Source of the DNA: Ceratodon purpureus
Lineage: Eukaryota; Streptophyta; Bryopsida; Pseudoditrichales; Ditrichaceae
NCBI GenBank assembly: GCA_014871385.1
Contig: CM026425.1
Span: 6,177,243-6,241,242, forward strand
Length of the DNA: 64,000 bases
Reading direction: 5' to 3'
Position 1 is the first letter of the stretch. Each line of letters begins with the position of its first letter. Below the pieces are notes generated by a model. It ran no database searches, was not told where the DNA came from, and was given only the letters and a program-made list of their open reading frames with translations. Positions 1-64,000 of this stretch are shown here, piece after piece. The position numbers were made by a program, and so were the translations under genes.

Positions 1-292
1 TGCATGATCCAAGGGTGTAGGATACAAGTTGATACAAGAGAAGGTTATGGCACAGTAACCGAGAGGAGAATGAAGGAGGAAACTTACCATCGACAGTACT
101 GACGATGAACAGTGCGCTAGCTTCAAAGCAATGGCGGAGACTGGAGTGGGCCCTGCTCCTGTCTGCCCACTTGATGCTCCGGCGACTCGACTCATCTGCA
201 ATATGCCGTCGTCGGTGAAGCGGACCCAGTCGGTCCGCAGACTCCGCACTCCAGTCCAGTCGGTCACATGTTGGGACCCCCAGCCTCCACTT

Positions 293-299
293 CTCTATA
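293..299 (+). promoter_or_regulatory. weak TATA-like box upstream of the AP2-less ERF gene
   Basis: The motif CTATAAC lies about 800 bases before the start codon. If used, it implies a long leader or a leader intron. The rest of 1-1102 shows no AP2 domain remnant in any plus-strand frame I read, and no other gene. Confidence 0.25.
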
Positions 300-1102
300 A
301 CTCCACTGCATGGGGCTGCTGCTCTTCATTTACAATCATACACATCAATATAACGTTCGCAACCGGTGATGATCTAGTACTTCAACCTTTGCATTATCGA
401 CGTTGTTCGATCGAGGAGCTCGATAAATTTGCACTCTTCAAGTGAGCTTGAATCTGCAGTTTGCTAGAGGATCATGTTGTGGTTTGCGTCGAGTTGAGTG
501 TCACGATTAGTAGGAGCTGTTCATGGTCGGAATCGGTTGGGTGGATAGTATTGTGATCGTGGGTGGGGTGTAGTGCATGTAGATTTAATCAGCTGTGCAT
601 TGGTGGTGATTTAGTGGAGATCGATCTCAGTGGTTGCTGCTGTGTATGTACGGATGAGGGAGGCGACGTAACAAGTTGCCAAATTATAATATCATCGAAT
701 TTTATGGTTAGCTGGTTTAAGAATTGGTACTCGAACCGGTCCGGATCGGAGACGTACTCACCTGAGAGGTGATAATTATATATTTGCATCACATACGTCA
801 TAGACTTCAGTCCCTTGATGAGGACAGAACATCGCCAAACCTCCCCTCTCGAAACGTCCCACAGGCAATATCTCGAGTTTCACCGACGGGAGTACGACAG
901 TCGCTGTGCAAGGGGTACTTGTTCGAGGCCCCAAGATTCTCGACGCAGACGAACAGATATTCGGAATCCTTAAATCCCACTAGGTGATGCGCATTTGAGG
1001 CACAAGGGAGATTAAGAGTGCGTACAAGAAGTGTCAATTGGCGGATAATTTCCTAGTGGCAAGAGTGGGTCAGTTGTTGCCAGTGCAACATTTAAGGTGA
1101 AA

Positions 1103-1624
1103 ATGGCCGCTTGGTCGTCACAGCATGTGCAGAGGATTCAGCCCAAAGAAGAAGTTGATGAGAACTTCCTGGATGTGGATGCAGTTGTGTTCGATGGGCA
1201 CCAATATTCCACACGACGAGAGCTGGAAGCTCGACTTTCAGTAGGCGAGACGTACACAGCTAATACGCGGCCCCAGCTCAGGTCCAACGATCTGGTGGCC
1301 ATGGCGGATAATCATTCAAGGATAAGTCATGTGGAGGCATGGATCAACCAGGAATTGTTCGGGGACGTTATGGGAGCATCGGAACAGCAACATCAGGACG
1401 AGAGAGAGCTGTATATCACGACACTCAGAAAGGACGTGGATGAGTACATCGAGATGTTTGATTACATGCGCAGTAATACCGACATGTCGGCAGTATGCTA
1501 CGGCGTTGGCGAAGAACAATATCATACGCAGTCTCAAGGCACTGATGATTTATACTTGTCGCCAGTAGACTCAGAATATCGGGGAATGTACTATGATGAG
1601 CCCCAATTGTGGTGCTTCAGTTGA
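1103..1624 (+). CDS. AP2-less ERF paralogue (C-terminal module only)
   Basis: Intronless open frame of 173 residues. It matches the C-terminal half of the three neighbouring ERF proteins: HVEAWIN at residues 76-82 parallels HVEDWIN and MEDWI in the neighbours, and it ends in LWCFS where they end in LWCFV, LWSFP and LWCFT. The basic N-terminal motif KRGGxLL and the AP2 domain are both missing; residues 1-70 are acidic and match nothing I recognise. The start is the first ATG of the frame, in good context (GAAAATGGC). The frame is full of Asp, Glu, Tyr and Met, like an activation domain. By inference it is either a decaying copy or a small protein that could bind the co-factors of the full-length factors without binding DNA. 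A missed upstream exon carrying AP2 was looked for and not found in this window. Confidence 0.72.
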   Translation: MAAWSSQHVQRIQPKEEVDENFLDVDAVVFDGHQYSTRRELEARLSVGETYTANTRPQLRSNDLVAMADNHSRISHVEAWINQELFGDVMGASEQQHQDERELYITTLRKDVDEYIEMFDYMRSNTDMSAVCYGVGEEQYHTQSQGTDDLYLSPVDSEYRGMYYDEPQLWCFS

Positions 1625-2900
1625 TCGTCGATGTACCCCATTTAAGCCTAGCATTGTTCGCTGAAAGAAACATGGTGACTGAGGCGCAGCTCTAGTTTAT
1701 GATAAAGGTAAATGACTCAATGTAACATTTGTAAACTTTTGATTCCAGCATACTTCTGTGCTCCTACTCTGTGTCTGAATTCTCTCAACCTGTGCATGTA
1801 TATGAAAATTTAGCTCACGTCGGAAGCTCATTATTTTCCGAACTTAATTAGTAGTGTCGTGAGGAACTTTATTCTTTGTCTAAGTTAATTAGCAGCTTGA
1901 TGACATGGTTCCGGTGAACTTTCGATGGTCCAATTTGATAGAATTGTTTGGAGTTTGTGTATTCTTGAATCTTCATTTAGGTCTGCTTGGTCCACTCGGA
2001 AAAAGTTCCTTGTTACGACTCGGAAGAAGCGTGGTACAAATGCTCTAGAAACATGGGTACTGTTCCGGTAGATAGGGTTTTAAATTGTGCTTCAGGTTGC
2101 TCGCGAGAAAGGCGCACTTGGCCGTACTACAACAGTATCCGGACATGTCCAAACTCATGGCCAGGTCTACGATTTTCCAAAAATGAAGCTTCGGATGAGA
2201 AACCCACAAAGAAAACGAAGTGGAGTCAAATAGCAGCCTGGCCCTTTCAGGGTTTGAGAACGACCACTGTTGATTCACAGCTGTGCCTTCACAACTCCAT
2301 AGTGGGAATCTGCAAAACCCAACAACGAGTTCTAGTTGATCGGTACTCCTACAGGACTCCTACTTTTGGTTCACCAGACGATGACCATGTCACTCTCAAA
2401 CACGAAACTACCGAAGCTAACAAACCACCGAAACACCGAAGGTCCGGAGGAATGAGTTCACCATCTGTCATAGACAACACAAAAAACGAAACCCACAGAA
2501 CCGTGTACCCGCTCCCGTGTCTTCGTCGAACCAAACAAAACGAGCTCCAAATATCTCCCCACCCCAGTGTAAACATGGCCCCCGGTCCCAACTGGAATCT
2601 CTGACCGAAGAAGCGGAAAAGCTGGGGTGACATGGAAGCATAGCAAGGGCATCTCTATTTGCCCATGTGATAGAAACCTAGTCCGCGTCTGGCCCCACTC
2701 TCCCACATCAGGCAGCATCTGTCCACGGCAGTCGGCGTCTGGGAACTCGAGACTCCTCATCCAAAAACCATCACTGTTCCGAAAACCATCATTTCCATGT
2801 GCGGTACACCTCCGCTTCCGAAATCTAGAAATTCCATCAAAACTGTCCACTTTGGACACAGCGATGGTTTTAGGTGAACGTCTTCTCACTCTCGCAACGG

Positions 2901-2908
2901 TATATAAG
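2901..2908 (+). promoter_or_regulatory. TATA box of the second ERF gene
   Basis: TATATAAG, about 280 bases before the start codon, predicts transcription from near 2930. The predicted leader contains three short upstream open frames, starting with ATG at 2967 (four codons), 2984 and 3089. All stop before 3120. The 205-codon open frame at 1987-2604, upstream, has no ATG at its start and is probably chance. Confidence 0.6.
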
Positions 2909-3182
2909 ATCACTCCTTGGCGGCCAGGCTTACAACATTCCTTCTCATCACTCAAACTAGAATGTGGAAGAACTGACAAAGTTCATGTCAAACACAGTTC
3001 ATGTGAAACATATATATTGTGATTAAACGGGATTACAGACAGGCTCGCAGTTGTGAAGCTGAAGGGTAAGATTGTTTGCCTTGATTGGATGAGGACGGGA
3101 TCATCAGCTGTGGGATAGAGTTTGAGGAAGAGAGGTTGAGAGGGTGGAAGATTGGAGATTGAGGTTGAGAGGTTTGGTGAAG

Positions 3183-4013
3183 ATGGTGGAGAAGTCTAGG
3201 AATGGGGGGTCGTTGCGGGTGAAGAGGGGAGGGCATCTGCTGGGAGCGTTGAAGAAGGCGAAGAAGAGTTCGTTTAAGGTGAGCACGGAGAGTCCGCCTT
3301 CGGCGTATAGGGGAGTGCGGATGCGGGCGTGGGGGAAGTGGGTGACGGAGATAAGAGATCCGAGCAACAAGGCAAGGATTTGGTTGGGGTCATTTACGAC
3401 TGCGGAGATGGCGGCGAGAGCTTATGATGCGGCGGTGGTGTGTTTGAAGGGGCCGTCGGCGCCGGAGTTGAATTTTCCCAATTCGCTGCCGCGGTACATT
3501 CCTGAGTCGAGGTCGCCGAAGGATATTCAAGCTGCGGCTGCTGCCGCTGCCGTGGCGTCTGTCCCAGCTGCCACACCGCTCGCCGTTGGCGCTGGTGGTG
3601 GTGGTGCTGCCGCGCATGCGAAGCAGGTTGATATGGAGAATTTTAATGGAACCCAATTCGAAACCGAATTCGAAACCCAACGCGATGAATGGTTAAATTT
3701 GCGAAGGACGTTCTCTGGCATTCCAGCACTGCAGGAGGAAATGGAGTTTCGAGAACTGGAAAACGACTCCGCTTGGGAGCCTGAAAGGGAGAGCACGAGC
3801 TCCGTGACTATGGAGGATTGGATTCAGAAGGAATTTGGGGATGATGGCGGAGAGAGCGATCTCTTCCAAGACGTGCTCAAGCAAGCCGAGTTCTGCGTGG
3901 ATATGGCGGAATCGTCGTCGTGTGCATTCGCTCAGCACGAAGAGCATTTCGCATTGAATGTGGCATCACAAGACAGCATTGGCTACGATGCTAATCTGTG
4001 GTGCTTCGTTTGA
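3183..4013 (+). CDS. DREB-like AP2/ERF transcription factor, cluster member 2
   Basis: Intronless, 276 residues. Nuclear DNA-binding factor. The start is set by comparison: all three full-length paralogues begin MVEK. The frame is open further upstream, but only from a GTG. N-terminal basic motif [12 protein letters not shown] at residues 13-24, AP2 domain at about 42-100 ([19 protein letters not shown], then IWLGSF and AARAYDAA), poly-Ala and Gly tracts, an acidic C-terminal half with EDWIQKEFG at 211-219, and a terminal LWCFV. In the AP2 domain the valine of WVTEI is the DREB-type residue, while the following D in IRDP is not the glutamate typical of classic DREBs. This family is known to bind DRE/CRT or GCC-type elements; which one applies here cannot be read from sequence. 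Same strand as members 1 and 3, with separate promoters. Confidence 0.95.
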
Positions 4014-5440
4014 AGATGCAGCTGACGATGCGAGACTTTTTTTTTATCCCTTTTTTGGTTTCCAATCGACGACGACCCATTGATGATACGCAGAGTGTAA
4101 AGATATAACGAGCGCAACAAAATCTGTAGAAAAATCACACAATTGAATCATTCATTGCCCGCATATTGGGGGCCATTCTTTCTAGAGCCAATGTGCAGGA
4201 AGAATACAACATTCAATCACTAGGTTAAGTAGTTCTAAGAGCTCTTTACTCAAGAGCTACTTAAATCCTGTTTTGTACTATGGTAACATTTCATTGAAAT
4301 CCAGCAAGGCTTCTTGCCATTTTATCCCAATTTTCTGTGTCTGAAGCATTTCATTTTTAACTGCGTCGTTCAATACACACACTTGCCAATCTCTTCCATC
4401 CGAATTGATTCTAAAACGCATTTCGTGTGTCTCGGAATTGGATTTGCATTCTGTTTGTCATGAAATTCCATGGTCATTGTCTTCACAGAATTGCATTCTC
4501 TTTGTCACAGAATTGCATTGTGTTAATTGTCCTTGAATTAGCCTCAGTCGCCTCAGTCCACACTGTAGAGCATCAATTTGCACTAAAGATGATCATGATG
4601 TTGATTTACATGCAACACCGTAATTAAGAAGTATAATCTCAGCAGCTTGAAGGAATTATCACCACTGATAACCAACAAAAATCGGAGCTGAGACCAAGTC
4701 TCACCGGCAATCATCGCACGAGAATATTCTCTCACATGTTCATTCCCTCGCTTGTGCGAAAATTTACCTGGAGTGGGAACAGTGGACTGTACCGAAACAA
4801 TGATGCAAGTTCAGAAGGGGCTTCCTAATGAGGAAAAGGATAACGAATGTTGAAGTTCAAAGTGTACTTCCCAAACAAACAAACAAGTACCATGCTGCCA
4901 CAAAAGTAGAAAGACAAAGCTAAAAAATCCCGGGGCGAATATTCATGACGCCATGACCCTGTCAGAGACTTCAAATATTCAATCTATTTCTGTCGTCACA
5001 TCCAATGATAAACAAGTATTCCGAATATTCAAGCATTAATTATCAGCTTGCAAAACACTGCAGCCTCCGGCACGTCAGCAGCGAGCGCGACGCTCAACAA
5101 AGACGAGTCTCACGTCGTCGCAGTATGGAAGAGTTTTCAGTTTACCGAGTGGTGGAGATAGGAAAACATAAAAGCAAATTACCTGGCAGGTCTGGGGGAG
5201 ACGGAGCAAGAGCTTTAAAAACCTGATAAAACATGTGCGCTTTATCTTCGTCCGCACGAGCCCCGCACTGTTGCGAGGTTCTGAAAACTCGCAGCGTCTG
5301 GACCCACACAACGAATGCGGGTGCCGGGAAGAGAGGAAGCTCAGGAAGGCACGTGTACTCGGCCATGTTTCAGTGTTTTGAACTCTGAGCACGTCGTAGT
5401 CGCGTTCCTCCGAGCCTCGAAACAATGGAATCTGCCATGC
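4014..5440. other. spacer between ERF members 2 and 3
   Basis: 3' flank of member 2 and upstream region of member 3. No convincing coding frame. From about 5040 the DNA is richer in GC and probably belongs to the promoter of member 3. Confidence 0.5.
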
Positions 5441-5445
5441 CGCCC

Positions 5446-5453
5446 CTTATAAA
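5446..5453 (+). promoter_or_regulatory. TATA box of the third ERF gene
   Basis: CTTATAAA, 129 bases before the start codon, predicts initiation near 5478 and a leader of about 100 bases. An ATG at 5425 that opens a frame overlapping the main start lies upstream of this box, so it should not be in the mRNA. Confidence 0.55.
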
Positions 5454-5581
5454 CTTTGGAGCTGCAAGCGATCCATGCCGGATAAGCACACACATTCGAC
5501 CTCAAGGAAAGTTGAGCTCAGATTCGTGCAGAATTGAGTCTGGTTTTGTGAGTTTATGTGAGTATCATCGGTACGTAAGGT

Positions 5582-6379
5582 ATGGTGGAGAAGAGGAAAT
5601 CGATCACTCCCGTTCAGGTCAAGCGAGGAGGATACCTGCTGGGAGCGCTGAAACGAACGAGCCCATCTGGATCCGCCATCGCGAAGAAACCTCATGCACC
5701 GGCAGCGATTAGAAAGGAGAGCCCCAATGGCCATGGCCTGCCATCGCCGTCGTACAAGGGCGTGCGAATGCGGGTGTGGGGGAAGTGGGTCACGGAGATT
5801 CGCGACCCGGTGACGAAGACAAGGATATGGCTGGGCTCGTTCGCCACCGCGGAGATGGCAGCGCGCGCTTACGACGCTGCCGTGGTGTGCTTGAAGGGGC
5901 CATCCGCATCCGAGATGAACTTCCCGAATTCCATTCCGCCGTTCGTGATCCCCCAGTCGGGATCCGTGTCGCCGAAGGAAATTCAGGCCGTCGCGCTCGC
6001 TGCTGCCACTGCCTCCGTCCCGGCAGCTGCTCCTCTCGCCATTGCCGCAACCCAGATGGGTCGGCCTCGTGAAGCAGCAGATGTGGCTGAATGTTCTACG
6101 TCCGCCGCCATGAGAGTAAATGTCGATGATGGTGAGAATGAGAGCGCCATGGCCACGGCAATGCCTGAGCTTGATTACTCCTCGACCCATGTGGAAGACT
6201 GGATTAACGAAGCATTTGGCGAGGCAGCTGATGAGGAAGAGCCAAATTTCTACCAGAACTTGCTGCAACAAGTGACCGACGCAGAAATGGTGAATTCTTT
6301 GAACACCCAATTCATGGACGATGATGCTGCAGATGATACATCGGTTCACCAGGATGTGGACCTTTGGTCATTCCCATGA
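5582..6379 (+). CDS. DREB-like AP2/ERF transcription factor, cluster member 3
   Basis: Intronless, 265 residues. N-terminal MVEK and [12 protein letters not shown] (residues 13-24), AP2 domain at about 58-117 ([35 protein letters not shown]), an Ala-rich stretch, then a C-terminal acidic region with [12 protein letters not shown] and terminal LWSFP. It is the closest relative in the window to the AP2-less gene, sharing the HVE-WIN core. The AP2 domain has the valine typical of DREBs and D rather than E five residues later. Likely nuclear. Codon use in the AP2 region is GC-rich compared with the surrounding DNA. Family membership is certain; target genes and signal are unknown. Confidence 0.95.
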
Positions 6380-7157
6380 AGCAATGCATTGCGGGACAAT
6401 GTGCAGTTATGGGCATTTATGTGCAACTATTCAAGGTGGAAAATAGGAAGTTATTATCGGAAGCAACTTCGAAGACAGTAGGAGAAATTAGGACTTTAGA
6501 TGACTAGCTCCAACGCCACCTGCACGTCAGGATCCCGCATTTTTCAGGGTTATCCTCACCCTTTGGTTAGCATAGAATTTAAACCTTGGGAGCGCATTGC
6601 TCTCTGTAGGTCAGCATTCCTTCCTCAGGACTAGGTCTCATCACCCATTGTGTATACTCAAACTTGTAACAAGCAGATGGCTATACAATGTAATAGAATC
6701 ACCGGATGACCCTGTGTCATCCTTTGTGAAATATGCTCACTGGATCTGCTTCAACGCACTTCAACCTCTTTGGCTGCAACGTCATGAGTGTGCATTTGGT
6801 TATAGTGGATTTCGATTTGTCATATTTCAGTGCCTTATCTTTCTGCTGAGATTTTGGCATAGTGCTGCATGCAGAAGCTCTTGAGTTCCGGCAGAAACAC
6901 AAACGATTGATTTTGAAGAGGATCAAAAATCATATAATCGTGCAATGTGTAATATATTAGTAGATTGTGATGAGTAGTCTCTCGGGCACTTGCACATCTG
7001 ATCTGAGGAAACACACGAATTACAAGGATAACACTGGACTATGGGAACCTGGTCTCTCACACAAAAATAATCTTAAACCATAAGGTTTAATAACATAAAA
7101 GACACTCACATGAAGAGTATATAGTCCCACTGCAGAGATAATTGTGATTACAACCGA
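6380..7157. other. 3' flank of ERF member 3, no gene seen
   Basis: No frame with coding character. Probably 3' untranslated sequence followed by spacer. Confidence 0.4.
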
Positions 7158-8525
7158 GTGTCCAGCACAGAGCGAACTATTCTTTCGCCTTTTACTAAAG
7201 ATTACCGTGCACTGGACATTGCTTCCGGCATGTCCTCATTTTTGGATTGCTTCTCGTCAGAGGAGCCCATCCACCACAATTTCAAATCGGAAGGGCACTA
7301 TCAAAGGAATAGAAAGCACTAGGATGCATGACAGTCAAGATATTTAGCTTCAACAGTACGAACACTTCATATTTGATTGTACATAATTTTACAGAATTTA
7401 GCCACTACAGTGTTTAAAGTAAGTCGACGGACGATGTTAGTTTTGAATAGAAAATCTTTGCTCGAGACGGGGGCTGAAATATCTCCTCTGTTAATCTGAG
7501 AAGGAGAAATGGTGCATGGATTTGTTGGTTTGTCTATGCAAGACTTAGTCAAAAAATGATTGCTACAGATTGAATATTCAAAACTCACTGCAGAAGAAGA
7601 AGATTACATAGTAAGGACATGAGAAAAATATAGCAGCCAAATTTACAACATATGATCACATGGTATCGCAGGCTAGTCAAATCCAAAAGTAATCCTTGCA
7701 AGGTCATGCTGCAGACATGAACAAAAATGAAAAGTGAGTGATCTGGATTGAGTCCCTCTGAAGTCAAAACAGGTTTGAGAAGAGTTCAGGTCATATTCAT
7801 TAAATTGCGCAATCATGAAACATCTGACTCCGTGAACGTAATCTCGAACGACCTGCTTCAAGGAACGGCGTCACAACCAAGCTCACAACACATCATATCC
7901 GATGATGAATCTCTTAATTCAAAATCATATGGGAAAGGCGGACTCTGAGTCCATTTTCTTGTCACTGACATGTGCTCAAATCAAGTGTAGTTTCGACGTT
8001 TCAAGAGTAAATCTTTGCATGCAAAAAGAGGGTCTCCCACTATATGTTGTCATGATGGACTGCGGTCCCAGAAGAAAAAATACGAGAAAGCAGATATTGG
8101 TGAGGTCCCATCATGCTCTAAAGTTCAGAAATGGATATGTTCGCGACAAGTTTCTATTGGAAAAACCTATCAAAATATTTTCAACTTGGGCCAACGCTCT
8201 CTCCTTCAAGCATTTGGCGTTCTTTTTGAACTCCAGGAGACTTACAATATATGATCACATTGCCTGCACTCATTAGAAGTGGTACCCGGCTGGAATGAGA
8301 ATACCGATATGCATGCTATACAGTACCGAAATTCACCAGCTCTAAATGGAAGTCATACCATTTGACATTTCATTTCCGGCCTCCGACAGACTTCCGATTT
8401 GATATTGTGGTGGATGGGCTTCTCTAATGAGAAGCAGTCCAAAAATGAGGGATGCCGGAAACAGTGTCCAGTGCACGGTATTCTTTAGTAAAAGGCGAAA
8501 GAATAGTTCGCTCTGAGCTGGACAC
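7158..8525. repeat. 1.37-kb unit bounded by 136-bp inverted repeats
   Basis: The left arm (7158-7293) and right arm (8391-8525) are reverse complements at about nine bases in ten, starting GTGTCCAGC and ending AAATCGGAAG. The spacer of 1,097 bases has no recognisable protein. No clear target duplication flanks it, so it could be a TIR transposon remnant or a locally inverted duplication. If transcribed as one RNA the arms would form a long hairpin. Confidence 0.7.
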
Positions 8526-9618
8526 CCGGATTGCTGAAACTTCTCTCTGCAACAGGGTCATATACTCTTTGTCAAAATGTCATTCATGTCAAAGCTTATG
8601 GGGCGGAGCACTCACACTGGACCATTTTGCAGCCATTTCAGTTCGGGAATGTATTTTGAGCTGTGCTTCACTCTCTCAACAATCATAATGCAGCTGAGTC
8701 TCGAACAGTCCAGCGGAGAGATCAACACGAATATTCAAGAGTTGCATCAGACAGATTGAAATCTAATTGATATTGTCATGCTACAGAATATGTGCTACTC
8801 TTCCCTGGTGGATCTACATGATTAGGCCAAGCAAAATATGACTCGGATAATGTAACACAATCTTGAACATCTAAATGTTGGTAAATCTTTGTGGTGTAAC
8901 TTACTCCATGATATGCTTGCGCCCTGGGCAAACTAAGAGTCGCTGAAAGGAGGTAGGCTGTTCACAGATATTTTAACAATCACGGCAAGTTGAACCGTTG
9001 TATGTCCTCAATGTGATGTAACCTTGAACTTGATTGCAAGTTCTGGACAAATCTGAGTTTTAAAAATGTTTTCTAGGTGCATTTTAAAAATTGACCAAAA
9101 CTTGCCACCTGCTTAGCGAAGCAATTCTGCAATTCCTAATTCAATCAAAATATCCACATTACCATAATGAAGTCATAAGTAAACATGATGAACCTGAGAA
9201 TACAAACACATCAAGAGTTTTTTGCCCCGGCCCCGGGGTTCTACGTATATGTGAAATTTCTCAGAACAGGAGATGTATGCTCCTACCTTATGTCATGAAA
9301 CGAATTTGATTATTCGTAACTGCTGCTTTTGGACTTCAAACAGGAAGAGACATATAGACTAGAAACACGAAAGAAAAAAATCACAAAGATCATGATAAGC
9401 AGACGATTTTCATAAGCCATGATAAACAGATGTTCATGTCCTGAGCAACGCTGTGGACCCTTTATACATATTTTGTGTTCAGATATTGCAGTCACAACAC
9501 ATCTGGTAAAAGTGACGTCCTGTTTCGCATAAATATCGAGGCACGATCACATTACAGGCGTAAAATACTAATGAAAGAAACGGAACGGTTTGTTTCATCA
9601 TGGAGTCTATGATTTATA
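8526..9618. other. non-coding spacer
   Basis: AT-rich, with no convincing frame. The part nearest 9618 is probably 3' untranslated sequence of the Hikeshi-like gene. Confidence 0.4.
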
Positions 9619-10423
9619 TTACAAGGTAAAGCGATTTAGATATTCGGGATCTCTTCTAGCCTTCTCCTGAAACTTCTTAAACCACTGATTCAAGATATCC
9701 ATGGGGATGATTAGTTTGTCACCTTCTATTGTACAGAATGATTGCATGAAGTTGAACAAGTTCTCGCCAACTTTTAATGCAAGCTCCTCCACCCGCTTCT
9801 GCTGGCCTACATTAAGGGCAGGAAGAGTCGCAAGGTCTTCAACTGAAATGCCAATCTGTGCAGACGCAGGAGGTGCACCAGGTCCGGTTAGCAGCATTTG
9901 GCCAGAAGTCGCCCCCGGCCAAAGAAGAGGAAACACAGCCGAAGGACATGCACTATGCACAGCTCCCCGATATTCAAATTGTGAACCTGGTGTTTGTACG
10001 TACACGGCTAAGGCTTTGCCAGCCGGCAGTACCGTTTCATTCAGCAAGAAGATACACATTTCCTTTACTTGATCGTAAGCTTCCCCTGCAGACATAAATA
10101 TTGAACATCCTCAGTTAACTTCTCCAAAATAAAATAATACACACTACATACATTGTAGCACAATCATCACCCAACATTACACTTGTGACTGCCATAACGT
10201 AGGCAGGTTCTACATTTATAATTATGGCAAATCAATACTCAAATACACCCTTCTGTTTATCCATTACGCAAAACAAAACTGATTCCTGAACATGAAACAC
10301 TCTCTGGGAAAAAGACTTACCAACAAAATAATTCATGTCTAGTATCCATCGGTGATCGTCAACTTGGTTGAAAGTGGTGATGCCCAAAGGAAAGCTCCGG
10401 TTAGGAAATAGAACGCCAAACAT
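9619..10423 (-). CDS. HKL: Hikeshi-like (OPI10 family) nuclear import factor
   Basis: Two coding exons, 10423-10321 and 10085-9619, joined in phase (34 codons plus one base, then two bases plus the rest) with GT-AG ends. They encode 189 residues, close to the 197 of human Hikeshi. Family marks: N-terminal MFGVLFPNRSFP, the segment AQIGISVEDLATLP, then ENLFNFMQSF and a C-terminal IPMDILNQWFKKFQEK with RDPEYL. In animals and plants Hikeshi carries Hsp70 into the nucleus during heat stress; that role is known for the family and inferred here. The start was chosen at the MFG that opens all family members, although the frame stays open upstream for 26 codons. Telomere-box motifs lie in the upstream region. 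Confidence 0.93.
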
Positions 10424-10765
10424 CCTCACGAACTTTAAAGTCCTTTCAAGCTCAATGTGATACTCTTTAAACGTAAACTGCCGAGCATTCGAACGGAGCA
10501 CCGTTTCTCCTCCACTAAAATGCTAACGGTAATAATGAGGACCAGTAGCAATATTGCATATGGGGTTTAAAAGTCAGGTGCTCCTGCAAAGCCAAATATG
10601 CACAAACGATGTTAGTATGATAGCACTGCTTAACTGATAGACGTTGTTGAGGAACACCAATGCATCAAGTGCATTGAGGGTAACGAATATCAATCCCAGA
10701 AACTCTTAAACCGATGCAGCCCACAAACCACAAAATCCTAAACCCCAGCATCCCTCAAAAACCAC

Positions 10766-10775
10766 AAACCCTAAA
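10766..10775. promoter_or_regulatory. telo-box in the upstream region of the Hikeshi-like gene
   Basis: AAACCCTAAA, with a second copy in the opposite sense (TTAGGGTTTA) at 11491-11500. Such boxes are common near the start sites of plant housekeeping genes. Between them, about 11115-11160, is a (CCAAAA)n simple repeat of roughly six units. No exon is evident in 10424-11530 apart from a probable leader. Confidence 0.35.
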
Positions 10776-11759
10776 ACTCCTACTCCCGATCCACAATCAT
10801 CCTCAACAAAACAACACCCGTAATCTTCACAAAACTTTCCAACCACGATAAACCCAACTCGAACTCAAAAAATTCAACACCCATATACTAACCCTGGCCA
10901 CGATTGAATCAAGAAACCCGGAGATGCATGGAACTCTACACTGTACCCTTTTAACCCCAGCAAGGCCAACACAAGCTAATTCCCAGAAACAACACCTAAA
11001 CGGACCATCAACTCGAATTCACTGCAAATAACTACATCCCCTCAAGCCATCAACACCTCAGTCTCCTGCTACAAACTCCCCGAATCAATCCGTAACCCAT
11101 ATACTACCATCACATCCTCCAAAACCAAAACCAAAACCAAAACCAAAACCAAAACCAAACCAACACATACCCCTTATAGAAAAATCAGAAGCTGGAGATT
11201 GCAGATGTTCATCATCACATCCACTCAATCAATACACATCATGAAACTATGAAATGAACTCACACACATACTTAAGCCCTCATATGACAAGTGGAGATTG
11301 CACATATGATGATGAGCACATGAACGGAAAGAGCGAGAGATGGGTGAAATGGGTACGTTGGAAAAGAGATGCTGATCTTGTAGAATGCTCCAGAAGAGTG
11401 TAGAAACATCTGGAAGTCGATCGAAGAGTGAGAGAGATGATGATTCGAATGTGGAGCGAGTCAAGCGTGTCTGTCTCCGAGGTGGGTTCATTAGGGTTTA
11501 AGGGGTCTATACATAAAGGCGTTAGTGTACCCATTGATGGTAGTTTCTGAGATTTGGTAGATTTTGGAGTGGGGGTTGTAGAGAGGGTGTAGATGGTTGG
11601 GGGGCCGGTGTTTGCCTCGTGGCGTTCTTTGGGAGTCTGTTGTGGCGACTGCTGCCATGCATGAGATAAGATATGAGTTAGTGCAACTACAGAGGCGTTA
11701 TATTTTGTATTGGTAGATGAGCCTGGATTGTGTCAAAGTCTCGGACAATAGACCTCGTC

Positions 11760-11925
11760 CTCGTCTTAGACCGGTACTTCCTGCTATCAATGCCTAGGTT
11801 ACCTCGGTGATTCTATATTCAGAGTCAAACGAAGTTGACTACTCCTTTGATTCAGAGAGCTATGAGAGGATTAGGGTTACAGAGTGTCTCTCCGCTTTAT
11901 ATACCTCGTACTGCCGGTTTAATGA
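11760..11925 (+). repeat. LTR-like relic, copy 1
   Basis: This stretch shares an ordered series of motifs with 20640-20840: ACCTCGGTGATTCTAT, GACTACTCC, GTGTCTCCG, then CTTTATATACC and ACTGCCGGTTTAA. The last two look like a TATA box and start region. A shorter piece lies at 16825-16910. The pattern fits scattered fragments of one LTR family; ends and target duplications were not found. Confidence 0.5.
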
Positions 11926-12328
11926 CAATAATTCTAATTTTAAGGGGCATGCGGCCTCTTTTTAGTATTTTTTATATTTTTAAATGGAATCGAGGACCTA
12001 AAATTTGTTCAAAGGAATCCACTAAATTAATTTTAGATAGTTTATGTATTTTTATAAATTTTGTTTTCTTTTAAGATTTTTTCAAGTCATAAATTCAAGG
12101 ATAATCTGGTAAGCTATATTTCGAACCATTGCAAGTTCAAATATGTTAAAATATATGATTCAATAAACATAGGAGATTTTGTTTCAAACTATTAATTTTA
12201 AAAATGACGAGCTCCAACTTCCAAATTATGTACTTAAATCAAAAATTTCAACAAATTTGAACCTAGAATTATCAAATCAAATTGTAAAATAAGTTATTAA
12301 ATTAAAAAATAGATACCTTAGGTTCATA

Positions 12329-12726
12329 GCAGCTTGGGCACTCTTTTGCCCAATAATTAATTAAAGTGGAAAAAGTGGTTAGGCAGTTTGAAAAATAATA
12401 TCTCAAAAGTTGGGCAACTCTAAAGTATAATTAAATATAAGTTAGGCATTCATCCAGTTTTGTAATTAGTTATGGTTACTTTCGAAATGGATGACGGCTG
12501 CTTATACATTTGACTTTAACCTAATCACTTGCATTAGTAACCTTAAGCAGACTTATTGTAGTGTATGCTTTAGTTTTATTGTGTATCAGTGGTTTTTTTA
12601 AGTTTGGGCACTTTACGTAAGTTTGGGCAGTTTTGTAATTTCATTTATTCATTTTTGGGCAATTACAGTCATGAATTTCCGGAAAATTTGGGAGTCTTGT
12701 AAATAATTATTTTCTGCCCAAGCTGC
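12329..12726. mobile_element. small inverted-repeat element (MITE-like)
   Basis: GCAGCTTGGGCA at the left end and its exact complement TGCCCAAGCTGC at the right end bound about 400 AT-rich bases with further GGGCA motifs. The eight bases outside (ggttcata and ggtataaa) agree at five positions, so an hAT-type 8-bp duplication is possible but weak. Confidence 0.45.
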
Positions 12727-12952
12727 GGTATAAAGCAAAAATATCCATTTTAATAATACATTTCTAATTCTTGAATTTCTTACATGAAAACAATCTTTTG
12801 AAGTAATAACATATCAAATTAAAGAAGCACCAAACCCCTATTCATTTCTAAGCTATATATCATATCCTACACAAAAAACAATAACAAGTAATAATGAATG
12901 CATATGTCTCTTTTATTATGTGACACTTTTATCCTACTCACCATAGTATATT

Positions 12953-13026
12953 ATTTATACCAATGATTCTAAACAACATTTATATCAAAAATTCTAAACA
13001 ACATTTATACCAATGATTCTAAACAA
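12953..13026. repeat. 25-bp tandem repeat, three units
   Basis: Three units of the form ATTTATACCAATGATTCTAA followed by ACAAC, the middle one diverged, inside AT-rich non-coding DNA (11930-13440) that holds no gene. Confidence 0.7.
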
Positions 13027-13440
13027 GGTTAATTTTTTATTTACATAACCATGCACGACTTGAAGCATATGATCAAAATTAAATTATCAAACTTAAAGGA
13101 CATGTTCTAAATGAAATTGCCAAATAGTATAGGTCATACTATAGCTCAAACAAGATGGGTTTCTCATTACAAGTGGCCCACATTAACAGAGGGTTTTTCA
13201 AATAATGTAGATTCCTCAAGTTAGTGTGGTCCACCCGAAGTAGAATCAAAAGTGTAGCTCCATCAAGCATCAAATGTTCAGCCAAGCCAAGCCAACCCTT
13301 TACAGTTCATTTTTTACACTGGATCACCTAATTTTTGAAGGGGACTAACACCCTTTACTTTGGAGATAATGACATGGCTTCTAGACCATTATTGACTGCC
13401 AGAAATCAACAGCCAGATAAAAACAAGGCATTCTTGCTGC

Positions 13441-15874
13441 TCACTCCGATGATTTGTCAAAAGCTTCCTTGAAAGCACCGCCGAAGTACCCATCGAAGAA
13501 GCCTGGTGGTTCGGAGACAAAGCAACCAATGATGTCTCGCAGTGTGATGACTCCCATCAACCGAGTCGTCTCATCGACGACATAAATGCGGTAAAGGTTC
13601 TTGCTTGCCAAGGTTTCGACCACTTTGCCCAGTGAATCTGTCTTAACACATGTCACAGGGGGTGATGTGCCAGTTTGGGCCTCCACCTCCGATATTGTTT
13701 TCATGAACTCTAATACGGTCAAGTGACTGCCAAACAAATTCATCACAACTCACAGTTAGCGTTTGTACAGATGCATGCTTTTTCTAGGGAGCAGAGAAAA
13801 TACATGAGATTAGACACCAATGGTACTCACCTGCGTCTTGCAAAAAGATGAGATTTTAGCAATAAGAACCGAACATCACGAACGCTGATGCTTCCAACAA
13901 GGTGATGATCAGGACCAGCCACAACTGGAAGCCCTCCAACACCCTTCTCCTTCATCAGCTTAAAGGCTTCCAACACCAACTTGCTTGCATCAACAGACAC
14001 CACCTATGTGTCATCCAAGAAACGAGAGAATTAGCACCACAGGGGATAAGTATACGGTACTTACGGCTTAATACAATCAAATATGAAAAGAACTAATGAG
14101 TTATCTAATGTCTGTTTCTCTTTCCTCGTGCAATACCTGATCGGGTGCCATCACAGGAAGACCAAGCTGATGAATAGATTTGGCTGCAAGGCTGTCAAAC
14201 CAATCACGACCCTGACATTGAGAAAGCCCTTTGACAACTGACGATTGAGAGATCATGTTTTTAACAACACCCTGGTCAACGTCTACAACGGGAATGCTCC
14301 GCAACCGGAATTTCGTGAGCAACAAGAGCACAGTCAGCATCGAATCGTCATGCTGAACCGGCAGGAACGGAGCCCATCTGTAAGATCTTGTGATTTCTTC
14401 TACCTGCGCAAATTCGGTGATTTTATGTCAATCATTTGATCAATGATCCAGAGGCTTCGATATAACAGATCATTCATTTCTGATGTGTTCGATACATCTT
14501 TCCAGCGGTAAAACTAACACAGGGGAGAGGGAAAGGTAGATAGCCGCTAAGCATGAACATACTTTAGTCGATTTGAAAGGTTCATTCTCAAGGATCAGCT
14601 TGTAAAAGTCTTCACCAAGGCTATCCACTGCCGAGGATGCATCCTTGACCCCTCTCTCTGCTGCTGCTCCACCTACAGATACAACACCACGCAAAGTTCA
14701 GAGCTATGCACAAACGATTGAAAGAAGCAAACGTATGCCAAATATAACAAAAGAGAGAGTGCTGATTTCAATCATATAAACAACCTGCAAGTGCAGCCCC
14801 AACGGCAACTGTTGCAACACCAGCCATAGCAATAGGCCCAGTTAACCCAAGCACAAGGGCTCCGAGAGCTCCAAGTGCTCCAGCTCCCATGCCCGCGGCT
14901 GTAGCTGATCCAGTGGCAATCGCAGCTGCAGCGAGCTCCGCCTGCTCCAGCACCCACAGAATAATAGAAGCATAGTCAACAATGCCAATGTATTGCACTG
15001 ACCATGGATCGCTGGGACTGGCACGCGGGTCCTTCACTGGAGCTGAGAAAATGTTGTTCTCTGCAAGTAGATGTACAGCATCTGATATTGATGCATTGCC
15101 AGAAATCTCCAACACTGCAAGGCATCAAACCATGGTCTGTAAGTCAGTGCCAGAGAGTTAGGGAAGTAACTTGTTGATGAATGTAGATGTGGTGGTGTAT
15201 TGCTGTATAGAAGTCACAATGTACATGATAAAGTTCAGAAAAGAACAAAGGCTTTAACTCAATGCCCTATCTTCTCTCCACAAAAGGTCCATACAACCTT
15301 AGATATTGCACAATGACACCATCGCTACAGTCTTAGGCTTCAAAACAGAAAAGAAGCCAGCATTTCATTGCAGAAGTATGGTTCCCAAGCTTTCAGAGTT
15401 GGCCAGCTCAGGCAGTTAACCATTCTTAGTATTTCACGAACACGGATGAACTGATCTAAATGTATTCTATACCGGCTTGAAATTCACAACAACTTTATCA
15501 CATGAACATTACATCACTGTGACTTAATTATTGTTTAAACAGTTGTGATGTCTTTCTTTGCCCTAATCGGACGCATGCAGAGTCCACATCAATGCCAAGA
15601 CAACAAACACTATACGCGGGTTAAAGACAGACACACAAACAGACAGAGCATACACTTCACTTTGAGAAGCAATATTGATTTAGCTCTGTTGAAATTGGGT
15701 CCCAAGCATACACTCACCTTTACCGCAAGGAAGTTGGGGAAAGGACGAGACAGGAACTTTAGCAAATGCCGAATTAAGCAACCTTCGCACCTCCTCCGGA
15801 ACCCCTACATTATCCCCCTGCTCCTCCCACAGCTTCTGCAGCTGCTCCTCCATCGAGGTATCACTGTGACCCAT
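13441..15874 (-). CDS. four-CBS-domain protein, SnRK1 gamma-like (At1g69800 type)
   Basis: Six coding exons: 15874-15718, 15114-14785, 14672-14563, 14403-14137, 14003-13831, 13726-13441. All have GT-AG ends and phases that close, giving 440 residues. Family marks in order: IPVSSFP-like VPVSSFPQLP near residue 40, NNIFSAPVKDP, QYIGIVDYASIILWVLEQAE, an Ala/Gly-rich stretch, FKSTKVEEITRSYRWAPFLP, LRSIPVVDVD, GVGGLPVV, SVRDVRFLLL, then YRIYVVDE and VITLRDIIGCFVSEPPG. These are four CBS repeats (two Bateman modules), which bind adenosine nucleotides. The closest known plant type is the SnRK1-gamma-like protein with the same Ala/Gly insert. By inference it is cytosolic or nuclear and acts in energy sensing; whether it contacts the kinase is unknown. 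The first intron is about 600 bases. Confidence 0.92.
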
Positions 15875-16640
15875 TGTGCTTCACTCCGATCTGCCTAAAC
15901 CAACTCCCTTGTAACCCCAAACTACAATCCCTCCTCTTCAATTACACCTGAAAAACCCAAACCATCACCCCTTCATCAAAACCTTCTACAAATCCCCTCC
16001 ATCCAAAAAACAAAAAACAACTCGTTTTTAAACCCAAACCAAGACACAAGCTAACTAAACCCTGCCCAAACGAAAACCACCCTGCATTCAGTAAAAACTA
16101 CTGATCCATCCCCAATGTACCTTCCAACAAAACTCACAAACAGATCAAGTAGACAATCGAACTCTGACCTAAAGTCCATCATGAATCGACCAAGACTCCA
16201 TTGTGTGTTTACTGCTACTAAACAGGACACCATAGCCATCATAAGACATCGCTAGCTGACCGACCACCCAGCAAGCTCTCAACTTGAAATTCAGTGATGA
16301 GTGCAAACATATGATGATCATACCTGATGTAGCGAGAAGTGGGCGATCTGAGGCAAGGCGGATCCAAGGCAGGGCTTCCTTTGAGGACGATGGTTTGGTG
16401 ATGGTGATGAGATGGTCGATTGAGCTCAAGATCGTTGGGGGGCTTGGAGGCGTTGAAAGTGAGACAAAGAGAAAGAGAGAGAGATGACTTGGTTTTGTGG
16501 GAGAACGGAGCCTTGAGGGTTTTGGTTTGCTTGGCGAGGTTCAGATGGGGAGCCACGTGGACGTATCGGAGGCATGCCAGGGTAGCCACGTCATGACATC
16601 GTGACGTCATGGTGGATTGTTCACACTGGTGGAGTGTTTT
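15875..16640. promoter_or_regulatory. upstream region of the CBS gene
   Basis: No coding frame is convincing. The C-rich part just before the ATG is probably leader, and GT-rich DNA near 16380-16620 may be promoter. No core element was identified with certainty. Confidence 0.3.
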
Positions 16641-16824
16641 CGCAGCTAGCGTGCCATGTCAGCACTTTGAGTGTGGCGTGCCATGTCAGCTCTTTGAGTT
16701 GGCGTCCCGTTGGCGTCCCGTGGGACGAGGGAGTGACTTGTCTTTCTGTTTAGTGTGGTCGTAGTGCTTTTAGGTTTTGTGTTGAACCAGAAGTCCGGGG
16801 CCCAGGACCGTGCACAGCCAAGGT

Positions 16825-16910
16825 AGGTGTTACTGTATTCAGAGGTGAAAAGAAGCTTGACTATTCCTTTGATGGAAAAGAGTTTCGAGAGAGGTGAAGG
16901 TTCACTAAGG
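16825..16910 (+). repeat. LTR-like relic, copy 3 (fragment)
   Basis: Shares GACTATTCCTTTGAT and GAGAGAGGTG-like motifs, in order, with the copies near 11.8 and 20.7 kb. It is too short to set ends. Confidence 0.35.
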
Positions 16911-17465
16911 TTGATGTACCCATTACCACCACATAACACTTGGCCAAACTGTAGACTTTCCTTGCACCACCATTTGTTAGAACCCATCACCACCATTCCA
17001 CTGTAGCACCCATGAAACAAGCAAAGCAATGGCAAGCCAGGGTTTGGAATAAATTTGTAGAATTTGGAATAAATTGTGTGGTGGTTTAACATATTGACTG
17101 AAGTGGTTCCTAGTGAAACCTACAGGTGGGTTATAGGAAAATACTACTTTTCACTTTGAAAATTTGTATCTATTAATCTATGAGGACTTAAATTATGGAA
17201 AAATACTATTTATGTAAAAAAACTATCTTCCGATCCAAGAAAATTACTCCCTAAAAATAGAACTGCCACAAATAAGCAAAAACCCTTATTTTGGTGGTTA
17301 TGGGTGCTTCAACCTTAGTGAAAAACCGCGTCAAATAAACCAAGCCATAACACCAAATGCCCAAGCCTGGTATTCGCTCCAGCGTAGTGCTCAGATGTCA
17401 TTGGCTGTAAATCAAATATCCTAGTTTGCAAAGGATGTACACTCAAAATGAAATGGGCCCTGCAG

Positions 17466-17777
17466 TAGGGGTGTTCAGAGCACATTTGAGGACCACTTGA
17501 AAAACCACTAGTTCTCATCGCCGGGACCACCATACTTAGAGGACCCCACATGAGGGCCCCAAACTCACTTGAATTTTAATGAGTTGGCAAGTTGAGGGTG
17601 GGGGGCTCCTTGATGAGTTTCTAGTGACTTATTTCTAGCGTCCACTCTCAACTTGCCAACTCATTAAAATTCAAGTGAGTTTGGGGCCCTCATGTGGGAT
17701 CCTCTAAGTATGGTGGTCCCGGCAATGAGATCTAGTGGTCTTTCAAGTGGTCCTCAAATGTGCTCTAATCACCCCTA
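17466..17777. mobile_element. 312-bp foldback element
   Basis: Two arms of about 135 bases, over nine bases in ten complementary, flank a spacer of about 40 bases. The ends are TAGGGGTG and CACCCCTA. The whole unit would form one long hairpin. No flanking duplication is clear; the ends resemble hAT elements. No autonomous partner is in the window. Confidence 0.85.
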
Positions 17778-18086
17778 GTGCTAGTTTTTGGGTAATGAAA
17801 CGTCGGAGTGTCTAACCAATGACAATAAAGCGGATCAGGGACAGCCAAAACGGAGCCAGTCCGCAGCAGTTAGTTTTGCTGAGTTACTTGCCGATATCTT
17901 TCACGAAGATCATCATTACACTTATTTTCATCCATCCTTGCATCCCTTTCCGTGTTACCTAGGTTTCAGGATTGCGAGGAAAATTTGGTGGCGAGCGGAA
18001 TTGGAGTGAAAGAGAGATTTTAGTTTACAAGCTCTCCTGGCGGTCATTGCTAGACTGGGATCCCATGGTGCGGTGGTGTGGAAGTT

Positions 18087-18227
18087 CACTAGTAGAAATA
18101 TGGTCTTTAAGGACTTGTCCGTATTGACTTAAATGGTCCAAAATGACTCATTTTCACTCAATTTGAGTCATTTTGGACCATTTAAGTCAATACGGACAAG
18201 TCCTTAAGGACCATATTTCTACTAGTG
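18087..18227. mobile_element. 141-bp CACTA-type MITE with GTT target duplication
   Basis: A nearly perfect palindrome that begins CACTAGTAGAAA and ends TTTCTACTAGTG. It is flanked on both sides by GTT (18084-18086 and 18228-18230). A CACTA terminus with a 3-bp duplication is the mark of the En/Spm superfamily. Arms of about 65 bases meet around a short centre. Confidence 0.9.
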
Positions 18228-18488
18228 GTTGGAGTGGAGTAGTGTGAAGAAGGTCGGTAGTGAACACCGAAGTGAAGAGGGGGCATATCGAACAGATGTG
18301 GGTATACATTCCGGTGTATTTGATGTCATTATTCTAACGTTAGAAATAAGCATAAGCCCATTCCCGCTTTATATACTTATACACCTAATTTAATTTATTG
18401 TGGTTTCATTAGTCCGATGACTTCAAAATCTATAGTTTGTGGATTATGATCTAGAGGAGGTGATGTTTGTCAACCAAAAATCCTCAAT

Positions 18489-19652
18489 TTAACCTCTAAA
18501 GGCCTTTGAGACCACATCGTAGTCGTGGCAAGCTATTCTAAAGTCCCAAAATTTAATAATTTTCTGAAATTTTTACTGTACATAGCTTTCAATAATAGCT
18601 TTCCAATGCCGCAAATTTCAAAGCATTTGGAGTTATGATGCAAAATTTATGAATTTTAGAAGCTTTGCTCTAAATTTGGACATCCAATGTTTCTGCCCAA
18701 GTTGCCAGGCATTCACAAGGGCACAAAGTGACAAGACAAAATTTCAAAGTGTCTACATTTTTCAAAGTGTCAATATTTCTTTCATCCATATACATTGATG
18801 GCTTTTTTCATCCAATATATATTTTTCATCTAACTAATCATTTTCATCTAATGGGATTGTCTTCATTTTTGAAGTTCTTTTTATCCAAATAACAATTATC
18901 ATCCATAATTCACTTTGCATCCAAAATACTTTTTTCACCTACAATAAATATTACATCTAATCTTTGTTTTTCATCCGGATTTGAGAAATTTCATCCAATA
19001 TCTATGACATGGCTAAGGGTCCAACCACAAGACCCCCTATTACCAAAACTACCCTTCAAAATTAAAGGAATGTATACAACTTGTCCTTCAAAAAATTCTA
19101 GAAGTTCGAATTTTACTTCAATTGCATTGAAATTATTTTTTTTGATTTTTTCTTCTATTGATATGAACATATTGACTGTTTGGATTTCCTGTTGAACATG
19201 TTTAAATTACCCATTTGGTAGTTTTGAAATTGGAGAATGTAAGGCATTTTTAGCACACCTCCATTTACAAAATCAAGAATTTTTTCTCCTTTCCAAGCTG
19301 GTATGGGGCTCAAACTTTGTGAGCATATACCTAACTTCCACACCTATATGAATTAATAACCCTACATATATCAAATCTGTTTGCAATGTGTATTTTTTGA
19401 GCATCAATACCTAGGTGTACCGTTAGAGCAGTATCAAAAAAACTTTTACAGTAAGCTCAAACCTTATAATCTTGCTATTGGTATGGTGGACTGAGCTAAA
19501 ATTTGATACAACTTTTTGGACAAGGTAGGTACAAGATCCCATGGTTAAATATTCCATATGATATCTAATATTCGAAATAAATGGACTTTTATTAGAAGGG
19601 GTCTGTTTTAGGCTGTTTGGCTCCAAAAACACCAAGGGTCTTTTGGGGTTAA
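18489..19652. mobile_element. TTAA-flanked TIR element, copy G (1.16 kb)
   Basis: Opens TTAA-CCTCTAAAGGCC and closes with the complement of TTAA-CCCCAAAAGACC. It carries a block rich in TTTCATCCA motifs (about 18803-19440) that recurs at 58431-59165. No long frame. Assigned to the TTAA family by its ends; its interior differs from copies A-D. Confidence 0.5.
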
Positions 19653-22400
19653 ATTTATATGATATAATAATATATCATTATTTGTAGTCAAATGTGATGA
19701 TACTCTTTTTGTACAATATATCATAGTAATGCAATTGAAGACTATCTTCTTTAAGGATCAAATATATTTACCTTAGTTTGTTTACATTCTTTTCACTAAG
19801 ATGAGAGTATTGCAAAAATCCGGTGAAAAAAATTCAATGAATTTTGAGAAATCATTATTCTTTACCTAAAATTGAGTGTGTTTAGTTAAAATCATAGGTA
19901 TTTTGACATGAAATATAAAACCCTGATTGAACTTAATCCAAAAAAAATGTTTAAATTATCATAACTAGATGTTATGCATGATTAGAAGTTCAAAAATCAT
20001 ATTTAAAATTCATTTGCTATTGAAAATTCACCAAAGTTATAATTTTTGGTTTAGTGTTTTTTTTCCATAATTGATTAAAATCAAAAGCTACATCCATATA
20101 AAAAGATTCGTCTCAAGCATGATATTTAGAACATCAGTAGTTAAACTTTTCTGTTAAACTTCAAGTTAAACGTTTCTGTTGGTAGAAGAATGTTTTTTTA
20201 TTTTTTTTTATTTTTATTTTTTTATATATATATTTTTAAATCTTTTTTAAATTTATTTATAATAAATTTACCATTTTTAATAGAAATAGCTCAATCTATA
20301 GATATTTATTAACATTAAAATTTTCCACAAAAATTCATTTAAATATCTTTTACCTTTATTTTTTTAACTTTTAACTTTTAATTATCATCATTGCTGCTTT
20401 GATGTACGTGACAGCATTTTCATTTGGATTTTGACTAAGTATCTAGTCCACAATCCACTAATAATTATTTGTTTCAAAACAATTACTTTCCATTTTCAAT
20501 GTTGTCTTCCAATAATGTTTTGATCCCAAAATAGCATTAACCTCACATATTTAATAAAAGGTATTTATATCCTTAGATTGAAGCTAAATGTTTTTTGATT
20601 TTAAATTAGTCTTAAAACCTTAACAAATGTTTTTAAACGAGTAGTCCCTGCACTCAATGCCAAGATTACCTCGGTCACTCGGTGATTCTATGTTCGGAGT
20701 TAAACAAACTTGACTACTCCTATGATCTGCAAAACTCCGAGAGAGGTGGAGAGACCTCACAAGATTAGGATTCCAAATGGTGCAAAGTGTGTCTCCGTTT
20801 TATATACCAGTACTACCGGTTTAAGTACCCAAACAAAGTGTACAGCATCCTTAGATTTTGAATTTCAAATGGGGTACATTCCCCAGATTTTGCTTTAGCC
20901 TCACAAGGGAAGTCTGATTGTGCCCCTACCTTCGGTTGAATGATTTTGGATGCTTCCATATCCAAATTCTATGGATATATACTGCTTTACCAAAAGAATG
21001 TAGTTTCCGAAGACCAATAAAAACACGTGACCCAGGCTGCCAGCAGTAGAGGAAAGTATTTCCTGCACATTTCCTTTTCAATTTCCTGCATGCAGGGTTG
21101 AGTGTTGTGCAGGTGAAATATCCGTTGCTACAGTGTTGTATGGTGTCAACCGCGTCGGTACTTGGAGCACATGACATGGCCGATGACATCTGCTTGCAGG
21201 TAAAGATTCCCAACCTGCCATGCTCCAGACTGTCCACTCTGCTTACCAATAACCAGGAAGAACTAAGTTAACTGTGATGTGAGGGAGGGCCACACCACAC
21301 TTACCAACCACTCCAGCTGCCCTGGCAAACTCATATTACCTTCCACAATCTAAGCAGATGAAATTCAAGCTCATGTTTGTGGTGACTGCAAGGCCTACCT
21401 GTTTGATACCAGCCAAGTTCAGCTAGCAGAGAGCTGCTGGAACTACTTGTTGCAAGGTTGCTCACTGCTTTCAGCCACTGTAGTAACTCTTGCCAAATGA
21501 TAATGCCATCTTAGATTCCCGGAGAATAATTAGGGTTAGTGTTTTTTGTGACTGGAGTTGCTGAAGTCCTTGGGTGTGGCCCTCATACGAGCTTAGGTAC
21601 ACCAATAATTTGTGGTGTCATGGAGATAACTTAAATCAATAACACTCTTTTTTGGTTTCAGTAATCCCTTAGTATTTGTTTCTAAATTTTTTTCAATTTT
21701 TAAACCTTCAAAATTTTACTAAAAAATTACTACAATTCTAATTTTTTGAATTTTTTAGGTCCGTATTTTCTATGAGTGCCTGATCTTACATGTATATTTT
21801 TTGACACTAATAATGCCATTTAATCAACAGTAAGGCTCCAAAAGTGTTGATTTCTGGAATTACTACCTTACAATACAACGCAACAGTAAAATATTCCAGA
21901 ACCAATCACCCATGTCCCAAGTCTCCTTCCCGGATCCAACAAGCGAAAAAACCCAGGTTCCTTTTCCGGTACCCTTCTTAGAAACTGAGAACGATTAAAA
22001 TACAAATGCCCCCATCGAACCAAGGTGAAAATCACACCGAGGTAAAAATATCAAATGCTCTTTTTAACCGCACTATCCCATCCACACCACTGGCCCAAAA
22101 AGCCTTCCACTTGTGTGAAAAAATCTTGTGCCAAAAAACCCATGCCAAAAACCACAAAGTCAAACTTTACCGAACCCCAAAAACAGAAAGAAAAGGATCA
22201 CCGAAGTTGCCAAGGATGAGGCAGCCAGTGCAGTAAGTGCTGTCGCTGAATGTACCCAAGGACCACTTCGAGCATGTGCCGGAAACGACATCCGCCCCCA
22301 CGCGCTCCCCCCGCTCCCACCCGAGGGGGTTCCCACGTGGAAGCGCCAGGTGCCCCTCCGGACACTGCCCCCTAGTTCCACCTTTGCTGCCTCCCCCTCC
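19653..22400. other. AT-rich and repeat-derived spacer
   Basis: Includes T- and A-rich low-complexity DNA (20195-20260) and an LTR-like relic (20640-20840). A Cys-rich minus-strand frame at 20926-21249 lacks an ATG and splice context, so I do not call it a gene. DNA from about 22000 becomes C-rich and probably belongs to the promoter of ERF member 4. Confidence 0.45.
20640..20840 (+). repeat. LTR-like relic, copy 2
   Basis: Carries the same ordered motifs as copy 1, including TTTTATATACCAGTACT with ACCGGTTTAA. It is the longest of the three and shows small internal duplications relative to copy 1. Confidence 0.5.
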
Positions 22401-22454
22401 GCACTCCGTGTCTACAAAAGCCCCCATTGTAGTACAATCCTGTACACAGCCAAT

Positions 22455-22775
22455 TTAACCTTCGATCAGCTTCACTGTCCATCAGCTTGAAGCTCCAATA
22501 TCGCACAGCTTCACTGCAGTCAATCAGCTTGAAGCTCCAGCATCGATCAGGTTAACTGTCAATCAGCTTGGAGAAGTTCTAGCATCGATCAGCTTCACTG
22601 TCTATCAGCTTGAAGTAGTTCTAGCATCGATCAGCTTCAAGTGCTGTCAATTAGTTTGAAGTAGTTTGGACAGCATCGATCAGCTTCTTTGTCAATCGGT
22701 TTGAATTAGTTCTAGCATCGATCAGCTGCACTGTCAATCAGTTTGAAGTAGTTCCAGCTGTGCATCGATCAGGTT
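22455..22775 (+). repeat. degenerate ~45-bp minisatellite in the ERF-4 leader
   Basis: About seven imperfect units built from GCATCGATCAGCTTCACTG followed by TCAATCAGCTTGAAGTAGTT. It lies between the likely promoter and the ERF member 4 start. Between 22860 and 23340, GTGATCGGTGGGAG occurs three times and TTTTGTGGTACTT twice, so the whole 1.1-kb leader region has grown by local duplication. Confidence 0.75.
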
Positions 22776-23545
22776 CTTGTGGTAGTAGACGTGTGACTGA
22801 GCTCTACTAGTCAAGCTGGGTTCATGTGATCGGCCATTGGTTTGAGGAGGGTTCATGGTGCTGTGATCGGTGGGAGGAATTTTTAGTTCATTGACGACGT
22901 TGAAAAGGTGGATTTTGAAGTTGGTTTTGAAGTTGGAGTTCTATCAGTTGAAGGTTGAGCAGTGTTGATTCAGTGCCTGGATTGGGATTCTAAGAGGCTC
23001 GGGTTTTGAGGTACTGTGAATTAGAGCCTGGGGAAGGGTTAATTGGTGGTTTGAAGGGTGATCTGAAGCTGGTATTGTGAGGAGACATGGTGCAGTGATC
23101 GGTGGGAGGAGTGTTGAATTTTGTGAATTTAGGAGAGTGTTGAAGAGCTAGAGTCTGTTTTGTGGTACTTACAGTGGAGCTGGGAGATGAATTGAAGGAG
23201 AGATGGGCGATCAGTGACGGGTAGTGATCGGTGGGAGTTGTGTTGGATTTAGTGATTTGGAGAGAGGGTTGAAGTTGGAGTTTGATCAGATTGGGTGAAG
23301 AGGATCCATTTGGGCTGCGTTTTTGGAGGAGTTTGTTTTGTGGTACTTGAGGAGCTGGGAGCATAACTGATCGAGGAGTGAAGAGTATGATCGTGGGTGT
23401 AGACGAATTGTAAAGGCAGTAGACACTCTGTTTTTTGACATTTGAATGTCATTGAGAGTGAATTTGAGTGGTGCATTGGCGTTGTAAAATCGTTGCGGGT
23501 AAGGTTTAGGGGTAGTGAGAGCGAGCTACTGGGAATATTGCGGGG

Positions 23546-24397
23546 ATGGTGGAGAAAGCTCGGCCACAGTCTCTCAATGCGAAGAGAGGAGGGAACTTGT
23601 TGGCGCCTCTGAAGGCAACACCGGGGGGGATTTTGAAGAAGGCGACATCGTCGTCGTTCTCGCCCAAGAGCTCGGTCGATGCAACGTCGGGGTCGCCTCT
23701 GAGCGCTAGAGCGTACAAGGGCGTGCGCATGAGGACTTGGGGGAAATGGGTGTCGGAGATCCGAGAGCCCAACAAGAGGTCGCGCATTTGGCTAGGTTCT
23801 TTCCCCACGGCCGAAATGGCGGCCAAGGCTTACGACGCCGCCGTAGTGTGCCTGCGAGGCCCACTCGCGCCCCTCAACTTCCCAAACTGCCCACCCGCCG
23901 ACCTCCCCCAGTGCACCACGCCGCGCGACGTGCAAGCTGCGGCAGCAGCGGCCGCGGCAGCCTGCGCACCGCCCTCCTCACCCAGCGCTGAAACCGAAAC
24001 CGAAACCCAAACCCAAACGCCGTCCTCGGAGAACGACATCACCCAGTCGCAACAAAACTCTTCCAGCTCATTCGACGACACCACATTGCAGGAAATTGAC
24101 ACCACATTGCAGGAAATTGACACCACTTCTAACTCACACCCTTCCTCCACGTCGAGGACCATGGCGTCTGACATGGAGGACTGGATCAACGCCGAGTTCG
24201 GGTCCCTGGAGCCTCTAGACGAGGTTCGTGCCTTCCCGGAGCTCATGCTACCGATTGACTTCTCCAGTTTCTCAAAGACCCTGGCGCCTCCGAACTTCCA
24301 CGACGAACTGCCTTATCCCAGCAGCGTGACTCATTCTCCGTCGAGTGACTCGGAGGATAGTACTCTTTACGACCACAACCTGTGGTGCTTCACCTGA
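23546..24397 (+). CDS. DREB-like AP2/ERF transcription factor, cluster member 4
   Basis: Intronless, 283 residues. MVEK start, [12 protein letters not shown] at residues 12-23, AP2 domain at about 57-115 ([35 protein letters not shown]), poly-Ala, Glu-Thr and Gln-Thr runs, [10 protein letters not shown] near residue 210 and terminal LWCFT. This copy has both the valine and the glutamate (WVSEIRE) expected of DREB proteins, unlike members 2 and 3. A 21-base unit is duplicated in frame near 24080, giving DTTLQEI twice. It lies 17 kb from the other three, on the same strand, with the Hikeshi and CBS genes between. Nuclear factor by family. Confidence 0.95.
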
Positions 24398-26406
24398 GAT
24401 TGTTACCGTAGTCTCGATCCATAGAAGAAGATTCAGCATCATACGTTGCCGAAGCCGAACACAGTTTGGCAGAGCTCACAGAGCGAGGGAAGGAGGTCGA
24501 TCGAGTCGGACCCCTTTCATGTACACTAAAGCTGTATCCGCGATGATCCCTTCCGAGTTTCGATCGAGAATTCCATGCGAGAGTTGAAATATTGATATTG
24601 CAGAGCAACGTCGACTGCAGTGAGCACATTGCTCCATTTTTTGTAGAGCAGACAATCAGATTAGGTAATTAGAGATTGATATTGATTTTGCTAGATTCTT
24701 TCAAGTGTAGTGTGACTTGATAATACCAATAAGATTTTCAATCCAGATTTGCAACTCTCGAATTTTCGTGTTGATCTCTCTGCTGGAGTCTCATTCCAGA
24801 CTCGGTTGCACTTTGATTGATGAGTTGATTTTCGTTCATGGAGACAAGGAATCACCTCTTAAAATTGCAATCAGTATCCAGAACCTCAATCTATGAGGTT
24901 AGCCTCCCTTAATATTCTGTAATTCTGCCAAGTGTGGTGACCTTGGATATTCGTCTACAAAATGCTCAAGGCTTATAGCTATTTCAACTTCTGCACATTG
25001 CACAGAATTTTCACCTTTGTGAGGGGGAGTGGTAACGACCTTATGGCCGTTTCACTTCAAGCGCATTTGTGAACATTGTGCTCATTGTCACTCGCCTTAC
25101 ACATGTTCTAGGCTCTTAGCCGTTTCACCTCATGGTGTTATGGGCGGAAGGTGAGGGTTCATTGTAAGAATTTGTGTGCATGAGGAGCTGGAATGGTTCA
25201 ATTTGCTCTGTGAAACTACTCTAAAAGGACTTGGCATAGATCCCTATGTAGGGGTTTTTTTGGAATGATTCAATGAGACCTCTGTGAAGTTAATGTGAAG
25301 GTAATGAGCCTCTGTCTGGGTTGGTTCGATAGATAGTAGCTTCATAAAACACTCATGAAAAAGAGACTTCGCATAGAGCTATGTACTGGGGTTTGCTTGA
25401 GCTTGAGCAGCCTGAGAAAAGATTTCATCAGGTTTAGCAAGAAGTAATCAGGTGGTACATGTGATGTTGCTCGGGTGTAAGTTAGCTCGGCAAATATGCA
25501 GATACTTGGAACCAGCAAGGAACAGGCCGTTGCAACCACGAGGACAAAATGTGGTTGAAGGTTTGCTCGTGTGCTACAATATGTTTAATCTGCTATTGGA
25601 ACTTTGCGTTATGTTACATCTATTGGGCGCTGCAAGAAGGTCGTTAGCAGGAGAAGTGTATGCTAGTGTTGGGCCTTGCTCATGTGGTTGGTTGGTTGAT
25701 GGTTTGCAATGGTTTATGATTCATACACAAGCTAGTTACCATTGGTTTTAGAATGCACAAGCAGGTTACCGTTGTTGAAATCTATTTTATCAGCTTCAAA
25801 ATTCAAAGAAGTGTGCTATGCGTACATGGTGAAAAATAATATTTAAGACTCTGGAAAAGAGTAAAGGAATGCAGACAATAGAACTTATTGAAGTCCATTA
25901 TTTAATGCAAAAGAAGCTCTCTTCATATCACCAACGATGTTTATATTTTACTCGCTACACTCAGAATCAGCTGCAAACACTCCATAAGAAGTGTGCTATG
26001 GGTACAAACAGCAACTGTGCCACTTCTTACAACAGAATCAAAGGCATCCCCGTACACTGCTACGTACGAAATACCTCAAAAAAAATACACTTATTGTGAA
26101 GGTCGAAAGGCATAGACGTAAAGATATCTACATGTGTTCCGAAAACCTGTGCTTGGGAACTTGACTCTAAGTTCCATTTGATAACCCTAAGACTTAGTAA
26201 TAGTTTTGGGTTCGTGTTGGTTGTGGATGCTTGTACCGTACACTCTGAAACTGTTATCTACAGATGATGCTCTCAAGTCTGTCTCCAGCCCCAAATTCAA
26301 CCCAGTAGCAGTATGTTGCAGTATGGTCATGGCAGGCCTCATCTACTCTGCATTCTCTACAAAGACGTTGTATCATACAAAGCATACTTCCAGTGTGCAT
26401 GGATTC
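24398..26406. other. convergent 3' flanks of ERF-4 and the ABC transporter
   Basis: No convincing gene. The two neighbours end toward each other, so 3' untranslated sequence of both should lie here. Confidence 0.4.
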
Positions 26407-29400
26407 CTACCGGCGCTGGAAATTGAGGAACTTGATGGCAAAGATGAAGATACCAGCAAAAAATATCATCCACAGGAAGAGAACAGGACCAACAGCAGCA
26501 AGGAATTCGTGCTTGAATCCGAAGCTGTGGCGAAGATAATCCTTCACAGTCATCATATCAGTGGATCCTACGATACGCAATGGAGTATCGTAATCGCCAA
26601 ATTGCGAAGCCACAAGCCCGTATATAGTCCAGGCCAAGGGGCAGAACCAGTAGTACCAGATCCACCAGGGAGGAATGTCCTGCAAATTATGCAAAACAAA
26701 ATGGTTACATAGTTTCAAGATTATTCTCTTTAACATTCCCAGGAAGGTACCTCGTATTTTGAATGACCTTTTAAAGCCAGAGCGGGCGCTGGAAACCCTA
26801 AAGGAAAGCCCGTTCGAGTTCGGCACGCACCGGCTTTACTTGCATGAATCGATGAATCGATGAATTGTTGGGTAAATGAATCGATGAGAGGCTCATTTTA
26901 GGACCCCGCAATCTGAGTATATCATGGTATATCACGTACTCAAAACCAAAAATTATATCTAGATTACGTAAAAGAATATTGTGATATATAGTTTGAGTGG
27001 TGTGCTTACCGGGCGTGGAATCAAGAATCCGGTGAAGAGATTGAAGAGCGTGTAGAAGAAAGCGCTCACAATGGAAGCCAGGATGAAGTTGGGAGTGAGG
27101 GCCACCATCATCATGCCGTAGAATGTGTAGATCAGCAAGCTGATGAACAAGATATAATAATACCAGAAGAACTTTGCTGCTGTCCACTCGAACTGAAGCA
27201 TTGCGTATGTGATGATCCCATATACGGTGGTTTGCACTAACACATATGGAAACTCTATTATCACCTGTTTCCACGTTCCACAGACAAGTTTCCTTATGTT
27301 AGGGATATGTTTTTAGATGACGATTTAGTGTTTGTAAATAGTTGATGTGTTAATGACGGGTTCTGACTTAATCTAGATCTGCACGTTAAAAATGACAAGA
27401 ATGGACATACCTGAGCCAATGCGTATGGTATGGAAGAGTACATTCCAGCAGCCTTCTCCCTGTAGTGGACCGTTCGTTCAATGCTCACCATCGCCTGCAC
27501 TGTGCCAGCGTTGTTGAAGCATATGAAGAGCGTCGAACCGTACAATGCGCCCATAGTGATAATCAATTCTGACGATGTGGAACTGCCACATTTAAACAAA
27601 AATAATTATAAGATCAAGGATTTTTCCAATGTAAGGATCACTTTGAGGGCTGAAGTACAGAAAAATACACAAATTCTTATAACAAACAATTATTATTTTG
27701 TTTCTTGTTATATCTTAATCAAAAAGATGTATCTAGAGCTCACAATTTTTTTCCAACACCCCAGAAGATGCTTCCACAAATAAGCGCCGTGCTGAATGTG
27801 AAGGCTCCTCGAACGAGATTGTAGTCTGGGCTCCTCCAATACGTCAAATTTTGCTTCCAAAGGATGCACCAAAGCTGCTGAATGAAATTCAGGGGGAACT
27901 TTGTAGGAAAGCTCAGATCCGTCGAGCCTGGGGGTGGTACACGCAGTTCGTTTACAAGAACTTTGTTGCGTCTGTTCAACAGCAGCACTTGGCAGGTTAT
28001 TGATAGAATAGGCTCAGTTGAACAAGATCAACACATGATTAGTAAAGAATATTTGCAGCAGATCATTGGGAGAATACATAAAAATCTCCTTCCTCCTCAA
28101 CCAGCATGATTTTTCAGAGTAAATTTCCAAGTGAAGAAAGGCTGGATGGTTCATACTGGTAAAGCTGCGACTTCAAGTAAATGTCCGCGAAGTCCACTCC
28201 AAGTTGCATCTCCTCTTCAACGCTGGAGACTTCCAACATCCATGTGGCTGGATTGTACCCATCCGAAATTTTGGCTACTCCAGGTATCACCTTCACATGG
28301 ACAGAATCCCAGTTTAGGTCGCTAAATATATCTACTCATTCAGCAACGAAGTGTTACGAGACTTATGGCCTAGAGCTTTCTCCGAGAACCGTGATCATCA
28401 AAGTAATGGCTACGTTCTCATGTTCTTTCATTTTCATGACTATGACAAAAAGGTATCTGGATTGATGAACAATAACATGAATAATATTCAGAATGCGTAT
28501 TAAAGATGTACCTCAAAATACTCGACAAGCTTTTTGGAGTTGTGGCCCAATTCGCCTGCGTAGATGACTTGGCCTCCTCGCTTCAACAACAGAAGCTGCA
28601 TCGAGAATAAGACGAAGTGAGAAATTGCCTCCAGGGTAATGATTAAGAAGTTGTAAGATCCACCTTCAACTCGATTTGCAACAACCTGCAACCAGACTGC
28701 CAACAAATATATCCTTTTAATTAACAGAAGTAGTACCAGTGCAGAAAGCACTAATTTGCTCACCTCATCAAAGGCTTCAAAGATGTCGATGCTAGGTTGA
28801 TGAATGGTGCACACAACAGTTCTTCCCGTATTGACCGTGTTTCGTACACATCGCATCACAATGGCTGCTGCTCGTGCATCGAGCCCGCTCGTGGGCTCAT
28901 CCATAAATATGATAGATGGGTTGGCAACCAACTCCACTGCAATTGTAAGCCTTTTCCTTTGCTCTGTTGACAACCCAGAGATGCCTGGCAGACCAACAAG
29001 GGCATTCTCCAGCGGCTTCAGTTCCACCAACTCCAGCACCTCTTCCACAAAGGCCTGCACAAATGATGGATGTCAGGCCAGATTGTGTGTGATAAACTTC
29101 TCTATTTGAACCACCAATAAGCCAGAACTACATTGCTCATGATGTTTTTCTGGAAAATATTTCTCGAGCCTATACTTGCTTATCAGTTGCCGTCATGTCT
29201 TGCTCACCATTTTACTCTCAGCATCGATCTCAGCTGCAAGACGGAGCCATGCAGAGTATATGAGGGACTCTCGCACTGTTATTTGAGGAGAATGAATATC
29301 AGTCTGCTCGCAATAGCCAGAGATCCGGGCAAACGTTTCCTGGTTCTTCGGATACCCCGAAATTCGAATATCGCCTTCAATATATCCACCAGTCTTTCGC

Positions 29401-32400
29401 CCTGCCAGAACGTCCATAAGCGTCGTTTTACTGCAACCACCAACCCCAAACAAACACAAAGTGAATAACCATTTCATCAAGCATGGCGTCCATGACCATT
29501 TCATAATCGGATCACATGAAGGGAAACAAAAAAATGTTGGAATATCTGTAATGTCAAGGGAATTACCCAGCTCCACTGACACCCACTAGAGCTGTAAGCA
29601 CTCCCGGTCGAAATGCACCAGTGATTTTAGTGAGAAGCTGCAGCCTGGTCTCTGTTACTTCGGCTGACCTCATTTCCTGTACAAGCAATCATCGTGAATA
29701 AGATGGCAATGTATAAGACAATGCAGAGCAAGAAGTTTACAGATTTATCTAAAGAGAGATCAAATCACTCTGTTGCTTGAAAGTACTTAGCCGTGTCATT
29801 CATGACTTATGTCTCACTTACCGCAGGCATGTCAACATAGTAACTGACATCGTCAAAGGAGATTGACAACGGCGTGAAAGGCAAAATCATTCCTCGCTGC
29901 ACAGTCCCTGCGTCGGCAACTGACTCCACATCTTCAATGTCAGGTTCGCTACGCTGGTCCGTTGAGACACGAGTTTGGTCCATTGATTGACGATGGTCTA
30001 CCGATTCTCGTCGGCTACGACTGCTGGGCGTCATACCGCCTTTCCTCTCACTCATAATATCTGCCAGGGACCGGCCCTGGGCAGATTTGCGAGCCCGGCT
30101 ACTTGATCTGCGTGACTTGGATTTGTCGAGAACCTCACCGGTTCTGTTTGCTTCTTTTTCTGCTAGTTCCTCTTCCGACATAATTGCTTGCGGTTTTCCC
30201 AACGCTGAATTAATCAAGAGCAAATTGCAGTCAATTGGAAAGTCTCACAACCGCGACATTAACTATATGATAAGATTGAAAGCTAAAGGAAATGCGTCAC
30301 GGAAGATATCAATGCCATCGAGAAAGCACCCTCTTGTGTCAAAAAATGAAAGGAACTCATCGGATTTGGGCAAACTTGGTCTCACCTGGCATATATCCAA
30401 GACTCAGAGTGAATCCTATGTTGAACAAGATATAAAATCCGATCAGAGCGCCAACGCCAAGCCAATACCAATACGCTTCTATATGTTGCCCATACGATTT
30501 CAGGACACTAACACCGACACTCCGACCTGGAATTGATGAAGCTAGGTCTAGCTGCAGGCATTTGTGGTGCAAAACTAAGTTTAGCAGAATATGAGAAATA
30601 ACCAAGCAACTTATATTTTTCTCTGGGGAAACAAATATCTCTATCACTGGAGCTAGTTCATCGTCTTGAAGAAGGATGGGGGAAGCGAAGGCATACCTTG
30701 TCCCATCGTGGAGCTCGTAATTCGTTGACAGCAATTGCATTCACGGAATAACTCAGGTTGCTAATCCAGTAACCCCAACGCCACCAGATTGGGAGGCTGG
30801 GACGAGGCATGATGAACCCCCCAAGCATGAAGAAGATAAGCAACACGATCCAACCCAATGTGTACCCTAAGGTAATGGTGCGGCAAATGCCACCGATAAA
30901 ACGGAACATACCCCCTGCCTGCTGTTGGATTAAGAACAGGAGCAAAAATTGCTTGAAGAAGCGGCTTGCTTCCGGTGCATACCCAGTCACATAATACGTC
31001 ATGCAGGTGAAGATCCCACACTCTAACACCGACACCGGAATACTTAGCACCATGGCAGATACCGAGTAGGCCCAGGCAGGTGCGAAGAGCATGTCACGCT
31101 GCCTAACCAGCACGGGCAAGCGCTGAATTGTCGATGCAAGCTCGCCAAATCCAGTAAACATCATGACTACCACTGCGTAGAAGAGGGCATTTAAGTACAG
31201 AGATCCTGAATCACCTACTGAATTCTGATGAAGCCGTGTTCGGAAGAAGACAGTCATAGAGATGAATGCTCCAACTGTGATCTGTGAACAAGCCACACGA
31301 AGGCCCAATGCCAGCCAGATTAACAAATGCTATTATGTAAGATACAGTATTGTGTAAAATACAGAATTTGTAAGATGCGGAGTTATTTCATCATTCATGT
31401 GAGGATGTGATAGTCCTAATGTATCGTATAGTCAAAGAGCTAACCACAGGTGTTTAGCAATATCCAAAAATGTGTACCTGGAAAGCCTTCACGAAAAAGA
31501 CGATGGAATTTCGCTTCATGAGGACCACTTCTCGGTTGAAGGTAGCCCTGAAGAGATCAAGCTTGGATATAGTGAACTTCTGTTTTGCGAGCGCTGAGGG
31601 ATGAGATTTTGCCCTGTCATATGGATCCGCAAGTTCGTCCTTCATTTTGGTGCCTATATGGAACTGCTGGAACTCCTCCTTAAATTTCTTCACGGGAACG
31701 TATCTGTACGGTTTGCGCTTATCAATCCAATACTGCTCTTGATCTTTTCGGGAAGTGACCTGAAGAAGAGAGCCAAATCAGGTTATTAAACTAGTTGAAT
31801 TTGACAGAGCTTACGTCATTGCTCCAGGAAATTGAAATGCAGTATGGAAACAAGTATGAGTGATGGGAAATTATTACCTCTTGCAAGAAATCAGCAATTC
31901 CCTTCCTCTCTGGACTCTTGAACCCACACGACTCAAAAAATTCTGCCACATGGCTAATGGGGCCGTGGTAGACGACCTGGCTCTCGGAGAGCAAGAGTAC
32001 ATCATCAAACAGATTGAAGGTCTCGGGTGCTGGCTGCAACAACGAGATCAATACTGTTGCTGAAAGCTCGTGTGTGAATCTGCGCAAGCTTTTCACGATG
32101 TTGAATGTGGTCGAGCTGTCTAACCCTGTCGAGATCTCGTCCATGAACAACACCTTCATGGGGCCGACGATCATTTCTCCTGTAAAACAAGAAACATTTG
32201 GGCATCAATTCTTCAGCGACGATCAATGTCTCAGGAATGCACAGCAGACTCAAACACTGATCGGATGTTCAACTGCAGCAAATTTCCTGGACAAGGAAAG
32301 AGAAGATGAGTTAGCCTTGATTGGAAAATTTGTTAAGGTACCTGTAGTGACGCGTTTCTTTTGGCCCCCCGAAATTCCACGTCGCATGTCATCGCCGACT

Positions 32401-34269
32401 ATGGTGTCTGCACAAATGTCAAGTCCAAGCATCTGCACGCGTGCAAAGTGAACAATCAGATACTGTGAGACACTAGAAGAGTATCCTCTCGCCCTGTCAA
32501 AGATACAATAGGAACAGAATTTTTATTGACGGAATTTTCTAGACAAGTGACATCAACACTCATAGAAACAACCCGTGGAGCTGGTTCATGGACGCAAGGG
32601 ATCTCTATAATACGAGGAAATGCTCAACACCAAATGGCAAGAAAACGCACTCTCAAGGTATACTCGACTGCGAGACTGCCATTAGTCCCTGGCAGCGCTG
32701 TTGCCTGCAGGAGAAACCAAGATATGCAATTAGTTCTTCATCAATTGTAAAAAAGCAGAGAGAACACAAACATTTCGAATCGGAATCTGATTTCGCAGAC
32801 TACGAAATCCAAAGATCATCTTGTACTCAAACAAAACGTTGATCAATTTTTGGTGCATACCTTCATGTACGTATCAACATCAGCATCAGGTCTCAAACCC
32901 GCTTGTTTCTCCCGCTTGGTGACCTCCTCAAGAATCTCTACACCATCGCAACGGACCAACACTCATTCAGTACTTGAAATTCACTCCAGCTTGAGAAACC
33001 GAAACAAAGTATGTGAATCCACAAAATGCTTGAATTTATTGAAACCCGTCTCGATCAAGTTGTAAGGATTCAAAACTTTCTACTTCAAAAGAGGTAGCTG
33101 TCGTACCAAATTGGGGACCAACGCCCTGAACGTGAGCTGAGAAGTCTAGCGTCTCCCGCACTGTCAGTTCGCCCACATGGAGATCATTCTGGCTCACGTA
33201 AGCTGAAGTTTTCTGAGGTACAAACTCCTTGAGAGAATGGCCGTTGTAAGTCACGCTGCCCTTCACCTTGAGGTTGTGATCCAGTTTCCCGGCCAGTGCT
33301 AACAACAAGGTCGTCTTCCCTGAGCTTGGTGGCCCCAGCAGCAACGTCATTCTACCAAATGGCACACCACGAAGGGCTCAAATTAGTCTCAAACTACAAC
33401 TTATTTCCCATCCCTACCAACTTACATATAAGAAAGAAATTCCTCTAAAATACTCTAGCATCGAATTATCCTCACCTGCCAGGTTTAATGGAGCCGCTCA
33501 CGTTGTCCAAAATCGTGAGCTTCTGTTTTTTTGTCGGGAGAATGTGCAAGAGATCGAGGAAGCTCTGAAATTCACAAAACAAATTATGTAAGAGATGAAT
33601 TGGTTAACATTAGTCTCTCAAATTGAAAAATTAGGCAGAATTTGAAGCTCGAAATAAGAAGAATTCAGTTTCAACCTCGACGATGTCTCGCACGACGTTC
33701 AAGAGGGTGGGCAGGCCTCTGTTTCCGACATGGCAGTTGGCTTGGACTGAGAGATCCTCGTAGCGGACCTCGACGGTGGGGAGCTCGATACCAACTCTGT
33801 CAAGGCGCTTGCGCACCTTGACGAGGAGTTGCTCGCTTTCGTCATCAGTGGTGTGGTGGAATTTTTCCAGGAGGTGGTTGAAGTCATGCGTGGAGAGGTC
33901 CTTGACATCTACGTGACGGATGCTGCCCGTGTCCTTGGTGAAGACGGAGGTACGCAGGCGATTGTAAGTAGGGAGCTTCTCCAGGGCAGCCCACTTGAGC
34001 TCATCCTCGTCGTTGCCGACCGAGGAGTCCCGGGCCTCGGACTCGAACGGGTTCGAGCCGCCGAAGAGGCCGACCCCGCGAGCGGACTTGGAGAAGCTGC
34101 TGCGCGCGCTTGAAACGCTGTGGCACGCGCTGTTCCCTGTGTGATGCACACTGCGCGACAGCGAGTGCCGCCGCGAGCTGGCATTAGATATGACGTCCCT
34201 CGGAGTCGCGGCTTCGCGGCCTTCGTTGCCGAGTTCGAGATCCTCCTTGTCCACTTTCTCACTCGCCAT
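26407..34269 (-). CDS. full-size PDR-type ABC transporter (ABCG)
   Basis: Twenty coding exons: 34269-33676, 33564-33476, 33351-33107, 32937-32861, 32704-32651, 32432-32342, 32179-31878, 31759-31478, 31281-30697, 30551-30386, 30204-29822, 29676-29567, 29430-29208, 29054-28764, 28595-28512, 28290-28157, 27971-27744, 27582-27411, 27264-27010, 26679-26407. Every junction is GT-AG and in phase; the total is 1,545 residues. The order is nucleotide-binding then membrane domain, twice, the reverse orientation typical of ABCG. First site: GPPSSGKT at 234-241, ISGGQKKRV at 373-381, VLFMDE at 393-398. Second site: GVSGAGKT at 988-995, LSTEQ at 1095-1099, [12 protein letters not shown] from 1115. PDR proteins sit in the plasma membrane and export hydrophobic or defence compounds using ATP. 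It is somewhat longer than the usual 1,450 residues, partly because of a Ser/Arg-rich linker (about 865-925). Substrate unknown. Confidence 0.96.
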
Positions 34270-36300
34270 AGCTTCGAACCAATGCTTAGTCGTGGGAACT
34301 CTCCAGCTTCACCAAATCAGAATCAGTTTCTTCTCACTTCGGGCCGATCAAGCAGCTCTTGCGTGACCTGCAGCCACGAAATGCCCAATTAGTGAGAACT
34401 TCCCACAAGTTCCTGCAAAATTCTTCCTCCTCTAACTACAGAATGGCATCCCCAAAAGGTCATTCCCGAGATAAATTGTAACAACAGCCGACTGTGGAAG
34501 AATCTTTAAACTCTAAACAACTGATGCATTGTCGCGGACGATCAGACCTTCCATGGACTAAAAATATCACATGAAGAGAGCCATGGTAACCAAAAAAATA
34601 AAATCAACAAATGTCATAGCGAGCTGTTTTCTGCACTGAACTACCCTCCGATCAATAGAGGTACGTGGACACTGATTTTTGGAGCGTAAGTTGAAGTCGA
34701 ATCGCTATGCACTGTTAATATATCATGTGCGTACTAGTGAGGAATTTTATAACACCACTAGGCGAAATTTTGTTCAGCAGCGAGAGATTATATGAAACCA
34801 GAACATGTCAAGTAAACCTGATCAACGAATAAACAGAGTAATATGCACATATCATACAGAATTTTGATCCATATATATCAAAGTTTTGTACCTACAACAC
34901 AGCTATAGTTGAGCTAAGTTGATGATCTGAAAGAGAGAGAGTTCAACATCAACATGATGGTCACATACATTCACAGCTGGGCCAAGAGCAGAAAGAGAGC
35001 GAGAGGCCGAGCGACGACCCTCGCATTCTTCACCTGCCGCTGTGTGCACAACCTCACTTCACCACCCCACAGTGCCATTTATGCTCTCATGTGTACTACC
35101 CGAATGTATCACCATGCCATGTCACTTTCAACTCCGCCACCCAAACTAAATACATTACCAACCTGACGCGACTTCCAAGAGCAAAACTTGCCATAATCCC
35201 ACTACAATGGTACTAGCTCCACGGCAACAATCTCATTAACGTCTCTACGAAGAAGCCCCCGAAGCCCACCTCATGCCAGGTGCATACTTATAATGGCGGT
35301 ATAAGCGAAGCTGGACAGAAACGTCGGCCATCCCTCTTGATTGGTAATACTACTTCGGAGCCTGAGCCTCAATCATGAATAAAGTATCCACGTACTTCCC
35401 TTATTCCCCAAGCTCCTCACCACCACCATAAAACCACAACATGTTCACTCCGAAACTCCACCTACCACTGTTACTAGTATTATATTATCTAAAGCATACC
35501 TCCAAACAGGGGAAGCCATCCTGCCCCGTTCCGAAAATCAGCATTTCCCCTCCACCAATCTCGCCAGAATATGATAAAAGATAAAGTATCTGTGCAATAT
35601 TGCTGTAGATCCGGTCATCCGGAAGCGGGGAAGCTGCAACAGAAACTGCTGATGTAGTCGATACTTAATAGATCTCTAGCTCCGGAAGCTGGCATCCCTG
35701 TTCCAGATCCCAACCTGGGCAACGATGAAACTCACATGGCCGTCCCCGTGGTGTCTCCCATGCTGTCCCGGCTGCTGCATCATGAATCAGGAAAGTGGCG
35801 TCGAAGCAGACTACCTCACCCGCCGACGTAACCAACACTGTACTCAGTGAATTCTACATCACTTTGTACATACATATTCCCCCTGCGACTTTCGCAACGT
35901 CATGGTGGTCCACACCACGTCAACTTGGTCGGATGGCCGTCGTCCAGATTCCTCGCCACTGACCAGTCCAGTTGCAGCCTGAATCATGCGATTGACTTGT
36001 AAAATCTAATGATTCACATGTGATTAATGTTACTGTAATTCAGGATCATGCAAACACATACAGATGCAAGTCTAATGCTGACCTCCGGATCATCTCCTTC
36101 GTCCCTTAGTTTGAGTCTAGATCATCAAGGTGATTGTATCCGGGTTCACTGGAAATTGATATATTTCAATGATCAGTCCATGCTTATTCGCTCAGTGTGC
36201 ATATGAGGCTTGGCCCATGTCATGATGATATTCATTTCGGCTGTGGATTAGCTTAGGCGATGATGATCCATATAATTAGGGGAGGTTTCCGTAAGGATTC
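34270..36300. promoter_or_regulatory. upstream region of the ABC transporter gene
   Basis: No coding frame. A probable leader precedes the ATG, and less AT-rich DNA extends to about 36000. A leader intron is possible; no TATA box was assigned. Confidence 0.35.
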
Positions 36301-37042
36301 GCTGCATTGATTTTGTTTGTGAAAAGGACGTGATTCTGTTGGGTATGCACTGTGCAGAGCTTTAAGTGCAGATGTGGGTCCGGAGGGAGTGACGTACTGT
36401 GCTTTGTTTGGTGGTCCGGGAGTCCGTGATTGGGATTAAATTTCCAGACAGTATTAAAAGTAACGTTTTTGTTTGACCTTTTCTTTTTAAATTTTTGAAA
36501 TGTACATATTAGAGGGGGGAAGCACAATAAAGTGTACCAAAAAAGTGCTTAACTATTTCCCAATTTCAGCCCCTTCTGTAAACACTAGAGAAAGTGGGAT
36601 CTATGTTATGTCGATGCAAGATTAAGTTTGGGATACGGAAAGTATACTTGATCTTCTTCAACTTCCCAAAGTTGCGGGAGAAGACATTGAGTTTACAATG
36701 GAAAACGGAGAGGTTGAACTCGGGCAAAGTGAATGACCTCATTTGGAAAAGTGAACATAACTGTTTAGGGTTTTGTCCAAAATCACTTTTAATTTTGGGG
36801 GGCCCTCTGTATGTTTAAGAGGTATTCTAAAATAGTCAATTCATATACTCATTGATTGATTTAGGGTTCCAAAAGTATCGCAAGGATGCTTTTTAAGAGG
36901 GTCTTTTCCGCGATACTTTTTGTCACTTTTTTTTCACGGAACATTGTTTTTTAAATTGAAAAAAAACATCATCTAAAGACAATAGAGGGCCCCAAATGAA
37001 GAAATCAAGACTTTGGAAAAGTTCATTTTCATGATTTAGAAC
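36301..37042. other. non-coding AT-rich spacer
   Basis: No gene seen. An 11-base inverted repeat, AAAAGTATCGC at 36871 and GCGATACTTTT at 36910, is the only structure noted. Confidence 0.35.
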
Positions 37043-37044
37043 TA

Positions 37045-37501
37045 CAGTCCACCCTCTTTAAATGTTACATCTATAAGTGTTAACCCTCTCTAAATGTTAA
37101 CTTTCTTCTACTCCCCACATATTGCACACTACAAATGTTAAACGTGTTAACTGTTAACAGAATGGTACTCCCCTCTTTGTAAATTTGACTTTATAAATGT
37201 GAACAGATGATATACATCCATAATATGGATGCTAATAATTACACATCCACTTTCATTATCTCCCGTTGATTCATACTTCACTCGTGATTCGTCAACTTGA
37301 TATTGAATAAAGTTTTGATAGGGTTTATATTTTTATGAATGGAATTCTCACACAAGGCTTTTGTACAATTGCTTACATTTATAAATGTTAACATTTCTAT
37401 ATTGCTCCAAATAGTGATTTCATAACTGTTAACTATTAACACCTCTATAAATGTTAACTTTTCTCTACTCCCGAGGGTTAACATTTATAGAGGGTGGACT
37501 G
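37045..37501. mobile_element. 457-bp pogo/mariner-like MITE with TA duplication
   Basis: Ends CAGTCCACCCTCTTTAAATG at the left and the complement of CAGTCCACCCTCTATAAATG at the right, each bordered by TA (37043-37044 and 37502-37503). The interior repeats AAATGTTAAC-type motifs in both orientations. A CAGT terminus at a TA site fits the Tc1/mariner/pogo superfamily. No transposase. Confidence 0.85.
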
Positions 37502-38010
37502 TAGTAGTTAAATTTAGTTTCAATTCAGGATGTTCTTTTTATGAAGATGTGTGTAAGATACCTTATGAAATCTTAGAAAATGACTAAAATTCTCAAAAAC
37601 CACACCAAAATCCTCAAAATCAGCTTTGAGCCTTCAAAAACAGCACACTTCATATTCACTTGTTAGTGGTCACATGTTGCACTTTGTGCTACACTTTACT
37701 GTGCTTCCCCTTAGAATTATTTGTGAATTTACATGTTTTGTCACGGGTCTGCACCAAGAGATTCTCCTCATATTTCACCTTGTTCGTTGTTATGATTAGA
37801 GCAAATATTCAAAGGTGAAAAAACTTCATCAGCCTTTGACAACCTCACCTAGCCTATCTATAACCAAAGTGCTTTTCAAATGGATAGAAAACATAAACAT
37901 TAGAATCTTGAATGACAGAATGGATAAGCTCACAAAATACTCTATTCCAACATAAGAATCATATGTTGAAAGTAGTTACTCAATTACTTTATCCAACAAA
38001 CAAGATGAAT

Positions 38011-39679
38011 TTAACCCCTAAATGGCCAAAGTCCTTGTAAGGTAACTTACATTGATAGATGGATGAATGAAATCTTCTAATCACTTTGGACAGTGTGTAA
38101 GCAGAGGATGAAAGGAGTCAGACAACTCCCAGTTGAGGATGGATGGACCGGAGTCAGACAACTCCAGATTGAGAACATGTGCACTGGAGTTAGACAGCTC
38201 TATATTTAGTGCATTGGAGTCAGGCCACTCCAAGATTGAGAACATGTATACAAGAGTTAGACAACTCAAGATGAGGTACACTAGAATTAGACTACTGATA
38301 GTAGTGAATTATCTTTACTCTAAATATAGGAGTAAAGATAGTGGTGAATTATCTTTACTCTAGATATAGGAGTAAAGTTCTAAAAGAGTCTCTGAGTTAA
38401 AGAGATAGAAGGATCTAGAATGATCTATGGATTATCTTTACTCCAGATATAGGACTAAAGAAGATGGAAAGATCTAGAAGAGTCTCTGAGTTGAAGAGAT
38501 AGAAGAACCTAGAAGGATTTGTCGATTATCTTTATTCCAAATATAGGAGTAAAGGAGATAGAATGATCTATGAATAGGCTAGACTCTGGGACATAGCCTG
38601 AGATAGAGTGTAGTTCCTTTTGGGAAGGAACTAATATATAAAGGCTCGGGGGTGAGATGGTGAGACACTTCTTTGATGATCACTTCTCTATGGTTGGGTG
38701 GTGAGCCTTCAGTCAATATATTTTGATCTTTGTAGTTCTATTGTAGTTTATTGAGTTTTTATCTTTCCCTTGTCTTATTTGTCTTTTTCTTTGAGAGTTG
38801 GTGGCAAACCTGTTGGGAGGTTTGTTACAGTCCTAGAATGGATTTTTTGTAATTTCGGGCAAGTTCCTATGTTGTCAATTTTAGATGTGAGTTTCTGAAA
38901 TTCTTTAGACATTGGAAAAAATATTTATGGTGCCTAAAGCGGTTCTTCTTACTTCTCGGAAAACTCCAAAATTTTGATACACCCTTCAACTACCCTTTGG
39001 GATTTTTAATGCAAGTAACTAACATGATTGGTTTTGAGATTATTAAAAGAAAATTCTTATATTATGGAAGATTTTCATTTTATAAGGAGCCAAAGTTTTA
39101 TCACTTTTTTTTGTCAAGCATGAAAAAAAATAAAAAATCTTTAACACATGAAAGATAGAGATTTTGTTCTTTTTTCCTCTTTTTTTATTTTTTTTACTTT
39201 TAACTTCAAGAACAGACATAGAACTTTGTTTTGACCACATGAATTTTTATTCTAACAAAAAATGGTTTGTCAATTAAAAAGAATGAGTATTAACAAAAAT
39301 ATGAACTTATGTTCCTTATACAATGTTTTTACAGTGCTACTCCTTTTTCACAAGTAATTAACATCATGTACATAATTTTAGTACAAGACCTTCAATATGT
39401 ATAGTCCAAAAACATTACTCAAAGAGAAGTCAAATTCAGGTGATCTTGTTTTGAAAGGATAAAATAGAAAAATGTTTCTTACTTCAAAGTCTATAATCTT
39501 TTAATCCACGTGGTCAAATTTATTGAAATTTTTGTGTATGATCTTTTAGAAGTCTTAAGTGAGATCCTACCGTTAAAGATGAAAAAGCAATTTTATTTTG
39601 GTTTGTATACTCTTGCTTCTGAAATGATAGTTTTTGGAGTGGTTTTGGTGAGAAATGGTCACAACTGATTAGGGATTAA
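38011..39679. mobile_element. TTAA-flanked TIR element carrying a solo LTR
   Basis: Left end TTAA-CCCCTAAATGGCC. Its sequence resumes after the LTR with GTCCTAGAATGGATTTTTTG, matching the sub-terminal GTCCTAGAATGG of copies A and B. The right end is TTAGGGATTAA. Without the LTR the element is about 870 bases, the size of copy A. Ten bases separate it from copy A. Confidence 0.65.
38036..38829 (+). mobile_element. 794-bp solo LTR with GTCCT target duplication
   Basis: Begins TGTAAGG and ends GTTTGTTACA, flanked on both sides by GTCCT (38031-38035 and 38830-38834). A TATATAAA at 38635 is the likely promoter. The upstream part holds two tandem arrays: about five units around GGAGTCAGACAACTCC (38114-38290) and four units of TTTACTCCAGATATAGGAGTAAA type, each palindromic (about 38308-38555). 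No internal retrotransposon sequence remains, so this is the product of LTR-LTR recombination. Confidence 0.9.
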
Positions 39680-39689
39680 GACTAGTATC

Positions 39690-40541
39690 TTAACCCCTAA
39701 ACGGCCAAGGGTGTTTTTCATCAAAACTGCCTGAAAACAGCCCCTCTCCAAAGCAAGGTGGATTTTGCAAAGTTGGGGTCTTATTTAGTACATCTAACCG
39801 TAAGATCTTGTAGCTAACTTCTATGTCTACATGTCCACCAAATCTTACACACTCATTCCTTACCAATTGCATAATCGTAACGTTCAAAGTTGAAAAACAA
39901 GTTTTTTTTCCTTGCGCAAAAAGGGAACAACAGAGTTTTGAAGACCCAAAAAACCATTTTTTTGCATTATGGATTTTGGGGGTTTTGATGCACGTCAAAG
40001 AAAATTGAGTTAGCTTATTGTGTTAAAAAAAAATTATATTCAAAAAAGTTGTGGAAGGTTGCCAAAAAAATCATTTTCCGCTAGGGGGTATACTGAAATT
40101 CACAAACAAAGGTCGTTTTTTGACAATAAAAATAGCATATGAATAAATTTTGGATTGAAAATCCGAACAGAGGGAACATGCTCTACTACTTTCTCTATAC
40201 ATAGAAATTTTTATTTTTGAAAAATATGAAAATCTCAATTTTTGGTGGAATTTCAAAGTTTCGTCTTTAGGCAGTTTTGGGCAGTTTTGGGCAGTTTTGG
40301 GCAGAAATTGCTGCATTCATAGTGGCTGAGAGCCTGCCCGTGGAAGGGCCTTTTATGCTCAAAGAAGCATAACTTTTTCCCACTTCATCCAAAAAAAATC
40401 AAAAAATATATCCCCATAAACCTCTTGAAAATACCTTTCTCCATAAAAAATTTCAAAAATTTTCAAGTAAATTTGAATTTTCAGAAACCTGCCCAAATTT
40501 CAAAAACACCCATTCTAGGACAATGACCGTTTAGGGGTTAA
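39690..40541. mobile_element. TTAA-flanked TIR element, copy A (852 bp, intact ends)
   Basis: Opens TTAACCCCTAAACGG and closes with the exact complement CCGTTTAGGGGTTAA. Interior landmarks are GGCAGTTTTGGG repeated three times and GGATTGAAAATCC. No coding capacity. It serves as the reference for the family. Confidence 0.85.
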
Positions 40542-41555
40542 AAAATCTCCTCTTCTCATCATCACAAAGTATTGTTTGGAGAGGCCTCCTCTTGCAGGGA
40601 TAACAGTATAGAAAAATTGAGATATCATTGGGGTACTTTACACCATGCCCATTTCATGGACTTACAAAATCATTGCACTGATTCATATTTAAATCTGTTG
40701 AGCCCTGCCCTTGTAGGGCAGACATATTGCACCTCAATCAAAAACTAGTACTACTACATTTCTTCTACTAATTTATACCAATTCTCAATGCAGAATTATT
40801 ATTTGATACTACATTGTCGAGTTGCTACAGGCCCTTTATATCTGTTGGGATCTTGTTTTTAAAAAGTGGACCGTCCCAGTGCTGTCATACAATATTCCCA
40901 TATACTTTGCACAGTTAATGTTTTCATGGTGGAAAAAGAAGATTGTTCTTGAGAATCAATGCTTGGATTGTGAAGAACCTGAGGTATTAGCCTGGAAAAT
41001 TCACAGGTAATTCACTGTGCTTTGGGAGGTCACTCATAGTACATGTCCTTGGGAAGATACCAGTTCACAATGATCGTTACAACCTTGCATAGACTAGACT
41101 GTGTTGTGCAGTGTCTGTTGCCAGGACGTTACAATCCAAACTAACCTTGCACACATTCACAAAGTGAGCATAGCATATGTTGAGAAGCCTGATATACTCT
41201 CTAACAAGTCAACGTGATGGACGATTTGCATCTTTGAACTATGAAACAGACATGCTACAACCAGGAATTTTGACCGGTGGGATTTCCTTTATGGTCATGG
41301 GTTCTCCAAGAGTTATTTGGAAACTCCAAGCTTTCAAGATTCCAAAAGATTGAAATCAGATTCTCCAATTTCATATTGAAAAAAACATTAGAAATGACAT
41401 GTAACCACAACCTATCAAATGCTTGAGATTAGATATTCTACCCACATCATTGTAAGTAGTCCAAAACCATGTACCAACCACCTTTCTTTAATTGCTTAGG
41501 AATGGAGACATTGGATCATATTGTAATGACCAGACCTTTTTTTTTTCATTTTTAC

Positions 41556-41589
<34 letters not shown>

Positions 41590-41878
41590 AATGAAAGATA
41601 TGTTTAAGTAAAATAATATGTATTTTGGTAATTATCATATTTTTATTTTTTGAGAAATCAAGGGACTCCACCGTTTCAATTTGAGTCGTATAAAATGTGA
41701 TGTTTGAAGAATGGATCATTCAGCAGAAACAATCAAACAATGTTGATGTTTCCTTAGAGATGCAACTTCTGCCCACATACATACATAGAAAAAAAAAAAC
41801 GTTCCAAAGGAAACTTGATGATGATGTATGCAAACTCATTGAACCATCAAAATACTAGTTATCCAACTAACATGAATC
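40542..41878. other. non-coding spacer with a poly-A tract
   Basis: A run of more than 30 A lies at about 41556-41588, just after a T-rich run. A short frame at 40822-41010 vaguely recalls a membrane protein exon but cannot be supported. Confidence 0.35.
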
Positions 41879-42295
41879 ATGGAGCCTCCAAAAGATCCCG
41901 TTGAGGATTGTGGAATTACAGATGAATTGAATGTAGAGGCAATATGGGAAGATGTGAAACAAAAAGCGACAGCATTGGCTGATGATCTTGGATTGGCGGA
42001 ACTAGCAAGCATTTCAGATGAAACATCAAATGCTTCAGATGATGCAGGTGAGAATCCAAAAGCAGAGGAATTGAATTCTGCTTCCCATGATGCGGGCGAA
42101 AATCCAAACTTGAATTCTAATGAACCAGAAGGTGGACAGCCAAGTAGCAATGCCGGAAAAGAGGTAGTGGATAAAAAAAAATCTACGAAACCTAAAAAAG
42201 TTTTTAGACCTAACAGGCCTAAGGTGACACCCGAGGTGGAATCCGTTATGGAAAACATATTGAGATCTGTGTTTACACCAGAAAGCAAGACGTAG
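41879..42295 (+). CDS. hypothetical acidic protein or isolated exon
   Basis: An ATG-started frame of 138 residues in otherwise stop-rich DNA. It has Glu/Asp/Asn/Ser-rich composition, an internal imperfect duplication (NASDDAGENP and SASHDAGENP), then a basic segment KKKSTKPKKVFRPNRPK and a C-terminal VESVMENILRSVF. The end reads GCAAGACGTAGGTGG, so a splice donor at GTAGGT just inside the stop would make it the first exon of a longer gene. I do not recognise the family. It stands alone among transposon relics, so it may be a stray gene fragment. Confidence 0.35.
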   Translation: MEPPKDPVEDCGITDELNVEAIWEDVKQKATALADDLGLAELASISDETSNASDDAGENPKAEELNSASHDAGENPNLNSNEPEGGQPSSNAGKEVVDKKKSTKPKKVFRPNRPKVTPEVESVMENILRSVFTPESKT

Positions 42296-43620
42296 GTGGT
42301 TTGATTAAAAGGTCATTGAATTTTCTTAAGAAATTGATTTTAAAAGAAATTACTAAATGGTATGTATGCAACTATTATGTAGTTGTAAAACATTCAACCT
42401 CGAAATGTTTATGGGTGTTTGAGAGCTTCAATCACGTTCAAACAGTAAAATATGAGAAATGGTCACTTTGGATAATTCATGACATGTCGAATTTTGTATG
42501 GAAGTGTTGTTTTGAGTTTTGATACTTTTAAGAATATTTTGTCGAGTAAGGATTTGCATGAAAGACCAAAAACATGATCCTTATAACATGTTCATTACAC
42601 ATATTTTTCAAGAGAGTTAGAATACAATATTATCTGAATGCCGTATTTTAAAATAAAATGCAAGAAAAACGACAGTAAAATCTTTAACTCACCAATAAAA
42701 GGTAAGTTGAAATCGTTCTCAGAGGTTTTGCAGTCTTAGATTGCCAGTGGAGTGTTATAATACATAACGACATAGTACTTCAAAAAATTCATTTTGCATT
42801 CATTTAAGATTGATAATACGAATAAATTTTATTTACTTAAAAAAATGAAGTAGGTTTAGTTAGATGGAATAGAGATGCGGGTTATTTCTTGAATATGCAA
42901 GACAAAAATAAATGATTTGAAAGCTCACTATGATAGAAAATGAATTTAAGACAATTTAACACACATTAAACTTAATAGCAAGTATTCGTACCTGCTACAT
43001 ATATATGCAATAACACACTTGAAAATTCAATAAATATCTCGATTACTTCAAATCACATTTTGATTAAGTAATTTGAAAATTAGTGCAAACAAGGCTTATT
43101 TTTGCAACTCACATAACATTCAAAGCAATGACAGCAACAGAAAATGAACAAAGAGTGGCTCCCCTCAAAGGACACAGTTGAAACAGAACTTCGATAGTAA
43201 AAAACTCCTGTCCAAAATGTTCCATTCGGAACAAGAGCGACTTCACATGGTAAGGGGTCTACACTCGCATGAGAGGCGCCACTTTAGTGCCTGTTATAAC
43301 ACTGTTAATCGATGCGGGAAGACTAAGAGGGGTGACAGAACCATCTGAGATCTTAGAATATTCTGGATAATGTACATACCCCTTACTTCTTACTAAGTAT
43401 CGCTCATCAAGCGTCGAGCATCTCTCATCCTCAGACCACCGTATACCTGTTTAAACTTTAACCTATTACAATGTAAGTTCGACTTTTGTTGCAATTAATA
43501 GATTACGTAGTTTTTTGACATACACTTCCCCGGCACATTTTGCAAGGACGGTTCCAACAGAACATCTTTTCCTTCGCTGGATTTCTGGACAATTGAACGT
43601 GTATCTGACAAAAACTAATA
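42296..43620. other. AT-rich spacer, no gene seen
   Basis: The part next to 43620 is probably 3' untranslated sequence of the ethylene receptor. Confidence 0.4.
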
Positions 43621-46600
43621 TTATAATCTTTGGTTAAGATCAAAAGTAGAGCCTCGTTCTAGAAGCTCGGTGAGAACTGACCGCATCTTTTCTAAGGAAA
43701 TAGGCTTCGTGACAACCCTGTCCATGCCGACGCGAAGACACTTCTCGTGGGTATTACGATCAGTGTTGGCTGTGAGGGCGACAAGAAGTGGCCGTTCGCG
43801 ACGAGGAAATCTTTTCTGAATTTGAGTAGCAACTTCGTATCCATCCATCTCCGGCATACACACATCAAGTAAAAGCACGTGAAATGCTTGACTTCGCTGC
43901 GAAATTATATGCAGGCACTCCCGACCGGAAGCTGCCAAGGTCACTTCACATCCTAATCGGTTTAGCAGACCTCGCGTTACCATCCTGTTCACACTGCTCA
44001 GCATTCAAGATCACAGCTCGTCAGGTTTACATATCTTACGACACAAACATGCAGCTATGTACCTCCAACAGAAAACAAGCACTAAAAACCCTTCAGCTAA
44101 AGGTATCTAACATGGACTTACCCGTTGTCATCTGTGACCAAAACTCTGACACCTGAAAAGTCGGTCCGAGACCCACTACCACTTGGTTGAGAAGTGGGTG
44201 CAATCTGTATGGAGAGATGGTTAACCTCAGGAACATTTAACTTTACTACAAAAGTAACAATCGACCCCCTTCCAACTCCTTCGCTTTCAATCCATATATG
44301 TCCATCCATAAGATTAACAAATCTGCTCCACAACAACCGACTTGTAAGATATTTGAGTACTTTAGTACAGTTCCAGGTTGCGAGAGGCAAACGATCTTTT
44401 GAGACAAAGGATCACGACCATACTGAGGCCACAAAAAATTCAGGCAACCCACAAGTAAAGCATAATCATGGGCAAAACAATACAGTAAAGCAAGCAACAT
44501 TTTTTGCTACCAAAAGCACATTCTGAACACAATATGCAACAGTGATCAGAATACCATGGCTCAACAAATTTAATTTCAATACTTGAGAATCCTTCGTTGT
44601 TTCTTGTATCATATGATGTTTGCTTCACCGTACAGAAGTATGACTGATCAGAGCTGAAAAGAAATAGAAACCTCTCAAAATATGATATTAAGGTAATACC
44701 TTTTGCAAATGGCTAATCCAAGCCCTGTCCCTCCATAATTTCTAGTTGTAGTAGAATCGGCTTGTACAAACTTGTTGAATAACATAGGAATATCTTGCGG
44801 ATTGAGCCCTAAACCTGTATCCCGTACCTTGAATACCCATTCATGTCAAAGAAATATTATAATCAAGAACTCGTTCTGTAACTCATATGCAAACAATATA
44901 GATATTCAAGAGCAGAAATAGAAATTAATCACAAATCTCAGGAGTCAAGAACTACCTGGACTCTGATATAAAAATGTTGGTCTGCAGGGATAGGACAAAA
45001 TTCTGGATAGCGAGGGTCACGCGGATACTCGGGCCTTTCTAAACCTACGATAACGTTCACACAGCCTTCCTTAGTGAACTTCACGGCGTTTCCAACAACA
45101 TTAAGAGCGGTCTGTAATAGCCGTTTATCATCTCCAACAGCAACATCAGGAATATCAGACCCCATGGTCAGGTTCACTTGAAGCCTTTTTACGGATGCTA
45201 TTGGCTTCACAAGGTTTAAAACCTGTCAGATAACAAACAAGTCCCAGGACAATTTGGTCAGATCATGTGTCACCAGGGACATAACGAAAACTAAAGAAGC
45301 ACATAGCTGTTTAGAAATCGAGAAGGTGGACTTTTCATCGACATAATCTGGGCTCCACATACACACAATTGTCCCTCGTCTTACTACTGTACAGACACTT
45401 AAAGTAGTCCTGAAAACTCTTCAGAATCATGTCTAAGCAACTCACTGCCAACAACAACAAGCATGATACGGCATTGCTAAGAATGCTTGCAAAAATGAGT
45501 AAAAGGCTGAAATAAATACCCATGTAAAAGCAATCATCGAGGATGTCAAACCGTTAAATGCTAAGATATCATTAAGACACCAGTAGTTTGAGAATCTACC
45601 TCTCTGAAGACACTAGGAAGGTTGAATGTCTGAATATCAAGCTCCAAACTCCCGTCCTCCAGCCGAGAAAGGTCAAGCACATCATTTATCAATGTGGCCA
45701 AAAGATTGCTGCTTTTCAAAACAGTATCCACCATGGAGCGCTGCTCAGGAGTCAATTCTGTTTCTTGTAAAAGAGAAGAAAGAGCAATAATAGCATGCAT
45801 AGGTGTGCGCATCTCATGGTTCATCACAGCAAGGAAGTCATTGCGGGCTCGAATAGCAGTCTCTGCTTGCTGTCGAGCATGTTCCAACGCTACATTTTGA
45901 TCCATCAAAAGATCTCGAGCCTGCATCGATTCCTCCAGAATTGTTGCGTGTGATAGAGCCACAGCAACCTGCAGAGAAAAAACGATCACATTTCTTAGAA
46001 CATTTTCGTCAAAAGCAACTACTGCAACAGAATATTTTGATAATTAAATGATACTGAAGCGGCAAGAATGCCTTGAAAGGTAAAGAGAAAGCTTTACTCC
46101 TTACCTGGTCAGCCACAACTTCCACTAGCTCAAGTTCATGAACGTGCCACCTCCGTGCACTGTCTAAAGGAAGCATCAGCACCAATAATGCATAACGTGC
46201 CCCAGCATCAGGCCAGTCACCGAAGTGAAAATTTGAAAGATGCAGAAGCGGAACTCGGACTGCCACAACCTCCCCAGTCATGTACTTCCCTCCACGGATT
46301 CGAGTAACACAAACTGGGCTATTTGGAGAAATCACCACTGCACGGGTACTACTAAATACTTGCTTGATAGTTGGATGGTGTAATGGTACTATAACATTGA
46401 GGGGATCGGCTCGTAGAGCATTTTTGAGTTCTAAACTTTGACCATCTGGTGTTGGCATCCATAAAGTACAGTCCTCAAGCGAAAGAGTCTTGCCCAGCTC
46501 AATAAGGGTAGTGTTCAATATTGTATCTCGATCCAGTGTGCTTCGAATTTCATGAGTTAGCATCCGAACATGCCGACCGGTTTCTTCTTGAGTACGTATC

Positions 46601-47007
46601 AATCCCATCTCACGGTCTAGTTCAGCAGCCTTTTTCTTTAAAAACAGTTCTCGAGTTTTTACACTAAGGAGGTCTGGAATAATGTGCACAAGCATAAGTG
46701 CCGTGGCACACGAAACAACGGCAGTAAGAACCTTCGCAACTGTAAGGACGACTGCCACTGTTCGAGAATGACTACTAAAAGTCCACAATGATATGAGATG
46801 CGTTGCTCCACAAAGCACAATGAAGGCCCCAAACTGAACAAGGACCCATCGATATGGGAAGATGGATGACTTTTTCACGAAGTAAATAAGCTCCAAGGGG
46901 ATAGAGAAATACGCCAACGCGATGAAAAAATCCGATACATACTGGTACCGCATGAGGAGGTCGTCCGGTGGCCATTGTGGCTCTACGCAATTGCACGAAT
47001 CCATCAT
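43621..47007 (-). CDS. ETR1: ethylene receptor, ETR1 type (subfamily 1, with receiver)
   Basis: Six coding exons: 47007-46105, 45968-45600, 45222-44956, 44827-44700, 44322-44122, 43993-43621. GT-AG ends, phases close, 746 residues (Arabidopsis ETR1 has 738). Three N-terminal membrane helices in the ER-membrane sensor contain the cysteines of CNC; counted from the second ATG (47004) they are Cys4 and Cys6, as in ETR1, where they link the dimer. The copper-binding Cys and His are present in VLCGATHLI. Then a GAF region, a histidine kinase with the phospho-His in [10 protein letters not shown] (His352), N box VVGNAVKF, G boxes DTGLGL and GGTGLGL, and a receiver with DD at 620-621, the acceptor Asp666 in [12 protein letters not shown] and Lys719. 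All catalytic residues are present, so kinase and relay activity are possible. A good splice acceptor (TTTTCAG) 32 bases before the ATG suggests a leader intron. Confidence 0.96.
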
Positions 47008-47039
47008 TGCTAATTCTTCAGACTACTCCACTACCCTTC

Positions 47040-49060
47040 CTGAAAATTGTGCACAAAACAACATAGATGCTCAGCCAATTACAGGAGTTCTGGACAGATG
47101 AATTTAAGGCAAATGTTGGTAGAATGCAAGCATTATTCCAGGCAAAATTCAATAGTAAGTTACCACATCCAGTCGCCTCTGCCTTACCATATGTACAAGA
47201 AATAGTTGTTGATCGATTCAGCGTCAGAGGGGCCGGCGGCAACTTCGTATCCTGCACAGCAACGACCAACTATACGATCAGAACCAGATTGAATACCTCA
47301 TAAAACTCAATCAAAACTTATAAATCATGAAATTGAAAAATTACAAATGTGTACCCTGAAGTACTAGAACTCTCCAAGTCCAGCACAAAAGTCCAAATCA
47401 CTATGCACATTTCATGAAGATGGCGAACGCATACGTGTGCTGAATTAAACAGTAAAAAAGAATGCCTCAAGATCATTGCAATCATGAACTAACCTAAAAC
47501 CACAAGAAGCAACCTAACCCGCAGCTTACTTCAACTCCTCCACGCTCATACCTAGGAGATGGATGGATCACTAAAAGATCAGTGTACTACACGAGACGGA
47601 AGTTTATAGCAGATAAGGAATGGCGCTCCAAGAAAGTAGAAGATATAGAAGGAAAAGGAGCACTCTGAGCGAAATTCCGAGTAAACCTCAAGGCGAAAGG
47701 ACGACAAAAACTAGACTGAGGTTGTCAAACCAGTTCCATGATATATGTAACATGCTTGAAGACTCGAAGTAGTAGCGCTTCAATCCTTGGTCTATACAAG
47801 AGGAAATATAACCATCGCTCAGTTGTAAACAGAATAGAAAAATTCGCATCCCTTCCTTAGCTGATAGCGTTACATCTAATTTACATTGCAACAGAAATCT
47901 TCCTGTTCTCACAACCGAAAAAATCCTCTTGCACCCAGAGCTACATCTGCCCGAAGGTATAACAACCTGCAAAATTGCACCGCAAAAGCATCCTGATCCA
48001 CAGACAGACATCTTCAAACAGAAGGCCAGACATCAAGCCAGAGATCACGGAACACGCTTCCGCACTTCACTAAAATTCCTTCATAAGACTCTTAGCCTAA
48101 GGCATTCTACACTGACGAAAAGAATCTTAGATTGCCTTAACCATTAAAATTAAACCAAAAATAAATAAAATAGTTAAACAAACCTCAGTTACTTCCTACC
48201 AAAAATCAGCGAAAAGGACCATTACTACAACCTCAAGCGTGCTCCAAAAGCCTACACTCAACGCTGCATCACTTCTTCCAAATCACTACACACGAAGTAC
48301 GAACTCGTTCAAATCCTCCTCACTCTGGTCCAAGATCCTCAGGTCACGCCAACCTCACAACAAAAACTCCAAAACAACACAACACGTAGCCAACCATACG
48401 ACCTCCAAATGAGCGCCATCATTCACCACCGCATTCACAAGAAACCACGCATTCCGTGTCTCACACACGAGATCAAGACTCCACCAAACTCCACTGCAAT
48501 CCACATCCACTAATCACACAGACGTCCACAGTACAGCTGCCATTCAACCACCAAAATTACTCACCACACGCACAAGTCGCTCCCGCAATCCAACAACAAC
48601 AACAAGAACGCGCGCTCCATCACAGCCCCGCCATCACAGATCCAGAGCTCCCCCGTCGCTAACTCCTCACCCGAACCGCACCCGCGACATATCCGTCCGC
48701 CCCCGAGCGACCTCAACCAAATCCATGGCCGCGGCTGCACCTGCAATCCGCATCCACCATTGCTCCTACCTCACCGCAACCTCCACCTCGTCGCGGAAAC
48801 CCTAGCTGGCTGCTCCAACCTCACCTCAATTCACGTCCCGGTGGTTTGAACTCCGCCCCACGCCACGATGTGCGTCGACGACGAATGCTTCCGAGTGGGG
48901 TTGGCACAATGAAGGACTCGAACTCAGTCCAACGATGGCATGCAGCTCCAACAGCAAAAGCCGCGGACACGGGAGTGTGTCAGAAGGCGCTCCTCCTGGG
49001 AACTCCCCGCTCCCAAATCCCACACCATCACCCAATATCTACATCACCATCCTAAATCTA
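47040..49060 (-). promoter_or_regulatory. leader intron and promoter region of the ethylene receptor
   Basis: No coding frame is convincing on either strand. DNA at 48480-48840 is GC-rich and contains a telo-box (AAACCCTAG at 48797), a likely site of the leader exon and start of transcription on the minus strand. Confidence 0.4.
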
Positions 49061-50629
49061 CACCTCTGGTAGAAAATCGTGGGATTAGATAGAGTCACGG
49101 GTTTCGGTCCCGCAGATGCGTACCCGTTTAGATGGGAACGAGAATCCATCTGAATTAGCAATATCCTAATCTAATGATGGAAATCGAACAGAACCATGCG
49201 CTAAGTACAAAAAGCGAGTATCTGTAGATACTCGCCGTAAAATAGTTAGAATAAGTAGATATTGCTCACGAATCAGAGCATACGGATATTTAAGTTTTAA
49301 TAAAAAATTGTACATGTTTGTTTCTGAAATGTTCAGAGAAAGTAGAGTATGGTCGTTTTGGATGTAGTGGCGGTCCTGGCTGTAGGAATTCGTGGAATTA
49401 GCAGAATCGGAGGAAACGGACAAAAGCGGCACTGTAGGCAAAAAGCGCGAGTTCTCTACCCCGGTATTAGATTCTGGATCTGAAATGTACGCTTAAAAAG
49501 ATACTGCTGGTATGGGTACATAAAACCGGCACCAGGCAACCAGAAATTACGTAGATGTATTGTACCAGGACGGTACATAGTGGTGACGGCTTTGGGCCTA
49601 AGCATGCGTATGGGGACGGCGATTGAGGCGAATTAGCGGCGTCCTAATCGAATTCGGCTCCTAATTACGGTACGCAAGGTGCGGAGATTGACTCGAGGAC
49701 AGAGTAGAGTGTTGGGAGGAACTGGGAGTTGGGTTGGTGTCCAGGAGCGTTGGTGTAGGTTCCGGAGTCCAGGTTCAAAGGAGAGCTAGAGGTGAGTCAG
49801 TGCGGTGATTGCTTGTGCATGAATGTGTGAGTATGTGTTGTGGTGGGGGAGTGCACCCTACTCCGTGGCATCAGCATCGTATAGTTTGGGGGGATTTGGT
49901 TCTGATTGTGCCATTGTGGGGTTGTGGGATGGTGGGCAGGGATGTCTTATCATATAAATTATTATTCTGTGATGGGGTGATGGGGCCTTGTACTTGTTCC
50001 ATGTGGTGTTGTGGCCATGTCTGGGGGCTCTTTTCTTTTGTTTTTTTTGGGGAGTGGGAGTTTCACTGTTGGGGCCTTTTTCAGGATAGTGGGCTTTGGG
50101 TTGTGGCAACCTATTTGCTGGATGGTTCTGGGTTGACCCCTCTCTGTTGGTTAAATGTTTAGTGTAGTTGAAAGTTTGACAGGGGTTATCAGTCATAAAG
50201 TGGGCGATTCCAGATGCGAATAGTTTTGAGGTTGTTAGGCATGCTTTTACGTGTGTTTGACTGAACAAACAAGGAAGTTGATACTAAAGTGCTACAAGAG
50301 TTTGTATTTTTTTAGTTGTATTCTTCAGACATTTCTTTAAGTATCTTCTTCAAAAACATGATTTTGTTTTGAAATGTAGCATTTAATGTATAAGATAGTT
50401 TCATGTAAAATAACAAGACTAAAGATGTAGCCACCGTAATAACTTTACTACTTTGCTTCATCATTCACTATCAGGTATATTATAGTGCAATCAATTGAAT
50501 ATTTATTAAAATTCTATCTTTTCCAAGGTATAACTAAAACCTCAATTATTTAGGGCATATGTAAAGCATGTGATCCAATGTCATTTTGTTAAGGAACCAA
50601 AATCAAGATTGATTGAAATTGAGTAATAG
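49061..50629. other. non-coding spacer
   Basis: GT-rich from 49680 to 50160. The open frame there has no ATG and an unlikely Trp/Cys-rich composition. No gene seen. Confidence 0.4.
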
Positions 50630-51270
50630 TTAACCCCTAAAGTTGAAAGGCCTCAAAACTGACAAAAATCCTCAAAATTAGACTTTTTTAATACAAGGTG
50701 TAAGTTTTTAAGTTTTGATGTATTTTTGGGGAAACAACCATAGATTCTAGAACCTTACTTGTACATGTATATGCACCCCAAATATTATATTCAAACTCCT
50801 TATCCTTTGTGAGATCCTAACGTTCTAAGTTGAAAGAAAAGTTTTTTTCCCCTTGTTGCAAAATGAGTTTCAAGTGTTTCGTGAGCCAAAAAATCTAATT
50901 ACTAAAGCTAATCAGATGTGAGGCTCTTCAAATTCTTGTTCCTAGATGAGTTAGAAATATGTTCACGGAATTTTTTACCTCATACGACCTACAAAACCTA
51001 AAGAAAATCTTGATTTTTCACACGGAGGTATGCTGAAATTCAAATGCAAAGGCCGGTCTATGATAGTAAAAAAGGCATACAAAGAAATATTGGATTGAAA
51101 ATCCAAGCGGTGAGATCATGCCTTCAAATTTTATTTACATGTAGAAAAAACAAAACTTGAAAAAAAGTAAAATCTCAATTTTTGGTGTATTTTTGAAGTT
51201 TCTATGATCTAATTAATTTAGGGCAGATTTTGAGCATATAATGCAGTTTTGGGCAGATTTTAGCAATCCC
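50630..51270. mobile_element. TTAA-flanked TIR element, copy D (diverged, right end unclear)
   Basis: Left end TTAA-CCCCTAAAG. In the same order as copy A it shows the GTGAGATCCTAACGTTC, ATTGGATTGAAAATCC, TCTCAATTTTTGGTG and TTTTGGGCAG landmarks. The right terminus could not be found, so it is probably truncated or decayed. Confidence 0.5.
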
Positions 51271-51689
51271 AAGTAGAGTTTTCAAATTTTGACTGCGGAT
51301 ATCTCCTAAAGTATGAGGAATTTTGAAGCATGAATGGTCTTGTTAGAAAGATATGAAAATTTCCCATGTTGTGCCAAAATTAGAGCAACATTTGGTAAAA
51401 TTTAACTCATAGGGAGCCTAACCGGATCCTAAATCTTACTAAAACTATTGAGTTGATGCTTTAATATGACATCAATTTCAACTTCCAGCAACACACAATG
51501 ACTTGGACATTGAAAAGAATTGAAAAACATAACTACCAAGCATAAAATCTCACATACATGTGCCATATCAGGCTTCATCTACACCCAGCGGGTTTCCCAT
51601 GAGACCTATACCTACCTTGCAACACGGAAGCTTCTCACTAGCTTTTCCAAAAAGCGGTGGCTAAGCGTGTTTAAATGCTATCAGTTTTG

Positions 51690-52180
51690 ATAGCTTCTAA
51701 AAAGTTCTACATACTTCCACTAGTTTCTAAAACCTTCCACTAGTTTCTAAAACCTTCCACTAGTTTCCGGAAGCTTCTACAAGCTTTTACATAGTTCTAA
51801 TACTTCCGGAAGCTTCCTCAAGCTTCTCAAAGGTTCCATACAGATCCAATTATTTCTGGAAGGTTCGACTTCACCTTCCTAGATTCTGGAAGCTCCCATA
51901 AGCTTCTGGAAGGTCCAATGGATGCTTCCCAAGGTCTTCAGGACCTTTCTTCAAAAATTTCCTTGAGCCTAGTATAAATAGAGAGCCGAAGGTCGTTGCT
52001 CCCGACTCTCTTTAACTCCAATTGTACATACTCTTCCAGTTATCAATGCTACTTCTAGTTTTCTCACTTCAAGTGTTATTCTAAGTCTTGTCTGAGAAAT
52101 CTCCTTACTTTTAGTCTATCATGATCTCTCTCTAAAGTATCTCTTCAATTGAGTCCTTTGTTCTATCTTAGAGTTGCCAT
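51690..52180 (+). promoter_or_regulatory. LTR-like promoter with heat-shock element array
   Basis: Three perfect three-part heat-shock elements (TTCnnGAAnnTTC) at 51765-51777, 51804-51816 and 51854-51866, plus two near-perfect ones at 51884 and 51904. All lie within 210 bases upstream of a TATA box TATAAATA at 51973. A tandem CTTCCACTAGTTTCTAAAA motif precedes them. No coding sequence follows, so this is probably the U3-R part of an LTR or an orphaned promoter. Its outer limits are estimates. Confidence 0.6.
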
Positions 52181-53122
52181 TCGCATCAAAATCTCACATG
52201 GTCATCAGCTAAAATACCTCCACATGGTCCGTGCCTTCTACTCTCTCTATTCACCATCCACAGCAAAGCTATTATCTCCAATGCAAAATTCCAAGGAGCG
52301 CCTCTTATGAGACTCGAATTCACTTCGACTCGGAAAGAAGAGCAAAAATCACAAGAAGATGACAAGACACGCATATAGAACGAGGAATTACATATTCAAA
52401 TCCAGACCTAATGCTTGAGAAGTCTTCTTGTTAAAAGCCCTTCGTCAGGGTTTGACAAAGCCTCATGATCCATAATGGATTGAAAGACTTCTAAAAAAGT
52501 TATTCTTCTAATATGTCCTATAAACTATAAGTCATTAAGTAATTGATTTGTATTATGCCATTCATGTTTTCAAATAGTAAAAAAAAGTTAAAAAGTCAAA
52601 TTTGAATGTAAAATAAAGAATTCATGTTTTTAACAAATAAATCATAGAGGTTTTGTCATTTATCTTCTTAAATGATTTAAAATTTGAAAAACCAAAAATT
52701 TAAAGTAAAATTAAAGAATAATATTTAAATTTGATGATTAAAAAAAATTTAAGTTAAAAAATTAAAAAAATTAAAAAATTAAAACCTAAGTTTCAATTTT
52801 AAATTATTATTTTAATTTAAAGTTTTAAAAAAATTAAAGAATAAATTCAAAAGATTTTTTTTAAGAAAATCAAAAATAAAAGCAAAAAGTAATATAGAGC
52901 ACAGTCATTCATTATTGGAAAGATAAAAAAATATAAACTAGAATATTTAGCATTTAGTCTTTAAATGAAGTTAATAACCAATCCAAGCCATTGCGACAGA
53001 CTAATAAAAAAAATTCAAAAATAGACACATCAAATAACGGCCAATCAATCACTGACACTCATGTATTGATGCTTCAAATGTGTCGTCGTAAGAAGCTCTT
53101 TGTCAAGGGTTGACTTATCCAT
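52181..53122. other. very AT-rich spacer
   Basis: No gene seen. Includes long AAATTAAAA-type low-complexity DNA at 52560-52900. Confidence 0.4.
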
Positions 53123-53125
53123 AAT

Positions 53126-53473
53126 AGTGGGAGTCACACAAGGACCATTCTCTTGAGAATGGGCTTTCCTACGGAAGCGGAATGCACATGTGGCGGCCAT
53201 TCCCTTTCCATATGGAAGCCCATTCTCCGAGAATGGGCCTTCTCCATTCCGGCCCTCCCAGCACCTGGAATGATGAATTCCCAAAGGTTTGTATTAAATG
53301 CAGTGGATAGACTTACCTGTGATAAACATGAACCAATTCATTGTCAGGAAATGCATGCGGGGGGTGTCACACGAGATTCGTCATGGAATCAATCCCATTT
53401 GCTCCAGGTATTAAGGAGGTGCATTCTCCGAGGATGCACTTCTCAGGGAATGCACCCTTGTATGACTCCCACT
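53126..53473. mobile_element. 348-bp inverted-repeat element with internal palindromes
   Basis: Begins AGTGGGAGTCACACAAGG and ends with a near-exact complement, CCTTGTATGACTCCCACT. AAT flanks both sides (53123-53125 and 53474-53476). Inside are several short palindromes on the theme CCATTCTC..GAGAATGG. No transposase. Confidence 0.65.
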
Positions 53474-55141
53474 AATGGATTAATTGACTTATCCATAGAC
53501 CATTTCTATGAAACTATTTTAAATTTTAATTTTACCAATACAAAATCTTCAGGAACTAGGAATCTATTTATAAAGGTGGGAGAAGATTTTGTAAGCAAAC
53601 TTAATATTGATCCCACAACCTTGAGTAGTTTTCCTAATACTTTTCAAATAATTTCTAAAGATTTAGTATATTGTTCATTGATCCCTTAGCTTTTGGTTTT
53701 AGGATTTCATTCGAAACTTTTAGCCTGCCAAGAGAGCGGTATGAACATTATCCTAGAGACCGAGCGCCAACGAGAAGAGATGGATTTGTTGCGACAAAAT
53801 GCTCCTCGTAGCGTGGAGATTCGACCTAGGAGCGAGGAAAGGCTGTAGAGTCTAGAGTTTCGCTCAAAAGGCATGAAGCTTGAGTCCAAGGTTTTGGAGC
53901 TGGAGTCAGAGGTTACTGAGCTTCAATTATTAATTAGATAAACTATAAATCATAAAGAAATAAAATTACTAATTAATATAAACTTTATTTGACATCTATA
54001 TTCATAAGTAGAAATTTAAAATTAAAATTAAAATGTAAAATAAAGCACTAAAGCTTTTAAATTATGAAGCATTCATGTTTTGTCATTCAAGTTTTTAAAT
54101 AACTAAAATAAATATATAACTTTAAATATAAAATTAAAAATTAAAAATTAAATCAACGACTAATTTAAAGAATAAAATTTAAAATTTAAATTAAAGAGTT
54201 GAACTAAGAATAAAATTAAGAAGTAAAATCAAAAAGTAAACTATAAAATTTTAAAACTTAAAAGTCAAATAAACAAAAATCATTTATTATTTGTAAATAA
54301 AATAACCTAAACCAGAACGTTTTCTCTCTCAATGAAGTTATCAAACAATCCAAGCTATCTCGATTTGCAGTCAAAAGAATCAAAGAAGATGGATAATATG
54401 AGTTTAGATGATCCTATTGTGTTCTTGTAGACCAATGCTGCTATAATCATCCGATGATCGTTGTTGTGGTCATGGTGGTCATCCAACCCCACGAAATCCA
54501 ATCATGCGGCAATGTTGCAACTCAACCGACATCAAGTTTAATTGTAAAAATGGCCGTCCAGAAGCCATTGATATGTACTGCTTCGACACTTGTTACTTCA
54601 GAGTTGGAATTGCAAGCATTCACTCCTTTATTCACAATGCAAGCCTTGAGTTCTTCACCTATATTGGTTTGATACACTTTAAACAATAATCAATTCATTT
54701 ACATACTTTTATAAACTATAAACAATAAGACATGAAGTAATAGTGTTGTATTTTATAAGCTTTAATTTTTATTCATTTTCTTAAACAATAAATAATAATT
54801 TAAAGAACAAAGAACAAATAAAAATAAATGTAAAAATAAAAAGTAAAAACAAAAAATAAAATTAAAGATTAATTTGAAGAGTAAATTTAAAATAAAAATA
54901 TTAAATTGAAATATTTGATATTAAAATTTAAAATGAAAATTTAAAATGAAAATTTAAATTTAAATTTAGTACTAAAATTAAAAAGTTAAATTAAACAGTA
55001 AACTATAAAAAATTAAAAATCAAAAGAAAAGAAACCAAAATCATTTATTATTTGTTAGTAAAACAATATAAACTAGAATGGTTCCATTCTAAGTAAAGTT
55101 AAGAACCAATCCAAGCCGTCCCAATTTGCAGTCAAGAGAAC
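53474..55141. other. AT-rich spacer
   Basis: Mostly A/T low complexity. One short Cys-rich open frame (54447-54689) is noted among the findings but not called a gene. Confidence 0.35.
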
Positions 55142-56847
55142 CAAGCCCGTAAAGGACAATTTGGCAAAGTGGGGCTTTTCCAAAGTTTGGGCATGTACCT
55201 GCGGATGCAATTTGAACTCAGATTTTATAAAAAATTCAATGAAACTAGGCCTTCATGAGAGCTTTGTGTCGGTATTTTTTATTCTCAATTCCAATGTCAG
55301 GATGAAAAGTTATTGACCACTGAACCGCAAAAGCTCCTCCAAGGGTAGTAAGTTAGCCAATGAGAATGACAGTGAATGCAGCAAATTCTGCCCAAAACTG
55401 CCCAAAATTACCAAAATATGCCCAAAGACGAAACTTTGAAATTCCACCAAAAACTTGAGATTTTGATATTTTTCAAAAATAAAAATTTCTATGTATAGAG
55501 AGGCAATAGAGCATGTTTCCATGGTTCGGATTTTGAACCCCTAAAGGACAATAGTCCTAGAATGGGCTTTTTTGAAACTTGGGCATGTACCTACGGTTGC
55601 AATTTGAATCGTGATTTTCTGAAATTTTAAATGGAGGTGTGCCGTTCCAAGAGCTCCGTGTGCATATTTTTATTTTTCAATTGCGACATTGAGATCAAAA
55701 GTTATGAAGGTTTAACTGTCAAAAGCTGCTCGTTGGGCAGCTGCTGAAATTTTCTAAGCCACTGTGAATGCAGCAAATTCTGCCCAAAACTGCCCAAATC
55801 TGCCTAAAGATGAAACTTTGAAATTCCACCAAAAATTGAGATTTTGATATTTTTCAAAAATAAAAATTCATTATTATAGAAAAGGCAGTAGAGCATGTTT
55901 CCACTGTTTGGATTTTCAATCCAAGAATTTTTCATATGCTATTTTTATTGTCAGAAAAACGGCCTTTGTACGTGATTTTCAGCATACCTCCTAGCAGAAA
56001 ATGATTTTTTTGGAAACCTTCCACAACTTTTTTGAATATGATATTTTGTGGATATGTACCTAACTCAATTAGGAACAATAACATGGAGAGATTCATTCCA
56101 TATCTACTTTAAAAAATGGTTTTTTGGGCCTTCAAAACGCTGTTGTCCCCCTTTCTTCGCAGGGAAAAAAAACTTTGTTTTTCTACTTTGAACGTTATGA
56201 TCTTGCAATGGGTGAGGAATTAGTGTGTAAGATTTGGTGTACATGTAGACATAAAAGTTAGCTACAAGATCTTACGGTTAGATGTACTAAAAAAAACCCC
56301 AAGTTTGCAAAATCCACCTTGCTTTGAAGAGGGGCTGTTTTGAGGCAGTTTTGATGAAAAATACCCTCAGAACCTTAGGGGTTAGTCCAAATTTTTTTCA
56401 TATGCTATTTTTATTGTCAAAAAACGGCCTTTGTTTGTGAATTTTAGTATACCTCGTAGCGGAAAATGATTTTTTTGGCAACCTTCTACATTTTTTTTGA
56501 ATATAATTTTTCTAATAGAATTAACTAACTTAGTCTTCTTTGACGTGCATCAAAACCCCCAAAATCCATAATGCAAAAAAATGGTGTTTTTGGGCCTTCA
56601 AAACTCTGTTGTTCCCTTTTTGCACAGGAGAAAAAACTTGTTTTTCAACTTTGAACATTACGATCTTGCAATTGGTGAGGAATGAGTGTGTAAGATTTGG
56701 TGGACATGTAGACATAGAAGTTGACTACAAGATCTTGCGGTTAGATGTACTAATTAAGACCCCAACTTTGCAAAATCCACCTTGCTTTGAAGAGGGCTGT
56801 TTTCAGGCAGTTTTGATGAAAAATACCCTCAGAACTTTAGTGGCTAG
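55142..56847. mobile_element. TTAA-family element, copy C, split by copy B
   Basis: Lies in the opposite sense to copy A. Left end CCCGTAAAGGACAA, right end complementary to CCACTAAAGTTCTGAGGG. The four bases outside are decayed (CAAG, CTAG). The sequence stops at GGTTCGGATTT, is replaced by copy B, and resumes at TCCAAATTTTTTTCATATG exactly where copy A continues. Confidence 0.7.
55534..56385. mobile_element. TTAA-family element, copy B, nested inside copy C
   Basis: Ends CCCCTAAAGGACAATAG and CCTTAGGGG, bordered by TGAA on the left and TTAG on the right. Length 852 counting those borders, equal to copy A. Same orientation as its host. No coding capacity. Confidence 0.8.
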
Positions 56848-57230
56848 GACACTGTGACTTATTGATGAGCCTATTGTATGCTTGCACTCGTTGATTCAGA
56901 GTTATAATTGTTCAATCAAGAGTTTTGATGAATGGACAGAGGTCAACAGACTTAATCCTTAAAAGTCAAACCTAGAGGGGCTGGGTTTTTTTTTGAGAGA
57001 ATCTTGCTCATAACTTACACTCCATTATACCAAATTGGATTTTTAGAATGTCAAACTGAGCACCTTAAAGAGATCTATACTTTCTTAGAATAGAGCTCAA
57101 GCAAATTAAAAATAGAATAATGCTTAAAATGGAGTTTAAAAGAGATTTTGGGAGTGGTATCAGGAAAGCATATGACGTTTAAGGATTAACTGAGTTGGAG
57201 ATAGGAAGAGATTGCAGACCCTCCATTATT

Positions 57231-57315
57231 GTAGACCTTCAATATTATCAAGTTGCAGACTTGTAGACCTTCAATATTATCAAGTTGCAGACTTGTAGAC
57301 CTTGCACATTATCAA
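57231..57315. repeat. 32-bp tandem repeat, about 2.6 units
   Basis: Two exact units (57231-57262 and 57263-57294) starting GTAGACCTTCAATATTATC, then a diverged partial third. Confidence 0.85.
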
Positions 57316-57421
57316 TTATTGTCTCAGGTTTGTTAAGCCATGGCTGAAAACTAGAAATCCTGGATGCACCCAACACAATGACCGGAATGACCTCACTGGA
57401 ACTACATGTGCACGTCAAGAA

Positions 57422-58180
57422 TTAACCCGTAAACAACCAAAAACTGGTCGTTTTCATTTTTCCAAGTTCCATAACTGTCATCCAATTTCCAAATGACAAT
57501 TTTTCATCCATTTTTTTTTCATGTTGTAAAGTTGTGAGAAATCTATCTCATCTCATTAACAAATTCTCAAAATAATAATTTCATGAATTTTACTGCCTCC
57601 TTAAAGTCAAAAAGATCAATATCGTGTGTATTCAAAAATTCCTTGATACAGACAGCTAAAACACAATTTTGACTATTGGGATGATCTTTTTTGCAGTTGA
57701 GGTAAACCTATGAAATGTAGTTTGGAAAATTGCTTTTCCAGTCCAATTTAAAATTTTGAAAAATACCTAAAATTGAGTGATTTATAGCTGGTATAAGATG
57801 AAGGGGTATTACCGTGGCTACTTCTTGATTTTCCACGGTTTTAGGTTTTTTAATCATATTGTTGAATTGAAACATAAATTTTGAGAACGGTAACTATTAT
57901 AAGGTTTTTCGTTTTCATATTCATCTATGGTTAAAATTTCATAATTTTTTAGTATAACCTATATTTGATATGAATTTTCTTTGTTTGTTTTGATTTGAAA
58001 ATTTATATTAATTACATTTTGAAACATTTGATTTTGATAAAGTTATTGCTTGTAGATAACATGTGTATCTAGCTGAGAAAAGTTTAAAACTCATATTTTA
58101 AATTACTTATAGTAGCAAAATAGAGCATCCAAAGTCAAAGTCTATTTCTGTGGTCATAGGCTCAGGCATTTGGGGGTTAA
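57422..58180. mobile_element. TTAA-flanked element, copy E (759 bp)
   Basis: Left end TTAA-CCCGTAAACAACC, right end complementary to TTAA-CCCCCAAATGCC. The interior is AT-rich and unrelated to copies A-D as far as I can see; it is assigned only by its ends. Confidence 0.45.
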
Positions 58181-58430
58181 GGTCATCTAAGTTCTTCAGC
58201 GATGGCCCTGAAAGGATGTAATAATCAACATATCTCAGTTCTCGCTGTAATCTACACAAGATACTTGGTCGGGTAAATGGCAAATATTAGTATTGAAGTA
58301 TGTATATATACTTCTCTGAAAACAAACAGAGAAGATGAATAAACTTTTAAATTGATGCAAGGCTCAACTTCCTGGTTTTTTGAAGGCTGAGGTGGGGAAT
58401 TTCGTATCAAATGTTGTACATAGATGACAG

Positions 58431-59165
58431 TTTTCATCCAATAGATATTTATTATTCAACTAAAACTTTCCATCTGAAGGGGTTGTCTTCATTGCTGAAA
58501 TTCTTTCATCCAAATGATAGTTATCATCCATAACTCAATTTCCATCCCAAATACTTTTTTCATCTATGCAAAATATTACATCTAATTTTTATTTTCATTC
58601 GGGCTTAACGAATTTCATCCAATATCTATGACATGGCAGGGGTCCATCCACATGACCCCCTATTATCAAATATGCCCGTCCAAATTAAAAGAAAATATAC
58701 AATTTAAACTTCAAAATATTCTAAAAATTTGCATTTGCATTCAAATTTGTTTGGGTACTTTCTTTCATTGACCTTAACATATCTACCGTTCGGATTTTCC
58801 AATTGGACGTGTTTAGATTATCCTTTTGGTAGTTTTAATTTTAAAGAATGTAAGGCAATTTTAGCACACTTCCTTTCACAAAATCTAGGATTTTTCCTCC
58901 TCCTTCAACCCATATGAGGCTCAAAGTGTCCCTTTGTTCTGTGGGCACTAGGTCATTGGCTCTACGAACAAACACTTTATTCACGTTGGCTCTAATGGGT
59001 CAGTGTTTCTATCTATCTATCTATTTTTGAGGCTCAAAATTTGTGAGCTACACCTAACTTCTACACCTATAGGAATTGATGACCCTTTATATATCAACTG
59101 TGTTTCAATGTATACTTTTTGGCATCAAAACTTAGGTATATTCTTGGAGTAGTGTCAAAAAAATG
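58431..59165. repeat. TTTCATCCA-rich repeat, second copy
   Basis: Colinear with 18803-19440 inside copy G, sharing TTTCATCCAATATCTATGAC and GAATGTAAGGCA among others. It is interrupted by a 102-bp insertion. The ends of the larger element that should contain it were not found here. Confidence 0.7.
58926..59027 (+). mobile_element. 102-bp SINE-like insertion with 11-bp target duplication
   Basis: Flanked by TGAGGCTCAAA on both sides (58915-58925 and 59028-59038), a duplication absent from the empty site in the 19.3-kb copy. It ends in (ATCT)n followed by T's. A related copy in the opposite sense lies at about 59245-59345. The pattern fits a short, perhaps 5'-truncated, retroposed element. Confidence 0.75.
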
Positions 59166-59244
59166 ACTTTTATTATGCTCATTATGTACATAAGAGAACC
59201 CATTTAGTGAATATTGCAGTCATAACCAAAACATTATACAAATA

Positions 59245-59345
59245 AGATAGATAGAAACTCTGGTTCAAATGAGGGCCGGCGTGAATACAACGTTTGATCA
59301 TTTGGTTAATGAACCAATGCCCACCACACGAAAGGCCACTAAACC
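59245..59345 (-). mobile_element. second copy of the SINE-like element
   Basis: Read on the minus strand it shares TGGGCATTGGTTCATT-like sequence, TATTCACG and the terminal TTTCTATCTATC with the 58.9-kb insertion. More diverged, and no duplication is evident. Confidence 0.5.
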
Positions 59346-59429
59346 AAACTATTCACGCCTTTGGGAAATAGACACTACATTGAACCTACAAGAAATAACT
59401 AACTAGTATTGTATAGGAAGTAAGGGTTG

Positions 59430-59620
59430 CGGGGATGGGAGGGATCGTGCGGGGAACGGTGTGGGGTAGTATGGTAGTCCATAGTCGGAGTGTGGGAAAA
59501 GGAAGGTCCCGGGTTCGATATGGCTGGAGTGGGTGGGCTGGGTAGGAGGGGAAAAAGACAAGGGATTTACACCATGGGGAGAGACTAATTGTTTTCTAAC
59601 TTGCGTCTATGGAGTAGGAT
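59430..59620 (+). repeat. possible tRNA-derived SINE head
   Basis: TAGTATGGTAGTCC (59467) and CCCGGGTTCGATA (59508) resemble the A and B boxes of a tRNA-type internal promoter, 35-45 bases apart as in tRNA genes. It does not fold as a functional tRNA, and the tail is unclear. Confidence 0.3.
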
Positions 59621-60592
59621 GGAAGCAGCATGGTGAATAACGATAGTGTTGAGTTCTTTGAACGTGTGTGTGATGGCTAGTTCAGGGATGTTGAACATGG
59701 TTTTTAAGGTTGCCATAGAAGGGTTATGCGTTGTACCACAGGCACCCGCGGTGAGGACAATGAGGGGATCAACAAGCATTATGCACTCGTCCTATGTGGT
59801 TCACAAGACTCTACTCTCAACCTATATTGCCGCGTCTTAGCTCATTGTAATCATAATAAAGTTTTAACTTCTCATCAACCACCTTCTTATTGTTGTCATA
59901 TTCAATTGTTGTCCAAATTTCAATTTGTTTTTTTGAAAGTTGATTTATTGGATAAAAATTAAGACTTCTTTCCAATCTAATTTGAAATATGTCGATCAAA
60001 GTGAAACTCTCCCCATAAAAATATTTCCAAAGTAGAATACCTCAACATTGTCTTTGTTTTTGTTGCCCAAAATTCTCTTTTCTTATAGAGCTATATGTAT
60101 TTTAATATTTTTAGAATATATCATGAGTTTTGTTTTATTGTATTATTAATTTTAATTCAAAATAGTCAAGATGCATAGAAGAGCTGGATGGTTACTAAAT
60201 CCCCAAAAAACTAATTTTGGAATAGGAATATCTGCAATATTAGTTTTGCTATGAGTTGAAAGAAAACCAAGCTTTTACACATCAAACATAGAGAGACCAC
60301 TAAACCTTTCCATGTTTTTTAGCTATTTAGAGTGAGAAAATAAATTTACTTCTAATCAAAGTTCATGTTACATAGCAAATGACTTTAAAATAGCATATGA
60401 CTTTACAAATAATTCTTAAATTTCAACAGGAATTGAAAGCTTACAAAATCTTGCATTCCTCAATCCTATGAAGCTTTTGTGACAATCATTTCCATCCTTG
60501 AAAAAGAAATGGATAATTCCAAAATATTTGAAAGAAATATTGTCTAAAAACTTAAGGGTCCAAATAAAATGACAAAACCGCATGATGAACTC

Positions 60593-61139
60593 TTTACCCT
60601 TAAAGGCCAAATTGACCCGTTTTAGGTCAATGACATTTTTCAGAGAGCAGTTACTCTCTAATATTTTTAGGTTAGATTTTTTTTATAAAGTAGCTTGACA
60701 AGTTTATTTCATTAATCAACAGCTGGATTTGATATTGCTTTATTGGATAATTCAATAAAAATTTGATAATAGATGTAAGTGGGTTGGATTCGTTGATTTC
60801 TAGTTCAAAATGGCCATCAAAATAATGAGATTTTAATTCAAGTTCATGAAAAAATTCTTCAAAAATTTAGGTGTGAGATACACACATTTCAAATTCATTT
60901 CATGAATATTTTCTCAAAAATCATGAATATTCTCTTCATAGCCTAATTCAGAAAAAAATTGAATATTTTGTTTCGAAATTATAGAAAAAATATAGTGACG
61001 TTAATAGTAAATCCAACCATACGGATTTGGCCTAAAAATATGAAGCTCTAACTTTAATTTGATCATAAAGACCTACATCGATTTTATAATAAATCTTTGA
61101 AAATGGTTCAAATCCAACAAACCTGGCGCCAGGGGTTAA
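60593..61139. mobile_element. TTAA-flanked element, copy F (547 bp)
   Basis: Left end TTTA-CCCTTAAAGGCC, right end complementary to TTAA-CCCCTGGCGCC. The left end follows the family consensus; the right agrees only in its first five bases. Tentative. Confidence 0.35.
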
Positions 61140-62098
61140 ATATGTTGTGGATATTTCCATAATAATCAAGTAATTTTACAGACCCTAAACCAATAGTCCT
61201 TGAATAAAACCATGGAGTTTGACCTTCAATGACCGGGAGAACAGGTAGCTATTAACAGATCATCCGGTTGAAATTGATAATTGCTGATTAAATTCACCAA
61301 TAAAGAAAAAAAATATTTAGGACAAAATGAACTACTTATGACTTGACCATGACCAAAGGATTCCAAAAGAGCCAGGAAAACTACCGAAATTTCCTTAAAC
61401 CTCCTGAGGCACTGAATCCCTTCACAATACCTCCCTAGATTCTTCAAAAAAGTCATAATTGATCAAGTTAATTAAGCTGGAATCAGGACTTATTGTTTTT
61501 GAGAATCAAAATAATGCTCCATTCCAACTTAAACAATTATTGGTGAACATAAAATAATATTGTCTGAAGATAAGGAGCATCAGTCTTCAGGACGATTGCC
61601 CTGATGTGAATATGTCCAATTAGGAATCATAATTACCAGTAAGCATTGCAAATCGAAACCCAGTCCAGTAAGTTATGGGCAGGTCAAAGATGTGCAGTTG
61701 TAAACGAAAATCAACTCCCAAGTATCACTGCAAACCTCCAGGAACTGTAAAAATAAACACAATGTGCTACCATATATGCAATCATCGCTCTATTAAAAAA
61801 CACATGAAGATTCAAGTGCTTTTCAAATCGGAATGAAGTTCTAGAGATTGAAACTTCAGAAATTTAAATCAATTCAGTTCTTAAAAATAATCATAACGAA
61901 CATTATTGGTCCTCTACACTACATTGTCGTAAACTACCTTAATAGAAAAAAATGTAAACTAGCATTTAAAATTTGAAATAGAAGTGGAAAGAAAATGAAG
62001 TTTGACTGCAGTCTCAAGGCTGGCATTTACGGGATCATCTTACTTGGAAGATCCACGCATCCAAAACTCCATAAAATGGTCGACAGAAAAATATAAAC
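61140..62098. other. spacer and 3' flank of the sugar transporter
   Basis: No gene seen. The part nearest 62098 should be 3' untranslated sequence. Confidence 0.4.
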
Positions 62099-63557
62099 TC
62101 ACTCCATGTCGGACTTTCCATATTCCAGATCATCACCTTTCAGAAGCGAAACATCCTCTTCCCTGAAAGAGGGCTCCTTCACTTTCATAGTTGCCATCTT
62201 AGCAGCTTGAGTCTTGGCGACTTCCACAGCCCAGCTGTAAGTAATCATCCCAACGACAGCCATGAACATGCCCATCATGTTCTTCCCGGTCAACACAGAG
62301 TCGAACAAAATCCATCCCAAAGTCAGCACGCAAACAGTCTTCATGTGCCCCAATACCTGTCATGCAATTCCATCAAAATCTTAGTTAGCCATCCATGCGA
62401 ACAGTCGAGGTAATACGAATACTCTCCTTTGAATACACAACTATGTGTTGTAGAAGACCAACACTGACAAAAAAGTAATTATTTCTGACGTAATATAATC
62501 CCACCAATAACATACACAAACACAAGTAACGTTAGAAAGCAAAGCACTTAAAAGGGTACCAGAACCCACCTGGAATGTCACGGCAGAGAATCGTCCAATG
62601 CACAAGTATTGACTGACGTTGCAGAACACAGCAAGTGTACACGAAAGCAGGATAAAGAACTGCACACATATCAAAACGAGAAAAAATAATTATTACAAGA
62701 AGAAAACAATGCTTATAAAACCTACGACCGAAGCAAATTTCCCTCATTCTCAACAGCTAGATACAACACAAACACATATGGAAGACCAGAAAAAGGGAAA
62801 CAAGCACTAAAGGTAGTACAGTTCCTAACGATCAAATACGACACAGTACATAAAGAACTCATGAACCCCCAGAGAAAACAGCAAAATTGCCTTGCATGAC
62901 CATAACACAGGACTTGCAACTGCCTAGATTCATTTACAACCGCACCGCATCATCCTGACTCCCAAATCTACGTATACAAGGCAGATCGTCGCTTACAATG
63001 GCTCCTGAGGTGTAGGTGTACTTCAAAAGGTTCTCTCCAATCAGAAAGTAGTCCACGAACGGTCCGATCATAATGAGAGAAGCGGCCTGAATAGGTGCCG
63101 TCTTGCTCAACAGTTCAAACGACCCGCAACTGTGCTTCTTCTGTAGCGCACCGATATACTGCAACCATCATCAACGAACCAATCCCTTCAGCACTCTCCA
63201 GCATTTCACAAATCATCAACAATAGGAACAAGTACCAACCACACCAATCAACCAGGGACGGCTCCTAAATCAAGACCAACCACATCCACCCCCATCCACA
63301 TCACAAACTGTGACGCCTATCTCCCAAAACTCTCAACAGAAATGAGCCAAGCTTACAATCTGCTGCAGGGACGTCGATATAACTGCCACCACTGCCGCCA
63401 TGAATCCGGAGAAGTTCACGTTCACATCCGTCACCGTGCACACCCCAACGCCGATCATCACCACGAACACGGCTGCCTTCACCTCCCTCGTGTAAGTTTT
63501 GCCGTGCAATATCCACTCTAACACGCACACGCTCGGTATCATACTCAACTTCGCAAT
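62099..63557 (-). CDS. nucleotide-sugar transporter, 3' part (URGT/UUAT-like)
   Basis: Four coding exons at the 3' end: 63557-63357, 63158-62997, 62659-62570, 62356-62099; all GT-AG and in phase, 236 residues. The gene is cut by the window: the exon before begins earlier than IAKLSMIP, and no matching exon lies in 63558-64000. Family marks: [78 protein letters not shown]. These match the plant UDP-rhamnose/galactose and UDP-uronic acid antiporters of the Golgi more than the UDP-xylose group. About six membrane segments remain. The charged C-terminal tail faces the cytosol in the family. Substrate cannot be decided from this part. Confidence 0.88.
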
Positions 63558-64000
63558 CTGTCGAAATGCCCAACATATCTATCGTCAACACAACAAGGCA
63601 TAGCAGAAGTTCCACAAAATCGATCTAAAAATTTCTTTCCATAATTCATGTTCGATATGGAACATCAAGGGGTGCAGTGAAAAAACTAACTCTAATTAGT
63701 ACATAGATACTGGTCCTCGCTCTTCTAATCAACCTCACATCAGCTCGCTCATGTTTCACAAACATCGTACCCCCGAAGCGTAAACCAAGCTTTGACCGGC
63801 AATACCAAGCTTTGACCCGCAATATCACGCTTCCCATTTAATCGCTGCATCCCTTCCATCACTCACCAAACACTCCTCAACCATTACCATACAGACAAAG
63901 CGGAATCATAAATTCCTCTCTACACAGTTTGCCCTGACGATCCCACCACTCTCTGCAATGTTAGTGGCACCTCTCATCCAAGTGGAAACACCGACCTCAA
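63558..64000. other. intron of the sugar transporter (right edge)
   Basis: Starts upstream of a clear acceptor (TTTCGACAG). No upstream exon was found before the window ends. Confidence 0.5.

Follow-up and report, generated by a model that had tools for sequence, protein, structure and literature searches.

TTAA-bounded repeats of Ceratodon purpureus are very probably MITE-type members of the piggyBac superfamily with coding relatives in the same genome

Results

AP2, ETR1-type receptor and ABC transporter genes lie in the window, the 64,000-nucleotide stretch of Ceratodon purpureus DNA analysed here. Interspersed with them are nine elements with CCC-type ends, none assigned a strand, that together cover ~11.7% of the window, with 51202 taken as the limit of D. 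TTAA target sites combined with CCC-type termini are the signature of piggyBac, a superfamily best known from animals. Eight of the elements had been listed in the original prediction, and every one of these eight starts bears a CCC-type end as claimed; the ninth, element I (56952–57189; 230 bp), which is flanked by TTAA on both sides and has the ends TCCTTAAA, was absent from that list. All ends of the nine elements begin with two pyrimidines, which are CC or, in I and at the right end of B, TC. When counts were compared with a background of 20 order-1 Markov simulations, TTAACCCCTAAA was found in the window four times at 12/12 positions, versus 0 in the simulations, and nine times at ≥11/12 (simulated mean 0.5, maximum 3). 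The longest stop-free stretch among the window elements examined is 110 aa.

The expectation that the elements are mostly bordered by TTAA held for A, B, C, I and G on both sides (5/9) and for H on one side, and failed for E1 and E2. Element A (18489–19652), which is ~1.16 kb long with the ends CCTCTAAAGG and CCCCAAAAGA, lacks stop-free stretches >100 aa. Element B (38011–39679) is complete and is interrupted by a 794-bp solo LTR (38036–38829) of the form TGTAAG...TTACA (TG...CA) with the 5-bp repeat GTCCT; its right end, at 39679, reads TTAA-TCCCTAATC in reverse complement. Element C (39690–40541), 844 bp between its TTAA sites, has a perfect 11-bp inverted repeat, CCCCTAAACGG, and if its letter follows the order of the earlier list, the decayed borders attributed to copy C were an error. 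Element D (50630–51202) has an intact left end, TTAACCCCTAAAG, and its interior is homologous to C (71%) and E1 (67%); as had been noted, the left end alone is seen, a right end was looked for and not found, and 51202 is merely where the similarity to E1 stops. The starts at 55142 and 55534 are both real and are not independent, as the 844-bp element E1 (55534–56385; flanks TGAA/TTAG) is nested within element E2 (55142–56847; flanks CAAG/CTAG) and splits it. Element G (57422–58180; 751 bp) has the ends CCCGTAAAC and CCCCCAAAT and an interior with no match to other window elements in a self-comparison. Element H (60593–61139; 539 bp) has the borders TTTA/TTAA, and L017:1447–2867 appears to be a further member of this family that harbours a nested C-like element.

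The 24-mer at the left end of element C occurs at 415 places in the genome at ≤2 mismatches (control, 0). Among the first 100 matches listed for exact 20-mer ends, TTAA was present at 91, and the other 9 were without a preceding TTAA. Diverged borders are found in E1, E2 and H, and the E2 site looks like C[A/T]AG. To examine the target site duplication, three nested insertions were compared with uninterrupted relatives, which are diverged repeat copies rather than orthologous alleles, and the 4-bp site that is present twice in the filled copy is present once in these relatives, which fits a 4-bp duplication. The uninterrupted relatives of the E1 insertion site (E1 itself, C and D) read GGATTT-TCAA-TCC, which gives a duplication of 4 bp for E1. 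The empty relatives of the three sites read TCAA, TGAA or CCAC, not TTAA.

Since TTAA is palindromic, a TTAA duplication has the same sequence as a duplication of TA or of 3 bp next to an element that is longer by one base; counting with CCC as the element start yields 4 bp, with an ambiguity of one or two bases owing to the palindrome. Tourist (PIF/Harbinger) and Stowaway (Tc1/mariner) MITEs are common kinds in plants, and their 3-bp (TTA/TAA in Tourist) or TA duplications, together with one more element base, could give identical letters and be read as TTAA. However, the whole TTAA is preferred, with the exact motif preceding 49 of the 59 copies of CCCCTAAA in 260 kb (20 of the 49 preselected) as well as the 91 of the 100 listed ends, and the autonomous elements that have these ends carry piggyBac transposases, as described below. 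While the length of the duplication alone is ambiguous, the whole-TTAA preference and the linked transposase contradict Tourist and Stowaway elements, to which we assign a very small probability.

Searching the genome with PF13843 and then bracketing the matches with TTAA-CCC pairs revealed a DDE_Tnp_1_7 transposase flanked by ends of this kind. The search yielded 998 first-look candidates; all of the scored places (116/116) lie above the cut-off, at 253–289 bits, and 93 of the 116 are free of stops within the match. No match was obtained in any of the 14 control genomes. Eight of the 116 scored loci were fetched (L029–L036), and six of these (L029–L032, L035 and L036) are bracketed by exact TTAA followed by CCCCTAAA/CCCCTAAT, CCCCCTAA or CCCTTAAA ends; in L033 and L034 the transposase frame is present, and TTAA-CCC-type ends were looked for and not found. 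The full-length elements are 3.9–6.8 kb long, are bounded by TTAA-CCCCTAA(A/T), TTAA-CCCCCTAA or TTAA-CCCTTAAA, and contain long open frames matching PF13843. Perfect inverted repeats of 7–15 bp that start with CCC are present in 6/8 fetched loci. Between L035 and L036 the identity is 99.08% across an alignment of 3904 positions, which runs from one TTAA to two bases past the other, and no similarity was found between their flanks. The 99% identity of this one pair between its TTAA sites suggests recent movement.

Another candidate partner, the MULE/SWIM-like frame L022:4586–7336, which has DUF5575_C and SWIM matches that are both under the cut-off, was rejected, as no TTAA-CCC pair brackets this frame in the fetched stretch.

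Using phmmer with one frame (P0003), we found the T. ni piggyBac transposase (6x67/6x68; E = 3.6e-31) and piggyBat (9c0f; E = 3.4e-25), and the DE, DN and GVD blocks of P0003 aligned with these solved structures. Within the blocks that align with 6x67, D656, D743 and D860 are invariant in 8/8 proteins, and they correspond to the aspartates that we take to be the catalytic residues of piggyBac. The genome holds several transposase lineages that are 30–36% identical to the first. For the C-terminal cysteine-rich domain, zf-Tnp_2 gave a weak match in P0002 (17.7 bits, below the cut-off of 24), and the remaining three of the four proteins had no match at E ≤ 0.01; CxxC-type cysteines are visible in 7/8 rows of the alignment. 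The PF13843 match begins at residue 513 of the stop-to-stop frame in P0002 and at residue 461 in P0003, whose residue 458 aligns with residue 130 of 6x67, and upstream of the core there is thus a long stretch of putative coding frame. An AlphaFold model of the transposase core was poor and uninformative (mean pLDDT 41.9).

Since animals are the best-known hosts of piggyBac, and one of the eight fetched loci (L031) is on a contig of 45 kb, the transposases could be animal or fungal contamination in the assembly and have nothing to do with the repeats of the plant. The remaining seven loci, however, are on contigs between 17 and 110 Mb long, and the same ends sit in the window among genes of the AP2, ETR1-type receptor and ABC transporter kinds. 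Element C moreover has 208 bp at 80% identity in common with a transposase element, and the repeat nested in L030 has relatives in L022 and L028. We therefore regard contamination as very improbable.

Each window element was then compared with the autonomous elements of the eight fetched loci, with 50 shuffles per window element as a control. A, the right part of B, C, E1 and both halves of E2 outscored 50/50 shuffles. C scored 169 bits (0/50 shuffles reach the score); over its right 208 bp it has 80% identity to one end of the L029 element, and over its left ~380 bp it is similar, at 59%, to L030 at the opposite end. E1 scored 75.4 bits and the right part of B 64 bits (0/50 for each), and both ends of B match the two ends of the L030 element, with the left 25 bp at 96%. 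For A the margin was narrow, at 39.7 bits against L030 versus a shuffle maximum of 35.4 (0/50), and A is distantly related to the L029/L030 lineage. Like MITEs, the elements A, B, C, E1 and E2 are short and non-coding and have ends in common with an autonomous element.

No tie to the autonomous elements of the eight fetched loci beyond the shuffle controls was obtained for D, G, H or I, as 31/50, 31/50, 6/50 and 4/50 shuffles, respectively, reached the score. The ends of I do resemble the element at L014:4689–4930, whose left end matches L035/L036 (91–93% over 43 bp). It had been proposed that one transposase mobilises several passengers; we found instead several transposase lineages whose ends differ slightly, and the passengers D, G, H and I could not be tied beyond shuffles to any of those fetched. 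For this reason G and H, possibly together with D and I, might be a different transposon group with convergent TTAA-CCC ends. This is improbable in our view, as all four have a 12-base end of the same kind, the interior of D matches C and E1, and I is connected to L035/L036 through L014:4689–4930. In addition, because eight of the 116 scored loci were fetched, these four may have autonomous partners among the rest.

One other superfamily, Kolobok, also makes TTAA-specific 4-bp duplications, according to PMC9587614, and the window elements could belong to it. The same source gives its termini as 5'-RR...YY-3', in contrast to the two leading pyrimidines at all window ends, and the linked transposase is a DDE_Tnp_1_7 enzyme, which contradicts this assignment. 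On termini and transposase together we reject Kolobok, leaving it a very small probability.

Discussion

The ends, the use of TTAA, the 4-bp duplication in related empty sites and the linked DDE_Tnp_1_7 transposase support the piggyBac-like reading. Two outcomes had been named beforehand as refuting it, empty sites with no 4-bp duplication and a linked transposase of another superfamily, and neither was seen. We conclude that the window elements are very probably non-autonomous, MITE-type piggyBac members in a plant, presumably mobilised at TTAA by the DDD transposases of full-length relatives. Several full-length piggyBac lineages in the same genome encode DDD transposases; in the mechanism that we propose, these would recognise the terminal CCCCTAAA-type sequence, excise the elements, presumably by cut-and-paste with seamless excision, and insert them at TTAA, which would thereby be duplicated. 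The full-length relatives with intact-looking enzyme genes could be the movers of the window copies; these very transposases may have moved them, and may be active at present.

With at least 116 transposase places and hundreds of MITE copies, it is somewhat more likely than not that this land plant hosts a large, multi-lineage and recently active population of complete piggyBac elements that is possibly still moving. In that case piggyBac would be firmly established in the genome of at least one plant. A plant genome in which several lineages, one of them seemingly moved recently, combine coding piggyBac elements with MITEs that match them at the ends makes a direct test of native plant piggyBac activity possible. 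Tools adapted to plants for tagging and for removing markers could follow from such piggyBac systems, and the history of the superfamily in plants, by vertical descent or transfer, becomes traceable.

The literature is divided on the presence of piggyBac in plants. Among the matches listed in our literature searches, which cover subscription literature in part, no title or opening of an abstract described a plant piggyBac population with coding copies. For angiosperms, a 2023 review counts PiggyBac as one of the seven superfamilies of MITEs identified there (PMC10004981); its list is one of MITE classes, whereas here coding elements with similar ends are present too. Kolobok has the TTAA duplication in common with our elements (PMC9587614) and differs in its 5'-RR termini and its transposase. 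In animals, a piggyBac survey gives the terminal motifs CACTA, CCCTC, CCCTT and CCCAT, with CCCTT showing the highest conservation, and also records a few duplications other than TTAA, among them TTAG, CTAA and TCAA (PMC10813416). The elements described here have in common with T. ni piggyBac, piggyBat and animal elements the 4-bp TTAA duplication and the 5'-CCC terminus, and with the T. ni and piggyBat enzymes the DDE_Tnp_1_7 domain, the three aspartates and sequence likeness to 6x67 and 9c0f. They differ from animal piggyBac in their plant host, in the several transposase lineages within one genome and in the long putative coding frame upstream of the transposase core.

Terminal sequences and elements of the window

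The terminal sequences of the window elements are real: the exact 12-mer TTAACCCCTAAA occurs four times in the window, compared with a mean of 0 in 20 order-1 Markov simulations, and nine times at ≤1 mismatch (simulated mean, 0.5). The original prediction of eight elements was correct as to CCC-type ends but one short in its count, having overlooked element I (56952-57189). Both ends are present in eight of the nine elements, and exact TTAA flanks both in five. Elements E1 (55534-56385) and E2 (55142-56847), predicted as separate entries, both exist, with E1 nested within E2. Element B (38011-39679) contains a solo LTR with 5-bp repeats.

The window (G000:C5:6177243-6241242) belongs to a 362-Mb genome of 151 contigs, and a Pfam scan of ten of its frames identified three AP2-domain genes, an ETR1-type ethylene receptor, a Hikeshi-like protein and an ABC2 transporter, a combination that indicates a plant. 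Other repeats were also observed. A segment at 58417-58925 shares 77% identity with interior sequence of element A (18791-19314) and lacks recognisable TTAA-CCC ends. Related direct repeats (54117-54383, 54882-55144 and 52694-52989) lie immediately left of E2; one stops at the E2 left border, where a clean empty site is not readable. A near-perfect fold-back at 18087-18227 (CACTAGTAGAAA...TTTCTACTAGTG; 64-nt arms, 98%; GTT at both sides) looks like a CACTA-type MITE, and an inverted repeat at 17462-17781 (140-nt arms, 94%; 40-nt loop; ends GTAGGGGTG / CACCCCTAG) is possibly another MITE. There is also an inverted repeat of ~216 nt (82%) around ~1.1 kb at 7078-8601, and a tandem array of ~42-nt units at 22457-22776.

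Target-site preference and empty sites

In a 260-kb set comprising the window and 20 loci picked for carrying the end pattern, exact TTAA precedes 49 of 59 CCCCTAAA words, 20 of these 49 being preselected, while positions beyond TTAA carry ≤0.33 bits. Genome-wide, the end 24-mer TTAACCCCTAAACGGCCAAGGGTG was found at 415 places at ≤2 mismatches (reversed control, 0), the 20-mer lacking its TTAA at 196 exact places (reversed control, 0), and the looser pattern TTAACCCCTAAACN{10,20}TTTG at 140 places versus 2 for its reversed control. Since the 24-mer listing gives exact places only, its first 100 were matched against the first 100 exact 20-mer places for the shared span from C1 to C6:86753433; TTAA was present at 91 of these 100 and absent at nine. 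The conserved end CCCCTAAA includes CCCTAAA, the plant telomere unit, perhaps by chance or perhaps for a functional reason.

Three insertions sit in repeats that have uninterrupted copies elsewhere. E1 interrupts E2 as GGATTT-TGAA-[E1]-TTAG-TCC, versus GGATTT-TCAA-TCC in three relatives. At L017:1892-2757, in another stretch of the genome, the filled site AACTTG-TTAA-[element]-TTAA-GCTAC corresponds to AACTTG-TCAA-GCTAC in window element H (60593-61139); the surrounding alignment spans 244 positions at 85%, and the hosting repeat appears to be another member of the H family. At L022:1401-2332, TAG-TTAA-[element]-TTAA-GGAAC corresponds to TAG-TGAA-AGAAC (L011) and TAG-CCAC-TCAAC (L015). The L017 and L022 cases came from comparing 56 candidate end pairs with the collected sequence, in which four alignments ran across a junction; L014:4689-6260, one of the four, was dropped since its match was to its own locus. 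Each of the three insertions fits one 4-bp site when empty and two when filled, as anticipated for a 4-bp duplication, but the empty copies are diverged repeats rather than alleles and carry TCAA, TGAA or CCAC instead of TTAA, so we infer the original target letters.

Full-length elements encoding a transposase

When the genome was searched with the PF13843 profile, there were 998 first-look candidates; scoring covered 116 of them, and every one exceeded the cut-off. By our own count from the listing, 93 of the 116 have a stop-free match, and open frames reach 1207 aa. None of the places listed lies in the window, and none of 14 control genomes matched. Eight loci were fetched, four from among the best scores and four as equal-score pairs. 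The DDE_Tnp_1_7 (PF13843) gene with the same ends, which the original prediction had proposed seeking, was found: six of the eight are enclosed by ends of this type, each bordered by TTAA. The full-length elements measure 5863 bp (L029) and 6768 bp (L030, including a nested MITE-sized element) between TTAA sites, 4629 and 4638 bp (L031 and L032; ends CCCCCTAAC; 95.5% identical), and 3894 and 3893 bp (L035 and L036; ends CCCTTAAACGTCA; 99.08% identical). No similarity was found between the L035 and L036 flanks. L033 and L034 are 94% alike across the transposase part, and TTAA-CCC ends of this kind were not found within either fetched stretch.

The flanks of L030:600-7375 read as mutually inverted repeats on either side of the TTAA (GTGACATTTTTGCA / TGCAAAAATGTCAC), and its insertion site may therefore have been the loop of a hairpin-like element. 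Separately, L022:4586-7336 holds a MULE/SWIM-type transposase-like frame with three stops (DUF5575_C and SWIM both below cut-off) and no surrounding TTAA-CCC ends.

Relationship of the window elements to full-length elements

Over its right 208 bp, element C (39690-40541) shares 80% identity with one end of L029; over its left ~380 bp it resembles the opposite end of L030 (59%). In comparisons with L029, L031, L035 and L030 (nested repeat removed), element A (18489-19652; narrowly), C, E1, each half of E2 and the right part of B scored above all 50 shuffles per element. D (50630-51202) and G (57422-58180) did not, their scores each being reached by 31/50 shuffles, nor did H (6/50) and I (4/50). 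Within the window, D is directly related to C and E1. The ends of element I are also those of L014:4689-4930, an element that matches L035/L036 at 91-93% over its leftmost 43 bp.

In the mechanism that we consider most likely, a DDD transposase supplied by full-length elements would pair two CCC-type ends, excise the segment and insert it into TTAA; gene-less elements that retain both ends, such as C, would be mobilised alongside. We infer the catalytic steps from the family. The several terminal variants suggest that several transposase-end pairings coexist in one genome. The 99% identity between L035 and L036 suggests recent transposition.

Comparison with known piggyBac elements

The published record on plant piggyBac is divided. 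Passages of PMC4093653 place PiggyBac outside plants, while others in PMC10813416 have it isolated from insects, fungi and plants, and PMC10004981, in part, counts it among angiosperm MITE superfamilies. Our sources also included PMC10794571, PMC8086355 and PMC10140906; excerpts of PMC4938662 and PMC3823963 make no statement on piggyBac in plants. No plant with coding piggyBac populations was described among the matches listed in our literature search. Kolobok termini are described in a section of PMC9587614, and animal piggyBac termini and duplications in sections of PMC10813416. The eight Ceratodon transposase cores form four lineages, three of them 34–36% identical to the first; all eight share three invariant aspartates (DE, DN and GVD blocks), and the one frame compared with solved structures matches T. 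ni piggyBac and piggyBat.
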